DNA of 64,000 nt from Flavicella sediminum (lineage in GTDB: Bacteria; Bacteroidota; Bacteroidia; Flavobacteriales; Flavobacteriaceae), in NCBI RefSeq assembly GCF_006381105.1, contig NZ_VDET01000008.1:248001-312000 (forward strand). The letters run 5' to 3'. Below, one piece after another: positions 1 through 64,000 of the stretch (the stretch's first letter is position 1; each line of letters opens with the position of its first letter). The notes beneath the pieces are model-generated. The model saw nothing but the letters and a program-made list of their open reading frames with translations, did no database searches and was not told where the DNA came from. The position numbers and the translations under genes are program-made.

Positions 1-35
1 AGATTAAATAAGATAATATTAAGATGATAAATCTT

Positions 36-122
36 GGAGAGGTGCCGGAGTGGTCGATCGGGGCTCCCTGCTAAGGAGTTGTACCTTTACGGGTACCGGG
101 GGTTCGAATCCCTTCCTCTCCG
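36..122 (+). tRNA. tRNA-Ser (anticodon GCT)
   Basis: An 87-nt class II tRNA with a long variable arm. The acceptor stem GGAGAGG pairs with CCTCTCC, the anticodon loop carries GCT, and the T-arm GGTTCGAATCC is present. CCA is not encoded. It is the first of three closely spaced tRNA genes. Confidence 0.95.
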
Positions 123-147
123 CATTTATTTTCTTAAGCTATACTTT

Positions 148-222
148 CGGGGTGTAGCGTAGCCCGGTCATCGCGCCTCGTTTGGGACGAGGAGGTCGCA
201 GGTTCGAATCCTGCCACCCCGA
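148..222 (+). tRNA. tRNA-Pro (anticodon TGG)
   Basis: The acceptor stem CGGGGTG pairs with CACCCCG. The anticodon stem CCTCG/CGAGG encloses loop TTTGGGA with anticodon TGG. The T-arm GGTTCGAATCC is canonical. It lies 25 nt after tRNA-Ser, so they probably share a transcript. Confidence 0.95.
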
Positions 223-275
223 CAAATTAATCTGAAGACATAATAAAGCATTTGTAAACACTTGTGTTTATAAAT

Positions 276-349
276 GGGCGCATAGCTCAGCTGGATAGAG
301 CACCTCCCTTCTAAGGAGGCGGTCGAAGGTTCGAATCCTTCTGCGCTCA
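276..349 (+). tRNA. tRNA-Arg (anticodon TCT)
   Basis: Acceptor GGGCGCA pairs with TGCGCTC with one G-T pair. Anticodon stem CTCCC/GGAGG-type pairing encloses TCT, and the T-arm GGTTCGAATCC is present. It is the last tRNA of the cluster and is followed directly by a terminator. Confidence 0.95.
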
Positions 350-360
350 CAGATAAATAA

Positions 361-390
361 GCCTGATAAATTTTAATTTATCAGGCTTTT
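361..390 (+). terminator. Rho-independent terminator after the tRNA cluster
   Basis: A long hairpin (GCCTGATAAA with TTTATCAGGC) is followed by a T-rich stretch. It begins 12 nt after tRNA-Arg and closes the tRNA transcription unit. Confidence 0.9.
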
Positions 391-393
391 CTG

Positions 394-434
394 TTTTTAA
401 AAAGTTTCAAGCTCGCTTGTATACTTTTTAAAAA
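394..434. repeat. 12-bp perfect inverted repeat
   Basis: TTTTTAAAAAGT at 394-405 is matched by ACTTTTTAAAAA at 423-434 across a 17-nt spacer. It sits between the tRNA terminator and the tandem repeat that follows. No function can be assigned. Confidence 0.6.
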
Positions 435-436
435 TA

Positions 437-640
437 GAAAAGCCAAGCAGTTGTAAAACTGCCCCAGGCTCATTCTCAAAATGGAGCGCGCTAAGGATCT
501 GTAATCCTTGCGTATGTGTAAGTTGTATGTTTTTTTTGAGAGCAGAAAGCCAAGCAGTTGTAAAACTGTGCAAGGTGTGTTTTTATGACAGAGTGCATTA
601 GGTTCTACAATCCTTGTAGCTATCCTAATTATGTTGGTAT
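437..640. repeat. Diverged tandem duplication, two units of about 107 bp, gene-free
   Basis: AGCCAAGCAGTTGTAAAACTG occurs at about 441-461 and again at 548-568, 107 bp apart. After each copy the similarity continues through a segment containing TAATCCTTG or CAATCCTTG and ends in a T-run (532-537 and 632-637). Each copy can form a GCAGTT/AACTGC hairpin, and copy 1 also an AAGGAT/ATCCTT hairpin. No open reading frame, tRNA fold or known RNA family is recognised. The gene-free stretch 350-710 holds this repeat, the inverted repeat before it and the terminator. Confidence 0.6.
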
Positions 641-710
641 TTTTTTAAGAAAGGGGATTCATTTTAATTTTATTTCTATCTTGCCAATCCTAATTACTTA
701 ACCTGATTGC

Positions 711-1346
711 ATGCAAACCTATTTTGTTCGAAAAATTGAGAATACAGATTTAGCTATAAATGAAGATTTAAATTCGCCTAGTTGGGAGAAAGCAGATGTG
801 TTAACCGATTTTAAATCTCCTTGGGATGGTGAAGAAATTTGTAAAATTGAATTTTGTGCCCTACGTAATTCGGATACCTTTTATTTTCGTTTCAAGGTAC
901 ACGATTCAAAAGTCCATACAATAAAGACAGACAATTCGAATGCTAGTATTAACGACTCGGATCGGGTCGAATTGTTTTTTAGGTCAGATTGTAAAATGTC
1001 TCCTTATTATTGCCTAGAAATAGATCCCACTCCACGAATCATGGATTTTAAGGCATTGCCTGGTAAGCAATTCGATTTTGATTGGAAATGGCCGGTTGGC
1101 GCCTTAAGTGTGACTTCCGAAATTTCGAAAGATTATTTTATTGTAGGCGGGGCAATTAGTTTGGCTTCACTAACAGAACTTGGACTTTTGACTAACAATA
1201 GAATTGAAACTGGAATTTTCAGAGCAAAATACAAAGCGGATAGAAATGGGGAATTTGAGCCGACATGGATTACATGGGTAAATCCTAAGACAGAAAGTCC
1301 AAATTTTCATACAGCTACTTCTTTTGGTCTTTTAGAGCTAGAATAA
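711..1346 (+). CDS. CBM9-like carbohydrate-binding domain protein
   Basis: A 211-residue single-domain protein. An N-terminal segment (INEDLNSPSWEKAD) is followed by a beta-sandwich pattern with FYFRFKVHDSKVH, SDRVELFFRSD and YYCLEIDPTPRIMDFKA, typical of the CBM9-like fold used by Bacteroidota secreted or sugar-related proteins. No signal peptide is visible, so as drawn it would be cytoplasmic. It ends 2 nt from the convergent stop of the LacI-family gene. The ligand cannot be predicted. Its place beside a hexosamine operon fits a sugar-related role, but that is inference. Confidence 0.7.
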   Translation: MQTYFVRKIENTDLAINEDLNSPSWEKADVLTDFKSPWDGEEICKIEFCALRNSDTFYFRFKVHDSKVHTIKTDNSNASINDSDRVELFFRSDCKMSPYYCLEIDPTPRIMDFKALPGKQFDFDWKWPVGALSVTSEISKDYFIVGGAISLASLTELGLLTNNRIETGIFRAKYKADRNGEFEPTWITWVNPKTESPNFHTATSFGLLELE

Positions 1347-1348
1347 AG

Positions 1349-2395
1349 CTATTCTAAATATTCTTTATAGTTTTCAGAATTGATGATGTCAATTGGAAGT
1401 AACATAGCTTTTGGAATTTCTTTTCCAAAAAGTAAATGTTCTGCCAAGTTACTTAATCCTTGAAAGGCTTGCTTTTTTGGATTCTGATTGATTAAAAAAT
1501 CAATACTTCCTTGTTGTAGATAATCTATGTTTTTTTCAACTAAATCGTAGCCCACTATTTTGAGTTTTTTGTAGTTTTCTTTGTTAAATTTAGCCACAAT
1601 ATAAGTTTTAGAGGTGGTTACAAAAACTCCGTTAATATCGCTATTGCTATTGAAGTATTGCTGTAAGTGTGCTGCGTAGTTCGTGGCTTGTTCCTTGTTT
1701 ATACTAATGGTTGATACTTTGTAATGAGACTCTTTTTTTTCTTCAAAATACTTTTTAAACCCTTTTTCTTTTTCTTGCATATGGGTGGCGTTTTGTACCT
1801 GCTCGTCAATATGTACAATTAGCATATGTCCACTATTGGTTAGTGAATCCAATAATTTTGCTGCAATTCGTCCACTTTGAAATAAATCTTGACCAATGTA
1901 ATTTGAAAGGCTATTCTTATCAATCATATTATTGAAAGTAGAGATGATAATTTCCTTTTCTAAGCAGTTCTTTTTTACTTCTTGTGCTTCCTTATAAAAT
2001 AAAGGAGCCATTAACAATGCGTTCGGCTTAGTGCTAATGATTGAGTTTGCTTGATCTAAAAAAGAGCTTGGAGAGTTTGAATCGTATCTATGTTGTTCAA
2101 TAGCAATACCAAAAGCTTGGTAGTTGTTTTCTATTTCTTCAACAGCCGAAATACAGGGAGTCCAAAAAGAATCTTGAGTAGATTGCGGAAATAAAATACA
2201 GACTTTATAAACCTTATTGTTTTTTAAGCTTTTAGCTATTGGGTTGGGTTTGTATTCTATTTCTTCAAGTACCTTATTTACTTTTTTAAGTGCACTGTCA
2301 GATACTTTACCTCTTTTATGTAAAACTCTGTCAACGGTTCCTTTAGAGACACCTGCCAACTCTGCAATATCCTTAATAGTGTATTTTTTCATCAT
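1349..2395 (-). CDS. LacI-family transcriptional regulator of the hexosamine operon
   Basis: 348 residues from the chosen ATG. The N-terminal helix-turn-helix reads YTIKDIAELAGVSKGTVDRVLHK (shown in part), then a hinge (YKPNPIAKSLK) and a periplasmic-binding-protein type I sugar sensor. An upstream ATG at 2446 would add 17 residues, but they precede the conserved KKYTIKDIAELAG start, so 2395 (or 2392) is preferred. The recognition helix VDRV differs from the common VSRA. The gene diverges from the nucleotidyltransferase gene across three identical-type palindromes (2434-2492), so autoregulation and control of the hexosamine operon are likely. The effector is unknown, perhaps a hexosamine or its phosphate. 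Confidence 0.88.
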   Translation of the reverse strand: MMKKYTIKDIAELAGVSKGTVDRVLHKRGKVSDSALKKVNKVLEEIEYKPNPIAKSLKNNKVYKVCILFPQSTQDSFWTPCISAVEEIENNYQAFGIAIEQHRYDSNSPSSFLDQANSIISTKPNALLMAPLFYKEAQEVKKNCLEKEIIISTFNNMIDKNSLSNYIGQDLFQSGRIAAKLLDSLTNSGHMLIVHIDEQVQNATHMQEKEKGFKKYFEEKKESHYKVSTISINKEQATNYAAHLQQYFNSNSDINGVFVTTSKTYIVAKFNKENYKKLKIVGYDLVEKNIDYLQQGSIDFLINQNPKKQAFQGLSNLAEHLLFGKEIPKAMLLPIDIINSENYKEYLE

Positions 2396-2399
2396 GAAG

Positions 2400-2407
2400 C
2401 AAAGATA
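2400..2407 (-). promoter_or_regulatory. -7 box TATCTTTG of the LacI-family gene
   Basis: On the minus strand TATCTTTG matches the flavobacterial TAnnTTTG -7 consensus exactly. It lies only 4 nt upstream of the ATG at 2395, which would make the transcript leaderless or nearly so. No clear -33 TTG is visible. Confidence 0.5.
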
Positions 2408-2433
2408 AGTAAATAGTTTGGAAAAAATAATTA

Positions 2434-2492
2434 TGTTCTCGAGCACACTGTTTTAGTGTGCTCGAGAACATTTATAAGTGTGTTCGAGCACA
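2434..2492. promoter_or_regulatory. Triple LacI-type operator of the hexosamine operon
   Basis: Three 14-bp palindromes with a central CG: TGTTCTCGAGCACA (2434-2447), TGTGCTCGAGAACA (2457-2470) and TGTGTTCGAGCACA (2479-2492). Centres are 23 and 22 bp apart, about two helical turns, so three dimers would sit on one DNA face. The first two also form a 39-bp inverted repeat (2433-2471). A central CG palindrome is the usual LacI/GalR operator shape, and the adjacent lacI gene is the obvious candidate. Confidence 0.8.
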
Positions 2493-2531
2493 TTTTTATC
2501 TGTTTTGCTTTTTTTATCAAAATATTTCTTC

Positions 2532-2539
2532 TAGTTTTG
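2532..2539 (+). promoter_or_regulatory. -7 box TAGTTTTG of the hexosamine operon
   Basis: TAGTTTTG matches TAnnTTTG. A TTG at 2505-2507 is a possible -33 element with slightly long spacing (24 nt). The third operator ends 12 bp upstream of that TTG. The start codon is at 2615. Confidence 0.55.
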
Positions 2540-2614
2540 TGAAGTGTAAAGCAAGAATATGAATGTTAAATACTTGTTTTATAGCAACTAAAGTTAATTT
2601 TTAAAATTTTTAAA

Positions 2615-3526
2615 ATGATTGAAAAGAACAAACCAGCCTTAGTTATTTTGGCTGCCGGAATGGGAAGTAGGTATGGAGGGTTAAAACAGATGGATAGTTT
2701 TACGCCAGAAGGAGATACAATAATTGATTTTTCAATTTATGATGCTTTACAGGCTGGTTTTGGAAAATTCGTTTTTATTATTAGAAAGAGTTTTGAAAAA
2801 GAATTTAAAGAAATTTTCAATAAAAAACTGGAAGGAAAAGCTGAAGTAGCCTATGTATACCAAGAACTAGAAAATGTTCCTAAAGCCTATGTCAATCCTG
2901 ACAGAAAAAAACCTTGGGGTACAGGACATGCATTGTTGATGGCAAAAGATGCTATTTCTGAAAACTTCGCCATTATTAATGCAGATGATTTTTATGGAAG
3001 AGAAGCTTTTGAAGTAATGGCAGCTTCACTTGCTAAAAAAGAGCAAACCTCATATGATTTTAATATGATGGCTTATTTATTGAAAAACACGGTTTCGGAT
3101 CATGGATTTGTTTCTAGAGGTGAATGTCAGGTGGATAAGAATGGTTATTTAACTGACGTTACCGAACGCACGCATATAGAAAAAATCAATGGCGAACTAA
3201 AACGAAAAGATGGTAAAGGAAATTTTGTAGCTATTGATGAAGATACGATTGTATCGATGAATTTTTGGGGCTTTACTCCAAAATGTTTCGAGTTTGGAAC
3301 TGAATTATTTATGCAGTTTTTGGAAGAAGAAAAATCGAATTTAAAATCAGAATTTTTTATTCCTTCCGTAGTCAATGAAATTTTAAAATCAGGAAAAGCA
3401 ACCGTTGAAGTTTTAAAATCGAACGCAAAATGGTTTGGGGTAACCTACCAAGAAGACAAGCCGATTGTAAAGTCAGCTTTAAGTCAATTGAAAGAAGAAG
3501 CAGTGTACCCTAAAAATCTTTGGTAA
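2615..3526 (+). CDS. Sugar-1-phosphate nucleotidyltransferase
   Basis: 303 residues with the NTP_transferase signature LAAGMGSRYGGLKQM near residues 11-25 and a downstream metal or sugar region (NADDFYGREAFE). The C-terminal part, around SKAKWFGVTY-like sequence, is typical of Bacteroidota members of this family. It is the first gene of the operon, with a 1-nt gap to the NahK-like kinase. In the analogous bifidobacterial pathway a uridylyltransferase works between the hexosamine-1-kinase and the 4-epimerase, so a UTP (or UDP-hexosamine exchange) uridylyltransferase for GalNAc-1-P/GlcNAc-1-P is the likely role. Substrate assignment is by context only. Confidence 0.8.
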   Translation: MIEKNKPALVILAAGMGSRYGGLKQMDSFTPEGDTIIDFSIYDALQAGFGKFVFIIRKSFEKEFKEIFNKKLEGKAEVAYVYQELENVPKAYVNPDRKKPWGTGHALLMAKDAISENFAIINADDFYGREAFEVMAASLAKKEQTSYDFNMMAYLLKNTVSDHGFVSRGECQVDKNGYLTDVTERTHIEKINGELKRKDGKGNFVAIDEDTIVSMNFWGFTPKCFEFGTELFMQFLEEEKSNLKSEFFIPSVVNEILKSGKATVEVLKSNAKWFGVTYQEDKPIVKSALSQLKEEAVYPKNLW

Positions 3527-3527
3527 T

Positions 3528-4610
3528 ATGGAAACAGCACAATTAATTTCAGTTTTTTCGAAATTTGATGAGGCTTCAAATTTTAAGTCTTTCCAAGAGT
3601 TGGCTTCAGGCCACATCAACGATACTTATTTGATAGAAACCGTACAGCAGCCCAAATTTGTTTTGCAAAGAATCAATCATGGCGTTTTCAAAGATGTGCC
3701 TGGTTTAATTGAAAATAAAGTGAGCGTAAGTATACATATACAAGAAAAATTCAAAGCATTAGGTAAAGCTGGCGAAAAAAAAGAGGTGCTTCGATTTGTG
3801 AGAACTAAAGAGGGAAAATCGTATTACCAATCTGAAAATGGAGACTACTGGAACTTGATGCTTTTTATTGAAGATAGCGTCACTTTTGAAACAGTTCATG
3901 ATCCAGAAATAGCCTATGAGGGGGGAAAACTTTTCGGAGAGTTTTTGAATTTAACGGATGACTTTGATGCTTCAAAATTAACAGAAGTAATACCGAAATT
4001 TCACGATATGTCTTTTCGTTTTCAACAGTTTGATGCTGCGCTACTAAACGCTTCTTCGGATAGAGTAAAACAAGCCGAAACATTAATTTCAAAAGTAAAA
4101 GCCTTCAAAGAAGAAATGCACATTCTTCAGAATTTGAAAGACAATGGCGCTATAAAAATTAGGGTGACGCACAATGATACAAAAATTTCAAATGCTTTGT
4201 TTACTAAAGAGAATAAAGGCTTGTGTGTGATAGATACCGATACGATTATGCCAGGTATTGTACATTATGATTTTGGTGATGCTATTAGAACTATTTGCAA
4301 TTCAGCTGCTGAGGATGAGCAAAATTTAGAATTGGTAACTTTTAACGTAGCGTATTATAAGGCATATTTAAAAGGTTTTTTAGAAAAAACAGGAAGCGCT
4401 TTGTCTGCAATAGAATTAAGATACCTACCCCTTGGAGCAAAATCTATGATTTTTATTATGGCCATTCGTTTCCTTACCGATTTTTTAAACAACGATGTGT
4501 ATTATAAAACCAAGTATGAAAATCACAATTTAGTCCGAGCTAAAAATCAATTTAAATTGATTGCAAGTATGGAAGAACAAATGAATCAAATACAAGAAAA
4601 ACATGAGTAA
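3528..4610 (+). CDS. nahK: N-acetylhexosamine 1-kinase-like phosphotransferase
   Basis: 360 residues of the aminoglycoside phosphotransferase/choline kinase fold. The N-terminal nucleotide region (LASGHINDTYLIE and FVLQRINHGVF) is characteristic of NahK-type proteins. The catalytic loop VTHNDTKISNALF and the metal-binding VIDTDTIMPGIVHYDFGDAIR are intact. NahK phosphorylates GlcNAc/GalNAc at C1. Homologues are often mislabelled as mucin desulfatases. It overlaps the epimerase gene by 8 nt, indicating translational coupling. The neighbours (nucleotidyltransferase, GalE-like epimerase) strengthen the assignment. Confidence 0.85.
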   Translation: METAQLISVFSKFDEASNFKSFQELASGHINDTYLIETVQQPKFVLQRINHGVFKDVPGLIENKVSVSIHIQEKFKALGKAGEKKEVLRFVRTKEGKSYYQSENGDYWNLMLFIEDSVTFETVHDPEIAYEGGKLFGEFLNLTDDFDASKLTEVIPKFHDMSFRFQQFDAALLNASSDRVKQAETLISKVKAFKEEMHILQNLKDNGAIKIRVTHNDTKISNALFTKENKGLCVIDTDTIMPGIVHYDFGDAIRTICNSAAEDEQNLELVTFNVAYYKAYLKGFLEKTGSALSAIELRYLPLGAKSMIFIMAIRFLTDFLNNDVYYKTKYENHNLVRAKNQFKLIASMEEQMNQIQEKHE

Positions 4611-5529
4611 ATATATTATAACAGGTGGTGCAGGGTTTATAGGAAGTCATATTGCAGAACAACTGGTGAAATTAGGAAACGAAGTAGTTGTTTTGGATAG
4701 CTTAAGAACCGGGTTTCAAAAGAATTTAGCAGGACTAGATGTTTCTTTTGTAGAAGGAGATATTAGAGATGAAAATTTGGTAAAAGAAGTAATCCACAAA
4801 GCAGATGCTGTATTTCATTTAGCGGCATTGGTAAGTGTACCCGAATCTCTATTAAAAATGAAAGAATGTATTGATATCAATACCTTAGGAACATTAAATG
4901 TGTTAGAAGCAGCAAGAGCAAATACTGCTTGTAAAGTGGTGTTGTCTACATCTGCAGCAAATTATGGCGACAATCCTATTTTGCCAAAAGTGGAAAACAT
5001 GTTTCCTGAGCCTATGACTCCTTATGCAATTACTAAATTGGATGGCGAGTATTATTTAAGAATGTATCTGGATCAGTACAATTTACAAACCGCATCTTTA
5101 CGATATTTTAATGTATTCGGTCCTCGTCAAGATCCGAAGTCGGCCTATGCTGCGGCGGTTCCAATTTTCATTAATAAAGCCTTGCAAAATGAACCCATTA
5201 CCATTTATGGAGATGGCTCGCAAACTCGAGATTTTATTTATGTAAAGGATGTAGTTCGCGCAAATATATTGGCTTCTCAAATAGGAAATGAAACCTACAA
5301 TGTGGCTTTAGGACATAGCACATCGATATTGGAGTTGGCTGAAAAAATTAAAGAACTGACAAACTCTAAATCGGAGATTTTATTTTTGGATGAGAGACCC
5401 GGTGATATCAAGCATTCCAAAGCAAATACAACAAAATTTAATAAGCTTGGTTTTGAACCAATTTATTCCATTGATGAGGCTCTAGAAGAGACCATTGCAT
5501 TTTACCATAACGAACTAATTATTAATTAA
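4603..5529 (+). CDS. UDP-hexose(amine) 4-epimerase-like SDR
   Basis: 308 residues of the extended short-chain dehydrogenase family. It has the NAD-binding TGGAGFIGSHIAE at residues 7-19, FHLAALVSVPES, and the catalytic YAITK (Tyr-x-x-x-Lys). RYFNVFGPRQDP and DGSQTRDFIYVKDVV are typical of GalE/WbpP-like epimerases. In this operon the expected reaction is UDP-GalNAc to UDP-GlcNAc. A glucose/galactose epimerase of the same fold cannot be excluded. The 8-nt overlap with nahK supports a joint function. Confidence 0.82.
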   Translation: MSKYIITGGAGFIGSHIAEQLVKLGNEVVVLDSLRTGFQKNLAGLDVSFVEGDIRDENLVKEVIHKADAVFHLAALVSVPESLLKMKECIDINTLGTLNVLEAARANTACKVVLSTSAANYGDNPILPKVENMFPEPMTPYAITKLDGEYYLRMYLDQYNLQTASLRYFNVFGPRQDPKSAYAAAVPIFINKALQNEPITIYGDGSQTRDFIYVKDVVRANILASQIGNETYNVALGHSTSILELAEKIKELTNSKSEILFLDERPGDIKHSKANTTKFNKLGFEPIYSIDEALEETIAFYHNELIIN

Positions 5530-5539
5530 AAGTATTTTT

Positions 5540-6868
5540 ATGAGCACAACAGAAACTACGATTGCATCGAAAAGTAATTTGGTACCCATTGCAATTATTG
5601 CAGGTGTATTTTTTATTTTCGGATTTGTTACTTGGATCAATGGAGCTTTAATTCCTTTCATGAAAACAATAAATGAACTGACTGAAGCTCAATCTTATTT
5701 AGTTGCGTCAGCTTCTTATATATCTTTTGTATTGATGGCCTTGCCAGCGTCCTCTATCTTGTCTAAAATTGGGTATAAAAAAGGCATGTCTTTAGGGTTA
5801 CTTATTATGGCTATTGGTGCTTTGGTTTTTATTCCTGCGGCGGAAGCTAGGACTTATTGGGTGTTTTTAACAGGGATATTTATTCAAGGAATTGGAATGA
5901 CGCTTTTGCAAACAGCTGCCAATCCATACATTACCATTTTAGGGCCTATTGAAAGTGGTGCTAAAAGAATTGCCATTATGGGAATTGCAAATAAAACAGC
6001 TGGAGCTTTGGGTTCTTTAATATTTGGAGCTTTGTTGTTGTCGGGAATTGATGATGTAAAAGAAAAATTAACAAGGGTTTCTGTGGAAGAAAAAAAGGTG
6101 TTGTTAGACCAAATGGCAGATAGTGTATTTGTTCCCTATTTGGTGATGGCAGTTGTACTTGTTATTTTAGGTATATTGATTCGAAAGGCTCCTCTTCCTG
6201 AAGTGGAAGCAGTCGCTGAAGAAAAGACACCTGAAGGTGAAACAGCGAAAACGAGTATTTTTCAATTCCCACATTTGTGGTTAGGAGTACTTACATTATT
6301 TGTTTACGTGGGCGCTGAGGTTATTGCAGGAGATACCATTATTGCTTATGGAATTTCACTCGGTTTTGATGCTGAAGATGCAAAATTTTTCACCACATTA
6401 ACGCTATTAGCCATGGTGGTTACTTACGCTATTGGCGTGGTGCTCATTCCTAAATATTTAAAACAAGGAACGGCATTGGTGTACAGTGCTTTGCTAGGTT
6501 TGGTTTTTAGTGTTTGTATTTTAATGACCACAGGATTTACTTCTGTTTGTTTTGTGGCCGCTTTAGGAATTTCAAACGCCTTAGTGTGGCCGGCTGTTTG
6601 GCCACTTACCTTAGCAGGTTTGGGCAGGTTTACCAAGACGGGCTCCGCTTTACTAATTATGGCTATTTCTGGAGGGGCGATCATCCCACCATTATACGGA
6701 CGTTTAGTCGATGGCGAAAAAGGAGAGTTAATTGCTAAGGGTGTTGAAGAAACATTGGCAATCGCAAATGCTGCAACAAGTAGTTATTGGGTTTTGATAC
6801 CCTGCTATGCCATTATTTTATTTTTCGCCTTAAAAGGACATAAATTGAAAAGTTGGAGTAAAAAATAA
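5540..6868 (+). CDS. Sugar MFS transporter (NagP/FucP/GluP type)
   Basis: 442 residues, about 12 predicted membrane helices, major facilitator superfamily. GFVTWINGALIPFMK and TLLQTAANPYITILGP are signatures of the FucP/GluP/NagP sugar:H+ symporter subgroup. It starts 10 nt after the epimerase gene, in the same operon. With a hexosamine kinase upstream and NagB downstream, uptake of free N-acetylhexosamine (GalNAc or GlcNAc) across the inner membrane is the most economical role. Sugar specificity cannot be read from sequence. Confidence 0.88.
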   Translation: MSTTETTIASKSNLVPIAIIAGVFFIFGFVTWINGALIPFMKTINELTEAQSYLVASASYISFVLMALPASSILSKIGYKKGMSLGLLIMAIGALVFIPAAEARTYWVFLTGIFIQGIGMTLLQTAANPYITILGPIESGAKRIAIMGIANKTAGALGSLIFGALLLSGIDDVKEKLTRVSVEEKKVLLDQMADSVFVPYLVMAVVLVILGILIRKAPLPEVEAVAEEKTPEGETAKTSIFQFPHLWLGVLTLFVYVGAEVIAGDTIIAYGISLGFDAEDAKFFTTLTLLAMVVTYAIGVVLIPKYLKQGTALVYSALLGLVFSVCILMTTGFTSVCFVAALGISNALVWPAVWPLTLAGLGRFTKTGSALLIMAISGGAIIPPLYGRLVDGEKGELIAKGVEETLAIANAATSSYWVLIPCYAIILFFALKGHKLKSWSKK

Positions 6869-6951
6869 GAATAGATAATAATGCTGTTAGCTGGTTGTGT
6901 TTAGCTTATTTGAACGAAACACCAAAAGCAAATAGCCAAAAACTAAAAAAA

Positions 6952-8880
6952 ATGACACAAAGTAACATAGATAAAGCCACAGGCTTTGAAAAACGATTTG
7001 AAAATATAGGAACACTTATTTTTGAAGATTCAAATTCAGCTTCTAAAGCAGTCGCAAAAGAAATAGCAGACTTAATTAGTGTAAAACAAGCGTTGCATGA
7101 ACCCTGTGTATTAGGTTTAGCAACGGGTTCTTCTCCTAAAGGAGTATATGCGGAATTGGTCCGTTTGCACAAAGAAGAAAATTTAAGTTTCCATAATGTG
7201 GTGAGTTTTAATTTGGATGAATATTATCCAATGGAACCAGATTCAATCAATAGTTATGTTCGTTATATGAAAGAACTATTGTTTGATCATGTAGACATCA
7301 AACCTGAAAACTGTCATATTCCAGATGGAACCTTGGCTAAGGTGGATATATCAAGTTATTGTGCTGCATACGAAGAAAAAATTGAAGCCTTGGGTGGTAT
7401 CGATTTGCAAGTTTTAGGCATCGGTGGAAATGGACATATTGGGTTTAACGAATCAGGATCCTTGCAAAATTCCAAAACAAGATTGGTTGCTTTAGATCAT
7501 ATGACAAGAGTAGCGGCAAGTAGTGACTTTTCCGGAATTAGCAATACGCCAAGAACAGCGATTACGCTTGGTGTAAAAAAAATAATGGAAGCTAAAAAAG
7601 TAATTTTATTGGCATGGGGAGAAAGAAAATCTCAAGTTGTAAAAGCTTCTGTAGAAGGTGAGATTACGAGTAAGATTCCCGCTAGTTTTTTACAAGAACA
7701 CAACAATGTAACTTTTGTGCTAGACAAAGAAGCAAGTTCTAAGCTAACAAGAATTCAAAGTCCGTGGTTGGTTGAAAAAGTGGAATGGTCAGATAAAATG
7801 ATTCGTAAAGCTGTATTAGGCTTGGCATTGAAATTACAAAAACCAATTTTAATGTTGACTGATGATGATTACATTGAAAATGGAATGAGCGAATTGTTGG
7901 CCGAAGAAGGTCCTTCTTATGAAATAAACATAAAAATATTTAACAAACTTCAAAATACCATTACAGGTTGGCCAGGAGGAAAGCCAAATGCGGAGGATGC
8001 GAATCGTCCTGAAAGAGCTTTGCCTGCTAAAAAACGGGTATTGATTTTTAGTCCGCATCCTGATGATGACATTATCAGTATGGGTGGAACTTTTAAACGA
8101 TTGGTGGAACAAGGACATGAAGTTCATGTGGCATACCAAACTTCAGGTAACATTGCTGTTGCCGATGATGAAGCGCATCGTTTTGCCAGTTTTGTTTGTG
8201 ATTATAACCAACATTTTAATATTGAAAGTCCGCAGGCAATTAATATTTTTCAACAAGCCAATGATTTTTTGAAAAATAAAAAAGCAAGTGAAATTGATAC
8301 GTCTGAAGTAAGGCATATTAAGGGATTAATAAGAAAAGGCGAAGCAAGAGCCACCAGTTATTTTGTTGGTTTGTCAGATGAACAAATTCACTTTATGAAC
8401 CTTCCTTTTTATGAAACAGGAACTATAGAGAAAAAACCTGTTGGAGAGGATGATATTCAGTTAACCATGGATTTAATTGAAAAAATTCAGCCACATCAAA
8501 TTTATGCTGCAGGAGATTTAGCCGATCCACACGGAACACATAAAGTATGTTTAGATGCTATTTTTAAAGCCGTAAAACGCCTAAAACCAAAACCGTTTAT
8601 GAACGATTGTTGGCTGTGGTTGTATAGAGGAGCTTGGCAAGAATGGGGAGTTGATGAAATTGAAATGGCAGTTCCTATGGGACCAGATCAGGTTTTGGAA
8701 AAACGCTACGGTATTTTTAAACATCAATCTCAAAAAGATGGAGTTGTTTTTCAAGGAGCCGACAGTAGAGAATTTTGGCAACGTGCCGAAGATAGAAATA
8801 GAGAAACTGCAGATTTATATGATTTGTTAGGTTTGGCTCGTTATGCCGCTATGGAAGCTTTTGTAAGATGGCATTACTAA
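6952..8880 (+). CDS. nagB: Glucosamine-6-phosphate deaminase fused to a PIG-L-type deacetylase domain
   Basis: 642 residues from the ATG at 6952. An upstream in-frame ATG at 6895 would add a non-conserved 19-residue tail. Residues 20-270 form the NagB domain (VSFNLDEYYPM, then GIGGNGHIGFNES with His162 and Glu167), which converts glucosamine-6-P to fructose-6-P and ammonia. Residues 360-640 form a PIG-L/LmbE domain with its zinc motif HPDDD (His369) and a second motif DPHGTH (His527, His530). This long fused form is usual in Bacteroidota. No separate nagA is present here, so the PIG-L domain may supply the deacetylation step. Confidence 0.92.
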   Translation: MTQSNIDKATGFEKRFENIGTLIFEDSNSASKAVAKEIADLISVKQALHEPCVLGLATGSSPKGVYAELVRLHKEENLSFHNVVSFNLDEYYPMEPDSINSYVRYMKELLFDHVDIKPENCHIPDGTLAKVDISSYCAAYEEKIEALGGIDLQVLGIGGNGHIGFNESGSLQNSKTRLVALDHMTRVAASSDFSGISNTPRTAITLGVKKIMEAKKVILLAWGERKSQVVKASVEGEITSKIPASFLQEHNNVTFVLDKEASSKLTRIQSPWLVEKVEWSDKMIRKAVLGLALKLQKPILMLTDDDYIENGMSELLAEEGPSYEINIKIFNKLQNTITGWPGGKPNAEDANRPERALPAKKRVLIFSPHPDDDIISMGGTFKRLVEQGHEVHVAYQTSGNIAVADDEAHRFASFVCDYNQHFNIESPQAINIFQQANDFLKNKKASEIDTSEVRHIKGLIRKGEARATSYFVGLSDEQIHFMNLPFYETGTIEKKPVGEDDIQLTMDLIEKIQPHQIYAAGDLADPHGTHKVCLDAIFKAVKRLKPKPFMNDCWLWLYRGAWQEWGVDEIEMAVPMGPDQVLEKRYGIFKHQSQKDGVVFQGADSREFWQRAEDRNRETADLYDLLGLARYAAMEAFVRWHY

Positions 8881-8906
8881 AATGTAGTATCTAAATAAAT
8901 AATTCT

Positions 8907-8940
8907 AAACCTAGTAAGGCCTTCGCTTTACTGGGTTTTA
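8907..8940 (+). terminator. Terminator between nagB and glmM
   Basis: The hairpin AAACCTAGTAAGGC / GCTTTACTGGGTTT with a short CTTC loop is followed by T-rich sequence. It may partly uncouple glmM from the upstream operon. Confidence 0.8.
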
Positions 8941-8975
8941 TTTTGAAAAAAACAACAATAAAAAACAGAATACAT

Positions 8976-10379
8976 ATGTCATTAATAAAATCAATTTCAG
9001 GAATTAGAGGAACCATTGGAGGAGGAATCGGCGAGAATTTAACCCCTTTAGATGCTGTAAAATTTGCCAGTGCTTATGGTACTTGGTTGTTGAATAGAAA
9101 TACAGGGTCAGCTGCAGGAAAACTAAAAGTTGTTATTGGTAGAGATGCTCGTATTTCTGGAAAAATGATTAGCAGTTTGGTCAGCAATACTTTGGTTGGA
9201 TTAGGAATTGATGTGATTGACTTAGGCTTGTCTACCACGCCAACGGTTGAGGTTGTTGTTCCTTTAGAAAAGGCAAATGGTGGAATTATTATCACCGCTT
9301 CTCACAATCCAAAACAATGGAATGCATTGAAATTGTTAAATGAAGAAGGAGAGTTTTTAAATGGAGAAGAAGGCGAGAAAATTTTAGTTTTGGCTGAAAA
9401 TGATGGCTATTCTTATGCAGAAGTAGATGATTTGGGAGCCTATACAAAAGACAGAACCTATGTTAAAAAACATGTTGATGCTGTTTTAGCTTTGGAATTG
9501 GTAGATGTAGAAGCGATTAAAAAAGCAAAATTCAAAGTGGTTTTAGATGCTGTAAATTCTACAGGAGGAATTTTTATTCCTGCTTTGTTAGAGGAATTAG
9601 GTGTTGAATGTGTCAAATTATACTGTGAACCAAACGGACAATTTCCACACAATCCAGAACCCTTAAAAGAACATTTAGGGGATATTTCAGCTTTGGTTGT
9701 TAAAGAAAAAGCAGACTTAGGAATAGTTGTCGATCCCGATGTCGATCGGTTGGCTTTGGTAAACGAAGACGGTTCTATGTTTGGTGAAGAATATACCCTG
9801 GTAGCTTGTGCTGATTATGTTTTAGGAGAATTAATCGGAGGAAATACCGTTTCTAACTTGTCTTCTTCTAGGGCTTTAAGAGATGTAACTGAAAAGCATG
9901 GCGGAACGTATACAGCAAGTGCTGTTGGTGAAGTAAATGTAGTGATTGCTATGAAAGCAACAAATACGGTTATTGGAGGTGAAGGAAATGGAGGAATTAT
10001 TTATCCAGAATTACATTATGGTCGTGACTCATTGGTTGGAACAGCATTATTTTTATCACATTTGGCAAAATGTGGTCTGTCTTGTAAAGAATTAAGAGCT
10101 TCTTACCCAAGTTATTTTATGAGTAAGAACAAAATTCAGTTGACACCAAGTTTAGATGTAGATGAAATTTTGGAAGAAATGGCCAAAAAACACGCTGCTG
10201 AGGATGTGAATACGATTGATGGTGTAAAAATTGATTTTCCAACAGAATGGGCACATTTGCGTAAATCAAATACAGAACCTATTATTCGAATTTATACCGA
10301 GAGTACTTCACAAGAAAATGCAGATGCTTTGGCAAGCAAAATTATCGACGAAATAAAAGTAATTGCTGGATTGTCTTAA
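8976..10379 (+). CDS. glmM: Phosphoglucosamine mutase
   Basis: 467 residues of the alpha-D-phosphohexomutase family. The ATG at 8976 is chosen because conserved sequence begins at SLIKSISGIRGTIGG. A TTG at 8943 would add 11 lysine/threonine-rich residues. The phosphoserine loop TASHNP has Ser109, the metal loop reads DPDVDRLA, and the sugar-binding loop GEGNGGIIYPELHYGRD and phosphate-binding RKSNTEPIIRIY are intact. It interconverts GlcN-6-P and GlcN-1-P for cell-wall synthesis. Related enzymes also accept GlcNAc-P, so here it could link GlcNAc-1-P from the UDP-sugar route to GlcNAc-6-P. That is inference from position. Confidence 0.9.
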   Translation: MSLIKSISGIRGTIGGGIGENLTPLDAVKFASAYGTWLLNRNTGSAAGKLKVVIGRDARISGKMISSLVSNTLVGLGIDVIDLGLSTTPTVEVVVPLEKANGGIIITASHNPKQWNALKLLNEEGEFLNGEEGEKILVLAENDGYSYAEVDDLGAYTKDRTYVKKHVDAVLALELVDVEAIKKAKFKVVLDAVNSTGGIFIPALLEELGVECVKLYCEPNGQFPHNPEPLKEHLGDISALVVKEKADLGIVVDPDVDRLALVNEDGSMFGEEYTLVACADYVLGELIGGNTVSNLSSSRALRDVTEKHGGTYTASAVGEVNVVIAMKATNTVIGGEGNGGIIYPELHYGRDSLVGTALFLSHLAKCGLSCKELRASYPSYFMSKNKIQLTPSLDVDEILEEMAKKHAAEDVNTIDGVKIDFPTEWAHLRKSNTEPIIRIYTESTSQENADALASKIIDEIKVIAGLS

Positions 10380-10393
10380 AATTTAGTTTGAGC

Positions 10394-10425
10394 AAAAAAA
10401 AGCCAGCAAATTTGCTGGCTTTTTT
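10394..10425. terminator. Bidirectional terminator between glmM and dctM
   Basis: AAAAAAAGCCAGCAAA is followed by TTTGCTGGCTTTTTT, a symmetrical hairpin with A-tract and T-tract. It serves glmM on the plus strand and the TRAP operon on the minus strand, whose genes converge here. Confidence 0.9.
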
Positions 10426-10441
10426 ATGAATAAAAGTTTTT

Positions 10442-11737
10442 TTATAAATCAAATAAACTTGGTAACCATAAACTTAAACTTGGGAAATACGTCACCAAAA
10501 ATAAAGATACGATCATGGCTAAAAATAGCGGTAATAAAGGTTTTACAACCTTTTCTATGGTCGTGTTTGCAATTCCTACTCCCACAAATAAAACGGAGCC
10601 TACGGGAGGTGTACATAAACCAACACATAAATTTAATACCATTACAATTCCGAATTGTACAGGGTCCATTCCTAATTTTTCAATAATAGGTAAAAAAATT
10701 GGTGTAAAAATTAAAACGGCAGGCGTCATGTCCATAAACACTCCTACAAAAAGCAATAAGAAATTGATAATAAGTAGAATGATAATTTTGTTGTCGCTAA
10801 TTCCTAATAACACCTCAGATATGTTTTGAGGAATGTTTTCATAAGACATTACCCACGACATACTCATGGAAGCACCAATAAGCAACATTACGATAGCTGT
10901 TGTACCGCAAGATTCTAGCAATACATCTGGCAAATCTTTGATTTTAATTTCTTTATAGTAAAATCCTAAAATTAAAGTATACAATACAGCTATGGCCGAA
11001 GCTTCGGTAGCCGTAAAAACCCCCATTACAATTCCTCCAATAACTACAACTAGTAACATTAAACTAGGAAAGGCAGCGGTAAAAGATTTAACTACAGCTT
11101 TAAAAGTACTTTTTTCTCCTAATTTATAGCCTTTTTTCTTTGCCCAAAATGAAGCTACCAACATTAAAAGTAGACCCGTTAAGATTCCAGGAATATAACC
11201 TGCTAAAAATAAAGCGGCAATAGAAACACCACCACTGGCCAAAGAATAGACAATAAGTACATTACTAGGAGGAATAACCAAACCAATAGTTGATGAGGTA
11301 ATATTTACAGCGGCACCAAATTCCTTTGAATAGCCTTCTTTTTCCATTTCAGGACCTAATATACTTCCCATGGCAGATGCCGATGCCATTGCAGAACCTG
11401 CAATAGAACCCATTAACATGGCTGCAATTACATTAATTAGTGCAAGTCCACCAGGAAGTGCTCCTACTAAAGTTTTTGCAAAAGCAATTAATCGATGGGC
11501 AATTCCTCCTTTGTTCATTAACTGTCCGGATAATACGAAAAAGGGAATGGCGAGTAAGGCAAAACTATCGAGTCCGGTTCCTATTCTTTGTGAAACCGTT
11601 GTTAAGGCAGGAATTACAGGTATGCTTGCCATCATCGTTAATAAAGAAGATATGGCAATACTCCAAGCTACAGGAACTCCAATTAATAATAAGGTAAGAA
11701 AGCTTAGAACTAGTATAAGTATAGGTAAATATTCCAT
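10442..11737 (-). CDS. dctM: TRAP transporter large permease (DctM type)
   Basis: 431 residues with about 12 membrane helices. It carries the TRAP large-subunit hallmarks GSIAGSAMASASAMGSILGPEM, VIPPSNVLIVYSLASGG and the C-terminal NLCVGLCTPPVGSVLFVG. It forms the sodium-driven transport channel with DctQ. Its start codon overlaps the dctQ stop by one base (TAATG). It is the last gene of a dctP-dctQ-dctM operon that starts at the LacI-type operator shared with kduI, which points to uronate or unsaturated-uronate uptake. Confidence 0.93.
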   Translation of the reverse strand: MEYLPILILVLSFLTLLLIGVPVAWSIAISSLLTMMASIPVIPALTTVSQRIGTGLDSFALLAIPFFVLSGQLMNKGGIAHRLIAFAKTLVGALPGGLALINVIAAMLMGSIAGSAMASASAMGSILGPEMEKEGYSKEFGAAVNITSSTIGLVIPPSNVLIVYSLASGGVSIAALFLAGYIPGILTGLLLMLVASFWAKKKGYKLGEKSTFKAVVKSFTAAFPSLMLLVVVIGGIVMGVFTATEASAIAVLYTLILGFYYKEIKIKDLPDVLLESCGTTAIVMLLIGASMSMSWVMSYENIPQNISEVLLGISDNKIIILLIINFLLLFVGVFMDMTPAVLIFTPIFLPIIEKLGMDPVQFGIVMVLNLCVGLCTPPVGSVLFVGVGIANTTIEKVVKPLLPLFLAMIVSLFLVTYFPSLSLWLPSLFDL

Positions 11738-12204
11738 TATAAAACTTGTTTGTTAAAGATGTCAGAAATTTTGTAAAATATAATAAGGACTCCGCTAATT
11801 GGAATAACCAAATAAACCAAAGCCAAAGGAATTTGCAAAGCTGCAGAATATTGTTCTAAGGTATACGTAATATACACCAAACGAATACCGCCAACAATAA
11901 GTGCTCCGAAGCAAAATAAAATAATCAAAATATTTACAAATACTTTTAATTTGGCTTGCCCTTCTTTATTCAATTTGGCAGGGAATAAATCAATTGCCAC
12001 GTGCATTTTTCTTCCAGAAATGTATGCTGCACCAAGTACACCCACCCAAATCATTAGGTATCGTGCTAGTTCATCTGTAAAAGAACTCGGTGTTCCTACT
12101 ACAAATCTTGTAAATACTTGCCACAATACATTTACAACCATAATGGCCATGATAAATGCAAGGGTATTCCCTAATATTTTATCTATTTTTTGTCTAATCT
12201 CCAT
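11737..12204 (-). CDS. dctQ: TRAP transporter small permease (DctQ type)
   Basis: 155 residues with four membrane segments. ELARYLMIWVGVLGAAYISGRKMHVAIDLF is the DctQ family signature (quoted in part: VGVLGAAYISGRKMH). It pairs with the large permease, overlapping its start by 1 nt, and follows dctP with a 10-nt gap. Confidence 0.92.
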   Translation of the reverse strand: MEIRQKIDKILGNTLAFIMAIMVVNVLWQVFTRFVVGTPSSFTDELARYLMIWVGVLGAAYISGRKMHVAIDLFPAKLNKEGQAKLKVFVNILIILFCFGALIVGGIRLVYITYTLEQYSAALQIPLALVYLVIPISGVLIIFYKISDIFNKQVL

Positions 12205-12214
12205 GTCTTTTTAT

Positions 12215-13195
12215 TTAGTTGCTTTTCTGAATTCTGTGGATCAAGCTGTACACTTCGTTTTCATCTTTATAATCTTCATACATTGATGATACTTTGCTTT
12301 GGAATGCACTTTTGTCCGGTCTAATAACTGTAACTCCCGCTTTTTGAACTTCTCTAAGCGCATCTTCTTCGGCGGTAGCCCAAAGTTTTCTTTGGTAGGT
12401 AACGGAAGCGTTTGCAGAAGCTTGCAACCATTTTTGCTCTTCTTCGGTTAAGGTATCCCAAAGGTGTGTTCCAATAATTAAAACATCAGGAACGGTTGTA
12501 TGCTCATCTAAAGAATAGAATTTACAAACTTCATAATGACGAGAAAGGTGAAAACTTGGAGGATTATTTTCTGCACCATCAACGACACCTTGTTGCAAGG
12601 AAGTATACAATTCTCCCCAAGAAATTGGAGTAGGAGAACCTCCTAAACTTTTTACCATATTCATGGCAGTCACACTTTCCATGACACGTATTTTTAATCC
12701 TTTTAAATCTTCTGGAGTTTCAACAGGTTTTTCTTTGGTGTAAAAACTACGACTTCCAGAATCGTAATAACCTAAACCTTTTAACCAATATTTTTGTCCA
12801 CCATCTAATAATTCTTTTCCAATAGGACCATCTAGTACGCTAAAAGCATGTGCTCTATCTCTAAATAGAAAAGGCAATCCGAACACTTTCATATTAGGAG
12901 AGAAATTTTCCATAACCGCCGCTGAAACTTTGGTCATGCCTAAACTACCAATTTGTAATAATTCTACACATTGGCGCTCATTACCTAATTGTTGGTTTGG
13001 GTAAATTTCGATTTTCATTTTACCACCAGAACGCTTTTCTAAGTCGGAAGCCATAAAAGCCATGGCTTTGTGTACTGGGTGACTCATGTCTAAACCATGC
13101 GCCAGTTTAATGGTTTTTTGTTTTGATATTGTTGTACAAGAGCTTATGCTCAGCACACAAATAAGTAATAGAATTGAGTATGTTTTCAATTTCAT
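12215..13195 (-). CDS. dctP: TRAP transporter solute-binding lipoprotein (DctP type)
   Basis: 326 residues. The ATG at 13195 is preferred over 13252 because it places a lipoprotein signal (LLLICVLSISSC, lipobox Cys) at the N-terminus. The body shows the DctP fold: KLAHGLDMSHPVHKA, then VFGLPFLFRDRAHAFSVLDG, LKGLKIRVMES with the conserved arginine that usually contacts a carboxylate, and QQGVVDGAENNPPSF. Carboxylated ligands are the rule in this family. The shared operator with kduI/kduD makes 5-keto-4-deoxyuronate, or a related unsaturated uronate, the best ligand candidate. An alternative is another sugar acid. Confidence 0.92.
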   Translation of the reverse strand: MKLKTYSILLLICVLSISSCTTISKQKTIKLAHGLDMSHPVHKAMAFMASDLEKRSGGKMKIEIYPNQQLGNERQCVELLQIGSLGMTKVSAAVMENFSPNMKVFGLPFLFRDRAHAFSVLDGPIGKELLDGGQKYWLKGLGYYDSGSRSFYTKEKPVETPEDLKGLKIRVMESVTAMNMVKSLGGSPTPISWGELYTSLQQGVVDGAENNPPSFHLSRHYEVCKFYSLDEHTTVPDVLIIGTHLWDTLTEEEQKWLQASANASVTYQRKLWATAEEDALREVQKAGVTVIRPDKSAFQSKVSSMYEDYKDENEVYSLIHRIQKSN

Positions 13196-13230
13196 GTGAA
13201 CGGTTTTATCGTATAGTTTTTTTCGGTTCG

Positions 13231-13262
13231 TAAATATATAAAAAAAACACATTAAAATACAA
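13231..13262 (-). promoter_or_regulatory. TRAP operon promoter overlapping the operator
   Basis: On the minus strand a TTG (13262-13260) inside the palindromic operator is followed after 21 nt by TATATTTA (13238-13231), close to the TAnnTTTG -7 consensus. The dctP start is at 13195. A repressor on the operator would cover the -33 element. Confidence 0.6.
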
Positions 13263-13285
13263 TCGATTGTATTTTAATGTGTTTT
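13244..13285 (-). promoter_or_regulatory. 42-bp perfect palindrome: LacI operator for TRAP operon and terminator of the PL8 gene
   Basis: Twenty-one base arms are perfectly complementary around CG at 13264-13265. The inner 22 bp (13254-13275, core TACAATCGATTGTA) are identical to the palindrome between lacI and kduI at 46607-46628. On the minus strand the hairpin is followed by a run of eight T, so the same DNA would also end transcription of the upstream PL8 gene, whose stop is at 13315. Confidence 0.8.
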
Positions 13286-13314
13286 GTGTTTCGCCTAGGA
13301 TGTAGGCGTGAATG

Positions 13315-16300
13315 TTATTTGATTAATTCTAAGCTATTTGTAGCTCCGTCTATACAAGTGATGTCAATCAGTGTTTTATCATTTTTGTGTTGTAGCTTCC
13401 TGTTTTTATTCTCTTTCTTGATGTTCCAAATGCCCTGAATACATATTTTTAAATTCACTGGGTTACTGTAATTTAGAAATTTGTTTGTTTTGTATTCTTT
13501 AAAATTTAAGTTAGGTTCCGTTATGTGCAAGAGGATCGTGTTTTTCTTTTTTTTAGAAAATAAAATCAAACATGGAGCTGAAACTTCTTTGACCCATTCA
13601 TTATTTAATTCTTTTGTTGCTTCAAAAATAACGAGTCCTGTAGAATTGGTTTTTAGGTCTTTTACGATGTGAGCAATGCTGTCTGCTCTCTGTATTTTAA
13701 AAGATGTATCCTTTTTTACTAGTTTTCCAAATTTCTTTATTTCTTCATTTTTTAAGAAGGGGTAAATAACATATTGATAGGAAGCGTTTTTTGGTGCGAT
13801 ACCATGATCAATCCAAGCACTGGCAAAATTTCCTTCTGTCTCTTTAGCTCCTTTTCCCTTAGGATTCATGGCACCAGTTTTTATGGAGTACTTGTTGTGG
13901 TAGGATTTTTGCTTTTTTCGTGAATAATTGGTTTTTGCTTTTGAAAGTATATGATACCCGTTTTTGTAAGCGTCAATAAGCCATTTTTTAGAAGATCCTG
14001 TTTTGGATAATCCGGTGATCATTCCTTTTTTAGAAGTATAAATAGGTGTATTTGAACTTCTTAATGCATTTTGAAATAGACTTGTTTGCGTTGGGTTAAT
14101 ATTATCTATACTAGAAATGTTTGTTCCAATACAAATGAGTTTATCACCAAAAGAGAAAACCGACTTTTTAGCCTTTAGTTTTCCCGGAAATCCAATTTTG
14201 GCTTCTTCTCCGTCAGCGTTGGAACCCTTGCTCTCATTTAAAATCATTCCAAAAACCCCGTTATCGTTTAAAGCAACAGCACCCGCAAAAGTTTCACTAG
14301 ATCGGTACATTAAAAGAGGGGTGTTAGGTTCAAGTTCTTCAAAAGGCAGATAGATGACAGTTGCCCCTGGATAACGATTCCAATCCCACCCATTTTGTTT
14401 AAAACCACTTGCGGCTTCTCCTTTTTCGTTTAACAATTGAATTGTTCCGTTGGCAGGGTAGCGACCATATCTATTGGAGGCCACATAAATTTCAGATGAC
14501 CAAACATATTTACTGTATCCTTTTATAATTGCCGCCCAATTATTTCTTCTATGAACCGCAGTTGCAGCATATGGAAAGCTGGAATAAACACTTAGCTTTT
14601 CTTCTTGAATTCCATGTGTTTCTGTAAATAGTTTTCTGTTTTTTGAATCACTTTTTCCCCATAAGCGTAAATAGGCCGCCGCGACTTCTTTGTCAATTTT
14701 TTGTGAACCATCAGGAGAACCTGAGTTGGCCATTTGTAGGTATTGTTTTTTTAAAGAACCAATGCTGTTGTCTTCTAAGGGGTGTCTTCCAGCATTTCCA
14801 AAGCCATAATCTAATTTTTGACTATACAAACGGGTGGCTAAAAATGCATTTTTAAAATTTTCATGTCCCGCTTTTTCTATTCTAAATTTAGTTCCAGATA
14901 GGGTATGAATTATTTTGGGTACATTTCTAAAGGCTCCCATCCCATAAGCCGGGTAATGTCCGTTATGATGCCAAGCTGTGCCGTCTACTTTGAATCCCCA
15001 TTCTTGTTTTTGTTGCGCCAAAGTAATACTGATATAGTTTTTATAGGCTCTTAAAATAGCGGCTTGTTTTGCGGGTTCTTCCACTAAAAATAGTAGTGTA
15101 AGGTGGTAATAAGCTTGTGTGTTTAAATAATCAATATTTACATGAAATTTACTTTCATCTCCTAAAACCATTCCTAAATTAAATAACCAATGCAGACTCT
15201 CACCTACCTGATTTAATAATTTTTCTTCTTTCAGTAAATCTCTTAGTATAAAAAAAGCTTCGGCCAATTCTCTTACATTATAGCCAATATGGTGTCTTGT
15301 TCCTCCAGATGAGCCCGCCTGCCAACCTTGGTCTAAAAAATATTCTGTTCCTAAAACAGCCATGCGTTTTAGTGTTTCTTTATTTACTTTATTTGCATTT
15401 GGATAGTTTAGGGCAATTTGTTTTAAGACACTACCGAGTTGTTCAATTTCATTATGATTATCAACTCCCTGCTGTTTTTTATTGAAATAAATTTGAGAAC
15501 TTTTAAAATCCATAGGAGGGCCTAAAACCACCTTATTTTTTCTTTTAATTTTTAATTGCTCAAAATTGTGAACAATGCCTTCAATATTTTCTTTCGGCTT
15601 TTTAGAGATTGCCGTAGCGGCATCAAGACGTTTTTCGATTTTTGCTAGGTCCTTTTTTTCTTCAGGCGAAATAGGAAATATACGAATATTGGTTAGGTAT
15701 TTTAGATTTTGCATCAGCGGCATCCAATGATCAGCACCAGGGGTAAGATCTTTTTTAATAAAAGGAACCAATGTGTCTGGATAAGAATGTCGGTCATCTT
15801 GGTATTGTGAAAAAACAATATCATCAAAAAATAAGTTTCCTGATGCAGATTGTGTACTTATTTCAAAGGATTTAAGTTGAATATCCGCTTGCTTTTTTGG
15901 GGCTGCTCCTTGCATTTCATAATAGGGAATCCATAAGGTTCTCCAGCCAGTAAATGCCAAGTCAATTTCAAACCACACTTCTTTGTCATTGACTGTTGTG
16001 GCAGAGATTTTTATTTTTTCATTTTGTGATTTTTCATTGTAAATAGCAAAAGATAGGGTAGGACTCGCAGGAAAATGGTCACCATATTTTAAAGGGCTTT
16101 CTTTTAAACTTAGCTGTCTGAAGTTACTTGTACTAAAAGAAGCTGCATTTTTCCATGTCCATTGCAGGGCATGACTTCCATATTTATAATGTGTAGAGCT
16201 AATTGCTAGTTCACTATGACCTGAGGTTTTGTAGCTAGTTAATACTTCTTGTTCTTCAAAAGATTCAACTGCTGGTTTTGTTTTTTCTTGACTATAAACT

Positions 16301-16353
16301 GAAAAAGAAAGTGCAAAACATAAAAGGAATAGTTTCTTATAAGGATTCGCCAT
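13315..16353 (-). CDS. Chondroitinase ABC-type polysaccharide lyase, family PL8 (no T9SS tail)
   Basis: 1012 residues, close to the length of Proteus chondroitin ABC lyase I. A signal peptide (LFLLCFALSFSVYSQ) is followed by a galactose-binding-like N-terminal sandwich (to about 195), an alpha/alpha-toroid (to about 600) and beta-sandwich domains. Residues matching the Proteus catalytic set (His501, Tyr508, Arg560, Glu653) are visible: His463 and Tyr470 in HHNGHYPAYG, Arg523 in NAGRHPLED and Glu621 in WSSEIYVASNR. It should cleave chondroitin/dermatan sulfate to unsaturated disaccharides. With signal peptide but no sorting tail it is probably periplasmic. It has its own candidate HTCS-controlled promoter. 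Confidence 0.92.
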   Translation of the reverse strand: MANPYKKLFLLCFALSFSVYSQEKTKPAVESFEEQEVLTSYKTSGHSELAISSTHYKYGSHALQWTWKNAASFSTSNFRQLSLKESPLKYGDHFPASPTLSFAIYNEKSQNEKIKISATTVNDKEVWFEIDLAFTGWRTLWIPYYEMQGAAPKKQADIQLKSFEISTQSASGNLFFDDIVFSQYQDDRHSYPDTLVPFIKKDLTPGADHWMPLMQNLKYLTNIRIFPISPEEKKDLAKIEKRLDAATAISKKPKENIEGIVHNFEQLKIKRKNKVVLGPPMDFKSSQIYFNKKQQGVDNHNEIEQLGSVLKQIALNYPNANKVNKETLKRMAVLGTEYFLDQGWQAGSSGGTRHHIGYNVRELAEAFFILRDLLKEEKLLNQVGESLHWLFNLGMVLGDESKFHVNIDYLNTQAYYHLTLLFLVEEPAKQAAILRAYKNYISITLAQQKQEWGFKVDGTAWHHNGHYPAYGMGAFRNVPKIIHTLSGTKFRIEKAGHENFKNAFLATRLYSQKLDYGFGNAGRHPLEDNSIGSLKKQYLQMANSGSPDGSQKIDKEVAAAYLRLWGKSDSKNRKLFTETHGIQEEKLSVYSSFPYAATAVHRRNNWAAIIKGYSKYVWSSEIYVASNRYGRYPANGTIQLLNEKGEAASGFKQNGWDWNRYPGATVIYLPFEELEPNTPLLMYRSSETFAGAVALNDNGVFGMILNESKGSNADGEEAKIGFPGKLKAKKSVFSFGDKLICIGTNISSIDNINPTQTSLFQNALRSSNTPIYTSKKGMITGLSKTGSSKKWLIDAYKNGYHILSKAKTNYSRKKQKSYHNKYSIKTGAMNPKGKGAKETEGNFASAWIDHGIAPKNASYQYVIYPFLKNEEIKKFGKLVKKDTSFKIQRADSIAHIVKDLKTNSTGLVIFEATKELNNEWVKEVSAPCLILFSKKKKNTILLHITEPNLNFKEYKTNKFLNYSNPVNLKICIQGIWNIKKENKNRKLQHKNDKTLIDITCIDGATNSLELIK

Positions 16354-16395
16354 AGAGATTGGTTTTTTAGATTGAAATTCAATTTTGAACTTGTT

Positions 16396-16463
16396 GTAAA
16401 ATTACTACGAAATAGCTAATTAATAGCGGGGGCAATTGTTCGAACAGGAGGATGAATTAAACC
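16396..16463 (-). promoter_or_regulatory. Candidate HTCS-controlled promoter of the 1012-residue PL8 gene
   Basis: On the minus strand: distal half-site AATTCATCC (within 16445-16463), proximal half-site GAACAATTGCCCCC (within 16424-16443), then after about 20 nt a -7 box TAATTTTAC (16404-16396). Same layout as six other promoters in this locus. Confidence 0.6.
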
Positions 16464-16464
16464 A

Positions 16465-16504
16465 AAAATCTCCAATAACAAGGTTTATTGCCATTGGAGA
16501 TTTT
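16465..16504 (-). terminator. Terminator after the 468-residue T9SS protein gene
   Basis: AAAATCTCCAAT and ATTGGAGATTTT pair across a 16-nt loop. On the minus strand a short T-run follows. It directly abuts the next unit's candidate regulatory site. Confidence 0.8.
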
Positions 16505-16522
16505 AAAAATAGTGAAGTGAAA

Positions 16523-17929
16523 TTAATTTACAATAACTTTTGAATTGTAAATACCTCCCGCTTCTGATTGAATAGAAACTATATAAATGCCTTTGGCATA
16601 AGATTGTACATCTATTGGATTTGTTGTGTTGCTATTGTAAATAATTTTTCCAGCAAGGTCTAAAAGTCGAACAGTTGCTATTTGCAAATCTTCATAGTTT
16701 GCAATATGAATATAATTGTTAGTTGGATTAGGGTAGATATTGATACTTTCGTTTAAAAGATCATTTTCAACAGATGCTACAGCACTATAAGCAGTCCAAC
16801 TTAGGTTGTCAAATGCTACAGAACCAGTAGAGGTATCGGCATTTCTTAATCCTATTGTAATAGCTCCAGCAATATCAATATTATCTACTTTAAAAGTGTA
16901 AGCTTCAGCACCAGAATGTGAAAGTGTTCCAGCAACTTCTCCATTAATTAATAACTCTAAATCTCTTTGCGTGGTGTTGAATAAATCAATACAAGAAACC
17001 GCAAAGGAAGCTATTCCTCCAGGGATTGTTCCAGACAATAAACCTGTTTTATCAGCGACCATATAAATTTCTTTAGAAGAGCCCATTCTTGTAGAAGTGG
17101 TTTTTCCTTCAATTGTCCATGAAAAACCATGATCACCTGTATAAGTTTCTGTTGACCAAACATTGTTTTCATCGGTATAATTTTCTAAGGTTTCGGTATA
17201 CCCATTCCAAGAATATTTTACATCTGCAATATTCCAGTTACCATTCCTGTTCTCGGTACCGCTAAATGGATTGCCATCATTGTGGTACTCATACTGAAAT
17301 GCCAAAACAAATTTGTCAGATCCAGTGGTTGCTATATAAGAGGATAAATCTATAGCTGATAAGGCCCAAGCGCCGTCGTTTCCAAAAACACCATTTATAG
17401 AAGTTATATTTGCAGTAACATCTGTCCATGTAACCGTTGAAGGATCCGTTCCGTCTGTATAGTTAAAACCAATTAAAACTTTAAAAGATTCATCATCGGC
17501 TCCTTCGTGGTACTGACTTTGGGTAGCAAAACTAGCGGTCATGTTTAGGTAGGATGATATGTCTACTGCTTGCGTAACAAGCCAGCTAATGCCTTCATAA
17601 TTTAAATTGGATTCATGTCCAGAAAGTTTTACGGATTTGGAAACTTTAGCATCTGTAAAATGCCCCTCGTTGTTAGCAGGTCTTGTATAAGTTAAATCAC
17701 TTGTTCCGGGAGCAGAGGCTTCGTCAGTAGGAATGTTTGAAGTTCTTTTAATTAGAGTAGATTCTGCAATTGATCCGGGGTTATGGGTTACAAATCCGGT
17801 GAATCCCGAATTTGTGGCAAACTGAAAGTCGTTGTATTCTATAGTGTTTTCAACCTGAGCAAATAAATTTGCTGTTAGGGAAAAGCAAGTTGAAATAAGA
17901 ATCGTTTTTAATGTAGTTATTTTTATCAT
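16523..17929 (-). CDS. T9SS-exported protein with two beta-sandwich modules
   Basis: 468 residues. After a signal peptide (TILISTCFSLTANLFAQ) comes a module (about 28-235) beginning IEYNDFQFATNSGFTGF and containing FKVLIGFNYTDG and WTDVTANI. A similar module occurs in the 499-residue neighbour and in the 1275-residue lyase. A second module (about 236-385, MVADKTGLLSGTIPGGI to VAFDNLSW) resembles anchor-type sandwiches of extracellular Bacteroidota proteins. The tail (about 395-468, INIYPNPTNNYIHI to SKVIVN) is a type A T9SS sorting domain. No catalytic motif is recognised; a secreted glycan-binding protein is plausible but unproven. Confidence 0.8.
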   Translation of the reverse strand: MIKITTLKTILISTCFSLTANLFAQVENTIEYNDFQFATNSGFTGFVTHNPGSIAESTLIKRTSNIPTDEASAPGTSDLTYTRPANNEGHFTDAKVSKSVKLSGHESNLNYEGISWLVTQAVDISSYLNMTASFATQSQYHEGADDESFKVLIGFNYTDGTDPSTVTWTDVTANITSINGVFGNDGAWALSAIDLSSYIATTGSDKFVLAFQYEYHNDGNPFSGTENRNGNWNIADVKYSWNGYTETLENYTDENNVWSTETYTGDHGFSWTIEGKTTSTRMGSSKEIYMVADKTGLLSGTIPGGIASFAVSCIDLFNTTQRDLELLINGEVAGTLSHSGAEAYTFKVDNIDIAGAITIGLRNADTSTGSVAFDNLSWTAYSAVASVENDLLNESINIYPNPTNNYIHIANYEDLQIATVRLLDLAGKIIYNSNTTNPIDVQSYAKGIYIVSIQSEAGGIYNSKVIVN

Positions 17930-17959
17930 AAGTTAAGGTTTTATAGTGATTGTATATCT

Positions 17960-18027
17960 GTAAAAGTAGTTTGAAGTCCTAAATTATAAGTGGGAATACG
18001 GGGTCGTTTAGAGGGGGTAAATTGCGC
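17960..18027 (-). promoter_or_regulatory. Candidate HTCS-controlled promoter of the 468-residue protein gene
   Basis: On the minus strand: distal half-site AATTTACCCCC (18011-18027), proximal half-site AAACGACCCCGTATTCCC (17990-18010), then a -7 box TACTTTTAC (17968-17960). Confidence 0.6.
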
Positions 18028-18046
18028 TATTGTTATATAAATAAAA

Positions 18047-18078
18047 AAATCCTTACCTATCAAAAGTGGTAAGGATTT
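18047..18078 (-). terminator. Terminator after the 499-residue T9SS protein gene
   Basis: AAATCCTTACC pairs with GGTAAGGATTT, and on the minus strand a run of seven T follows. Strong intrinsic terminator form. Confidence 0.88.
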
Positions 18079-18099
18079 AGAGTAAGATGAATAAAATTT

Positions 18100-19599
18100 T
18101 TAATTCACAACTATTTTTGTTGTAGTGCTTATCCCACTTTCTAAGGTAATATTTACCAAGTAAATTCCTTTGGTATAAGCACTTACGTCTATAGTACTTG
18201 TATCTGTTTTATGAGTGATAATTCTACCTGTCAAATCAATGAGGCTAACAGAGACTATTGCATCATTGTTGTTGTTTTGAATATGCAATAAATTGTTTGT
18301 AGGGTTCGGATACAGTATAATTGCTGTTTCGGAAGTGTTTTTATTGTTGGATAGTACAGAATCATCTACGGTAAAATCAAGCTCTTGAAGTGCCGTGAAA
18401 TTTTGACTAGCAGTCCATGCTGAACTTAATACAAAACGATAATATCTATAGGTTTGGGTTGTTGTTAAGGTAGTGGTGCGTTCATCATTAGCATTGCTTG
18501 GAACAGTTATTACTGAACTTACATTGTCCCAAGTTGAGGCATCATTACTTGCTTGTACCATCCATTGTGAATCACCTGTAGCACCTTTTGTACTTGTGGC
18601 GTTGGCTAATTTATGACGGATTTCTGTTACGAGAATAGGATTGTAAGCTGCAGAAACTTCAAAAAGATAGCCTTCATTTAAAGGAGTCTCGGTTCCATTA
18701 ACCAATCTAGGAACCGAAGTTGTTGCAGTTAGTACTTCTGCCCAAGCTCCTGTGTTTGAAAAATTGTCATTGCTGATTACAGCACTAGGTGTGTTGAAGA
18801 TATTTGTTTGCCCCGAAAAACTAGTGTTTAAAGCTGAAAAAGCGCCATTGGCTACATCCACAGGAGTGCTGTAATATCGTACATCGGAAATCCACCAAGC
18901 CCCATTTCTTATAGGTTGAATTGGGTCGTTATAATCTCCAGCATCGGTAAAAGTATATTTAAAAGCGACAACAAATTTATCAGACCCTTCATCTGCTATA
19001 TAGGATGATAAATCAATAGTCGTGTAGGCAAATGAACCATCATTACCAAAAATCTTTCCGTCATTATTGCTATCCACAATTGAAGAAGTAACATCTATCC
19101 ATGACAGTGAGCCATCATCTGGCGAGGTTCCATCAGTATAGTTTTTCGCAATTAATACTTGAAATGTATTTGTGCCTCCGCCTTCTTTAAAAGCATTTTT
19201 TGTAGCAAAAGAAACGGTCATATTATTTTGACCCGATATATCTATAGCATCTGTAACTACCCAAACCGTTCCATTTAGATTGTCGTTTCCATAATTCCCA
19301 GACATTTTAACACTAGTGGCTGTTCTTGTGCCTCCATCCGGAATTGTTGTTGCTGGTCTAGTATAGCCCAATGTTGTTTCAGAAGCAATATCTGAGGCTC
19401 CCGTTTTTCTAGTTACAAAGGCATTCCCTGAATTAGCGGTTAGGGTTTCCCCGTCGGGGTTGCTAGTGGCAAAGGCTGTGAAACCAGAGTTGGTAAAATA
19501 TTGAAAATCTTGATAATGAATCACGTTTTGCGCTGAAGTCATAAACGAAGTGATACACAACGTTAGCAACAAAATTGTTTTAAAGGTATTTTTTTTCAT
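18100..19599 (-). CDS. T9SS-exported protein with anchor-like module and discoidin-like domain
   Basis: 499 residues. Signal peptide (LLLTLCITSFMTSAQ), then a module (about 25-240) beginning IHYQDFQYFTNSGFTAF and containing FQVLIAKNYTDG and WIDVTSSI, clearly related to the 468-residue neighbour. Residues about 290-410 look like an F5/8 type C (discoidin) domain (LVTEIRHKLAN, WMVQASNDASTWDNVSS, YRYYRFVLSSAW), a fold that often binds glycans. The C-terminal 70 residues (IILYPNPTNNLLHIQ to TTKIVVN) are a T9SS sorting domain. No enzyme motif is seen. Likely a secreted or surface glycan-binding protein. Confidence 0.8.
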   Translation of the reverse strand: MKKNTFKTILLLTLCITSFMTSAQNVIHYQDFQYFTNSGFTAFATSNPDGETLTANSGNAFVTRKTGASDIASETTLGYTRPATTIPDGGTRTATSVKMSGNYGNDNLNGTVWVVTDAIDISGQNNMTVSFATKNAFKEGGGTNTFQVLIAKNYTDGTSPDDGSLSWIDVTSSIVDSNNDGKIFGNDGSFAYTTIDLSSYIADEGSDKFVVAFKYTFTDAGDYNDPIQPIRNGAWWISDVRYYSTPVDVANGAFSALNTSFSGQTNIFNTPSAVISNDNFSNTGAWAEVLTATTSVPRLVNGTETPLNEGYLFEVSAAYNPILVTEIRHKLANATSTKGATGDSQWMVQASNDASTWDNVSSVITVPSNANDERTTTLTTTQTYRYYRFVLSSAWTASQNFTALQELDFTVDDSVLSNNKNTSETAIILYPNPTNNLLHIQNNNNDAIVSVSLIDLTGRIITHKTDTSTIDVSAYTKGIYLVNITLESGISTTTKIVVN

Positions 19600-19633
19600 A
19601 ATAAAAAGTTTTAATTTATGTGGTTAATATGAA

Positions 19634-19701
19634 GTAAAACTAGATAGATATTTTATTGAATATGTGGGGGTAGTTGCTCTAGAGAGATGGGTAAATTGAC
19701 C
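19634..19701 (-). promoter_or_regulatory. Candidate HTCS-controlled promoter of the 499-residue protein gene
   Basis: On the minus strand: distal half-site AATTTACCC (19684-19701), proximal half-site GAGCAACTACCCCC (19662-19681), then a -7 box TAGTTTTAC (19642-19634), identical to the -7 box of the 1275-residue lyase gene. Confidence 0.62.
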
Positions 19702-19734
19702 GGAATTCCATTTTAAATAAGAAATTTTTGATTT

Positions 19735-22700
19735 TTATTGAATGCTGATTTTTTTGATTATTGTGGAGTGGGTATTTGTTTCAAGCCTTAAGAAATAGAT
19801 GCCTTTGGCGAATTCATGAACCGGAAATTCTCGTCCGTTTTTTTGTGTTTTTAAAACGCTTCCATGGAGGTCGACTAGACTAATCTTGTTTATTTTAAAA
19901 GCAGGGTTCGAATTTTGAATGTGTAGATTTTTTTTAACTGGATTAGGATAAATAATTACATCGTTTTCTAAAATAAATTCTTGTGAAGAGAGACTTGAAT
20001 TTGAAGTGAAATAATTGACATCTGAAATGTAAAAAGTTCCATTTCTTGAATTTAAAGAATAGGTCCCATTGGATCCTGTGTATTTAAATGCCAAAGTGAA
20101 AGTTGTACTGGAATAGTTTGAAATATCTAAGGTAGATTTTAAATAAGTTAAATTATTGGCATCGTCGTTTTTGGCTATCTGACTGAGTTGATGGGTTACA
20201 TTAGTCCAAGTGGCTGTACTTACATCCTCTGTATAATCTGTAGAAATTAAAACCTCCAAAGAAGAAGTTCCTCCATTGGCGTATCTAGATTCTGTCCAGA
20301 AAGTCACGTATTTATAGGTGTCGTCTTTACTTATATAAGGATTGGTACTCGATAAGTTTATGGTGGTCATAGGAATCCATACCTCCAAGCCATAATTTTG
20401 CCCATTCGTGGCGCCTACAATTGAAATGGCTTTTTGCTCTCTAAGGCTGTTGTTAGGAATTCTGTTATTAGGTCTTGTCTCAGTAAATGCTCCGTTAGAA
20501 TCTGTCGCATCCACGATGTCTGAAATAACTTTGCCAAGATTAGAAATACTTTGTCCATTTGTATTGGAAACAATTTGTACATCATATCCACGTTGGCCGG
20601 TGTTGTATCTGAAATCTTCATAATAAAACGAAGGGTAAAAAGGATTGTAAACGCCTGAGAAAAGTTCAACATCTATCGGAAGTCCGTCTTTTACTTCAAG
20701 GCTTAAAATTGTTTCGTTGTCTCCTGCGGTTATTTGCACATTTCCTCCTGAACTATTTTGCAAACTCCAATTACCATTTAATACAAGTGTTATTGTTTGG
20801 GCTTGACTTACACCAAAATTATCTGCAAAGTTGAGGTCTGGATTAACAACGGAAAGATTTAAATTATTTCCACTTTTTTCTGTCATGACCAAACAAGGTT
20901 TGTCATTTGATTTTAGAGGGGACGTGTTTCCGTAATTTCCATTTGAAAATAAAACATAGCCATGCCTGTTGTTGTATTTTACAATATGTGCCGTTTCATT
21001 TTGTTGCAGTACTTTATAGAATTCGGTGTTTGAATCTTGCATGGAATTTTGGAAAGTTTCCATTTCAGATTCAGTTGTTTGTGGAAGAATGACAAATTCA
21101 TAAGTGGCGTCTGTGGGTTGTTTCCCATGACTGATATAGGCTGAAGCAAAATTTCCATTAGTAAATCCACCTTTGCCATTTTCATTTGGTGAAGTTTGAT
21201 TTTTTCTGTTAATAACCAACTCAGAACCGCTTTTTATAAAATAGCCTGTTTGGTAGGCATCAATTATCCATTGGTCGTTCTCATTGTTTAATGTTGTGTT
21301 GTAAGGAAATGTACTAAGATTGGCATTGTTTAACGTAATTGGTGTTGAAGTGCTATTGAGTTTGTTTTGAAATAAATTTGTAGCAGTAGTATTAGAATTA
21401 TCATTATTATTGATATTTGATCCCAAACAAATTAATTTTCCATCAAAGCAGAAAACAGATTTCTTAAAGGCGAAAGATGTGTTATGGGTAGCAGAAATAT
21501 TTTTTTGTTGAAAATCCATCCCAAACAAGCCGTAGTTTCCTTCTAATTTTTCATCAACATAATACTTGTTTTTTGATCCAAAACGCAGACTCGCGGCAAA
21601 GTTGGCATCTGTTTTCTCATCTTGTCGGCTCGATTTTGCTTCTAAGTCATTCCAATCTAAATGAATACTTGTCGTTCCAGGTGCCTTATTCCAGTCCCAA
21701 CCATTGATGTTGAATCCTGAATTTGAATGCCCTCCAGGATACATGATTTCTACAGCTCCGTAACTTTGATAACGACCAAAGCGGTTGTCTGAATTGTATA
21801 TTTCGGTTCCCCAAAAATATTTATTAAATCCTTTTAGGGTAGCCAACCAATTTTCTTGACGATACACACCAAGATTCGAGAAATTCACTTGCCAAAATCC
21901 TGTAGGTAAGGTTTCAGCTGCATAGGAATTTGTCTGATTATCTCCGCCGGTTATATAATTATAGGCTCCCAATAATTGTTCGTCAACAGGCCGAATTAAC
22001 CCCAAATTTTTATAAGCACGGGTAATGGAAATTGCATTTAAAGGAGATCTACCTGATAACGAATTAGCAAAATTGTCGTCCGACATTAATACTCTAGCAA
22101 TAGAAAGGATTTTTTTGAAAATTGTTCTTTTTTCACTAGAAATACCATACGTATCACTGGCAATATAATTGACTGCTTGCGACAAGCTTTTGTAAGAACC
22201 GAAAGCATATTGCGGGTAATACACATTGTGATGAAAACCTGTATAATCTATTTTGATTCCGTTACTTTCTTTTGCATAGGGGGTAAGCCAAGTTTCAGCA
22301 TAATTTCTAAAACCTTTTAAATATCTTACCTTTTCGATGTCTGTTGTTTGATACAAACAGGCTCCTAAAATAGGTAAGGATCTAGTTAAGGCATCATCCA
22401 TATTGCTTTTATGGGCCGTAGGGTGCCAAATAACATCGACTGCTGCATACCATTCTACCATTTTCTGAGCTTCATTCCAAAGACCAGCAGTTTCCAATTC
22501 AGTTTTCATTAGGTGAACAGCTTTGGCAACATTTCTAAATCGATACCCTATGTGATGAATGGTTTCTACCAAACTTCCTTCAGCATAACCTTGATCTAAT
22601 AAATAGCGAACAGTATTTAAAAAGTAGGTCAAGCTGCTTGCTGTGTTTTTATGTTTGTAGTCTCTGGCTAATACATGAATAAAATCATCTACAACTGCAA

Positions 22701-23562
22701 TTGAGTTGGCATCCGAGTAATCTGTTCCGTATAAGGGTTTTCCGCTTGAAATTCCATTTTCAAATTTTATTTTCTGGGTGTTATATGCCGCTATCGCATT
22801 GGTCAATGCTGAATTTCCAGGGGCATTACTTCGTATATAAGCATCGTATAAATCTTTTATCTCCGACAAGTCATTTAACTCTTTATTTGTTGGAGTAGAA
22901 GCAGTAACTGTTTTAGGTAAAGATTGAAAATAAACGATATCTCCCCAGTGCTCTTCGTTGTTTGCATTGATAAAAGTCAATTGATAATCAGGAGAGCGAG
23001 ACGTATTTCTGTCCATCGTATAATCTATATAATCAAAATAGAAGGTCCCACTTCCAGTAGCAGGTGCCTTGATTTTTAGCGTTGTAATATTGTCAGATTT
23101 TTTATTTCCAGACATTTCGCTTTTGTAACTAGCCGAAGCAGCTCGCCAACCTGTAAAATTAAGGTGTACATTGTAGTGAAATTGTTTAACATTGGTGTTG
23201 TCGTAGAACTCTATTTCTAAATCTTGGTTAGTTAATGCTGAAGTATTATAGACCCACATTCTAAACATATTATGGTAGTAACCCACAACTTCTTCTTTGA
23301 CCAGTCCATGATTTTGTAGATCATTTACGGTTAAAACATCTCCAGCATTCCATTCCCATTTCAGTGATTTTTCGCCTAATTTGTAATGCAAGTTAGAAGT
23401 ACTTAAACTTCCTAAAGTAGTATTCCAGTTGTTTGGAACGCTTGCGCTTTCAAAGGATTGATCTTGGGCATAACTACTAAAAGTAGCTGTTAGAATATTT
23501 AGTAGAAATAAAAATAGAAATCTTGAAGGATATTTTTGTATCGTTTTCTGTTGTTGTAACAT
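19735..23562 (-). CDS. Chondroitinase ABC-type PL8 lyase with extra module and T9SS tail
   Basis: 1275 residues. Signal peptide (FLFLLNILTATFSSYAQ), N-terminal sandwich, PL8 toroid and sandwich domains to about 960. A module at about 975-1175 (FYYEDFRYNTGQRGY, LEVLISTDYTED, WTNVTHQLS) is related to those in the 468- and 499-residue neighbours. A T9SS sorting tail (VIIYPNPVKKNLHIQ) ends the protein. The catalytic set is present: His445 and Tyr452 in HHNVYYPQYAFG, Arg505 in SGRSPLN and Glu587 in GTEIYNSDNR. The tail predicts surface-attached or secreted action, as the first cut on polymer outside the cell. The extra module is probably a substrate-binding accessory. Confidence 0.92.
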   Translation of the reverse strand: MLQQQKTIQKYPSRFLFLFLLNILTATFSSYAQDQSFESASVPNNWNTTLGSLSTSNLHYKLGEKSLKWEWNAGDVLTVNDLQNHGLVKEEVVGYYHNMFRMWVYNTSALTNQDLEIEFYDNTNVKQFHYNVHLNFTGWRAASASYKSEMSGNKKSDNITTLKIKAPATGSGTFYFDYIDYTMDRNTSRSPDYQLTFINANNEEHWGDIVYFQSLPKTVTASTPTNKELNDLSEIKDLYDAYIRSNAPGNSALTNAIAAYNTQKIKFENGISSGKPLYGTDYSDANSIAVVDDFIHVLARDYKHKNTASSLTYFLNTVRYLLDQGYAEGSLVETIHHIGYRFRNVAKAVHLMKTELETAGLWNEAQKMVEWYAAVDVIWHPTAHKSNMDDALTRSLPILGACLYQTTDIEKVRYLKGFRNYAETWLTPYAKESNGIKIDYTGFHHNVYYPQYAFGSYKSLSQAVNYIASDTYGISSEKRTIFKKILSIARVLMSDDNFANSLSGRSPLNAISITRAYKNLGLIRPVDEQLLGAYNYITGGDNQTNSYAAETLPTGFWQVNFSNLGVYRQENWLATLKGFNKYFWGTEIYNSDNRFGRYQSYGAVEIMYPGGHSNSGFNINGWDWNKAPGTTSIHLDWNDLEAKSSRQDEKTDANFAASLRFGSKNKYYVDEKLEGNYGLFGMDFQQKNISATHNTSFAFKKSVFCFDGKLICLGSNINNNDNSNTTATNLFQNKLNSTSTPITLNNANLSTFPYNTTLNNENDQWIIDAYQTGYFIKSGSELVINRKNQTSPNENGKGGFTNGNFASAYISHGKQPTDATYEFVILPQTTESEMETFQNSMQDSNTEFYKVLQQNETAHIVKYNNRHGYVLFSNGNYGNTSPLKSNDKPCLVMTEKSGNNLNLSVVNPDLNFADNFGVSQAQTITLVLNGNWSLQNSSGGNVQITAGDNETILSLEVKDGLPIDVELFSGVYNPFYPSFYYEDFRYNTGQRGYDVQIVSNTNGQSISNLGKVISDIVDATDSNGAFTETRPNNRIPNNSLREQKAISIVGATNGQNYGLEVWIPMTTINLSSTNPYISKDDTYKYVTFWTESRYANGGTSSLEVLISTDYTEDVSTATWTNVTHQLSQIAKNDDANNLTYLKSTLDISNYSSTTFTLAFKYTGSNGTYSLNSRNGTFYISDVNYFTSNSSLSSQEFILENDVIIYPNPVKKNLHIQNSNPAFKINKISLVDLHGSVLKTQKNGREFPVHEFAKGIYFLRLETNTHSTIIKKISIQ

Positions 23563-23592
23563 TTTATTAGTTTTAAGTCAATAATGGTTTAG

Positions 23593-23658
23593 GTAAAACT
23601 AATTTTTTATAGAGGAGAATAGAGGGGGGATGTCGTTCTGAAAGGAGGGTTAAATTCG
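23593..23658 (-). promoter_or_regulatory. Candidate HTCS-controlled promoter of the 1275-residue PL8 gene
   Basis: On the minus strand: distal half-site AATTTAACCC (23641-23658), proximal half-site GAACGACATCCCCCC (23621-23640), then a -7 box TAGTTTTAC (23601-23593). Confidence 0.62.
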
Positions 23659-23686
23659 TCTGTTTCTTTAGTGTAGCTACTGTAAT

Positions 23687-23728
23687 AAAAAGACCTTGGG
23701 GGATTTTTTTACTTTTCAAGGTCTTTTT
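23687..23728 (-). terminator. Terminator after the 559-residue beta-helix gene
   Basis: AAAAAGACCTT and AAGGTCTTTTT pair across a 20-nt loop, with T-runs on both strands. It ends the GH88-to-beta-helix unit. Confidence 0.82.
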
Positions 23729-23745
23729 TTAGGAAGACAAGAGTA

Positions 23746-25425
23746 TTAATTATTGTTTAAGCGAAGCTGGAGTTGTGACTCGTAAAGTGGAACTATTTTT
23801 TTCGTGCTATTTAAGCCTTCTACATAAATCCATGCATCAGATCTGTCTTTAAAAGAATGCTCAATGCTTAATTTTTCATCTGTTCTTTTAGTAAAAACAC
23901 CTATCACATTACTGCGTAAATATTGTTTGTGGCAGTCAATATGCATGTCGTTTTTAAACTGTTTTGGGTTTCTCCAAATCCAAGAATAAAAAAGTTCGTG
24001 ATAACTGCCGTCTTTCCTTCCCGTCATTTCTACATTCCAAAAAGTATTGTATTCTCCTGCATGCGGAATATTTTGAGGAGCAGCTCCTCCTGCAATACTT
24101 TCAATACCTGTTATGTTTTCGTATAAATTGTACATAGGTGGGCAAAATCCTTTGTCTGCCATTCCATGAAAATCAATTGGTGTTGGGTTCGAAAAATGAA
24201 TATTTCGATACACATTTCCGAAGGAGCATCCTTCTAAACTGGGACCATGTGTTACCGTAGAAGTTACCTTAATATTTTGCATTAAATTATCAGACGAGTG
24301 ATAGGTCTTTGGAGAATAATGTCCTGCTTTTCCAGTTATTTTAATATTTTCAATGGTGACGTTTCTTGAATTGACTAGATGTGTGGTTTGTGTATAATTA
24401 TCAATATGTATGTTTCGTATCCATCCGTGAGAAACTCTGTGTAAATTAATGGCTCCCCAGCCGTAATCCATTTCTCTGTTGCCGTGATGTTTGTAATTTC
24501 TATCCCAAGCCGATTCAAATTTAAAATGCTCAATGCCTATGTTTTTTAACATGGGCATGATGGAAATAGTTGGATTGAAATTTAAAGAAATAGCTCTACG
24601 AAGTGGTTGCTTTAAGCGTATTTGATGTGCGTCAATAACTTCTGCAATTTCCATTGGGTATTGAAATGATTTAGCTCTTTGAATTCCAGCTTCTGTATAA
24701 TTTTTTTGAAATGCTTCAAATGGCAAAGGCTGCATTAAATCATATATTAAATTTCCATCATCTGTGGTGTTTTGCAAAGCGATGAGTACAATCATTCCTT
24801 TTGCTAAATTCTTGGTAGATTCTAAAGAAAGCATAGAGGATCCTGCTTTGTGGTTGTTAGTTATTTTAGAATGTACAACCAGTTCGTCTACTCCGAAAAA
24901 ACGATCTGTACCAAATAAATTAAGTCCGCTATGAAAGACAAAAGGAGAAAGCCATGGACTGTTGTTTTCAGCTTGATTTGTAGCTGTTCCGCTATAAATT
25001 ATAGTTCCGTTTTTTTCAGACCCAGAACCTCTTAAAATAATATTGCTATAATTTATACGAACAATAGCTGTTTTTGTCGTATCCATATTTACCAAGAATT
25101 TTCCTTTTGGAAAAAAAACAATTCCTCCACCATTTTTCCCGGCCTCTTCAATGGTTTTGTTAATTGCAGCGGTATCGTCAATTTCATCGTTGGCAATTGC
25201 TCCATAATTTGAAATATTATAGATTTTTCCTTTAGAATTAGGGATTGCTTTTTCGCCATATGCATAGCCTGCATAAGAATAATCTGGTAAATTGGAGGCT
25301 ATCCCTTTTTGTTTGAATTGTTTTAAAATCTCAGGCTCCCAAGTGGTATTTATTTCTTTTTTACAAGCTAGAAGAAATAGGAAAGAAAAACTAATGAGGA
25401 TACTAATTTTGAGTGTTGTTTTCAT
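23746..25425 (-). CDS. Beta-helix lipoprotein, GH28/pectate-lyase-like fold (candidate GAG-active enzyme)
   Basis: 559 residues with a lipoprotein signal (SFLFLLACKK). DYSYAGYAYGEKAIP leads into YNISNYGAIANDEIDDTAAINKTI and GGIVFFPKGKFLVN, the start of a right-handed parallel beta-helix of the GH28-related superfamily. Later turns include NVTIENIKITGKAGHYSP, HGPSLEGC and PIDFHGMADKGFCPPMYN. It is a clear paralogue of the 515-residue protein at 27763-29310. In a PL8/sulfatase/GH88 locus a lyase or hydrolase on sulfated glycosaminoglycan is the natural guess. PL29 chondroitinases known from Bacteroides are one family to test. No catalytic residues can be assigned from sequence alone. Confidence 0.75.
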   Translation of the reverse strand: MKTTLKISILISFSFLFLLACKKEINTTWEPEILKQFKQKGIASNLPDYSYAGYAYGEKAIPNSKGKIYNISNYGAIANDEIDDTAAINKTIEEAGKNGGGIVFFPKGKFLVNMDTTKTAIVRINYSNIILRGSGSEKNGTIIYSGTATNQAENNSPWLSPFVFHSGLNLFGTDRFFGVDELVVHSKITNNHKAGSSMLSLESTKNLAKGMIVLIALQNTTDDGNLIYDLMQPLPFEAFQKNYTEAGIQRAKSFQYPMEIAEVIDAHQIRLKQPLRRAISLNFNPTISIMPMLKNIGIEHFKFESAWDRNYKHHGNREMDYGWGAINLHRVSHGWIRNIHIDNYTQTTHLVNSRNVTIENIKITGKAGHYSPKTYHSSDNLMQNIKVTSTVTHGPSLEGCSFGNVYRNIHFSNPTPIDFHGMADKGFCPPMYNLYENITGIESIAGGAAPQNIPHAGEYNTFWNVEMTGRKDGSYHELFYSWIWRNPKQFKNDMHIDCHKQYLRSNVIGVFTKRTDEKLSIEHSFKDRSDAWIYVEGLNSTKKIVPLYESQLQLRLNNN

Positions 25426-25458
25426 AGCGCTTACATATGTTTTATTTGAAATACAGAA

Positions 25459-25490
25459 GACCTGACCATATGTTAAGTATGTGTCAGGTC
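25459..25490 (-). terminator. Weak hairpin after the 523-residue sulfatase gene
   Basis: GACCTGAC and GTCAGGTC pair across a 16-nt loop. The minus strand lacks a good T-run afterwards, so this may be an attenuator or an mRNA-processing stem rather than a full terminator. Confidence 0.35.
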
Positions 25491-25520
25491 AATTGAAAAA
25501 GATTAAAAATAGTAGTAATT

Positions 25521-27092
25521 CTAATTATTGGGGTAGATAATTAAATCACTATATCTTCTTTCTTGAAACCATGGGTCATTTGTTTTTTTTAATAAATAAC
25601 CTAAAGTGGTTACTAATTTTTTAGAAATTTCTGGAGCATCTTTTGCTTGTATTTTATTTAGTTGATAGGGATCTTTTAAGTTGTCATAGAAAAAAACTGA
25701 TTTTACATTGCTACCCTTTTTAGTATCCCATTGCTTTTTGTTTTCTTCTACACAAAAAGTATAGCGTTCTGTTTGAACACCTCTAGAATTTCCAAGCATA
25801 ATAAGCGCAGCTTCTGGTTTTTTTATAGTGGCATTTTTTTCGTCTTGAATTAAAGTCGCATAATTGGCTCCTTCAATGTCCTTAGGAATTTCATTTGCTA
25901 TACCGGCTAATCCCATTAGTGTTGGTAGTACATCTGGAACGCTCATAATTATATCTGAAATTCCGGTTTTCAATCCTTTTGGCCAATGGATGATAAAGGG
26001 AATAGCCAAAGATTCTAATTCGACCGTATTTTTTCCTGTAGCTCCATGACTCCCTAACATTTCTCCATGATCTGAACTAAATAAAACGATCGTATTGTCT
26101 AATTGTCCTGATTTTTCAAGTTCATCTAGTACTCTTCCAATATGTTTGTCGGCACTGGTTACGTTGGCGTAATAATGCCTTGCATAGTTGGCGACTTCTA
26201 AATCGGCATTTTTACGAACCACTAATTTCTCATCGATATTTGGGAATTTATCTTTGTCATAATGTTCATGCAAAGATTCCATATCTGTGTTTTTGTCGTC
26301 CCAAGGATTGTGAGGAGGATTCATTGACCAAATCATGCAAAATGGCTTTGAGTCATCTCTGTATTTTTTATTGTTTAAATAAGAAATAATTTTATTGGCT
26401 TCATTTTTAGCAGAAAATATTTTCGGCATATGCAATTCACCATCTTTTTTTCCTTCGATAGCGTCTGGATCGTTAGAGTAAATTCTTGGATTAAAATGTT
26501 CGTCTTTCAAGGCTTGGTAAAAATACTCAATACCATGTCTTTTGTCGGCAGGAACATAAGTGTCATACGCATTTACATGATGTCCACCTGGGGCTTCAGT
26601 TGTACCTACATAGTTTCCGTTTTTATCAAACAAAGGTTCGTTTTTCAACCAATGGCATTTTCCAAAATAAGAAGTATTGTAACCCGCTTTTAGAAACAAA
26701 TCAGGAATGGTACTGATGTCGTCTTTTAAACTATGGTCTCTACCTTTTTTACAGTTGTTCCAAATTCCATTTTGTTCAGGATATCTTCCAGACATCAGCA
26801 TTCCTCTATAAGGACTACACAATGGATAGTTGCTAATGGCATTGGTAAATACCACACCGTTTGTGGCCAACCTATCAAAATTTGGCGTAATAACTGGATC
26901 CGATTTTCCTTTAACGAAATCTTTGTAAGGCGCTTTTGACCAAAAACCTGCACTGTATCTTCTCAATTGGTCAGGAAAGATGATGAGAACATTTGGTTTT
27001 TTGAATGTTGCTTCTTTTTTTGTTTCCTTTTGCGATTGACAATTGATGCTCAATACAGCTAAAATAAGGAGTATAAAGTTGTTTTTTTTCAT
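25521..27092 (-). CDS. Formylglycine-dependent sulfatase (CSPYR motif), lipoprotein
   Basis: 523 residues of the type I sulfatase family (alkaline phosphatase superfamily). Lipoprotein-like signal (ILAVLSINCQSQ). VLIIFPDQLRR carries the metal site. YPLCSPYRGMLMSGRYP has Cys92 in the C-x-P-x-R formylglycine consensus, and YFGKCHW and LFSSDHGEMLGSHG complete the active site. In this locus the substrate is presumably a sulfated GalNAc or an unsaturated disaccharide; 4-O versus 6-O specificity cannot be decided. Maturation needs a formylglycine-generating enzyme that is not in the window. Confidence 0.9.
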   Translation of the reverse strand: MKKNNFILLILAVLSINCQSQKETKKEATFKKPNVLIIFPDQLRRYSAGFWSKAPYKDFVKGKSDPVITPNFDRLATNGVVFTNAISNYPLCSPYRGMLMSGRYPEQNGIWNNCKKGRDHSLKDDISTIPDLFLKAGYNTSYFGKCHWLKNEPLFDKNGNYVGTTEAPGGHHVNAYDTYVPADKRHGIEYFYQALKDEHFNPRIYSNDPDAIEGKKDGELHMPKIFSAKNEANKIISYLNNKKYRDDSKPFCMIWSMNPPHNPWDDKNTDMESLHEHYDKDKFPNIDEKLVVRKNADLEVANYARHYYANVTSADKHIGRVLDELEKSGQLDNTIVLFSSDHGEMLGSHGATGKNTVELESLAIPFIIHWPKGLKTGISDIIMSVPDVLPTLMGLAGIANEIPKDIEGANYATLIQDEKNATIKKPEAALIMLGNSRGVQTERYTFCVEENKKQWDTKKGSNVKSVFFYDNLKDPYQLNKIQAKDAPEISKKLVTTLGYLLKKTNDPWFQERRYSDLIIYPNN

Positions 27093-27137
27093 TTTTTATA
27101 GAAAGAATAATTGGCGTAAATGTTCGATATTAGTTTG

Positions 27138-27740
27138 TTACTCAATTTCTAAATAAGCGGCAGCTTTAGAAGATTGCTCTTTAGAAGGAGCCATAGCGCT
27201 AATTTTATTGAAATTCGAATTGACGAGTGCTAAAGTTATTTTTCTGTCTTTTTTACCGTTGAATAATTTACTCAATTTTTCGGCATCTAATGGAATGCTT
27301 AATTTTTGATTTCTACCATCTAACGACTGTCCTACTTCTACAGAAGCAAGTAATTCTCCTAATTCAAGAGCGTCATTCCAGGTAATGGACAATTCTCTCC
27401 ATCGATCATTTTCAACGGCAAAAATTTCAAGATTGAAGGTCGTGTCTGTTGGTAGTTTTTCATTTTTATAAACTTTTAAAGGGAAATGTAGCGTAGCTTT
27501 TTTTACGGATTTCAACTTTTTAGGCATGTTGAATTTTAAATAAGCAATTCGTGCGTATTTAGAATTGGCATTGGAATTAAAAATACGTAAGTGTTTAGCA
27601 GCAGTTTCACCCAATGGTTTGTCGGCAGTGTCTCCTCCTTGTATAAAAGCATCTTCAGAAACGGTAATTTTTTTCTTTTGTGCATTTGTATTCCCTACAA
27701 ATAATACAGTAAGTAAAATTATTTTTATAAAATTTTTCAT
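27138..27740 (-). CDS. Secreted DNRLRE/CBM96-like domain protein
   Basis: 200 residues. Signal peptide (IILLTVLFVGNTNAQ), then a single DNRLRE-type domain: VSEDAFIQGGDTADKPLG, LRIFNSNANSKYARIAYLKFN, ATLHFPLKVY and WRELSITWNDALELGELL. In this family such domains (CBM96) bind carbohydrate, often fused to lyases; here it stands alone. It lies between the 515-residue beta-helix gene and a sulfatase gene, 22 and 45 nt from its neighbours, in the GH88 unit. A periplasmic or surface binding accessory is likely. Confidence 0.75.
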   Translation of the reverse strand: MKNFIKIILLTVLFVGNTNAQKKKITVSEDAFIQGGDTADKPLGETAAKHLRIFNSNANSKYARIAYLKFNMPKKLKSVKKATLHFPLKVYKNEKLPTDTTFNLEIFAVENDRWRELSITWNDALELGELLASVEVGQSLDGRNQKLSIPLDAEKLSKLFNGKKDRKITLALVNSNFNKISAMAPSKEQSSKAAAYLEIE

Positions 27741-27762
27741 TAGGTAGATTGTTTAGAATTAA

Positions 27763-29310
27763 TTATTTTTTTATCCATTCAGGTAGTTTTCCTAAACGTA
27801 ATTTTAGTTGTTCTTCAAATAATGATTTTGGTGTAACCGGGGTTCCTAGGCTTTCTAGAACTTGTACTTCGTCTTTTTTGAAAGTAGTTTCGGATCCATG
27901 AAATCCAACAATAATAGGTGGTACAATTCTCCAGTACCAAGAGTCTGTGGCAACAAATCGAAAGTCTTTTTCAGCGACATCCGTTTCTTTATAGTTCCAT
28001 AAAACCAAATAGCGTCCATGATTTGGTAAGTTTTTTCTAGCTCCACCAGCTCGTCCTGCAAAAAAACCGCCTTCAACATTGTCAAATAAAGTACAACGCG
28101 GTTGCGAAGCATGCGATTCAAACGAAGTGTGTGCTGGGTAAGTAGCTTTGTAAATAACCGTGGCACAGGTACTTCCTCCACCAACCCCAGCTGCGTGATG
28201 CATTCCTGCTTTGTCAATAATATTGGCTAATAAAATTCCTGTAGAACCTCCTCCTGCATGAACAGAACTATGACCGATATTTCCTTCAATTTGAATGTTT
28301 AGGGCAGTACTGTAGGCCGACTGAGAAAAGCCTAAAGCATTGGAGACGTTTTTAAATGTACAATCCTTAACCCAAGAATTGACAGCTCTTGAAACTTTTA
28401 GAATACTCCAGCCTCCATCATCTTGTGCCGATCTGTGGTGTTTGAATTTTTTCATCCAGTTTCCTTCAAATCTGATATTTTCAAAACCTAAACCTTCGGA
28501 ATGAGCAAAGCTATAAATTTTCCATTGGTGTCTTTTTTGAATATCAAAGCGGATCGGCTCTTTAAAGGTAATTGTATTTCCTTTTACATGTGCCACTTGA
28601 TGTCTTTCATTTACTTGTACTCCTTTGTTTCGTATGGTTTCCCATTCTTTTTCAACAGTAAGAGGTTGGGTGTCGTAGCGAATTAAATCTTTGCTATTGT
28701 TCACTACTTTTAAAATAACCCAATCGCCTTTTTTTATTTTTGAAGCATCCTTTACACTAATTTTAAAGGTTTCTCTTTTAGCATTGGCAGTTACTTCTGT
28801 CAATAAATTGTCCGATCCACCAGCACTTGTTTGAATAGCACTAGGGCAGCTATATAATTTTTTAGGATCGGTAGGAGGTAAGTCCTTTTCAAAAAACAAA
28901 ACGGATCCATTTTCTCCTGCTCCTTCACCCCGAAACACTATATGAGATGCTTTTATCAGGATGGGTTTTATGTCATCTTTGGAGGTGTTGATATAATATT
29001 TTCCTTTTGGAAAAAATACAATTCCTTCCTTGTTTTTAATCGCGGCTGCAATCGCTTTTCGTATGGCTTCTTTGTCAGACTTTGTGTCATTTGGTTTTGC
29101 TCCAAATTTAGTGACATCAAAAATTTTATAGTTTACAGAAGGTATTTCTACTTCGCTATATTTATAGCCAGCAAAAGAAAAATCGGGTAAAACAGCTTCT
29201 GTGCCGTTTTTTTTTGCGTCTACAAATTCATTCCAAAGTGCGCTTTTTTGTGCATTAACAGAAATGTTTAGGAAGCTGATTAAGGAGAATGTTATGAGTT
29301 TGATATTCAT
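27763..29310 (-). CDS. Beta-helix protein paralogous to 23746-25425 (candidate GAG-active enzyme)
   Basis: 515 residues. Signal peptide (LITFSLISFLNISVNAQ). DFSFAGYKYSEVEIP, FDVTKFGAKPNDTKSDKEAI and GIVFFPKGKYYIN match the paralogue's opening motifs and the GH28/pectate-lyase-like superfamily. Later segments include HHAAGVGGGSTCATV and NVEGGFFAGRAGGARKNLPNHGRYLVLWN, the last aligning with the paralogue's AGEYNTFWNVEM. Unlike the paralogue it has no lipobox, so the pair may differ in location. It is 10 nt from the GH88 gene. Function is unproven. Confidence 0.75.
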   Translation of the reverse strand: MNIKLITFSLISFLNISVNAQKSALWNEFVDAKKNGTEAVLPDFSFAGYKYSEVEIPSVNYKIFDVTKFGAKPNDTKSDKEAIRKAIAAAIKNKEGIVFFPKGKYYINTSKDDIKPILIKASHIVFRGEGAGENGSVLFFEKDLPPTDPKKLYSCPSAIQTSAGGSDNLLTEVTANAKRETFKISVKDASKIKKGDWVILKVVNNSKDLIRYDTQPLTVEKEWETIRNKGVQVNERHQVAHVKGNTITFKEPIRFDIQKRHQWKIYSFAHSEGLGFENIRFEGNWMKKFKHHRSAQDDGGWSILKVSRAVNSWVKDCTFKNVSNALGFSQSAYSTALNIQIEGNIGHSSVHAGGGSTGILLANIIDKAGMHHAAGVGGGSTCATVIYKATYPAHTSFESHASQPRCTLFDNVEGGFFAGRAGGARKNLPNHGRYLVLWNYKETDVAEKDFRFVATDSWYWRIVPPIIVGFHGSETTFKKDEVQVLESLGTPVTPKSLFEEQLKLRLGKLPEWIKK

Positions 29311-29320
29311 TTTTTAAGTT

Positions 29321-30529
29321 TTAATTTTTAGGAGAATAGCTGTCTTCGTATTTTAACAAAGCTTCTAAATAGTAATAATCTGCATAGTTTAAAGGTACAT
29401 CAATCTCATTATTATGAGGAATGCTTCCTACAGAATGTTTTAACAAAAAGTTTTTGTTTTTTCCTAGTTTGGCTGTGTATTCTTCAGTAGCCAAAGAACG
29501 CAAGATTTTGTCAATTTCAGGTAAATAAGAAGTTTCGGTATAACCATCTAATTCAATAAGGGCAGCTACGGTAACTGTTGCTGCAGAAACATCTCTTGGT
29601 TCATTAGGAATATTAGCAGCATTGTAGTCCCAATAAGGAATACCATCAGTAGGCATACCTTTGTAGTTAAGTATATAGTCTGCAATTTTTACTGCTTGGT
29701 TTAAATACTTAACATTTTTTGTGTATCGGTAACAAACGGTATAGCCATATATTCCCCAAGCCTGACCCCGTGCCCAAGAACTTTCATGGGCAAAACCTTG
29801 TGCGGTATGTTTGTTACGAACGGCTCCTGTTTCAGCATCATAATCTATCACATGGTAGGAACTGTTATCACTTCTAAAATGATTTTTAAGTGTGGTGTCG
29901 GCATGCGCTATAGCTACTTCTTGGTATTTCATGTCGCCCGTTAATTTGCTAAGTTCAAATAAAAGTTCTAGGTTCATCATATTGTCTATAATTACAGGGA
30001 ATTCCCATCCTCTTGTGGCTTGCCAACCATTGTCAACATCCCAAGATTTAATACAACCTACATTCGGGTTAAAACGTGTTAGTAAAGAATTACCAGCCGT
30101 AATCATCACTTCTTTAAAAGCTTCGTTTTTTGTTAGTCGATATCCATTTCCATAAGAACAGTTAAAAACAAAACCTAAATCATGATTTGTAGTTCTGTTT
30201 TTGTGTTCTTCAAATAAACTTTGAAATTTTTCAGCAGCATTTTTCCATTTCACATCTCCAGTGGCTTCGTATAAATACCAAGAACTTCCGGGGTAAAAGC
30301 CTTCGGTCCAATCAAAATTGTTGTGGGTGAAATGCATTTGTCCATGTTCGTCTAAAGTCCGTGGGATTTTGTTCGCTTTTTCTGCATCAACCAAAAGTAG
30401 TGATAATTGTTTTTCAGCATAAAGAAGTTGTTTTTCAACTTGACTTATTTTTTCTTTTTTACTTGTGGCCATGCATGAACTTAATAAGATGATGCTTAAA
30501 AGAAGTGCCAATGGTTTTAAAATTCTCAT
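29321..30529 (-). CDS. GH88 unsaturated glucuronyl hydrolase, lipoprotein
   Basis: 402 residues from the ATG at 30529, which gives a clean lipoprotein signal (LLSIILLSSC). The ATG at 30550 would add seven residues. The (alpha/alpha)6-barrel motifs WTEGFYPGSSWYLYEATGD, NHDLGF (Asp117), DNMMNLELLF (Asp182) and SSWARGQAWGIYGY match family GH88. The two aspartates correspond to the catalytic pair of Bacillus UGL. It hydrates the 4,5-unsaturated uronic acid left by PL8, releasing GalNAc(S) and 5-keto-4-deoxyuronate. It heads a five-gene unit and has its own candidate HTCS site upstream. Confidence 0.92.
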   Translation of the reverse strand: MRILKPLALLLSIILLSSCMATSKKEKISQVEKQLLYAEKQLSLLLVDAEKANKIPRTLDEHGQMHFTHNNFDWTEGFYPGSSWYLYEATGDVKWKNAAEKFQSLFEEHKNRTTNHDLGFVFNCSYGNGYRLTKNEAFKEVMITAGNSLLTRFNPNVGCIKSWDVDNGWQATRGWEFPVIIDNMMNLELLFELSKLTGDMKYQEVAIAHADTTLKNHFRSDNSSYHVIDYDAETGAVRNKHTAQGFAHESSWARGQAWGIYGYTVCYRYTKNVKYLNQAVKIADYILNYKGMPTDGIPYWDYNAANIPNEPRDVSAATVTVAALIELDGYTETSYLPEIDKILRSLATEEYTAKLGKNKNFLLKHSVGSIPHNNEIDVPLNYADYYYLEALLKYEDSYSPKN

Positions 30530-30603
30530 AATATATAGATGATTTTGCAATAAGGATTTTTGTCGTTTTTTCTAAGTGCAATTTCTATTAAATTTGGTGT
30601 TTT

Positions 30604-30645
30604 AAAGGGGGGCTACTACGTTTTAGATGGGGGGTAAAACGTGTG
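30604..30645 (-). promoter_or_regulatory. Candidate HTCS site upstream of the GH88 unit
   Basis: On the minus strand: distal half-site GTTTTACCCCCC (30626-30645) and proximal half-site AAACGTAGTAGCCCCCC (30604-30625), 22 nt apart in register. The -7 box is less clear than in the other units; TAATAGAAATTG near 30580-30590 is the best candidate. Confidence 0.55.
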
Positions 30646-30721
30646 TTAAATTTGATTTAGTAGTTGTAATCCTTATGAATACAAGGGTTTAAGATAGTTG
30701 ATGCTGAAAAGTGTCTAAACT

Positions 30722-30759
30722 AAAAAAGTCATCTTGTAATTTGTTAAGATGACTTTTTT
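30722..30759 (-). terminator. Terminator after the DUF6250-like gene
   Basis: AAAAAAGTCATCTT and AAGATGACTTTTTT pair across a 10-nt loop with T-runs on both sides. It separates the sulfatase-DUF6250 unit from the GH88 unit. Confidence 0.9.
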
Positions 30760-30788
30760 AGAAGAAATAAAGAACTATGAAAACCGTT

Positions 30789-31460
30789 TTAGAACTCTTG
30801 AATTTTTATGTTTTCAATTTTCATGTGATTTTTTACAGTTCTAATTCCAAAATAACCTGAGTGATACGGAATTGAATCTGTAAGGGTGAAAATAACTTCA
30901 CCATCTCTTACATAAGTGACTGTATTATTCTTAACTTTTAAGGTAATTCGCATTTTTTTATTAGGAACTAGCATAAATTTTTTGTCGGATAAATCGTGCT
31001 CTTTTAAAAGTGGTCTGTTTTCCTGACCATTGTATCTTCTAAATCTAGTTTTGCTATTGTTATGACCTCCATAGCCTACATAATATTGTGTTAGGCTATG
31101 GTAGTTTGAAAATTTTCCGGCTCTTTTTTTTGAATGTTTGAAAAAATTGTTAGGACTGCTAGGGTCATTGGCCATCCAAAAACAATTTAGATCAGAAACA
31201 CGATCAAATGGGCCGCCATTAGAAATTACCGTAGCATCGTATTGAATGCTTACTGGAGCTTTCAATTTGTGTTTTAACCAAACCGTACAACCCTTGGCAT
31301 CAGTTATTTCTAGTTGGTTCATATGAAAAATAACGGTACCTCCTTCTTGTTGTTCAACAACCCAATTTGAGGCTTTGTATAAAGCGGCTCCTTCAGGAAC
31401 AGGCGAGTTGTGTTTGCAGCATATACAAAACAATATGAGGAAAATAATTGCATATTTCAT
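30789..31460 (-). CDS. DUF6250-like secreted lipoprotein
   Basis: 223 residues. A hydrophobic N-terminus ending in FLILFCICCKHNS looks like a lipoprotein signal. The body (NWVVEQQEGGTVIFH, CTVWLKHKLKAPVSIQYDA, SDLNCFWMANDP, QYYVGYGGHNNSKTRFRRYNG, SGYFGIRTVKNHMKIENI) matches the concanavalin/laminin-G-like pattern of DUF6250 proteins found in polysaccharide loci of Bacteroidota. The conserved YYVGYGG-N-TRFRRY block may be a ligand or catalytic surface. It is 21 nt downstream of a sulfatase gene and probably co-transcribed. Function unknown. Confidence 0.7.
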   Translation of the reverse strand: MKYAIIFLILFCICCKHNSPVPEGAALYKASNWVVEQQEGGTVIFHMNQLEITDAKGCTVWLKHKLKAPVSIQYDATVISNGGPFDRVSDLNCFWMANDPSSPNNFFKHSKKRAGKFSNYHSLTQYYVGYGGHNNSKTRFRRYNGQENRPLLKEHDLSDKKFMLVPNKKMRITLKVKNNTVTYVRDGEVIFTLTDSIPYHSGYFGIRTVKNHMKIENIKIQEF

Positions 31461-31481
31461 AGATTCGTTTTTTAAAGTGAT

Positions 31482-32927
31482 TTAATATGGAGTTAAAAAT
31501 AATGCGTCACTTGTAAATGTGCTTTTACTGGGCAAAATTATTTTTTTTAAGAATTTGTAATCTTTTGTTTTAGAACACCATTTATGTAAATATTCTCTAT
31601 AGGTATCTAAAATTTTTAAATGTTTTTTAGAATTTGCCAGGTTATTCATTTCTAAAGGATCATTTTCTAAATCAAAAAGTTGTTCTCTGTGTTTTCCCCA
31701 GTTGTATAGTATGTATTTATACCTTTTCGAAACAACGGCTCTACCCATTGTTCCAAGAGCTTGCTTTCCTTCAAATTTTGTTTCAATGACAACAAATTTT
31801 CTGTTTAAATTGTTTTCTTTTTCTTCAAATAATTTTTTCAATGATTTTCCATCTCTATTTTCAGGAGGGACTATTTTGGCGTAGTCGCAAATAGTAGGGT
31901 ATAAATCTAGACCGTTAGAAATTACGGAGTGTGTATTAACTTTTCCAGGTTTTATTTTTCCTTTGAAACTGGCAACAAAAGGAACTCTCACAGCTTCTTC
32001 GAATAAAATGGTTTTTTGGTTCCATCCGTGTGCAGCATTTCCATCCCCATGATCACTGGTAAATAAAATTAAGGTATTGTCTTTTAATTTTAATTGGTCT
32101 ACGGCATTCAGAATTTTTCCAATTTCATGATCTACTTTTTCCACTAATTGATAGTAAGCATACAGGTATTGTCGCCAATCTTCTTTAGAATAATATGCTG
32201 TAGGGTAAACCTTTTTATTGGCTTGTTGCTCCCAATTTAATACTTCTGGAAATTTTTTCGATTTTTTAAAGTTTTTAGGAAGCTGAGGTGTAAGGCTTAA
32301 TTTGGGCTCATTTACGTTGCCATAGGGTAGAGGTTCATTACGTGCCCATTCACAAATATTGTGTGGATTATCGTAAGAAACAACCATAAAAAAAGGTTTT
32401 TTTGAATCTTTTTTAGAATTCAAATAGGCGATACTTTTTTCAGCCAAGCCAATATCTCCCATTGGAGCAATAAATTCGAATCCGTTGCCTGCCACCATAT
32501 TTGCTTCATGGGCATGCCATTTTCCGCCATAAGCACAATCATAACCTGCCTCGGTCAATAGTTTTCCAAGCACGTGTTTTTTTTCTAAAGGATTTATTTT
32601 ATTGTCTCCTTCTTTGTTTGAATGCACACCAAGGGTATGAGGCATTTTACCAGTAAATATACTTGATCGAGAAGGCGTGCAAAGAGGAAAGGTCACATAG
32701 GTTTTTTCAAAACGTATTCCGCTGTTGGCAAGCTTGTCTAAATTTGGAGTATTGACGGCCTTATTTCCTGTTGAGCCCAAAGCTCTGGCGTTGTGTTGAT
32801 CGGTGATGATTAGAATGATGTTTGGACGCTCCTCTTTTTGGGCATGAAGAAAGTTGGAGGTTACAATGGGTAGTACCACTAGTAAACTTTGAACAATTTT
32901 TGAAAGATAAAGTTGGAAATGCTTCAT
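31482..32927 (-). CDS. Formylglycine-dependent sulfatase (CTPSR motif)
   Basis: 481 residues of the type I sulfatase family with a signal peptide (SLLVVLPIVTSNFLHAQ). IILIITDQHNARALG holds metal ligands, and FPLCTPSRSSIFTGKMPH has Cys83 as the formylglycine residue. GGKWHAHE and LFTSDHGDGNAAHGWNQK complete the site. The HTLGVHSN/DQHNARALG style resembles choline-sulfatase/GAG-sulfatase-like branches, but the S1 subfamily cannot be fixed here. It is the first gene after the SusCD unit's terminator and has no visible HTCS site of its own, so read-through from susD is possible. Confidence 0.9.
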   Translation of the reverse strand: MKHFQLYLSKIVQSLLVVLPIVTSNFLHAQKEERPNIILIITDQHNARALGSTGNKAVNTPNLDKLANSGIRFEKTYVTFPLCTPSRSSIFTGKMPHTLGVHSNKEGDNKINPLEKKHVLGKLLTEAGYDCAYGGKWHAHEANMVAGNGFEFIAPMGDIGLAEKSIAYLNSKKDSKKPFFMVVSYDNPHNICEWARNEPLPYGNVNEPKLSLTPQLPKNFKKSKKFPEVLNWEQQANKKVYPTAYYSKEDWRQYLYAYYQLVEKVDHEIGKILNAVDQLKLKDNTLILFTSDHGDGNAAHGWNQKTILFEEAVRVPFVASFKGKIKPGKVNTHSVISNGLDLYPTICDYAKIVPPENRDGKSLKKLFEEKENNLNRKFVVIETKFEGKQALGTMGRAVVSKRYKYILYNWGKHREQLFDLENDPLEMNNLANSKKHLKILDTYREYLHKWCSKTKDYKFLKKIILPSKSTFTSDALFLTPY

Positions 32928-33007
32928 TGTATATTCATTTAGTGAACAATTTCTTCTTCTGTAGAAGAATGAAATCGAATTGTTTTTTTGATTTGTTGTT
33001 GTAAATT

Positions 33008-33037
33008 AAAGCCTCTTACAAATGAGTAAGAGGCTTT
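33008..33037 (-). terminator. Terminator or attenuator after susD
   Basis: AAAGCCTCTTAC and GTAAGAGGCTTT pair across a 6-nt loop. On the minus strand only a short T-run follows, so partial read-through into the sulfatase gene is plausible. Confidence 0.75.
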
Positions 33038-33065
33038 CGTTGTGTTTAGAAAAATAAAGAGATGT

Positions 33066-34799
33066 TTACCATTCTGATTTTTGATCTAAATTGTTGTTTA
33101 GCTGAACTTCTTGTAAAGGATATGGTAAAGACATATGTTTTGCAGGGTCAAAAAACTCACCTGATCGTAAAAAAGCATTATGATTTTCATTTGCGCTGCT
33201 ATAGTCTGCCGACCCTTTAATCGTTTCATTCAATTGATTTAATTTTTCACCTAATAAGTTCCATCTTATCAAATCATGTTTGCGCAAGCCTTCAAAACAC
33301 AATTCACGTAAACGTTCGTCTACCAACTCATTAAAAAAGTTTGTTTTGTTGGCAGTTGCACCAACTTTTTCGGCTATAGGACTTACGCCGGCTCTTGCTC
33401 TTACTTGATCTAATGCATCTATGGCTAAAGCTGTAGGTCCGTTGTTGATTTCGTTTTCAGCTTCGGCAAACATCAATAAAACATCCGCATAACGTAATAC
33501 GGGGAAATTTACGCCTGTAAAATTTTTGTTTGGAGTTGGGTTGGCTTCTAATAAAGTATAGGCTTCAATAACGCCGTCTTCAGGAGTAAGAAATAAATCA
33601 TTGTAATCAGAAGGTTCCCAACGTCTAAATTTTCCGGGACAATAATTGGCTGCTAAGGTACTAGTCACCATTCTGGCATCACCATTATTTGTATACTGCA
33701 TAGCAGGAACATTCCATTGTTTACGGATGCTATCGTTGTTGGCTACATACAAATCGTTTAGTATAGGTGAAGCGTTAAACATGGCATAGGCACCAGGGTA
33801 ACCATCATCTCCACCTCCATAACCAAAGGCCAAGCCATTAATACCTCCAATACGTCCATGTGTATCAATTCCTAGCTCTCTTAGGTAAGAAAAAGAAATT
33901 TCAAAAATAGATTCCTTTACGTCGTATTCATTTTCAATATAGCTTAAGAAATGTTTTCTATAGCCATCAACGGTAACGACTCTTTTTTCTTCTGTTGTTT
34001 CTGTTGCTGCGACTAATTCAGTGGTTGATTGATTTAAACCATGCACTTGGTCAGGATCATTTATGATTACTTCGCATTGCTCTTTTGCTAATGGGTATTT
34101 TGAAGTGTCATTTAAAGGGTATCCTGCCATTTTTAAATACACTCTTGCCATCAATCCATGTGCGGCCATTTTGTTGGCTCTTCCCACTACATAATTTGGG
34201 TCATTTGCTTTTGGTAAGTGTTCAGAAGCAAAGATGAAGTCTGCAATAATTTGTTCGTACAATGTTTCTAAAGAAGCAGGTGCCAAATGATTGGAAGATT
34301 GATCCTGAGTGGATTTTAAGGACAGAGGAACTTCTTCAAACCAATCTACTAAAAGAGCGTAAGAAAGGGCTCTTAAAAAACGAGCTTCTGCAATATATTG
34401 GTTGTAAAGCGCTAGTTCAAAAGCATCTTTGTTCAATTTTTCAATAAACAAATTACTTAAGTTGATGGAAGAATATAAGCCCGACCATAAATCTTTGATG
34501 TCATTGTCTGCTGGTGTATGTCGGTACAAACCAACCGTCCAGTTTTCGTTGTATCTTCTATTGTAGTATCCTTCATCTGTACCAGACTCCATAGATACGG
34601 TCATATTTTGCCCGTAGACCTTATCGCTTGCTAATGGAGAATAGATTCCTGCAATGGCAATTTCAGCTTCAATTTCAGAACTGTAAAAATCGTCAACACC
34701 TAAGGTAGATTGTGGCTCTTCTGTTAAAAAATCCTCACAACTTGAAAAAAGCAAGGCCATTGTGAGTATGCTAAGAGGTAATTTTAATATGTTTTTCAT
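33066..34799 (-). CDS. susD: SusD/RagB family glycan-binding lipoprotein
   Basis: 577 residues from the ATG at 34799, which gives the lipoprotein signal ILTMALLFSSCEDF. The ATG at 34829 adds a non-signal leader. EIEAEIAIAGIYSPL, YIAEARFLRALSYALLVDWF (TPR helices), PVLRYADVLLMFAEAENE and ERLRELCFEGLRKHDLIRWNLLGEKL (parts shown) are SusD hallmarks. It caps the SusC barrel on the cell surface and captures oligosaccharide. It follows susC by 33 nt. By context the ligand is a chondroitin/dermatan sulfate-type oligosaccharide. Confidence 0.95.
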   Translation of the reverse strand: MKNILKLPLSILTMALLFSSCEDFLTEEPQSTLGVDDFYSSEIEAEIAIAGIYSPLASDKVYGQNMTVSMESGTDEGYYNRRYNENWTVGLYRHTPADNDIKDLWSGLYSSINLSNLFIEKLNKDAFELALYNQYIAEARFLRALSYALLVDWFEEVPLSLKSTQDQSSNHLAPASLETLYEQIIADFIFASEHLPKANDPNYVVGRANKMAAHGLMARVYLKMAGYPLNDTSKYPLAKEQCEVIINDPDQVHGLNQSTTELVAATETTEEKRVVTVDGYRKHFLSYIENEYDVKESIFEISFSYLRELGIDTHGRIGGINGLAFGYGGGDDGYPGAYAMFNASPILNDLYVANNDSIRKQWNVPAMQYTNNGDARMVTSTLAANYCPGKFRRWEPSDYNDLFLTPEDGVIEAYTLLEANPTPNKNFTGVNFPVLRYADVLLMFAEAENEINNGPTALAIDALDQVRARAGVSPIAEKVGATANKTNFFNELVDERLRELCFEGLRKHDLIRWNLLGEKLNQLNETIKGSADYSSANENHNAFLRSGEFFDPAKHMSLPYPLQEVQLNNNLDQKSEW

Positions 34800-34832
34800 G
34801 GTATGTGTTTTAGTTTTAAAGACGATCATTCA

Positions 34833-37800
34833 TTAGAAAGTAATTTCAACTCCCGTCATTAATGTTGTGCTTTGTGGGTATGCTGAGTAATCTAAGTTTG
34901 GGGTTAAGGCTCCAAATTTACCTACAGAAACATCTGGGTCGTATCCAGAATACTTGGTCCAAGTAAATAGATTGTTTCCTGTAAAATGGAACCGTAGCCT
35001 TTGGATATTTAGTTTTTCAGAAATATTTGAAGGGACAGTATAACCAACGGTAAATGATTTGAATTTTAGGTAAGAGCCATCTTCAACAGAACGATTGTCA
35101 ATTTGGTTTCCTTTTGGCGGTGCTCCATAAATAGATAAATAACGTACGGTACTAACATCCGTATCTGTATTTGTTGGTGACCATGCGTTAGCTAAAGAAG
35201 CAAACCCGTTAGATCGTTGTGCAGAAGGTACTCCGAAAACGGCATTGTTTGTATTCAAAATATCAAATCCATAGGACCATTGTAATAAAAATTGAAGATC
35301 TATATTTCCAATTTGAAAACTATTGTTCAATCCTCCAAAATGTTTTGGGTGTGGATTTCCAATGACAACTCTGTCGTCCGAATTAATCGTTCCATTATTA
35401 TCTTGGTCAATAAATTTAACACTTCCAGGTCCTACAGGTAAGGTTCCATTATCAGGAATTCCTTCATTTAATTGATAAGCTTGAAGTCCATTATCCCAAT
35501 AAAAATCATCCCATTGGTAAATGCCATCAAATTGCAAACCGTACATCATTCCAACAGGCTCTCCTACTTTGGTTATGTATTGGTATTCAGGATAGCTTCC
35601 GCTCCATTCAGGGTCTGTATAAATAGCATCTTGACCATCGTTTAAAGCAATTGTTGTGTTTTTATTAAATGAAATATTGAAAGCAGTGGTCCATTTAAAT
35701 CGATCTTTTTGGATGTTTGTGCTGTTGATGGTTAATTCAAAACCTTCATTTTCTACTTTTCCAATGTTTTGTTGTACTTTATCAAAACCGGTATGTAAAG
35801 CCATTTCTGCTTTTAATAACAGGTCACTCGTATTCTTTTTGTAATAGTCGGCAGTTACTTCTATTTTTTGGTTGAATAAAGCAAGGTCTAAGCCCACGTT
35901 TGTTTGCGCAGTAGTTTCCCATCTTAAATCAGGAACTCCTAAATTACTTTGGTATGCACCAGGAATGTAATTTTGTCCAACTCCCCAAACATATCCGCTA
36001 GAAGTACTGGCATTTAGTTGGCTAAAGGCGTCGTAATCTCCAACGCGATTGTTTCCTGTTTTCCCCCAACCAATACGAAGTTTGGCAAAACTTATGGCAT
36101 CTATATCCATCATAAAATCTTCGTCGCTTATTTTCCATGCTCCAGAGAAAGAAGGGAAATAGCCCCAGCGATTTTCTGGTTTGAATTTTGAAGAACCATC
36201 GGCTCTATAAGTAGCCGTTAGTAAATATTTATTTTTAAACGCATAATTAGCTCTTGCAAAGAAAGAAGCCAAAGTATTGCCCGAAATTAACGTTTCAGGA
36301 ATAGAAGGTGAGGTACCAAAACCAAGCTTCGCAATTCCAAAAATGTCTGTAGGGATTTCAGAGTTTTTCATACGGGCATATTCATAGTCTCTTTTTTGAG
36401 CTTCAAATCCCCCTAAAAAGGTTAGGTTGTTTTTTCCGAATTTCTTTTTATAGGTTAAGGTGTTTGAGGTAGACAATGTTTGGTAACGTCTCATGGTTAA
36501 GGTTCCGTTTATATGATCGGTTCCTCGGGTTCCCTGCTGTGTTTCTTGTCCGTAAAAAACAGATTCTTTTCTCGTGTCTACTTGGTAAGTACCAGAGGTT
36601 TTAAAGTACAAATTAGGTTTGAATTTATGCGTCATCGAAACACTACCACGGATCACATCTGAGATACTTTGTCTGTCTGTATTTTCTAAACTTTTTACAG
36701 GATTGAATAAATAACGTTGATTGATTTCATCAGGATCGTATCCTCCAGGTTCTAAGCCATCGTCAATAATTGGTTCAACAGGTCTAAATTGTAAGGCATC
36801 TCTAATAATACTGGTGTATTTATTTCCTGAAATATTTATTCCAGATTTTTTAAGGTGAGAATATTGCATGTATCCATTGAAGTTAGTTTTAGAGCTCAAT
36901 CGATGAGAGAATTTAAGGTTGTTCAATACTTTTTTAAATCCTGTGTTTAACAGCGTACCCTCTTGGTCTAAATATTCCGTAGAAAAATATAAGGTACTTG
37001 TTTTGTTACCACCACTTAAACTAGCGGTATGTCTTGTGGTTGAAGCCAATCTAAAAATAGCATCTTGCCAGCTCGTTCCTTCTGAATTTTTGTATAGTTC
37101 AGCATCTACCCATTGTTTCTTGAAAAATCGGGTATAGTCACCTGGAGTATAATTGTCTAAAGCCGTGGCAATATTTTGTTGGTACTTTACATATTCATAC
37201 GGACTTAAAACTTCCAGTCTGTTAGGAATCCACTGCATGCTGTAAGCAGAGCTCACTTTTACATCCGTTTTACCATCGCTTCTACCTTGTTTGGTGGTAA
37301 TTATAATAACTCCATTGGCAGCCCTAGATCCATAAATAGCGGTAGCCGAGGCATCCTTTAAAATATCAAAGCTTTCAATATCACTAGTACTAATGCTGGC
37401 GGGGTCAAAATCTTCCAAAGGAATTCCGTCTACCACATACAAAGGAGAGTTGTCACCTGTAATAGAGTTACCACCACGAATTACAATTTTCAAACTTTCT
37501 CCAGGAGTACCATCTACAGAAGAAACTTGTACGCCTGTAACACGTCCTGCAATGGCTTGGTCAAAGTTTGTGGTGGCTGTTTTGGCTAAGTCATCAGCAT
37601 TAATAGTTGCTACAGATCCGGTTAAGTCTTTTTTCTTTACCGTTCCATAACCTACAACAACAACTTCTTCTAAGCCAACGCTAGACTGGCTCATAACAAG
37701 ATCAATGTTGGTTTTTCCTTCTACATAGACTTCTTGTGTTTCGTATCCTAAATAGCTAAAAATTAAAACAGCATTGTTTTTTATTTTTGGAAAGGAATAC

Positions 37801-37967
37801 AAGCCATCAAAATCTGAAGTTGTTCCTTTAGCCAGTCCTTTTATTAAAATGGTGACCCCAGGTAGTGGTTCTCCGCTACTATCGGTTACTTTTCCGTTGA
37901 CACTAATTTGTGAAAATCCAGAAAAAGAGCAGCTTATGAGTATGATAAGTAAAATTATTTTTTTCAT
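34833..37967 (-). CDS. susC: SusC/RagA TonB-dependent outer-membrane transporter
   Basis: 1044 residues from the ATG at 37967, where a signal peptide (LLIILISCSFSGFSQ) begins. The ATG at 38027 would overlap the upstream gene and bury the signal. A carboxypeptidase-like domain (VNGKVTDSSGEPLPGVTILI) is followed by the SusC box EEVVVVGYGTVKKKDLTGSV, the plug (GSRAANGVIIITTKQG) and a long TonB barrel ending in an aromatic-type strand (MTGVEITF). It imports the large oligosaccharides captured by SusD and the surface binding protein. It is the middle gene of a three-gene unit. Confidence 0.96.
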   Translation of the reverse strand: MKKIILLIILISCSFSGFSQISVNGKVTDSSGEPLPGVTILIKGLAKGTTSDFDGLYSFPKIKNNAVLIFSYLGYETQEVYVEGKTNIDLVMSQSSVGLEEVVVVGYGTVKKKDLTGSVATINADDLAKTATTNFDQAIAGRVTGVQVSSVDGTPGESLKIVIRGGNSITGDNSPLYVVDGIPLEDFDPASISTSDIESFDILKDASATAIYGSRAANGVIIITTKQGRSDGKTDVKVSSAYSMQWIPNRLEVLSPYEYVKYQQNIATALDNYTPGDYTRFFKKQWVDAELYKNSEGTSWQDAIFRLASTTRHTASLSGGNKTSTLYFSTEYLDQEGTLLNTGFKKVLNNLKFSHRLSSKTNFNGYMQYSHLKKSGINISGNKYTSIIRDALQFRPVEPIIDDGLEPGGYDPDEINQRYLFNPVKSLENTDRQSISDVIRGSVSMTHKFKPNLYFKTSGTYQVDTRKESVFYGQETQQGTRGTDHINGTLTMRRYQTLSTSNTLTYKKKFGKNNLTFLGGFEAQKRDYEYARMKNSEIPTDIFGIAKLGFGTSPSIPETLISGNTLASFFARANYAFKNKYLLTATYRADGSSKFKPENRWGYFPSFSGAWKISDEDFMMDIDAISFAKLRIGWGKTGNNRVGDYDAFSQLNASTSSGYVWGVGQNYIPGAYQSNLGVPDLRWETTAQTNVGLDLALFNQKIEVTADYYKKNTSDLLLKAEMALHTGFDKVQQNIGKVENEGFELTINSTNIQKDRFKWTTAFNISFNKNTTIALNDGQDAIYTDPEWSGSYPEYQYITKVGEPVGMMYGLQFDGIYQWDDFYWDNGLQAYQLNEGIPDNGTLPVGPGSVKFIDQDNNGTINSDDRVVIGNPHPKHFGGLNNSFQIGNIDLQFLLQWSYGFDILNTNNAVFGVPSAQRSNGFASLANAWSPTNTDTDVSTVRYLSIYGAPPKGNQIDNRSVEDGSYLKFKSFTVGYTVPSNISEKLNIQRLRFHFTGNNLFTWTKYSGYDPDVSVGKFGALTPNLDYSAYPQSTTLMTGVEITF

Positions 37968-37998
37968 TTGTTTGTGTGTTTTTGTAAATGACATGGAT

Positions 37999-39546
37999 TT
38001 ATTCTTCAGAAGCTTTGAAATGTACATCTGAGATATAGTATCTTCCTAATCGGCTTCCACCTACACCTTTTACGCCAGTTGGGTATTCAGCCTTAGTAAA
38101 ATTACAAGCGATTTTAAACTTTAAGGCAAAGCTTTTTACGTCTTTGTATTCATTTAAGTTCATTTCGCAACGTACCCATTTTGCATCTGCATTTTTTGAA
38201 GTGTCTTGCCCAAAATTGGCCATTCCTGCTTTTAATTTTTGATCACCCGGATAAGGAGTTCCAATAATAGTGGGAGCATCTAAGCTATTAATTTGACAAC
38301 TTAGTTGGTCGTTTACTTTGGTCCACGTAGAGCTAGCATCATCACCTGTATAGTCTGTAGAAATATAAATTTCTAATTCTGTTGGTGCAATTCCAGAAGG
38401 CATGTATTCAACATATTGATTTTTAATGTAAAAGACCGTTGCTAAATTATAACCCAATCTATAACGCGTTAAATCTTGAGGGTTGATGGTTACATAGGAT
38501 TCATGAAGTTCTTGTGTTCCGGCTGTTGGATTTGTGAAGATAGATTTGATACCTGTAACATCTGAAGGTCGCTCTGCAGCCGCAATATTTGCTGGGCCAG
38601 ATTGGATCCAAACTTTGTCTGCGGTGATACTTCCTAGATCTATAATTTCTTTAGTGTAACCGTACAGTTTATTTTCTGCCTGAAAAGTAGGATAGAAAAA
38701 GTAATTGGTTTTTTTAGGCAAAACTACTGGAGTGTTGGAAGCAACTAACATTAAAAATCCTTCTCCATTAAATTCTGTAGTTTCTCCACTAATGGTACTA
38801 GTGATTTGTACATTTGGGTAAATGGTGTCGTTTTCAGTTGTCGTGTATCCATCCTTAAGACTGATGACTCCTGTTTCTGAGTTGATACCTAGTTTGTCAG
38901 TATCGCTTGTCAATGCAAAAGTAACGGCAGGATTGCCTGTAATTAAATAAGGTTTGGATGTTTTAGCTCCTGTATTTGCAACCAGGTTTTGTGCTAAAGG
39001 CGAATACAATAAAGTACTGACTAATTGTGGTCCAACCCCTAGGTGAAATACATCCTCAAAAACAGTACTATGACTTATTTCGTTGATAGTGGTAGTTACT
39101 TTTACGGTAAAGTAGTAGTTTCCGATTCCGAATTTGTTTTCGTCGGCAATTTGGATGATACCACTGTTTTTAGTTTCCCAACCTTCTGTTTGTGTGATGA
39201 GCTCTCCATTTAGTTCATATTGGTCTTCAATAGCCAAATCCTTTGTTATTAACACAGGATTGCTGATGCTAACGGCATCCATATAAGAGGCATCTAGTAT
39301 AGTTCCATCTTCTGATCTTCCTGAGATAATTTCGAAGTTAGGAATAAGTCCGTCAGTATCTAAAACTGGTGTTCCTGTTTTTACAGCTGCATATTCCCGA
39401 ACATTTGTTACTTCTGCATAAAGAAGACTATTTGGAGCTTTGTAGTCAGCGGAGCTTGTGTTGGAAATAAACGTTTCTTTGTCGCAACTTGCAAAAATGA
39501 GCAAGAAGCCAAAAACGAATTTCCATAAATAGATAGTTTTTTTCAT
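37999..39546 (-). CDS. Surface glycan-binding lipoprotein upstream of susC
   Basis: 515 residues. Lipoprotein signal (FVFGFLLIFASCDKE). A cadherin-like or Ig-like stretch (about 30-280, including YYFTVKVTTTINEIS and INSETGVISLKDG) precedes a C-terminal sandwich (about 290-515) with IYISTDYTGDDASSTWTKVN and RYYISDVHFKAS. The latter resembles the ISTDYTED/NYTDG-WTDVT module of the T9SS proteins in this locus. Its position directly before susC fits a surface glycan-binding protein (DUF4958/SGBP-like). It is the first gene of the SGBP-susC-susD unit, with a candidate HTCS site 66 nt upstream. Confidence 0.75.
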   Translation of the reverse strand: MKKTIYLWKFVFGFLLIFASCDKETFISNTSSADYKAPNSLLYAEVTNVREYAAVKTGTPVLDTDGLIPNFEIISGRSEDGTILDASYMDAVSISNPVLITKDLAIEDQYELNGELITQTEGWETKNSGIIQIADENKFGIGNYYFTVKVTTTINEISHSTVFEDVFHLGVGPQLVSTLLYSPLAQNLVANTGAKTSKPYLITGNPAVTFALTSDTDKLGINSETGVISLKDGYTTTENDTIYPNVQITSTISGETTEFNGEGFLMLVASNTPVVLPKKTNYFFYPTFQAENKLYGYTKEIIDLGSITADKVWIQSGPANIAAAERPSDVTGIKSIFTNPTAGTQELHESYVTINPQDLTRYRLGYNLATVFYIKNQYVEYMPSGIAPTELEIYISTDYTGDDASSTWTKVNDQLSCQINSLDAPTIIGTPYPGDQKLKAGMANFGQDTSKNADAKWVRCEMNLNEYKDVKSFALKFKIACNFTKAEYPTGVKGVGGSRLGRYYISDVHFKASEE

Positions 39547-39591
39547 AATTAGTAAAAGTTGTTTATAATGGTTTTTTAACAGGATAAATGT

Positions 39592-39652
39592 CTAAAATAA
39601 CTTTGGTTGTAGGGCGGTGTATATTGCTCTATACAGCGGGGGAAATTGTTCT
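39592..39652 (-). promoter_or_regulatory. Candidate HTCS-controlled promoter of the SGBP-susC-susD unit
   Basis: On the minus strand: distal half-site AATTTCCCCC (39634-39652), proximal half-site GAGCAATATACACCGCCC (39612-39631), then a -7 candidate TATTTTAG (39599-39592). Confidence 0.6.
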
Positions 39653-39679
39653 GATTCTATTTGGCTAGCCCCATGTTTT

Positions 39680-39710
39680 AAGGGGGAGAAGGGAAATTAA
39701 AAATCCCCCT
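39680..39710 (-). terminator. Possible terminator after the 505-residue sulfatase gene
   Basis: AGGGGGA and TCCCCCT pair across a 17-nt loop between the sulfatase stop (39767) and the next promoter. The T-run is poor, so confidence is low. Confidence 0.4.
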
Positions 39711-39766
39711 CTCTAATTCTGAATAGGAAAAGTGGCAGCATATAGAGCATCTAGTTTTGTGTGAGA

Positions 39767-41284
39767 TTATTTTATTGCTTTTTTATATTCTTGAATTAGC
39801 TCCTTTAGTTTATCTGGATATACGCTTGCTAAATTAGTTTTTTGGCCAATATCATTGCTAATATCATAAAGTTGGTATTTGGTTGAATTTCCCAATTCTA
39901 TTTTCACCATTTTGTTTACAGCTTCTCCGTCATTTGGTGGAATCATAATCCAGTTGTTTTTTCTAAAGGCGGTATATTGCATGGCTTCAATGACAAGATG
40001 CTCTCTTCCTATTGCGGATTTTCCGAGGAAGGTGTTCAGCAATTCTTTACTATCAGAAACGTTAGTATTGCTGCCAACAAGTTTGGCCAATGAAGATAAT
40101 AAATCAATTTGACAAACCAATGCATCTGAAACGGCTGGTTTTATAGTTCCCTTCCAATAAGTGAAAAATGGAACATGTGTACCTGCGTCAAACAAACTAT
40201 ATTTTCCACCTCTAAATTGAGCAAACGGATTGTGACTGCCTAGTTTTTCTTCGGCATCATCATAATAGCCATCATTTAAAACAGGGCCATTATCGCTAGA
40301 AAAAACAATCAATGTATTTTCTAATAAGTTTTCATTTTCTAATGTTTTTATAAATTCTCCAATACACCAATCCGCTTCTAAAATGACATCACCTCTTGAT
40401 CCTAAACCCGATTTTCCAACAAATCGTGGATGAGGCGTTCTGGGTACATGCGGTTGTTGCATCGCATAGTATAAAAAGAAAGGTTTGTCTTTGTTTTTTT
40501 TTACATAGTCTTGGGCTTTTTGTAAAAAATGATCCGCCATATCTTCATCAATCCATTTGGCTTTTTCTCCGCCATTCATAAACCCTATTCGAGGAATTCC
40601 GTTAACAATACTATTGTAATGCCCGTCATACCATTTCATTTTTAACAATTCAGGGTTGTCGAGTCCAGTTGGTTGACCAGGAAAGTTGTTTTGATAATCT
40701 ATTTCAATAGGATCATTGGGATCTATGTTTACTACATGCCCGTTTTTTATGTATACGGTGGGTACTCTGTCTTGAGTTGCCGCCATGATATAAGATTCAT
40801 CAAAACCAACCTGATTGGGGCCGGGAGTAATTTCTTCATTCCAATTTACATTTCCTGCTCCCAAACCTAGGTGCCATTTGCCAACAATTCCAGTATGGTA
40901 TCCTTTTTCTTTTAACATTTTAGGAATGGTTGCTTGATTTGTACCAATTATTAAGGGCGCAGTTCCTGGTAATATTTTAGCTTCTTTTTCTCTCCAAGGA
41001 TATCTACCCGTTAGTAAGGCATACCGGCTAGGCGTGCATGTAGAAGAGCTTGCGTAACCATTTGTAAAGCGCAAACCGTTGTTGGCTAATTTGTTTAAGT
41101 TGGGAGTTTTAATTTGACTTGGGCCGTTAAACCCGACATCACCGTAGCCTAGATCGTCGGTATAGATGAAAACGATATTTGGTAGTTTTTTCTTTATCGC
41201 AGTTGGTGATTCTTTTTTATTCTCTGTACACTGTATTAAAACAGTACAAGAAAAAAACGCAATTAATAGTATTTTTAATTTCAT
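39767..41284 (-). CDS. Formylglycine-dependent sulfatase (CTPSR motif), arylsulfatase-like
   Basis: 505 residues, type I sulfatase. Lipoprotein-like signal (IAFFSCTVLIQCTEN). NIVFIYTDDLGYGDVGFNG carries the two metal aspartates. SSTCTPSRYALLTGRYPWR has Cys83 as the formylglycine position; GKWHLGLG and VFSSDNGPVLNDGYYDD follow. The DDLGYGDVG/GRYPWR style is that of arylsulfatase A/N-acetylgalactosamine-sulfatase-like enzymes, consistent with a GalNAc sulfate substrate, though not proof. It forms its own unit between the HTCS gene and the SusCD unit. Confidence 0.9.
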   Translation of the reverse strand: MKLKILLIAFFSCTVLIQCTENKKESPTAIKKKLPNIVFIYTDDLGYGDVGFNGPSQIKTPNLNKLANNGLRFTNGYASSSTCTPSRYALLTGRYPWREKEAKILPGTAPLIIGTNQATIPKMLKEKGYHTGIVGKWHLGLGAGNVNWNEEITPGPNQVGFDESYIMAATQDRVPTVYIKNGHVVNIDPNDPIEIDYQNNFPGQPTGLDNPELLKMKWYDGHYNSIVNGIPRIGFMNGGEKAKWIDEDMADHFLQKAQDYVKKNKDKPFFLYYAMQQPHVPRTPHPRFVGKSGLGSRGDVILEADWCIGEFIKTLENENLLENTLIVFSSDNGPVLNDGYYDDAEEKLGSHNPFAQFRGGKYSLFDAGTHVPFFTYWKGTIKPAVSDALVCQIDLLSSLAKLVGSNTNVSDSKELLNTFLGKSAIGREHLVIEAMQYTAFRKNNWIMIPPNDGEAVNKMVKIELGNSTKYQLYDISNDIGQKTNLASVYPDKLKELIQEYKKAIK

Positions 41285-41309
41285 GATAAAGTAACGTATT
41301 GGTTATTAG

Positions 41310-41376
41310 GTAAAATTATACCATACGCATTCATGACAAAGGGGACACAACGTTCCTTTTCATGGGGTATATCGTG
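41310..41376 (-). promoter_or_regulatory. Candidate HTCS-controlled promoter of the 505-residue sulfatase gene
   Basis: On the minus strand: distal half-site CGATATACCCC (41361-41376), proximal half-site GAACGTTGTGTCCCC (41335-41356), then a -7 box TAATTTTAC (41318-41310). Confidence 0.6.
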
Positions 41377-41396
41377 TTTAGGAAGATTTAGCTTAC

Positions 41397-44300
41397 TTAT
41401 TCTTTTTCAGAATCATCTTTAGTTTGGCTGTTCTGAATTCTATAATCAGAAGGAAGTACCTTAAATAAGGTTTTAAAGCACTTTCTAAAATATTTTAAAT
41501 CGTTGAAGCCAACTTCATAGGCAATTTCAGAAATATTCATTTGCGTTTGAGCAATTAATTGTCCCGCTTTTTTGAGTTTAATGGTTCTGATAAATTCGGT
41601 AATGGATTGATCTGTTATCGCTTTTAATTTTCGATACAAAACAGAGCGACTCATGTTCATTTTATTGGTGAAATAATTGACGTTAAATTCAGGGTCAGAA
41701 ATGTTTTCTTCAATAATTTTGATGGCTTGTTCTAAAAATTGCTCATCGGCAGAAGTGAAAGTTAATTCTTTGGGCTCAAGAATAATGTCTTTTTTAAATT
41801 TAGAGATTAGGCTTTTGCGAGTTTTTAACAAATTGTCGACTCTGATTTCTAAAATGGCATCGTCAAAAGGTTTGGTAATATAGGCATCTGCACCAATTGT
41901 ATATCCTGTTTTTTGATGGGCTTCAGCTGTTTTTGCGGTTAATAATATAACAGGGATATGGCTTGTAGTAATATTTGTTTTGATATGTTCACACAGTTCG
42001 AAGCCATTCATTTCAGGCATCATTACATCGCTAATAATAAGGTCTACTTGTTTTTTGTGAGCAATGTCCACGGCTATTTTTCCATTTTCAGCTTCTAAAA
42101 CCAGATATTTTTTCGTGAAAATTCCTTTTATAAAATTTCGAACATCCTCATTGTCTTCTACAATTAGAAGAGTAGGTGTATGGTTTTCTTTTTCTTGAAG
42201 TTCTGTTTCTTTTGTGTCAGCAATACTGATGTCTTTTTCTAAATAAAAAGGTTGTGTACTGTCAATTTCTTCTTTGAATTCTTGGTTCTCTGTAATTTTT
42301 TGATCTTCATCTAAATGTTCGTCGCCCAAAGGAATACTGACTTTAAAGCAGGTTCCTTTTTCAATTGAACTTGTAACCGAAATTTCTCCTTTGTGCAGTT
42401 CTACCAAACTTTTGGTTAAGGCTAAGCCAATTCCTGTACCTGCCTGTATGCCTTCTTGATCAAATCTATAAAATCGATCAAAGACATAATTTAAAGTTTC
42501 TTTAGGAATGACTTCGCCAAAATTGACGACTTCAATTGTTACAAAAGATGCTTTTGAATTAGTTATTTTAAGACTAATTTTACTATTGTCTTGATTGTAT
42601 TTGAAGGCGTTTGATAAGAGATTGAAAATAATTTTTTTCATTTTAATTTTATCAAACCAAACGTCGAGCGATTCAAAATTAGATTCAAAAATATATTCAA
42701 CGTTTTTATGGTTGGCTAAATCGTTGAATGCAGTTTTTACAGATTTTATAAATGAGATCAGATCGCTTTTGGAAGCGTATAGAACTAATTTTCCGGATTC
42801 ACTTTTTCTGAAATCTAGTATTTGATTGATAAGATCGAGCAGCATGTTTGCATTTCGATTCATAATTTGATGCTGACTTTGAATAAAAGAGTTTCCTTTT
42901 TTCTCTTTCATCATTCTTTGTAAAGGCCCTATAATTAAGGTTAGGGGAGTTCTAAAGTCGTGTGAAATATTGGTAAATAATTTTAATTTCATTTGGTTGA
43001 CTTCCTCCAATTTTTCTTTGTCTAATTTTTCCTGTTTTAGTTCGTTTTTTTCTTTAATACGTGTCAAAGCGAAAGATCGAATGAAATAGCTAATAAGTAA
43101 ACAAACGAAGATATAAATGCTATAAGCCCACCAAGTTTTCCAAGGGGCAGGTAAAATAATGATGCTTATGCTTTTTCCTTTTTCGTTCCAAAGTCCGTCG
43201 CTATTGGATGCTTTTACTTTAAATAAATATGTACCTTCATCTAAATTGGTGTAGTTGGCTTCTTTTTTGTTTTCAACATAATTCCAATTTTTATCAAAAC
43301 CCACCAGTTGATAAGCGTATTGATTTTTATTGGCTTGAGAATAGCTTAAAGCGGTAAAATTGATGCTAAAATCGTTTTGATCGTGTTTCAGTTTTATTTC
43401 TTGAATATTGTCAATTGAATTTAAATAAGGCTTATTGTTGACTTTTATAGCGCTGATGTTGACTTTTGGAACAAACGTATTTTCAATAATACTCCTCGGA
43501 TTGAAATAATTAAGACCGTTGGTTCCTCCAAACATTAAAATACCATTGTCGTTTTTATGCGCTGCGCCATAATTAAATTCATTTCCTTGCAATCCATCAG
43601 ATTCATCGAAGTTTTTAATTTTTTTTGTCAACAAGTTTAATCGACTAATTCCATTATTTGTACTCACCCAAATATTATTATCATCATCGGGAAGTATGGC
43701 GTAAATGACTTCGTTGAGTAGGCCTTCTGCAATACCATACTTTTTGCTTTCTTTGGTTTTAGGGTTGAATTCGAAAAGTCCTTGGCCTTCAGTTCCTGTC
43801 CAAATGGTGTTATCGTTTTCCTCAAAAACACAATTTATTCTGGGTTTGTAGCCTTTTGACTTGATGATATGAAGGTCTTCTGTTTTTTTTGTACGAATAT
43901 TAACTTTTGACAATCCGCCTGAGCCACCCGTAAAAATAATTTCAGGATTGTTAGCTTGTTGAAGACAATTATGAAATTTTATCTCGCTTTCTAATCGCGT
44001 AAATTCTTTAGTGCTTGTATTGTAAGTAATAGCCCCATTGTTTTCGGTCCCTATCCAAATATTATGGTCAATATCTTCCAACAAAGAAATGATTCGATAG
44101 TTTTTTAACTCAATTCCATTGGCTTGTTTTTTATTGAGTTTTTCAAAAACATAAGGTTTTTTCTTTGTGTTTAAAAAATTCAAACCCCCATCGTGAGTTC
44201 CAATCCATAAATTTTCATTTTGATCAAGAACCATGGATTTGATGTTGTTTGAACTGATAGATTTAGCATCCTTTGGATCGTGGGTATAGTAGGTAAATTG

Positions 44301-45494
44301 TTCTGTTTTTTTATTGAAATAATTAAGTCCCCCACCTTCAGTTCCAATCCAAAAATTGTTTTCTTTTGTTTCTAAGATAGAACTTACTACTTTATAGTTT
44401 AGCATGTTTGGTGATGCACCAGAGGAAATTTGTTTGAAGTTATCGTAGCTATGATCAAAATAGTTGATACCGCCAGCCCAAGTTCCAATCCACATATCGC
44501 CTTTTGAATCTTTGATGATTTTATAGATGGAGTTTTGGCTTAAACTTTTAGGATTGTTTTCGTTGTGGGTAAATTTTTTAAAAATTTGATGCTTGGTGTT
44601 TAAAATTTGCAAGCCTGAATACGTTCCGATCCATAAATTATGGTTTGAATCTTCGGCAATAGATCGAACCCCCGTTTTTATTTTTTTTTCATTTTTGAAT
44701 AAAAAGTCTTCAAATTGAGTTGTATGCGCAGGTAAAAAAGCAATACCATTTTCGTAGCCTAACCAAATGGTCCCCCTGCTATCTTGAAATAAAACAGGTG
44801 TATTGCTTATATGTGCAGCCTTGTTTGTGTTTTTAGGGTATTCATAATGCTCCCAAGTGTTGGTTGCTAAATGAACACGGTCAATTTTTTCAATTGTACA
44901 GATCCACAAATAACCGTCATTGGTGTTTAGAAAACAGCGTGTATTATTGTGACTTGGTGAGTTGAGGTTGGTAGAATCGTTCTTTATATACGTTGAAATA
45001 TTTTTCTTGTAATTGATATCTGTAATTCCTTTTTTAGAGCTTACATAAATACGATTCTTGTTTGTTTGTGTAATATCCCAAATTTGGTTGTCACTAACAC
45101 TAATTCCATTGCTATTTGTTTTTATTTGCAGGAAATTATTTTGTTCGGGCTTAAATAAGTTCAAGCCATTTTTTGTTCCTATCCAAATATTTTTATCATT
45201 GTCTTCAAAAATACAGGTAACCCAGCTGTGACTTATGCTTGTACTGTCTTCGGAATTGTGTCTGTAATTGATAAATCGAGTACCGTCAAATTTATTCAAG
45301 CCATCTCTGGTACCAAACCATAAATAACCTTTAGAATCTTGTGTAATGGAAACAATAGAACTTTGAGTTAGGCCGTCTTTTGTGGTGAAATTTTTAAAAC
45401 TTAAATTACTAGGAGCGATATAGTTTTTTTGAGCGATTGCCATAAAAACGGAACTAAAAAAAAGTAGAACGAGGGCTATATGTTTCCTATTCAT
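41397..45494 (-). CDS. Hybrid two-component system sensor/regulator (HTCS) of the GAG locus
   Basis: 1365 residues. Signal peptide, then about 14 propeller repeats (motifs such as DSKGYLWFGTRDGLNKFD and ENLWIGTHDGGLNF) to about 690. A Y_Y_Y domain (to about 765), one membrane helix (about 775-800), HisKA with His845 in NISHDFRTPLTL, and HATPase (FDRFYRFDQEGIQAGTGIGLALTKS, shown in part) follow. A receiver domain has Asp1156 in IISDVMMPEMNG, and an AraC-type DNA-binding domain covers about 1265-1360. All functional residues are intact. HTCS proteins bind oligosaccharide in the periplasm and activate the neighbouring locus. Only 3 nt separate it from lacI upstream, so both share a transcript. 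Confidence 0.95.
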   Translation of the reverse strand: MNRKHIALVLLFFSSVFMAIAQKNYIAPSNLSFKNFTTKDGLTQSSIVSITQDSKGYLWFGTRDGLNKFDGTRFINYRHNSEDSTSISHSWVTCIFEDNDKNIWIGTKNGLNLFKPEQNNFLQIKTNSNGISVSDNQIWDITQTNKNRIYVSSKKGITDINYKKNISTYIKNDSTNLNSPSHNNTRCFLNTNDGYLWICTIEKIDRVHLATNTWEHYEYPKNTNKAAHISNTPVLFQDSRGTIWLGYENGIAFLPAHTTQFEDFLFKNEKKIKTGVRSIAEDSNHNLWIGTYSGLQILNTKHQIFKKFTHNENNPKSLSQNSIYKIIKDSKGDMWIGTWAGGINYFDHSYDNFKQISSGASPNMLNYKVVSSILETKENNFWIGTEGGGLNYFNKKTEQFTYYTHDPKDAKSISSNNIKSMVLDQNENLWIGTHDGGLNFLNTKKKPYVFEKLNKKQANGIELKNYRIISLLEDIDHNIWIGTENNGAITYNTSTKEFTRLESEIKFHNCLQQANNPEIIFTGGSGGLSKVNIRTKKTEDLHIIKSKGYKPRINCVFEENDNTIWTGTEGQGLFEFNPKTKESKKYGIAEGLLNEVIYAILPDDDNNIWVSTNNGISRLNLLTKKIKNFDESDGLQGNEFNYGAAHKNDNGILMFGGTNGLNYFNPRSIIENTFVPKVNISAIKVNNKPYLNSIDNIQEIKLKHDQNDFSINFTALSYSQANKNQYAYQLVGFDKNWNYVENKKEANYTNLDEGTYLFKVKASNSDGLWNEKGKSISIIILPAPWKTWWAYSIYIFVCLLISYFIRSFALTRIKEKNELKQEKLDKEKLEEVNQMKLKLFTNISHDFRTPLTLIIGPLQRMMKEKKGNSFIQSQHQIMNRNANMLLDLINQILDFRKSESGKLVLYASKSDLISFIKSVKTAFNDLANHKNVEYIFESNFESLDVWFDKIKMKKIIFNLLSNAFKYNQDNSKISLKITNSKASFVTIEVVNFGEVIPKETLNYVFDRFYRFDQEGIQAGTGIGLALTKSLVELHKGEISVTSSIEKGTCFKVSIPLGDEHLDEDQKITENQEFKEEIDSTQPFYLEKDISIADTKETELQEKENHTPTLLIVEDNEDVRNFIKGIFTKKYLVLEAENGKIAVDIAHKKQVDLIISDVMMPEMNGFELCEHIKTNITTSHIPVILLTAKTAEAHQKTGYTIGADAYITKPFDDAILEIRVDNLLKTRKSLISKFKKDIILEPKELTFTSADEQFLEQAIKIIEENISDPEFNVNYFTNKMNMSRSVLYRKLKAITDQSITEFIRTIKLKKAGQLIAQTQMNISEIAYEVGFNDLKYFRKCFKTLFKVLPSDYRIQNSQTKDDSEKE

Positions 45495-45497
45495 AAA

Positions 45498-46514
45498 TTA
45501 GTTGATTGAAGAGTTTCTAATAATTAATTCGGAATTTAAGACAATTGATTGATCTTTGGTATCTGCTTTTTTGTTTTTTATTTGCCCTAATAATATAGTA
45601 GCTGCAATTTTACCCATTTTAAAATCAGGTTGGTTTACAGTTGTTAAAGAAGGTTCAATAACTTCTGAAATTGGATCATTGTTAAAACCAACAACAGCAA
45701 TGTCTTCAGGAATGCGAATGCCTTGGGTTTTTAAATATTTCATGGCGCCAATTGCTGCGGTGTCATTGGCGGAAAAGATAGCGTCGATATTTTTTAAATT
45801 CATGATCTTTTTGGCAGCCTTTATCCCTTCTTTTTCAGACAAACCCGATTCGTGACAATAGTCTTCGTTTACCTCAATATTGTGTTTTTTCAAAGCATCT
45901 TTATAACCGCGTTTTCTGTTTTGATACAATTCAATTTCTTGTGGTCCTGAGAAATGAAATATATTTTTCCGACCACTTTGAATGAGATGTTCTGTAGCGT
46001 CAAAACTTGCTTTGTAATCGTCAATACTTACCGCTGTACAATTGTGAAAATGACAAGGTCGGTCGTAAAATACAATTGGTGATCCATGGTCGTAATACGA
46101 TTGTAAATGCTCATAGGATGTTGTTTCCATAGAGATCGAAATTAAAATTCCATCCACTCGATTGGCAAGCAAAGTTTCTATCAATTTCTTTTCTCGATCG
46201 ATACTTTCTAAAGATTGGCAAATGACCACATTGAAGCCTGCTTCATAAGCGGTTTCTTCAATTCCGGCAATTACCGTAGAGAAGAAGTTTCTCGAAATTC
46301 TTGGTACAATAACGCCAATGGTATTGGTTCTGTTTGTTCTAAGATTGGAAGCCAAACTATTTCTTTGATAGCCTAATTCTGCTGCTTTTTTAGCAATTTT
46401 TTCCTTGGTTTTTTTAGAGACTCTTGGGCTGTCATTTAAAGCTCTAGATACGGTAGAACTGTCAATGTTTAAAGCGCTAGAGATGTCATGAATGGTGATT
46501 TTATTGGATTTCAT
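45498..46514 (-). CDS. LacI-family regulator of kdu, TRAP and HTCS genes
   Basis: 338 residues. Helix-turn-helix ITIHDISSALNIDSSTVSRALN at about 6-27, hinge helix YQRNSLASNLR with the Leu-Ala pair that opens the central CG step, then a type I periplasmic-binding-protein sensor (NTIGVIVPRISRNFFSTV). A 22-bp CG-centred palindrome lies in the divergent region to kduI and recurs at the TRAP operon. Control of uronate catabolism is inferred, probably with an intermediate such as KDG or 5-keto-4-deoxyuronate as inducer. The gene is followed after 3 nt by the HTCS gene. Confidence 0.9.
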   Translation of the reverse strand: MKSNKITIHDISSALNIDSSTVSRALNDSPRVSKKTKEKIAKKAAELGYQRNSLASNLRTNRTNTIGVIVPRISRNFFSTVIAGIEETAYEAGFNVVICQSLESIDREKKLIETLLANRVDGILISISMETTSYEHLQSYYDHGSPIVFYDRPCHFHNCTAVSIDDYKASFDATEHLIQSGRKNIFHFSGPQEIELYQNRKRGYKDALKKHNIEVNEDYCHESGLSEKEGIKAAKKIMNLKNIDAIFSANDTAAIGAMKYLKTQGIRIPEDIAVVGFNNDPISEVIEPSLTTVNQPDFKMGKIAATILLGQIKNKKADTKDQSIVLNSELIIRNSSIN

Positions 46515-46584
46515 TGCTACAGTTAATTAGGTTTGGTTGGAACCCTTTGGAGTTAATATATTAAAATTAATTGGAATTATTTCA

Positions 46585-46615
46585 CAAACATAGGAAAATA
46601 AAAACAAAAATACAA
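46585..46615 (-). promoter_or_regulatory. Promoter of the lacI-HTCS operon
   Basis: On the minus strand a TTG (46615-46613), within the palindromic operator, is followed after 20 nt by TATGTTTG (46592-46585), an exact TAnnTTTG -7 box. The start codon is 71 nt further at 46514. Confidence 0.65.
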
Positions 46616-46628
46616 TCGATTGTATTTT
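46607..46628. promoter_or_regulatory. 22-bp LacI operator between lacI and kduI
   Basis: A perfect palindrome with core TACAATCGATTGTA, identical over all 22 bp to 13254-13275 in front of the TRAP operon. Its two arms contain the -33 TTG of both divergent promoters, so one bound dimer could block both directions. Confidence 0.82.
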
Positions 46629-46650
46629 CAGAAATATTTACTACTTTTAC
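46620..46650 (+). promoter_or_regulatory. Promoter of the kduI-kduD-DUF4861 operon
   Basis: TTG at 46620-46622, inside the operator, is followed after 19 nt by TACTTTTAC (46642-46650), near the TAnnTTTG consensus. The kduI start is at 46685. Confidence 0.62.
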
Positions 46651-46684
46651 AAAAATTTAAAATTAATATCACAGAAATAATATC

Positions 46685-47527
46685 ATGGAAGAAAAATTTG
46701 AAGTAAGGTATGCAGCTTCTCCAAGAGAAGTAAAAACAATGGATACTACAGAATTAAGAGATGAGTTTTTAGTACAAGACTTATTAGTAGCTGATAAAGT
46801 TAAATTAGTATACTCGCACTACGATAGATATATAGTAGGAGGTGCAGTTCCGGTTGCAGGTCCTTTAGATTTAGAGACAATTGATCCTTTAAAATCGTCA
46901 TACTTTTTAGAAAGAAGAGAATTAGGAGCTATCAACGTTGGAGGAAAAGGTTCTGTATCTGTTGATGGAGAAGTTTTTGATGTAGACTTTAAAGAAGCTT
47001 TGTATATTGGTAAAGGTGCTAAATCTGTAGTTTTTTCAAGTGCAGATGCTTCAAATCCAGCGAAGTTTTACTTAAACTCAACACCAGCTCATAAAGCTTT
47101 TCCAAATAAAAAAGTAGGAAGAGACGAAGCTGAAATTGTTGAATTGGGAGCTCCTGAAACAGTAAATGCAAGAACGCTTAGAAAACTAATTGTAAATAGT
47201 ATTGTTGATACTTGTCAATTGCAAATGGGAATGACGGAAATCAAATCAGGTTCAGCATGGAATACAATGCCTGCACATGTTCATGATAGAAGAATGGAAG
47301 TGTATTTCTATTTTGAAATTCCTGAAGAGCAAGCTGTTTGTCACTTTATGGGTGAAACTTCAGAAACAAGACATATTTGGATGGCAAACAATGAGGCAGT
47401 GATTTCACCACCTTGGTCAATTCATTCAGGTGCTGGTACAAGTAATTATACGTTTATTTGGGGTATGGCTGGTGAAAACTTAGACTATGGAGATATGGAT
47501 GTTTGTAAAATCACGGATTTAAAATAA
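46685..47527 (+). CDS. kduI: 5-dehydro-4-deoxy-D-glucuronate isomerase
   Basis: 280 residues, the normal length for KduI. The cupin metal site is visible in WNTMPAHVHDRRMEVYFYFE (two His and a Glu) with a further His in WSIHSGAGTSNYTFIW. It isomerises 5-keto-4-deoxyuronate to 3-deoxy-D-glycero-2,5-hexodiulosonate, the step after GH88 action. It is the first gene of a three-gene operon, 6 nt before kduD, and its promoter overlaps the LacI operator. Confidence 0.95.
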   Translation: MEEKFEVRYAASPREVKTMDTTELRDEFLVQDLLVADKVKLVYSHYDRYIVGGAVPVAGPLDLETIDPLKSSYFLERRELGAINVGGKGSVSVDGEVFDVDFKEALYIGKGAKSVVFSSADASNPAKFYLNSTPAHKAFPNKKVGRDEAEIVELGAPETVNARTLRKLIVNSIVDTCQLQMGMTEIKSGSAWNTMPAHVHDRRMEVYFYFEIPEEQAVCHFMGETSETRHIWMANNEAVISPPWSIHSGAGTSNYTFIWGMAGENLDYGDMDVCKITDLK

Positions 47528-47533
47528 TAGAAT

Positions 47534-48328
47534 ATGTCGATAAATTTATTTGATTTAACAGGAAAAGTAGCCTTGGTTACTGGAAGTACGCACGGTCTAG
47601 GTATGGCAATGGCTACTGGATTAGGAAATGCAGGTGCAACTATTATTGTGAATGGGAATTCTTCTCAAACAAAATTAGATGCTGCAGTGGCTGCCTATAA
47701 AGAATTAGGCATCAATGCGCATGGTTATTTATTTAATGTAACTGATGAAAAAGCAGTGCAAGAAAATATCCAAAAAATTGAAGCTGAAGTTGGAGTGATT
47801 GATATTTTGGTGAACAATGCCGGAATTATTAAAAGAACGCCTTTAGTAGAAATGGAAGTTGCCGATTTTGAAGAGGTAATTAAGGTAGATTTAGTTTCTC
47901 CTTTTATTGTTTCTAAACATGTTGTAAAAGGTATGATTGCTCGTAAACAAGGAAAGATTATCAATATCTGTTCTATGATGAGTGAGTTGGGAAGAAATTC
48001 TGTTGGGGCTTATGCGGCTGCAAAAGGAGGTTTAAAAATGTTGACGCAAAACATGGCTACAGAATGGGCTAAGTTTAATATTCAAACAAATGGAATTGGT
48101 CCTGGATATTTTGCAACAAGTCAAACGGAACCTATCCGTGTAGATGGACATCCTTTCAACGATTTTATCGTAAACAGAACGCCAGCAGGTGTTTGGGGAG
48201 ATCCAAATGATTTACAAGGAGCGGCTATATTTTTGAGTTCGAATGCAAGTAATTTTGTAAACGGACAAGTTGTTTATGTTGATGGAGGAATTTTAGCGAC
48301 AATTGGAAAACCTTCTAATGAAGATTAA
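47534..48328 (+). CDS. kduD: 2-dehydro-3-deoxy-D-gluconate 5-dehydrogenase (SDR)
   Basis: 264 residues of the classical short-chain dehydrogenase family. NAD-binding TGSTHGLGMAMA near residue 17, NNAGI, and the catalytic Ser-Tyr-Lys set with YAAAKGG are present. YVDGGI near the C-terminus is typical of KduD/gluconate 5-dehydrogenases. Next to kduI it should reduce the diketo product to 2-keto-3-deoxygluconate. On its own the sequence could also be called gluconate 5-dehydrogenase; the operon favours KduD. Confidence 0.9.
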   Translation: MSINLFDLTGKVALVTGSTHGLGMAMATGLGNAGATIIVNGNSSQTKLDAAVAAYKELGINAHGYLFNVTDEKAVQENIQKIEAEVGVIDILVNNAGIIKRTPLVEMEVADFEEVIKVDLVSPFIVSKHVVKGMIARKQGKIINICSMMSELGRNSVGAYAAAKGGLKMLTQNMATEWAKFNIQTNGIGPGYFATSQTEPIRVDGHPFNDFIVNRTPAGVWGDPNDLQGAAIFLSSNASNFVNGQVVYVDGGILATIGKPSNED

Positions 48329-48341
48329 TAAAAATTATACA

Positions 48342-49520
48342 ATGAGAAATACATATACCTTGGTTTGCTTACTAAGTATAGTTTTGACCACTGCTTGTTC
48401 TTCGAGCAAGCAGTCCAAAACGTTCTTAGTAAAAAATTCGTTGTCAATAGAGCGTTCTAATGAAACTATTGAACTTTCAAAAGAAAAATTAGGAGTTACT
48501 GATTTGTCGACTGTTGGTTTAAAAGATCTTGCTACAGGAAATTTACAAATTACCCAATTGGTTGATAATGATGGCGATGGGGTAATGGATGTTTTGTTGT
48601 TTCAACCTAAAGTTAAGGCAACTTCGGAAGCTAAATTTGAAGTCGTTACTATTACAGAAGCTGAACAGCCTAAAGCAGAGTTGGTGTGTTATTCTCGTTT
48701 TGTACCTGAAAGAACGGATGATTATACTTGGGAAAACGACAAAGTTGCTTTTCGTGTATATGGTCCAGTTGCGCAGCAACTTAAAGAATCTGGTAAGCCT
48801 GGTGGAACACTTTCTAGTGGAGTAGATGCTTGGTTGAAAAAAGTGGAATATCCTATTATCAATAAGTGGTATCATGAAGAATTGGTTTCAAAAACGAGTT
48901 CGTATCATGAAGATACAGGTGAAGGTTGTGATAATTTTCATGTAGGTGTAAGTAGAGGTGTTGGTGGAATTGCTGTAAAAAATGCAGGTGAATTTTACTA
49001 CTCTAAAAATTATACAAAATGGAGAACGATCACTACAGGACCTATTCGTACAAGTTTTTATTTAGAATATGAATCTTGGGATGCTGGAGGAAACTTGATC
49101 AAAGAAAGTAAAATTGTTTCTTTAGATAAAGGAAATAATTTCTCTAAATTTGAGACATCTATAGAAGGAACTGAAACTATTTCGGCAGGTTTAACTTTGC
49201 ACGAGAAAGATGGAGAAGTTACCGGAAATATTTCAAACGGTTGGGTTAGCTACTGGCAACCACATTTAGGTTCAGAAATAGGTACGGCTATTATTGCCGA
49301 CAAAGCGACGTTTAAAGATTTTGAAAAATACGATGTAGAAGCTGCAGATTTAAGTAATGCTTATGCACACTTAAACGTAACTAATGGAAAAGTGGTGTAT
49401 TATTCAGGTTTTGCTTGGAAAGAAAGCAAACAATATCCTACAAATGCTAGTTGGGTGTCTTATTTGAATTTATTTTCTAGTCAAATAAACAATCCTTTAG
49501 AGCTTGTGTTTATTCCTTAA
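48342..49520 (+). CDS. DUF4861 family lipoprotein in the kdu operon
   Basis: 392 residues from the ATG at 48342, which starts a lipoprotein signal (LVCLLSIVLTTACSSS). The ATG at 48303 lies inside kduD and adds a non-signal leader. Conserved blocks include VDNDGDGVMDVLLFQP, VAFRVYGP, SYHEDTGEGCDNFHVGVSRGVGG and FYYSKNYTKWRTITTGPIRTSF (shown in part), as in DUF4861 proteins that recur in uronic-acid polysaccharide loci. The TGEGCDNFHVG-type block is a candidate active or binding site. Co-transcription with kduI/kduD ties it to unsaturated uronates, but its role is unknown. Confidence 0.78.
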   Translation: MRNTYTLVCLLSIVLTTACSSSKQSKTFLVKNSLSIERSNETIELSKEKLGVTDLSTVGLKDLATGNLQITQLVDNDGDGVMDVLLFQPKVKATSEAKFEVVTITEAEQPKAELVCYSRFVPERTDDYTWENDKVAFRVYGPVAQQLKESGKPGGTLSSGVDAWLKKVEYPIINKWYHEELVSKTSSYHEDTGEGCDNFHVGVSRGVGGIAVKNAGEFYYSKNYTKWRTITTGPIRTSFYLEYESWDAGGNLIKESKIVSLDKGNNFSKFETSIEGTETISAGLTLHEKDGEVTGNISNGWVSYWQPHLGSEIGTAIIADKATFKDFEKYDVEAADLSNAYAHLNVTNGKVVYYSGFAWKESKQYPTNASWVSYLNLFSSQINNPLELVFIP

Positions 49521-49543
49521 TTCATAGGTTTAAAAATAAAAAG

Positions 49544-49577
49544 AAACCCCTTTACAGCAATGTAAAGGGGTTTTTGT
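49544..49577. terminator. Bidirectional terminator after the kdu operon
   Basis: AAACCCCTTTACA and TGTAAAGGGGTTT pair across a 4-nt loop with A- and T-runs. It lies between two convergent genes (stops at 49520 and 49595). Confidence 0.92.
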
Positions 49578-49594
49578 TTGATTAAAATAATTCC

Positions 49595-49972
49595 TTAAAG
49601 ATTCGAAAGTATTCGTTCTTTGCAAATTTGTAACATCCGTTTGTTACACTCCTTTTCTATAGTGCGGTAGGTTTGTAATTCTTCAAGTGTAAAGAATGCT
49701 ATGATAACACCGATTAATTGGTTTCTCAGATTTTTGTCTTTTGTAAAGATACTGTCAAGAAAACCTGTTAATTTTTCTTTTGAAAGCTCCTTATAAGCTG
49801 CATTCGTTTTAGAAATAGAGGCAAATACCATTTCTGTGATAAGCTCATGTTGTAGTTTTATAACAGGTCGTAAAACAGTATTTTGTACATACTCTTCTGT
49901 ACTTGTCTGCTCAGAAGTGCTTGCCTTTTTTATTTCGGGTCGTAGTTTTTTTATAATTTCTGAACGGATCAT
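49595..49972 (-). CDS. Conserved-looking small protein next to fdhF, function unknown
   Basis: 125 residues, predicted helical, with no signal peptide or membrane segment. It begins MIRSEIIKKLRPEIKKAS and contains ENQLIGVI-like hydrophobic helices (NQLIGVIIAFFTLEELQTY) and two cysteines near the C-terminus (KECNKRMLQICKE). It starts 11 nt after the FdhF-like gene on the same strand, so it is probably in that operon and may be an assembly or partner protein of the molybdoenzyme. I do not recognise the family. Confidence 0.6.
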   Translation of the reverse strand: MIRSEIIKKLRPEIKKASTSEQTSTEEYVQNTVLRPVIKLQHELITEMVFASISKTNAAYKELSKEKLTGFLDSIFTKDKNLRNQLIGVIIAFFTLEELQTYRTIEKECNKRMLQICKERILSNL

Positions 49973-49983
49973 TTTTTAAGTTT

Positions 49984-52278
49984 TTATTCCTTATGAATAC
50001 TAATTACCACTGCTTTAGAGGCTGGTGTGTTGCTAATTCTTGCTTTGCTATTGATAGGCACTAAAACGTTGGTCTCAGGAAAATAAGTTGCCGTACATTT
50101 TCTTGGAATGTCGTAAGAAATCACTAAGAATTTATGGGCATGTCTTTTTTCTCCTTTAAAATGACTGGTTAACGTAACCAAATCTTTTTCTTGAAGTTGA
50201 AATTCTTTCATGTCCTCAGGATTCATAAGTACAACTCTTCTTTCATTTAAAATTCCTCTATAACGATCATCTAATCCATAAATAGTGGTATTGTATTGAT
50301 CGTGCGTTCGTATGGTCATCATTAAAAACTGATCCTTTTCTAAAAGAAGATCAGAAGTCTGGTTGATTGAAAAATTGGCTTTACCGGTATGTGTCACACT
50401 GAAATTATTTTCGCGTGCATTGTTTGGTAAATAAAATCCGCCAGGTTTTCTTACTCGGACATTGTAATTGTCAAAACCAGGAATTGTTTTTTCTATAGCA
50501 TTTCTGATCAAGTCGTAATTGGAAGCGAGTTGCAACCAATTTGTAGAACAATTTTTTAAGGTTGCCGTAGCTATGCCAGCTACAATTGCCGTTTCACTTT
50601 TTAAGTATTCAGACAAAGGAGAAAGGTGTCCTTTCGATTTAGAAACAACGCCCATCGAATTTTCAACCGTCACAAATTGTTCGCCACTTTCTTGAAAATC
50701 TTGTTCCGATCGTCCCAAACAGGGCAAAATCAAAGCTTGTTTTCCGTGTATCAAATGGCTCCTATTTATTTTTGTTGAAATATGAACGGTCAAGTCGCAG
50801 TTGCGTAAAGCCTCTGCCGTAAATTCTGTATCTGGTGTTGCCGAAATAAAATTTCCTCCCATCCCTAAGAAAAATTTTGCTTTCTTATCGTGCATGGCTT
50901 GTATGGCTTCTACCACATCATAACCATGGTGTTTTGGTGCGTTAAAATGAAATTCTTGTTCTAGTTTGTCTAAAAAGGCAGCTTGCGGTTTTTCCCAAAT
51001 TCCCATAGTTCGGTCTCCTTGTACATTGGAATGTCCACGAACCGGACAAGTTCCTGCTCCTTGTTTACCAATACTTCCTTTTAATAAAAGTAAATTGACA
51101 ACCTCACGAATATTGTCTACACCATTTTTGTGTTGTGTAAGTCCCATTGCCCAACAAATAATGATTTTTTTATTTTGTGCAATCATTTCTGCGGCTGCTT
51201 CAATTTGAGTTTTTGATACTCCCGTTTGAGCAATTAATTCGTCTAAATTATAATTGTCTATATCATCTATAAAAGCATCAAATCCTTGTGTTTTTTCTTT
51301 GATAAAATGATGATCGAAAACCGTACCTGGATTTTTGTTTTCTTTTTGTTTTAGTAAAATTAGGATAGCTTTTAGCAAAGCAACATCTCCATTAATTTTA
51401 ACTTGTAAAAATAAATCGGTTAAATTAATACCAGACCCCAACCATGTAAACGGATTTTGCGGATCTTTAAAATTAACCAATCCAACTTCCTTAAGCGGAT
51501 TGATACTTATTATTTTTCCACCATTCTTTTTTGTTCCTTCCAAAGCAGAAAGCATACGTGGATGATTGGTACCTGGATTTTGTCCCATCACTATAACCAA
51601 ATCTGCATGGTTAAAATCATCTAGCGTTACAGAGCCTTTTCCAATTCCTAAGGTTTCAGAAAGTGCAGCACCACTAGATTCATGGCACATATTAGAACAA
51701 TCGGGTAAGTTGTTGGTTCCGTATTGTCTTACAAATAATTGGTATAAATAAGCGGCTTCGTTACTTGTTCTTCCTGAAGTATAAAAAATAGCTTCATTTG
51801 GCGAGGCAAGTTTGTTTAAAGAGGTTGCAATAAGTTCAAATGCTTGTTCCCATTTTATTTCTTCGTAATGCGTAGCGCCTTCTTTTAAAAACATTGGGTG
51901 AGTAACTCTTCCTTTTTTTCCTAATTCATAATCCGACAAAGCGCCTAATTCTTGTATAGAATGTGTTGCGAAAAAAATTGGAGAAACACGTTGCTTTGTA
52001 GCTTCTTCTGCAATGGCTTTGGCACCATTTTCACAGTATTCTGCTAAAAAAGCTCTTTTTTCATCCGGATCTGGCCAAGCACAACCCGGACAATCAAAAC
52101 CATCTTTTTGATTTATTTTAGAAAGCAAGCCAATACCCTTAATTAAGCCAACTTCGTTTTTTATATGGGTTAAAGCCGATTTTATAGCGGTGGGACCTAC
52201 AGATGTTTTTGGAACTTCCGTCAGTTTAATTCCGGTTAGTTTTTCTGGAGGTTGTGCAATGGTATTTTTATTTTTCAT
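49984..52278 (-). CDS. FdhF/YdeP-type molybdopterin oxidoreductase
   Basis: 764 residues from the ATG at 52278. Upstream in-frame ATGs at 52326 and 52293 overlap the fdhD 3' end. CPGCAWPDPDEKRAF is the YdeP-type N-terminal motif, followed by FYTSGRTSNEAAYLYQLFVR, CHESSGAALSETLGIGKGSV and VIVMGQNPGTNHPRML. The canonical four-cysteine Fe-S cluster motif of formate dehydrogenase H is not evident at the N-terminus. The C-terminal molybdopterin dinucleotide domain (MTIRTHDQYNTTIYGLDDRYRG, shown in part) is present. It is an anaerobic-type oxidoreductase whose physiological substrate is uncertain. It follows fdhD. Confidence 0.85.
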   Translation of the reverse strand: MKNKNTIAQPPEKLTGIKLTEVPKTSVGPTAIKSALTHIKNEVGLIKGIGLLSKINQKDGFDCPGCAWPDPDEKRAFLAEYCENGAKAIAEEATKQRVSPIFFATHSIQELGALSDYELGKKGRVTHPMFLKEGATHYEEIKWEQAFELIATSLNKLASPNEAIFYTSGRTSNEAAYLYQLFVRQYGTNNLPDCSNMCHESSGAALSETLGIGKGSVTLDDFNHADLVIVMGQNPGTNHPRMLSALEGTKKNGGKIISINPLKEVGLVNFKDPQNPFTWLGSGINLTDLFLQVKINGDVALLKAILILLKQKENKNPGTVFDHHFIKEKTQGFDAFIDDIDNYNLDELIAQTGVSKTQIEAAAEMIAQNKKIIICWAMGLTQHKNGVDNIREVVNLLLLKGSIGKQGAGTCPVRGHSNVQGDRTMGIWEKPQAAFLDKLEQEFHFNAPKHHGYDVVEAIQAMHDKKAKFFLGMGGNFISATPDTEFTAEALRNCDLTVHISTKINRSHLIHGKQALILPCLGRSEQDFQESGEQFVTVENSMGVVSKSKGHLSPLSEYLKSETAIVAGIATATLKNCSTNWLQLASNYDLIRNAIEKTIPGFDNYNVRVRKPGGFYLPNNARENNFSVTHTGKANFSINQTSDLLLEKDQFLMMTIRTHDQYNTTIYGLDDRYRGILNERRVVLMNPEDMKEFQLQEKDLVTLTSHFKGEKRHAHKFLVISYDIPRKCTATYFPETNVLVPINSKARISNTPASKAVVISIHKE

Positions 52279-52282
52279 AAAA

Positions 52283-53074
52283 TTAAATGACATTTTCTGG
52301 GTGAGCGTAAATGGTTGCTTTTCCATTTCTAGAAAAACCGATTAGACAAATTCCAAATTCTTTAGCATAATCTACCGCTAGAGATGAACAGGCAGATACC
52401 GCTACAATGGTGCTTATTTTGGCAAAGAAAGCTTTGGTAATTATTTCATAAGAAACACGTCCGCTGACCAACATAAATTTAGCACTTTTTAAATTATTTG
52501 TAGCCAATAAATTGCCAATACATTTGTCTACTGCATTGTGTCGACCAATGTCTTCTTTGAGTGTTAAAAAATTGTAGTTTTTATCAAAAAGAACTGCGGC
52601 GTGAGAACCACCGGTTAAGTCGAAAGTACGTTGTTTTGACCGCATTATTTCAAACAAAAAAGGAAGTTGTTTTATGTCCAACTTGTTTTTGTTTTTTAAG
52701 GACGGTTTGGCTGTGTTAAAATCTTCAAGTTCTTGTTTTCCGCAAATTCCACATGAAGAAACAGAGAGTAAGGATCGTTTGTTTAAATAGCCTTTCCCAA
52801 GTTTTTTTTCTGAAATTGTAGCGTTTATTTTAGAAAAACCGTTGTCCTTGTTTTCTATTAGGTTCAGTTGTATTTCTGAAGGATCTTTGTAAATATCTTC
52901 TGCAAATAACAAACCACGAACCAAATCCTCGTCATTGCCAGGCGTTCGCATAACAACTGTAAATGGCTTGTTGTTAATTTGTATTTCCAAAGGCGCTTCA
53001 ACAACTAGAAAATCATCGGTAACAGTCGATTTTTGTTCTTGTTTTTTTAGACCTTTATAAAGTGACGTTTGCAT
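52283..53074 (-). CDS. fdhD: Formate dehydrogenase accessory sulfurtransferase
   Basis: 263 residues. The redox-active SSCGICGKQ (Cys-x-x-Cys) near residue 110, TGGSHAAVLFD, KEDIGRHNAVDKCIGN and SGRVSYEIITKA are diagnostic of FdhD. It transfers sulfur to the molybdenum cofactor of formate dehydrogenase-like enzymes. It is directly upstream of the FdhF-like gene, which it presumably activates. A good -7 box lies upstream. Confidence 0.93.
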   Translation of the reverse strand: MQTSLYKGLKKQEQKSTVTDDFLVVEAPLEIQINNKPFTVVMRTPGNDEDLVRGLLFAEDIYKDPSEIQLNLIENKDNGFSKINATISEKKLGKGYLNKRSLLSVSSCGICGKQELEDFNTAKPSLKNKNKLDIKQLPFLFEIMRSKQRTFDLTGGSHAAVLFDKNYNFLTLKEDIGRHNAVDKCIGNLLATNNLKSAKFMLVSGRVSYEIITKAFFAKISTIVAVSACSSLAVDYAKEFGICLIGFSRNGKATIYAHPENVI

Positions 53075-53091
53075 CAGTAGGGTTTAGTATA

Positions 53092-53099
53092 CAAACATA
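53092..53099 (-). promoter_or_regulatory. -7 box TATGTTTG of the fdhD operon
   Basis: An exact TAnnTTTG match on the minus strand, 18 nt upstream of the fdhD ATG at 53074. No convincing -33 TTG was seen at the usual distance. Confidence 0.5.
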
Positions 53100-53184
53100 A
53101 AGAATAAAAAGCAGAGTGTATGAACGTTATTTTGAGCGATTGTTTATCTATTTTGACTTTTGATTGGCTGCTTTTTTAAGATAA

Positions 53185-53216
53185 AAAAAGCCTTAAAATT
53201 AATTTTTAAGGCTTTT
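53185..53216 (-). terminator. Terminator after the thioesterase gene
   Basis: AAAAGCCTTAAAA pairs with TTTTAAGGCTTTT. On the minus strand a run of seven T follows. Confidence 0.88.
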
Positions 53217-53234
53217 GTATAATTACGTTTTGGT

Positions 53235-53789
53235 TTAATCATCTGTTAGGTCGATAACCACATTGTGTTTTTTGACTTCTTCTTTGTAGTTTTCATAAGA
53301 GAATTCATCTTTGTGAAAACTTAATTTTCTTTTTTTCTTCATTTCCAAACGGTCTAAAGAACGAATAAAACGACGAACCCCTTCTTTACTTGTTAGTTTA
53401 AGTTTTGGAACGGGCGCATTGGTTCCATCATCATTTTTAGCAACCATTAAAAAGTACGAGGAGTTACAATGTTTGATTTCTCCTGTTTTAATGTTTTCTG
53501 AAGTCACTCTAATTCCAACGGTCATAGAGGTTCTTCCTACATAATTGACACGTGCTTTTAAGGTTAGTAATTCTCCTACTTCTACAGGGTTCAAAAAATC
53601 TACAGTATTAATAGAAGCTGTTACGCAGTATTTTCCTGAGTATTTGGAACTACAAGCAAATGCTATCTGGTCCATTAAATTTAAGATGTACCCTCCGTGA
53701 ATTTTTCCACTAAAATTAGAGTTAGCTGGAAGCATCAATTCTGTAATAGAAACAGAAGATTCTTTTGATGTTTTAATAAGTTGTGACAT
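53235..53789 (-). CDS. Acyl-CoA thioesterase (hotdog fold)
   Basis: 184 residues from the ATG at 53789; the ATG at 53801 adds four residues. LPANSNFSGKIHGGYILNLMDQIAFACSSKY (shown in part: GKIHGGYILNLMDQIA) contains the conserved Asp of YciA/BACH-type acyl-CoA thioesterases. VDFLNPVEVGELLTLKARV is the second conserved strand. It hydrolyses acyl-CoA in the cytoplasm. A lysine-rich C-terminal extension of about 50 residues follows the hotdog domain. Monocistronic, with its own promoter and terminator. Confidence 0.88.
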   Translation of the reverse strand: MSQLIKTSKESSVSITELMLPANSNFSGKIHGGYILNLMDQIAFACSSKYSGKYCVTASINTVDFLNPVEVGELLTLKARVNYVGRTSMTVGIRVTSENIKTGEIKHCNSSYFLMVAKNDDGTNAPVPKLKLTSKEGVRRFIRSLDRLEMKKKRKLSFHKDEFSYENYKEEVKKHNVVIDLTDD

Positions 53790-53811
53790 GATGTAGTTCA
53801 ATTGTGTACGG

Positions 53812-53819
53812 CAAATTTA
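53812..53819 (-). promoter_or_regulatory. -7 box TAAATTTG of the thioesterase gene
   Basis: Exact TAnnTTTG on the minus strand, 23 nt upstream of the chosen ATG at 53789. Confidence 0.5.
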
Positions 53820-53954
53820 CTACTTTTTTCAAAAGAAATACTTTTATAATTTCAATGTCAAGTTACTTCTGTGAGTTTGAGAAATATCGTCTACTTAATT
53901 TGTTTGAATCCTATTTAGAGTACTGTGATTTTGAGAATTTGAACAATTTGCACT

Positions 53955-55133
53955 TTATGCTTTTTCGCAAAACAATACTATTTTCTGATTCTCTAGGTTG
54001 GTTGTGAAAAATAAGTACAGATTTCCACCGTCTTTAATTTTGGTTTTTTTTCTGATTTGAGCAACCGTTTCTGGAAAATTACGCGTAGTGATATTTGCTT
54101 TTTTATCAGGTATTAATTTGGCTAGTTTCTTTTTGTCAAAAGGTACTACTTGATTGATTTTAAAAGTCCTTCCTGGAAAGTTTTTTACGATCTCACTAGA
54201 GGTGTATAGATGCGAGTGCTGCTGTAGTTTGTCCAGTTGTAGCTGCGCACTAATTTCTTGAAAAGCGCCTGCCTTCATGATGGCCGCATTGGGTTCGTAT
54301 ACATATTTTTTTGGAAGTGCGTAGCTAGCAACTTCTTCATTTTTATACTGGGTAGAAAAATATTGATTTTCAGTTTTTTGGAGGTTGACTGTTTTGATAT
54401 GAATTTCACCCGCGTATTCTTTTTCTAATAAGAAGAGTAATTCCTTTACTTCATTTTGGACTGCGATGACATGAATTTCTTTGACATATGTCAATTCATT
54501 AATGGTACTTGTAATATCTAAAATAGGCGAATTTTTAATCAATAACTGGTCGCTATGCGCGAAAAGGAAATCGATGTTATCTGGAACATTCGGAAGGCAA
54601 TCTTCTAACAAAAAAACTTTTCCCTTAGTGTCATTTCTACGGGAAGGATCGATATAAATCCAATCAAACTTTTGTTGAAGCTTTTTTATATAGTCAAGAC
54701 TATCACCTACATGATTTTTTATATTTTCAATTCCAAATTGCTGTTGATTGTGAACCACCAATTCTGATAATTCCTCGTTGAGCTCGCAGTGGGTGACTTC
54801 TTTTATTTTTTTTGAAAAGTAAAAACTGTCAATACCAAAACCACCTGTAGCGTCTAATAAGCTGTTTCCACATACTAAAGCTGCTTTGTAGTTGGCTGTT
54901 AATTCTGATGAGGTTTGTTCTAAATTTAATTTTGGAGGATATACAATATTTTGCGTGCCAAACCAAAGTGGTAATTTTTTAGCACACTTGTTTTTGCCTT
55001 CAATTTGTTGTGCCAATTCTTGTGTAGAAACCGTTTCAAAAGGACTTCCTTTTAAAATTAGTTTGGTAAGGTTCTCGTTCAAATTTTGCTCAATAAAATC
55101 TTGAACCTCTTGATTTAGAATATTTTTATTCAC
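53955..55133 (-). CDS. SAM-dependent methyltransferase with THUMP-like domain
   Basis: 392 residues. SAM-binding LLDATGGFGIDSFYFS near residue 93 and DWIYIDPSRRNDTKGKVF, where DPSRR replaces the usual DPPY, place it in the class I methyltransferase family that carries THUMP-like and ferredoxin-like C-terminal domains in Bacteroidota (type PG1098). An RNA substrate is likely by analogy. It starts 4 nt after the AI-2E family gene on the same strand, so the two are probably co-transcribed. Confidence 0.82.
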   Translation of the reverse strand: MNKNILNQEVQDFIEQNLNENLTKLILKGSPFETVSTQELAQQIEGKNKCAKKLPLWFGTQNIVYPPKLNLEQTSSELTANYKAALVCGNSLLDATGGFGIDSFYFSKKIKEVTHCELNEELSELVVHNQQQFGIENIKNHVGDSLDYIKKLQQKFDWIYIDPSRRNDTKGKVFLLEDCLPNVPDNIDFLFAHSDQLLIKNSPILDITSTINELTYVKEIHVIAVQNEVKELLFLLEKEYAGEIHIKTVNLQKTENQYFSTQYKNEEVASYALPKKYVYEPNAAIMKAGAFQEISAQLQLDKLQQHSHLYTSSEIVKNFPGRTFKINQVVPFDKKKLAKLIPDKKANITTRNFPETVAQIRKKTKIKDGGNLYLFFTTNLENQKIVLFCEKA

Positions 55134-55137
55134 CTGG

Positions 55138-56220
55138 CTATAAATCTTTAGTCAATGATTTAACTACTTTGTTATCCGATAAAAATTCTTTTAAAATAAC
55201 TTTTATGGCAGTGTAGGTAGGAACTGCCACAACCATACCCATAACGCCAAAAAGAATTCCGCCAATAATAATGACCAAGAAAATTTCTAAGGGATGAGAT
55301 TTTACGCTTTTGGAAAATATAATGGGCTGACTTAAAAAATTATCAATCAACTGTGCAATAATATACCCGGTCATAACATATAATGTAGTAGGGACTATTT
55401 CTGTTTGAAAGTTGAGTCCAATATTTTCTGTCATGGTTAACACCAGCATTAAGAAACCACCAATTAATGGGCCTATATAAGGAATCAAATTTAAGATGGC
55501 ACATAAAAATGCAATGACCAAAGCATTTTCAATTCCGAAGATGAGTAAAACGGTGGTGTAAATAACAAACAAAATAGTGATTTGAAAAACCAATCCAATA
55601 AAATATCTCGACAATAATTCTTTGATAGTTTCAAAAGATTTTTCCATTCTTTTTGCTTTGGAATCTGGAATTAGTGTAAACATTCCGTTGTGCATTAATT
55701 GCGTGTCTTTCATAAAGAAAAAGGTAATAAATAGCACAGAAAATAAGCCCATACTTAAAGAACCAATTCCGCCTAAAATAGTATTGAATAAATTGGGAAT
55801 ATTTTTAAAATTTCCCATCAAGTCTAAATTTTTAAACTGATCAAACAAGTCAATACCCTTGTCTAAAAAATAAAGATTTACTTGTTGAAATAATACCTCA
55901 ATATCGTGTTTGAATTCAGCGGTATTTAGTAGCGATAAATTTTCTCCTTGCTTTAATATAAGCGGTACAAACATACTTGTTAGCCCAACCAATGACAATA
56001 TAAATAACGACATGGTGAAAATGACGGCAATGGTATTTGGCAGTTTTAGTTTTCTTTTTAAAAACCGTATGATCGGTCGTGCTATTAAGGCAAAAACAGC
56101 AGCAATGGCCACATATATTAACACCGATTTGATAAGAAATAGAAAATAGAGAGCAGCCAAACTACCGGTTATGATAAGAAGGGCTCTAATAATTCCGTTG
56201 GCAAGAGTTTTTGAATTCAT
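55138..56220 (-). CDS. AI-2E family transporter-like membrane protein
   Basis: 360 residues with about seven membrane helices. The C-terminal blocks FLCAILNLIPYIGPLIGGFLM and ILFGVMGMVVAVPTYTAIKVI are hallmarks of the AI-2E/UPF0118 family. These proteins are permeases of varied or unknown substrate, and export of autoinducer-2 should not be assumed. It is sandwiched between a metallophosphoesterase and a methyltransferase gene on one strand with gaps of 7 and 4 nt. Confidence 0.88.
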   Translation of the reverse strand: MNSKTLANGIIRALLIITGSLAALYFLFLIKSVLIYVAIAAVFALIARPIIRFLKRKLKLPNTIAVIFTMSLFILSLVGLTSMFVPLILKQGENLSLLNTAEFKHDIEVLFQQVNLYFLDKGIDLFDQFKNLDLMGNFKNIPNLFNTILGGIGSLSMGLFSVLFITFFFMKDTQLMHNGMFTLIPDSKAKRMEKSFETIKELLSRYFIGLVFQITILFVIYTTVLLIFGIENALVIAFLCAILNLIPYIGPLIGGFLMLVLTMTENIGLNFQTEIVPTTLYVMTGYIIAQLIDNFLSQPIIFSKSVKSHPLEIFLVIIIGGILFGVMGMVVAVPTYTAIKVILKEFLSDNKVVKSLTKDL

Positions 56221-56227
56221 AGCTTAT

Positions 56228-57454
56228 TTATTTTTTTATAACCACAACGGCACCGTTTGAAGGTGTCCAAATTTTTAAGTCTTTAGGAATGCTGAAAGTC
56301 TTTTTATTCGAATTTTCTTTTAAGTCCATCGCATTGTCAACCAACAAGGTTCGGCATTCAATTTTTTTAGGGCTTACAAAAATCCATTTTATTTGGTTGA
56401 ATTTACCTGAATCTCGTGTCCAAGGTTTGTTGTCGTCGTTTTCTCTAATAGGAGCCCCCCAGCAACCTTCACCTACATAAGTAGTTCCGTTTTTGTCTTT
56501 AATAAAACCTTCTGAACTTCCTTTTTGTGTGCTAGGTTTTATAGGCCACGTCGTTTTTACCGTGTGTGCATCACATTCAACTACCAGCTTTACTTCATGG
56601 TCGTAAAATAATTGTGCCCAATTGCTGTATTGTTTGTTTCCTTCTTTTTTTCTAGAAACATGAGGGCGCATTGGTTTGTGGTATTGAGCCGTTTTCCAAA
56701 TAACACTTTCATGTTTTGCTAAATCTTTTTTAAGCCATTCGGTTTGGTTTCCTTCAATGGCAATTTCACTATTTAAGGTATAGGTTCTTACTAAATTATT
56801 CCCAAAAGTTAGGGCGTAGTAAATATCTTTATGAGGAGTGTCAAACAAATTATAAATGGACGTATTTGCTTTTTCATGGTTTCCTCTAGTGGCAACAATC
56901 GGATACATTCTTCCATCTTTTGAAGTTGTTAATTGCCAGTCGTCAAACCATAAATTCCATTGTGGCGCATTGTCGGCAGCGGTCATATCACCACCAAATA
57001 ATACCGCATGTGGTTTTAATTTAGCCACCAAGGTATTGGCTTGTTGTCTTGGTAGTCTATTGTTTCTAGAGTCGCCACCGGCTAAAAAAGACAGTTTTGT
57101 GTTTTTGTTTGGTGCCGTTTTAAACCAAAAACGTTTGCTCGTTCCTTCGCTGTCATTAATAACAAAAAAATAAGCGGTATCTGGCTTTAAATTTTCCAAA
57201 CGTACAAAATGATTGTTCATTTCTTTAAAGGCAATAATTCTATCTGGTTTTTGTTGGTTTTGGTATTTTTTATAATCGTTGCCATGGTCTTTCTCTCCAA
57301 AATAAACTTCAGGATTTGTTCCTGAAATTTGATTCCAACCAATAACGATAGAAGTGGCAGGATTGCTTCGTAGACTTAATCTGTATTTATCAGTTTTTGC
57401 CCAAGTAATATTTGTAATCAATAGTATTATTGCGGAAAATAAGAAGTTTTTCAT
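56228..57454 (-). CDS. Secreted metallophosphoesterase, purple acid phosphatase-like
   Basis: 408 residues with a signal peptide (FLFSAIILLITNITWA). An N-terminal fibronectin-III-like domain (to about 120) is followed by a calcineurin-like phosphoesterase domain. The metal ligands are in GGDSRNNR, FGGDMTAAD, TRGNHEKA, AQYHKPM and VVECDAHT. The arrangement matches purple acid phosphatase-like enzymes of Bacteroidota, acting on phosphomonoesters in the periplasm or outside. It is the first gene of a likely three-gene transcript with the AI-2E and methyltransferase genes. Confidence 0.85.
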   Translation of the reverse strand: MKNFLFSAIILLITNITWAKTDKYRLSLRSNPATSIVIGWNQISGTNPEVYFGEKDHGNDYKKYQNQQKPDRIIAFKEMNNHFVRLENLKPDTAYFFVINDSEGTSKRFWFKTAPNKNTKLSFLAGGDSRNNRLPRQQANTLVAKLKPHAVLFGGDMTAADNAPQWNLWFDDWQLTTSKDGRMYPIVATRGNHEKANTSIYNLFDTPHKDIYYALTFGNNLVRTYTLNSEIAIEGNQTEWLKKDLAKHESVIWKTAQYHKPMRPHVSRKKEGNKQYSNWAQLFYDHEVKLVVECDAHTVKTTWPIKPSTQKGSSEGFIKDKNGTTYVGEGCWGAPIRENDDNKPWTRDSGKFNQIKWIFVSPKKIECRTLLVDNAMDLKENSNKKTFSIPKDLKIWTPSNGAVVVIKK

Positions 57455-57523
57455 TTGTGAAAGCAGCTATAATTATAAGTTACAATATTAAGCAATTTCT
57501 ATAGAATTAATTGGAGTGCTGTT

Positions 57524-58489
57524 ATGAATACGAATTGTTGGTTAAGGCTTGTTTGGCTTGTGTTTGTTTTGGTTAGGATAATTCTAGTAGTGTCAGTCTT
57601 TTTTAGTAAACTTGTAGCTTTAAAAACCGTGTACATGCAGCTAACTGATTCTAAAAAGACAAGCTATATTTTAACTTTTTCTGTTTGTAGTATTTTTATT
57701 GGACGTGCTTGGCAATTTATTTTTTGGGATGCACCTTATCGCAGTTTTTTTTGGGATGAAGAATTGTTAAAACCGCTCATAGAAAGTTTTTGTTCTATAT
57801 CGTGGTATGCTTATGTTACGAGTTCCAGCACAGATATGTTTATTGATGAGTTGGTTTTTTATACGGGTTTATTGTATGCATTCGCTGCTGTTTCTTGTCT
57901 GTTGCTATTAAAACACAACAAGAAAATATTAAAAGGAATTGTGCTTTTAGGTGGAATTAATTTGGTGCTGCTTTCTTTTTTATTGATGAAAGATAAGTTT
58001 TATGAATGGGCTATGTTTTTTGAACACAGTATTCAGTTTGGCTTGCCCTTTGTTTTTTTATACGCTTTAAAAAGCCAGCCTAAGAATTTACTTACAATAG
58101 CTAAGTTATTGATAGCGGTAGTTTTTGTTTCGCATGGATTGTATGCAGTTGGTTATTATCCAGTGCCTGGGAAGTTTGTAGACATGGTGATTCATGTTTT
58201 TTCTTTTTCAGAAGAGAAGGCTAAACTTTTTTTGTTGGTTGCAGGGGGGCTAGATTTTATATTGGCAATTTTTATTTTTGTACCAAAAGTGGCAAAATAT
58301 GCTTTGAGCTATGCTGTGTTTTGGGGCTTGTTAACTGCCTTTGCAAGAATAGTAACAGGTTTTCAAACAGATTTTATGTGGCAATCCATACATCAAGAAT
58401 TGCACGGAACACTATTTCGTTTGTCGCATGGATTGTTGCCTTTGTTGGCCTTGCTGCTAGAAAATAAAAAAGAAAATACTAGCTCTTAA
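57524..58489 (+). CDS. Multi-pass membrane protein, function unknown
   Basis: 321 residues with about eight to nine hydrophobic helices (for example LVWLVFVLVRIILVVSVFF, ILKGIVLLGGINLVLLSFLL and LLVAGGLDFILAIFIFVP). No domain is recognised. It contains several Trp/Tyr-rich loops (RAWQFIFWDAPYRSFFWDE) and HGLYAVGYYPVPGKF. It diverges from the metallophosphoesterase gene with a 69-nt gap and overlaps the 3' end of the convergent AcpH-like gene by 11 nt. Confidence 0.75.
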   Translation: MNTNCWLRLVWLVFVLVRIILVVSVFFSKLVALKTVYMQLTDSKKTSYILTFSVCSIFIGRAWQFIFWDAPYRSFFWDEELLKPLIESFCSISWYAYVTSSSTDMFIDELVFYTGLLYAFAAVSCLLLLKHNKKILKGIVLLGGINLVLLSFLLMKDKFYEWAMFFEHSIQFGLPFVFLYALKSQPKNLLTIAKLLIAVVFVSHGLYAVGYYPVPGKFVDMVIHVFSFSEEKAKLFLLVAGGLDFILAIFIFVPKVAKYALSYAVFWGLLTAFARIVTGFQTDFMWQSIHQELHGTLFRLSHGLLPLLALLLENKKENTSS

Positions 58490-59054
58490 ATTCTTTAGAA
58501 AAAACGATCAATTCTTTGAAAAACAATTCAAAGTCTTTTTCAAAATCTTCGTAATGTTCTACAAGATCAATTTTGGCTAAATCCATTTGAGAAATTCCTT
58601 TTGTTCTTTTGTTCATACCCCATAATATTTGAGAAATTCCTTCAATACTTCTATAGTTATAGAGCCAGTTCTGTTCTTTCATAAAAGGCAAAAGATACTG
58701 TGTTCTTTCGGGAAGTATTTCGTAATGGTCCTCTAAAAGTTGGTAAGTGTCTTGGGTAAAATTATGTAGCGGAGTAGCGCTGTACTGTTGCCAGTTTTTG
58801 GCTAGAAAATGATCGTAAATTATGTCAATAATTACTGCTTTAAAATGGCGGTATTTTGGGTCTAAGCGTCTTTTACTTTGTTTTACAATAGCATGACTGT
58901 CAGTAAAAGTGTCAATAGCCCTATGGTGAATAATTCCTTTTTGTACGCCTAAAGGCAGGTGTTCATATTTTCGTCCTTTAATGGCATCCGCAATAAAATT
59001 TCCGATTTTACCTTCTACGTTTTTTGCTAAATACAAATGGGCTAAAAAATTCAT
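58479..59054 (-). CDS. Acyl carrier protein phosphodiesterase-like protein
   Basis: 191 residues of the AcpH/DUF479 family. MNFLAHLYLA, GNFIADAIKG, GIIHHRAIDTFTDSH and IIDIIYDHFLAKNW carry the conserved His/Asp residues of this HD-like fold. AcpH removes 4'-phosphopantetheine from acyl carrier protein. Length and motifs are normal. Its 3' end overlaps the convergent membrane-protein gene. Confidence 0.85.
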   Translation of the reverse strand: MNFLAHLYLAKNVEGKIGNFIADAIKGRKYEHLPLGVQKGIIHHRAIDTFTDSHAIVKQSKRRLDPKYRHFKAVIIDIIYDHFLAKNWQQYSATPLHNFTQDTYQLLEDHYEILPERTQYLLPFMKEQNWLYNYRSIEGISQILWGMNKRTKGISQMDLAKIDLVEHYEDFEKDFELFFKELIVFSKEFKS

Positions 59055-59191
59055 TGAGGGAAATTAGGTAAAATATATAGGAGGAACATTATATAAAGAT
59101 TACTTTTTCGTTTATTTTCTAAAGGACGAATATTGAGAGTTGTTTTTGTAGAAAACGCATGGTTTTGTGTTTGAGAGGGGGCTTAGTTTGT

Positions 59192-59596
59192 TTATTTACC
59201 GTGTGTAATTCTTATAATTTGATAGTTTCTAGCATCAATAATCATGGTGAATAAGCCTGTTAATTCAAACATAGTTTGTCCATTTTCTTTCCAGGGCTTT
59301 CTATGGGAGCCTTGAATAAACCAATAATTATTGATCATAAAAACAGCATAAGGCTTTTGTTTTTCGATTGATTTTTGTCCGTAAATGTCAAATAAAACAG
59401 CTTCTGAAAAGTCTATAACTTTTTTTCGATCCGTCAATATTGGTTTACTGCCTATGATATTATGGACTTCTTTTTTTGTTAAGGATTCGTTGAGTATTTC
59501 TTTGGCTTCTGAAAGTGTAATTCTATGATGTGCAAATTTTGTTTGTCCGTAACTACTTACTGCCATAAAGAAGATACATAGAAGTATGTGTTTCAT
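59192..59596 (-). CDS. Secreted NTF2-fold immunity-like protein (YbbC/YhhH type)
   Basis: 134 residues from the ATG at 59596, which starts a signal peptide (HILLCIFFMAVSSYGQ). The ATG at 59656 adds a non-signal leader. The motif series KKVIDFSEAVLFDIYGQKSIEKQKPYAVFMINNYWFIQGS (fragments: AVLFDIYGQKSI, NNYWFIQG) and FTMIIDARNYQIIRITHGK matches NTF2-fold immunity proteins that accompany polymorphic toxins. No toxin gene adjoins it. It may be an orphan immunity gene or a relative with another role. Confidence 0.65.
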   Translation of the reverse strand: MKHILLCIFFMAVSSYGQTKFAHHRITLSEAKEILNESLTKKEVHNIIGSKPILTDRKKVIDFSEAVLFDIYGQKSIEKQKPYAVFMINNYWFIQGSHRKPWKENGQTMFELTGLFTMIIDARNYQIIRITHGK

Positions 59597-59659
59597 AGGG
59601 ATTTTTTTGTTGAAAATTGAAGTTAAGGAATTTGCAGATGTTTCGCAATAGGACATAAA

Positions 59660-59687
59660 AAAACACCCATAAAATTATGGGTGTTTT
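59660..59687 (-). terminator. Terminator after dnaN
   Basis: AAAACACCCAT pairs with ATGGGTGTTTT across a 6-nt loop. A run of seven T follows on the minus strand. Confidence 0.9.
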
Positions 59688-59708
59688 AAATATAAGTTGA
59701 AAATTATT

Positions 59709-60827
59709 TTAGCTGTTTAGCATCACTGGCATTACCAACATGGTAATTTGCTCACCTTCTTCGCTTCCGTCAACAGGAGTTAAAATTCCGGCACGGTTAG
59801 GTAAAGACATTTCGATCAATACTTCATCAGAAGTTAGATTGCTCAACATTTCTGTTAAAAACCTAGAGTTGAAACCAATTTGCATGTCATCACCTTGGTA
59901 ATCACAATTCAAACGTTCGTCTGCTTTGTTTGCATAGTCAATATCTTCTGCAGAAATATTCAATTCTGTACCCGCCATTTTTAAGCGAATTTGATGTGTT
60001 GTTTTGCTAGAGAAAATAGAAACACGTTTGGTTGAATTCAAGAAAGAAGCTCTTTCTACAGTTAATTTGTTCGGATTTTCTTTAGGGATTACCGCATCGT
60101 AATTTGGGTATTTTCCGTCAATTAAACGACAAATAAGCACCACGTTGTCAAATACAAATTTTGCATTTGTGTTGTTGTATTCAATCGTAACATCGGTGTT
60201 GTTTGCTCCTAAAATTCCTTTTAATAAGTTCAAAGGTTTTTTAGGCATAATGAACTCAGCCGATTCGTTTGCCGTAATATCTGTTCTTGTATATTTTACC
60301 AATTTGTGTGCATCCGTAGCTACAAATGTCAGACTGTCTGTGCTAAATTGAAAAAACACACCACTCATTACAGGTCTTAAGTCGTCATTTCCAGTAGCAA
60401 AAATTGTTTTTGAAATAGCAGCGCCTAAAATAGCAGCAGGAATAATTGTAGAACTAGGACTGTCTAATGAAATTGTTTTAGGAAATTCATTTCCGTCAAA
60501 ATAAGCCATGTCGTATTTTCCTTGATCAGAACTTATTTCAATAGTCGAACTGTCTTCTGTTTTAAAAGTTAAAGGTTGGTTCGGGAAAGTTTTTAAAGTA
60601 TCTAATAAAAGTCTTGCAGAAATAGCTGCATTACCACTAGAATCGCTTTCAACTTCAATGGTACTTGTAATTGTTGTTTCTAGGTCAGAAGCTGAAATTT
60701 TAAGTTCGTTTTTGTCTAATTCAAACAAAAAGTTATCTAAAATTGGCAATGTATTGTTGTTGTTGATAACTCCACCTAAAATTTGAAGTTGTCTTAATAA
60801 TTGCGAGCTTGATACAATAAATTTCAT
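59709..60827 (-). CDS. dnaN: DNA polymerase III beta sliding clamp
   Basis: 372 residues, normal length. It begins MKFIVSSSQLLRQLQILGGV, with the three-domain clamp pattern (NTLPILDNFLFEL, ATDAHKLVKYTR, GKYPNYDAVIPKENPNKL) and the C-terminal hydrophobic-pocket strand ending TMLVMPVMLNS. It tethers the replicative polymerase to DNA. It stands alone here, not beside dnaA. Confidence 0.97.
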   Translation of the reverse strand: MKFIVSSSQLLRQLQILGGVINNNNTLPILDNFLFELDKNELKISASDLETTITSTIEVESDSSGNAAISARLLLDTLKTFPNQPLTFKTEDSSTIEISSDQGKYDMAYFDGNEFPKTISLDSPSSTIIPAAILGAAISKTIFATGNDDLRPVMSGVFFQFSTDSLTFVATDAHKLVKYTRTDITANESAEFIMPKKPLNLLKGILGANNTDVTIEYNNTNAKFVFDNVVLICRLIDGKYPNYDAVIPKENPNKLTVERASFLNSTKRVSIFSSKTTHQIRLKMAGTELNISAEDIDYANKADERLNCDYQGDDMQIGFNSRFLTEMLSNLTSDEVLIEMSLPNRAGILTPVDGSEEGEQITMLVMPVMLNS

Positions 60828-60916
60828 TATATATGTTTATTTTGTGCTAGTTGGTATAGTTTTTAGAGCGTTTTTCTACAGTATTAGTACTTACTGACTT
60901 CCTGTCACTCAACAAA

Positions 60917-60946
60917 CAAATATAGAGCAAATCGCTTGTCTAACAA
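60917..60946 (-). promoter_or_regulatory. dnaN promoter
   Basis: On the minus strand TTG (60946-60944), a 19-nt spacer, then TATATTTG (60924-60917), an exact TAnnTTTG box. It would leave a leader of roughly 80-90 nt before the dnaN ATG at 60827. Confidence 0.62.
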
Positions 60947-61038
60947 AGAAATGTTTTCAACAAAATTAGTAGGATTGTTCAAAACATTTCTTAGTTTTTG
61001 ACCTTGTTTTCGTGTGACTTAAGCAGTGTACCTTTTTG

Positions 61039-62367
61039 CTAAAGAAGTTCGTTGGCTAAGTTGGCTAGGGCAGATCGTTCTCCTTTTTCTAGTTTGATAT
61101 GTGCAAATAAATTTTGCCCTTGTAATTTGTCTATCAAATAAGACAGTCCGTTACTTTGTTCGTCCATATAAGGGGTGTCTATTTGATGAATGTCTCCTGT
61201 AAAAATAATTTTTGTGCCCTCTCCAGCTCTGGTAATAATAGTTTTAATTTCATGCGGTGTTAAGTTTTGAGCCTCATCTATAATAAAAATAACGTTGCTT
61301 AAACTTCTTCCCCTAATAAAAGCCAATGCAGTTAACGATAAAAAACCACTAGCTTCCATATCGTCCAAAGCTTTTCTTTTGCGTTCGTTTTCGCGGTACT
61401 GACTTTTGATAAATTTTAAATTATCCCAAAGCGGTTGCATATAGGGCGAAATTTTTTCATCGGCACCGCCAGGTAAAAATCCAATATCCCGATTGCTTAA
61501 AGGAATGATAGGTCTGGAAAGAATAATTTGTTCAAAATTGTTTTTTTGTTCTAGTGCAGCTGCTAAAGCCAATAAGGTTTTTCCTGTTCCTGCCACACCT
61601 TGTAAAGCAATTAATTTAATATCTGGGTCTAGCAAAGCATTTAAGGCAAATGTTTGTTCTGCATTTTTTGGTTTGATACCATAGGCATAGCTTTTTTCTA
61701 CTCGTTCAAGTTGATTGGTAAAACCATTGTACCTGGCTAAAACAGAATCGGAACTTTTGTTTAGTACATAATACCCGTTATTTACTTTGGCTTCCTTTAA
61801 AATACCGTCCTCATCAATTTTATTCTGATTGTACAGATTTTTGATATAGGTTGGGTCAATGTCATCTAAGTTAACAACTCCTTCCGAAATATTTTTAATA
61901 TTTGTAACTTTTCCTGTTAGGTAGTCTTCAGCAAGCAAACCAATAGCCTTTGCCTTGATTCTTAGATTGATATCTTTGGTAACTAGTGTTGTGGTGGCAG
62001 TTGGGTGTTCCTCTTGCATGCCTAAAGCCACGTTGATTATTTTATGATCATTTTTATTTTTCCCATAAATTGTTTCTGCATCAATTTTTAAAGCCTTTGT
62101 TAGCATCACAATTTTCATTTGTCCTCTATTTTTACCTAGAGGTATCCAATTGTTTAGCCCACCTTGGTCAGACATTTTATCTAGAAAACGAATGACAGAT
62201 CTTGCTTCGAAATTTTTCGTTTCATTTCCTATTTTAAAATTATCTAGTTCTTCTAATACGGTAATAGGAATAACGATGTCATTGTCTTCAAAACAATTGA
62301 TAGCATTGTGGTCAAACAAAAGAACGGAAGTGTCTAAAACAAATATTTTTTTTGTGGTTTTGCTCAT
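61039..62367 (-). CDS. PIN-PhoH ATPase (PhoH2 type)
   Basis: 442 residues from the ATG at 62367; the ATG at 62379 adds four residues. An N-terminal PIN nuclease domain (FVLDTSVLLFDHNAI, ITVLEELDNFK) is fused to a PhoH-type ATPase domain with Walker A GVAGTGKTLLALAAALEQ and Walker B FIIDEAQNLTPHEIKTIITR (shown in part). PhoH2 proteins combine RNA helicase and ribonuclease activities, often as VapBC-like relics without an antitoxin. No antitoxin-like small gene lies upstream. Confidence 0.92.
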   Translation of the reverse strand: MSKTTKKIFVLDTSVLLFDHNAINCFEDNDIVIPITVLEELDNFKIGNETKNFEARSVIRFLDKMSDQGGLNNWIPLGKNRGQMKIVMLTKALKIDAETIYGKNKNDHKIINVALGMQEEHPTATTTLVTKDINLRIKAKAIGLLAEDYLTGKVTNIKNISEGVVNLDDIDPTYIKNLYNQNKIDEDGILKEAKVNNGYYVLNKSSDSVLARYNGFTNQLERVEKSYAYGIKPKNAEQTFALNALLDPDIKLIALQGVAGTGKTLLALAAALEQKNNFEQIILSRPIIPLSNRDIGFLPGGADEKISPYMQPLWDNLKFIKSQYRENERKRKALDDMEASGFLSLTALAFIRGRSLSNVIFIIDEAQNLTPHEIKTIITRAGEGTKIIFTGDIHQIDTPYMDEQSNGLSYLIDKLQGQNLFAHIKLEKGERSALANLANELL

Positions 62368-62555
62368 TATAGAAATCAATTTTAAGGTGTTATGTATTCC
62401 TAAATATAGGAATGTTTAGCTAATGAAATACAGTGAGGTTGGGCGCTTCACGTGAAAAGTTGTTAACAACTGTGAAGAGTTTTTGTAACTGTTTGATTTG
62501 TTGAAGTGTATGTTTTTTTTGATCAAGATTAAAAGTTGTGTAGGGATTCAAATAG

Positions 62556-63175
62556 AATTTTGATTTGATAAAAGATAATAAAGAATTAGAGGTGTTACAT
62601 TTGTATTTTGAAGATTGCAATAGCATTTTTAAAGAAGAGAAGAGAAGAGTCGAGTCGTATTTTAATAGCTCACCGTTTTCATAAAGAATTGCCTTCAAGA
62701 TTTTCCTTTGCATGGAAACATCGTTTATCTTCATATAAAATGTCGTAGATGGTTAGAAAGAACCTCTAAAGAAATAGTACAAAGTGATTGGAGTTTAGTA
62801 GCAAAGAGATTTCGAATAAGCACTGAATTTGCTGCTTTTTTAAAAGAACTTAATCGATAGCAATGCAATAAGTGTAAGAAGCTTAGAAGTCTTTTTTGGA
62901 ATCAACGGAAAGAATTTTCAGAGACAGTATAAAGAACGACTGAGTGATTTTAAGGATTGGAAACAAAAATACATGCAACAGACTGCCTTAACTATCCTTT
63001 AAATATTGGACCTAATCAGATGCATTATGACTCAATTGCAAACTTCTTCAATAACAGAAGTACAAATGCTGCTGCAGAATCCTTCAATGCCAAAATTAAA
63101 GACTTTAGAAGGAGTTTTAGAGGTGTAACTGACATCAAATTCTTCTTATTTAGACTTGCCAATATTTATGCGTAA
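62556..63175 (+). pseudogene. Decayed ISAon1-like (ISL3 superfamily) transposase
   Basis: Read on the plus strand with frameshifts and stops, the region gives NFDLIKDNKELEVLHLYFED, then QDFPLHGNIVYLHIKCRRW, DWSLVAKRFRISTEFAAFLK (a stop follows at 62858-62860 in that frame), SLEVFFGINGKNFQRQYKER, LSDFKDWKQK and finally FFNNRSTNAAAESFNAKIKD to FRLANIYA with a natural stop at 63175. Order and motifs match the N-region and C-terminus of ISAon1-type transposases. The central catalytic part (about 200 residues) is deleted, so it cannot move. Confidence 0.8.
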
Positions 63176-63186
63176 TTATCAAAATC

Positions 63187-63304
63187 CCACAACTTTTACG
63201 ACTGACCCGAAATAAGGGAGTTGTCCATTTGCAATAGTTGAATGAAAATAATCATACAAATTAACAATATTCTAAATTAAGACCCAACTTTTGCACCTGA
63301 TCCC
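63187..63304. mobile_element. Two right-end-like sequences of the IS relic
   Basis: CCACAACTTTTACGACTGAC (from 63187) and CCCAACTTTTGCACCTGATC (from 63283) are two similar copies 96 bp apart, both just after the transposase relic. They look like IS right ends, one for the relic and one for a nested or duplicated end. No matching left end was found near 62400. Between 63176 and 63386 no gene is seen. Confidence 0.5.
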
Positions 63305-63349
63305 TTATCCCTGATCCATCCTTTGTTTACAAGGCTTGAGTTTTAAGCA

Positions 63350-63386
63350 AAAAAAAACATCCTAAAAAGGATGTTCTTTTTTTTTG
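63350..63386 (-). terminator. Terminator after tRNA-Thr
   Basis: AACATCC (63356-63362) pairs with GGATGTT (63369-63375). On the minus strand a run of eight or more T follows. Confidence 0.82.
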
Positions 63387-63460
63387 AGCCGATGGAGGGA
63401 CTCGAACCCACGACCTGCTGATTACAAATCAGCTGCTCTAGCCAGCTGAGCTACATCGGC
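63387..63460 (-). tRNA. tRNA-Thr (anticodon TGT)
   Basis: On the minus strand the acceptor GCCGATG pairs with CATCGGC, the anticodon stem CTGAT/ATCAG encloses TTTGTAA with anticodon TGT, and the T-arm reads GGTTCGAGTCC. Complete, with no encoded CCA. Confidence 0.95.
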
Positions 63461-63595
63461 TTGTTTTAAAGATATGTGTTTCTCTAAAGCGGTGCAAATA
63501 TATGTCTGTTTAATGTACTACGCAAGAAAAAAATGAATAAAAAACAAACTTTTTTTTAAGCGATTGATTTTCAGTATTATTTTTTTTATTGGCAT

Positions 63596-63626
63596 AAAAA
63601 AAGCTACTCGAATGAGTAGCTTTTTT
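63596..63626 (-). terminator. Terminator of the right-edge gene
   Basis: AAAAAGCTACTC pairs with GAGTAGCTTTTT across a GAAT loop, with T-runs on both strands. It lies 55 nt after the stop of the gene at 63681. Confidence 0.88.
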
Positions 63627-63680
63627 ATCGTGTTCAAAAGATAATTATTGCTTTTTATCAGTTAAGATATTAGTCAATAT

Positions 63681-64000
63681 TTATTTTTTTATCCATTTAT
63701 TGTAGCCAAAAACAAAGTTAAGTCCAACTCGAACGGTTCCTCCATTTGTATCTTCAATTTTTCCTGCCAAGTTAGCAATATTATCAGTTGCTGCATATAA
63801 TTGTAAGAAACCTAATCTTAAAACAACATTGGCTCCAAATCTCATATCACTATTAGGTCCACCTGCACTTGCAACAACCCCATAAGTAGTTTTGTTTAAA
63901 GTTCTGTTGAATCCTAAAGCATAACTTGCTTTCACATCAATAAGTGTATTGCTTTTCTTAAAGAAAGCTGCAGTTAAAGCATTTTTTTCAGTCAATTGAT
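63681..64000 (-). CDS. C-terminal part of an outer-membrane-type protein, cut by the window edge
   Basis: At least 104 residues of beta-strand-rich sequence (DVKASYALGFNRTLNK, DMRFGANVVLRLGFLQLYAATDNI, GGTVRVGLNFVFGYNKW; parts shown). The alternating pattern and the aromatic strand end GLNFVFGYNKWIKK resemble the C-terminus of DUF5723-like barrel proteins of Bacteroidota. The methionine at 63995 is unlikely to be the true start; the frame is open to the edge. Only the 3' end is in the window, so the family call is tentative. Confidence 0.55.
   Translation of the reverse strand, partial: QLTEKNALTAAFFKKSNTLIDVKASYALGFNRTLNKTTYGVVASAGGPNSDMRFGANVVLRLGFLQLYAATDNIANLAGKIEDTNGGTVRVGLNFVFGYNKWIKK

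What the first reader, a model, noticed from the sequence alone, without database searches (positions are those of the whole stretch)
16396..41376. Seven promoters of one locus share a double C-rich operator plus TAnTTTTAC -7 box: candidate HTCS regulon
Seen directly: upstream of seven transcription units (starts 41284, 39546, 30529, 23562, 19599, 17929, 16353) the transcribed strand carries a distal half-site (AATTTACCC or CGnTnTACCC) and a proximal half-site (GAACRnnnnCCCC-like). The two C-tracts are about 20-23 bp apart. About 20 bp further comes a -7 box, TAATTTTAC, TACTTTTAC or TAGTTTTAC in five of the seven. Distance from the proximal C-tract to the start codon is about 57-78 nt in every case. 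Tandem half-sites two helical turns apart are what AraC-type HTCS output domains bind, and the HTCS gene is adjacent. It would be activation at many internal promoters rather than at susC alone.
Basis: partly seen in the sequence, partly recalled or inferred. Interest (0 to 1): 0.85.

Follow-up and report, generated by a model that had tools for sequence, protein, structure and literature searches.

The report
Shared switch for chondroitin-digestion genes
Seven start points of a bacterial gene cluster for digesting chondroitin sulfate carry the same paired DNA tag, very probably where the cluster's own sugar sensor binds to switch them on; the type of switch is known, but this one is newly mapped, is kept in related bacteria, and may be gated by a second, repressor-type switch.

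Summary
A paired half-site (roughly GAACAATTACCCCC twice, 21-23 bp apart) precedes all seven named starts. A model built only from relatives' promoters ranks the seven sites 1-4 and 6-8 in the 4.58-Mb genome; rank 5 lies beside another HTCS gene. All 24 loci with an orthologous HTCS carry at least one site, 0 of 4 control HTCS loci do; in the 24 loci, 43 of 81 upstream regions of homologous genes have it against 1 of 145 others. In two congeners a sulfatase gene at an unlinked place keeps the site. A -7 box sits at a fixed distance in about half the sites. Best explanation: operators of the adjacent HTCS. Such regulons, including the chondroitin one of B. thetaiotaomicron, were predicted in 2013: new member of a known kind. 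Corrections: the -7 box is not exclusive to these sites, and two internal gene starts lack the site. Extra: LacI shares the HTCS operon, and its presumed operator lies before LacI-HTCS, kduI and the TRAP transporter, suggesting a two-tier circuit. No binding was tested.

The parts
41309..41376 (-). paired operator and -7 box TAATTTTAC, promoter of sulfA (41284)
   Evidence: genome rank 7 with R2
39584..39651 (-). paired operator, weak -7 box, promoter of hyp515-susC-susD (39546)
   Evidence: genome rank 1 with R2
30577..30643 (-). paired operator, TTGC-type -7 box, promoter of the GH88 unit (30529)
   Evidence: genome rank 4 with R2
23593..23660 (-). paired operator and -7 box TAGTTTTAC, promoter of PL8a (23562)
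   Evidence: genome rank 3 with R2
19634..19700 (-). paired operator and -7 box TAGTTTTAC, promoter of a T9SS protein (19599)
   Evidence: genome rank 6 with R2
17958..18026 (-). paired operator (poor proximal half) and -7 box TACTTTTAC, promoter of a T9SS protein (17929)
   Evidence: genome rank 2 with R2
16396..16463 (-). paired operator (poor distal half) and -7 box TAATTTTAC, promoter of PL8b (16353)
   Evidence: genome rank 8 with R2
41397..45494 (-). HTCS: Reg_prop sensor, Y_Y_Y, HisKA, HATPase, REC, AraC-type HTH_18; presumed activator of the seven promoters
   Evidence: Pfam; conserved relay residues and SHIP motif
45498..46514 (-). LacI-family regulator, 3 bp upstream of the HTCS, presumably one operon
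   Evidence: Pfam, ORF coordinates
46607..46628 (.). 22-bp perfect palindrome AAAATACAATCGATTGTATTTT between LacI-HTCS and divergent kduI: presumed LacI operator
   Evidence: its 16-bp core exact in nine fetched flanks of relatives and in Arenibacter nanhaiticus
13254..13275 (.). second copy of the palindrome, upstream of the TRAP transporter genes dctPQM

Best explanation
The seven paired sites are operators of the adjacent hybrid two-component regulator (HTCS). When its periplasmic propeller domain senses an oligosaccharide from chondroitin or dermatan sulfate, the protein passes phosphate to its own receiver domain, and the AraC-type DNA-binding domains of a dimer bind the two half-sites in tandem, about two helical turns apart on one DNA face. 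The proximal C-tract lies near where a -33 element would be, and TAnnTTT follows 26-29 nt later in about half the sites, so the bound activator most likely helps the housekeeping RNA polymerase onto a promoter with a weak or missing -33 contact. The seven promoters, serving sulfatases, SusCD, GH88, PL8 lyases and T9SS proteins, would be switched on together. Shown here: sequence, spacing, rarity in the genome, conservation, co-occurrence with the HTCS. Inferred: binding, ligand, activation, contact with polymerase, operon extents.
For: Model R2, from 29 relatives' promoters and no window sequence, finds the seven sites at ranks 1-4 and 6-8 of the genome. 24 of 24 loci with a full-length HTCS match of 40-61% identity have at least one upstream region scoring 14 or more, 0 of 4 loci with 35-37% HTCS; 43 of 81 upstream regions of homologues of window genes against 1 of 145 other upstream regions in those loci, Fisher p 1.7e-22; letter-shuffled regions at most 0.34%. 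Two or more R1 sites at E 0.001: 12 of 21 family genomes with the orthologue, 0 of 278 others (cross-tabulated by hand; 11 of the 12 gave training sites). sulfA homologues 71-72% identical at unlinked places in G237 and G002 have the site upstream. TAnnTTT begins 26-29 nt from the proximal C position in 20 of 44 relatives' sites, which were chosen without regard to it, and in at most 4 in any other 4-nt stretch. Spacing agrees with the 21-bp mean of 16 predicted HTCS motifs (PMC3878776, section read). The only other strong own-genome site (C12:856374) lies beside an HTCS paralogue whose HTH_18 segment reads NDVKYFR where this one has NDLKYFR.
Against: No binding, expression or transcription-start data. 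No site before sulfB and the pectate-lyase-like gene. The distal half at 16353 and the proximal half at 17929 are poor. Of nine off-locus R1 hits fetched from relatives only three precede a glycosaminoglycan-type gene, one is inside a gene and five are unclear or unlinked. Of eight orthologue genomes that gave no training sites two had an R1 hit at E 0.001, one of them (G248) far from its HTCS; four genomes without the orthologue have one hit each. The relatives' sites were first found with the window matrix. Another own paralogue (L007) also has KYFR in that segment, and only 11 own paralogues were compared.
Confidence: 0.87

Rival explanations
1. The sites are operators of another factor: the LacI protein, a Crp-like or SusR-like protein, or an ECF sigma factor.
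For: A LacI gene lies directly before the HTCS, so in the window its presence cannot be told from that of the HTCS.
Against: A conserved palindrome is the better candidate for LacI. The paired site is a direct repeat at 21-23 bp, unlike the 67 or 77 bp of SusR-like motifs (PMC3878776). Seven of the eight best genome sites lie in one locus, which does not suit a global regulator. In several loci with sites, for example those of G180, G162 and G134, no LacI homologue was found in the 7-10 kb fetched on the far side of the HTCS or the 20 kb on the near side; LacI elsewhere in those genomes was not sought.
Confidence: 0.06
2. The C-tracts are C-rich promoter or leader elements without a dedicated regulator, spread by duplication of promoters within the locus.
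For: The locus holds paralogous genes (two PL8, two T9SS proteins), so promoter duplication is possible.
Against: Non-homologous genes (sulfatase, GH88, SusC unit) share the sites; half-sites and spacing recur in other genera; upstream regions of other genes in the same loci lack them (1 of 145).
Confidence: 0.05
3. Chance pattern-picking in an AT-rich sequence with a few C-runs.
Against: Genome ranking with a model free of window sequence, leave-one-out in the window, shuffles and the Fisher test.
Confidence: 0.01

Closest known systems
HTCS_Hya / BT3334 chondroitin-hyaluronan regulon of Bacteroides thetaiotaomicron
   Same: HTCS with a chondroitin/hyaluronan PUL holding PL8 lyases, GH88, SusCD and sulfatases; its motif class is a direct repeat averaging 21 bp; the PUL is co-regulated with unlinked sulfatase and lyase genes (PMC3878776 section and passages; PMC6994673 passages).
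   Different: Another group of Bacteroidota; the BT3334 operator letters were not available for comparison; here T9SS-tagged proteins, a LacI gene before the HTCS and a TRAP transporter are added.
HTCS_Man, HTCS_Rgu and other predicted HTCS motifs (PMC3878776)
   Same: Direct repeats of 12-16 bp half-sites with 5-9 bp spacers.
   Different: Other regulators, glycans and host genus; their letters were not compared.
SusR-like regulons
   Same: Direct repeats before PUL operons.
   Different: 67 or 77 bp between sites and another protein family (PMC3878776).
LacI-family uronate regulators KdgR, UxuR, UxaR, UxmR of Bacteroides
   Same: LacI family, linked to uronate catabolism (PMC3878776, Table 2 seen in passages).
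   Different: There they are placed over monosaccharide pathways; here the presumed operator also lies before an HTCS gene.

Membership tests
HTCS (hybrid two-component system) | periplasmic Reg_prop/Y_Y_Y sensor, HisKA, HATPase, REC and AraC-type HTH in one chain | tested here: met
HTCS (hybrid two-component system) | relay residues and the SHIP part of the S/CHIP-DK motif (PMC11253607); the DK part was not checked | tested here: met
   H845, D1156, S1178, H1179, P1181 invariant and I1180 at least 90% in 16 orthologues; which H and D accept phosphate is recalled
HTCS regulon with direct-repeat operators | two similar half-sites about 21 bp apart upstream of PUL operons | tested here: met
   21-23 bp
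HTCS regulon with direct-repeat operators | kept with the orthologous HTCS, absent with other HTCS | tested here: met
   24 of 24 against 0 of 4 loci; exceptions told in the report
HTCS regulon with direct-repeat operators | the HTCS output domain binds the sites | not testable with these tools
   needs gel shift or footprinting
Bacteroidota housekeeping promoter (TAnnTTTG at -7, TTTG at -33) | -7 element at a fixed place | tested here: met
   TAnnTTT at offset 26-29 in 25 of 51 sites, 20 of 44 without the window; followed by AC 14, AT 6, GG 3, GA 2, so mostly not the canonical G
Bacteroidota housekeeping promoter (TAnnTTTG at -7, TTTG at -33) | -33 TTTG element | tested here: inconclusive
   TTG at offsets 8-11 in 7 of 51 and 4-7 in 4 of 51 sites, TTTG in 2 and 2; no clear peak
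LacI-family repressor circuit | palindromic operator with central CG near its own gene | tested here: met
LacI-family repressor circuit | repression and effector | not testable with these tools
   not measured

The most novel reading that the evidence does not exclude
The locus is run by a conserved two-tier circuit: a LacI repressor, relieved by an intracellular uronate catabolite, gates its own operon, which includes the HTCS, together with the divergent kduI-SDR genes and the TRAP transporter; only then can the HTCS, sensing oligosaccharide in the periplasm, fire its seven promoters. Two glycan signals, one on each side of the inner membrane, would be combined. In two relatives (G180, G162) the operator stands 0.2-0.3 kb before the HTCS gene with no LacI gene between, as expected if control of the HTCS itself is what is kept.
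Probability: 0.6. Interest if true: 0.55.

Novelty: new member of a known kind. Interest (0 to 1): 0.45.

Why it matters
It gives a testable operator for a chondroitin-locus HTCS outside Bacteroides, with a fixed geometry to the promoter and a model that already points to unlinked regulon genes. The LacI-type operator before the HTCS gene makes it testable whether a PUL sensor is itself under metabolite control, on which the papers found in my searches gave nothing.

Tried and rejected
A -7 box exclusive to the regulon: rejected, kduI and DctP, without paired sites, have TACTTTTAC and TATATTTAC; but in the window the AC ending is otherwise confined to the locus. E. coli sigma-70 type promoters: no excess over shuffles (63 against a mean of 61.7). 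An eighth site in the window: none clear; apart from hits overlapping the seven, the next score 14.9 or less, all those listed being inside genes except one at 59181 with 12.7. Paired sites before the HTCS or LacI gene: none (7.5 and 6.5). A terminator that would force a promoter at sulfB: the 12-pair stem at 33008-33037 is listed only for the + strand; its - strand copy has too few T to be listed, and terminator-like sites are not in excess (10 against 12.5). Wider phylum: 3 of 394 other genomes have one R1 hit at E 0.001; I listed ORFs there and went no further. In the 80 named loci, R1 hits below E 0.01 lie in three: Arenibacter nanhaiticus (two, before genes of SusC and PL8 size that I did not identify), Xanthocytophaga flavus (one, before a gene) and Pedobacter segetis (one, not before a gene on its strand). 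The BT3334 promoters were not among the fetched loci, so its motif was not compared. Structure prediction was not used.

Selections. Controls: four of many loci with 35-37% HTCS. In that call only the two best first-look candidates of a genome were scored, so 'no orthologue' means none among those; partial matches of 42-44% over kinase and output domains only were not counted as orthologues. The own-paralogue control (29 upstream regions) is weak, as those loci hold about 1.5 kb of flank. Of the 51 sites, 37 were listed for modelling; one (L079 sulfB) was left out of A1, so R1 has 36 and R2 the 29 that are not of the window. Nine off-locus hits were fetched; further weak ones were not. Pfam was run on genes behind six of the nine.
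Full report
Setting. The window is G000:C76:248001-312000 of a 4.58-Mb genome from an unnamed source; that it is a member of the Flavobacteriaceae is my inference from T9SS tails and from the nearest named relative, Arenibacter nanhaiticus. The - strand from 46.5 to 10.4 kb is a chondroitin/dermatan-type utilisation locus: LacI, HTCS, sulfA, a 515-aa protein, SusC, SusD, sulfB, DUF6250, GH88, a BT3328-family relative, CBM96, sulfC, a pectate-lyase-like protein, PL8a with T9SS tail, two T9SS proteins, PL8b, TRAP transporter. Among solved structures sulfA's second-best match is a GalNAc-6-O-sulfatase (6s20, E 1.3e-159, behind an entry called arylsulfatase A), sulfB's second-best a 2-O GAG sulfatase (5g2t), sulfC's best an endo-4-O-sulfatase (6s21). 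On the + strand kduI, an SDR dehydrogenase (best model gluconate 5-dehydrogenase; KduD below cut-off) and a BT3233-family protein follow divergently.

The observation. All seven sites are as described. Alignment of the halves gave one shared 14-bp matrix, roughly GAACAATTACCCCC, strongest in its last five positions, with 21-23 bp between halves. The full matrix puts the seven first in the window, 20.1 to 29.2; the next hit not overlapping them has 14.9, inside susC. With each site held out in turn, nothing else in the window reaches it for six of seven; for 16353 three places do by a hair.

More than chance. R2 was built from 29 promoters of relatives and none of the window. In the own genome it returns the seven window sites at ranks 1, 2, 3, 4, 6, 7 and 8 (E 1.2e-4 to 0.041); the next hits have E 0.156. 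Rank 5, C12:856374-856436, lies just after an HTCS paralogue (C12:856460 onward) and before an ORF with planctomycete-type cytochrome domains. R1, which includes the window sites, has the seven at ranks 1-7. The relatives' sites had been found with the window matrix, so the two are not wholly independent; but that the genome holds such sequences almost only here was not built in. In both searches a first look chose candidates and 150 were scored.

Conservation. From the 299 family genomes I took the 24 loci with a full-length HTCS match of 40-61% and four at 35-37% as controls, and fetched up to 20 kb on the PUL side and 10 kb on the other. Upstream regions (gap of at least 100 bp, C position 45-130 nt before ATG) scoring 14 or more: 12 of 51, 18 of 75 and 14 of 100 in three orthologue groups; 0 of 33 in controls and 0 of 29 around own paralogues; letter-shuffled regions 0 to 0.34%. 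Each of the 24 loci has at least one, none of the four controls; before homologues of window genes 43 of 81, before all other genes 1 of 145. Over the 299 genomes R1 has hits at E 0.001 in 15 of 21 orthologue genomes and 4 of 278 others, two or more in 12 of 21 and 0 of 278 (by hand). Thirteen of the 15, and 11 of the 12, gave training sites. Of the eight orthologue genomes without training sites two had hits: G246 (two of three near its HTCS) and G248 (far from its HTCS). Of the four others, the hit in G117 lies just after another HTCS gene; the rest were not followed.

A natural experiment. In congeners G237 and G002 the gene after the HTCS is not sulfA, and no sulfA homologue was found in the fetched parts of their loci. 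R1 finds off-locus sites there, and the genes behind two of them are sulfatases 70.8% and 71.7% identical to window sulfA; a third in G002 precedes a T9SS protein related to the BT3328 family. Of six further off-locus hits fetched, one is inside a gene and the others precede genes without evident link or not identified (nucleotidyl transferase, an ORF before a sodium:solute symporter, DUF4625, two not searched). B. thetaiotaomicron too co-regulates unlinked sulfatase and lyase genes with its chondroitin locus (PMC6994673, passages).

Promoter geometry. TAnnTTT starts 26-29 nt after the proximal C position in 25 of 51 sites, 20 of 44 without the window; no other 4-nt stretch exceeds 4; TTT starts at 31 or 32 in 32 of 51. 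The two bases after it are AC 14, AT 6, GG 3, GA 2 times. The consensus TAnnTTTG at -7 and TTTG near -33, the latter not identified in Flavobacterium johnsoniae, is from PMC7366714 (passages). Whether a -33 element is missing here is open: TTG lies at offsets 8-11 in 7 and 4-7 in 4 of 51 sites. That the activator makes up for a weak -33 contact is inference. GH88 promoters use another box (AACTTGCA-like) in the window and several relatives at about the same place. In the window TAnnTTTAC is found before five of the seven units, before kduI, and once inside coding sequence before susC, while genes outside the locus show TAnnTTTG; DctP has TATATTTAC before its likely true start. So the AC-ending box marks promoters of this locus under both regulators rather than HTCS sites alone.

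The protein. The relay residues and SHIP are kept in 16 orthologues; SHIP marks the majority, phosphorylation-gated class in Bacteroides (PMC11253607, passages). A solved entry covers REC plus DBD of another HTCS (12aw). Orthologue DBDs, 20 of the 24 compared, are 55-80% identical; the segment GFNDLKYFR is kept with small changes. Of 11 own paralogues compared, the one beside the rank-5 site has GYNDVKYFR and one other GFSDPKYFR.

A second layer. LacI lies 3 bp before the HTCS. The palindrome AAAATACAATCGATTGTATTTT stands at 13254-13275 and 46607-46628, its core ACAATCGATTGT nowhere else in the genome. Two matches to the 16-mer with up to three mismatches are not unusual in such a window (18 of 100 shuffles), but both are exact. 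The exact 16-mer is in 26 of 299 family genomes: 12 of 20 with HTCS of 43% or more, 14 of 279 others, Fisher p 9.8e-10. In nine of the 12 it lies within 1.4 kb of the HTCS, in two about 9-11 kb away near a LacI homologue, in one (G121) elsewhere. In G180 and G162 it is 0.2-0.3 kb upstream of the HTCS with no LacI between. In G237 the copy before DctP reads ATGCAATCGATTGCAT, changed on both arms so that the palindrome holds. The two-tier proposal rests on position and conservation only.

What is known. PMC3878776 (section on HTCS regulons and passages) predicted direct-repeat motifs for 16 HTCS, average distance 21 bp, including HTCS_Hya (BT3334) for chondroitin/hyaluronan, in 11 Bacteroides genomes. 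BT3334 as chondroitin sensor and the susC promoter it serves are used in reporters (PMC9845299, passages). PMC12125979 (passages) concerns other regulators. I found no paper on an operator motif of a flavobacterial HTCS or on a LacI operator before an HTCS gene in eight full-text searches, which cover open-licence papers only.

Verdict. Confirmed observation, interpretation supported with corrections, new member of a known kind; interest 0.45.

Noticed in passing
window 46607-46628 and 13254-13275: Identical 22-bp palindrome between LacI-HTCS and kduI and before the TRAP transporter; core found nowhere else in the genome; its 16-mer recurs near LacI/HTCS in relatives.
   Followed up: yes
G000:C12:856374-856436 (L176, L123): Paired site ranked eighth (R1) or fifth (R2) between an HTCS paralogue and an ORF with PSCyt1/PSD cytochrome domains, with DUF1552 and PQQ-like genes further on: an HTCS with an unusual possible target.
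   Followed up: partly
window 13195-13252: The listed DctP start (13252) is probably too early; alignment to the G237 homologue suggests a start about 57 nt downstream, which puts the palindrome in the promoter.
   Followed up: partly
window 33008-33037, 32927 and 25425: A 12-pair stem lies between susD and sulfB (listed as terminator-like on the + strand only), and sulfB and the pectate-lyase-like gene have no paired site; how they are transcribed is open.
   Followed up: no
window 30577-30643 and GH88 promoters in L060, L064, L066, L070: GH88 promoters share an odd -7 box (AACTTGCA or similar) instead of TAnTTTTAC.
   Followed up: no
window promoters of the locus: -7 boxes ending in AC are found in the window only at promoters of this locus (both HTCS and palindrome ones) and once within coding sequence; genes outside show TAnnTTTG.
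   Followed up: partly
L186 6681-9853, PL8a residues 978-1184: T9SS proteins of the G237 locus share a segment with the C-terminal part of window PL8a (42-44% identity).
   Followed up: no
L237, L241, L256: Contigs labelled Rickettsiales, Calditrichia and Williamsia carry HTCS genes; perhaps misbinned MAG contigs.
   Followed up: no
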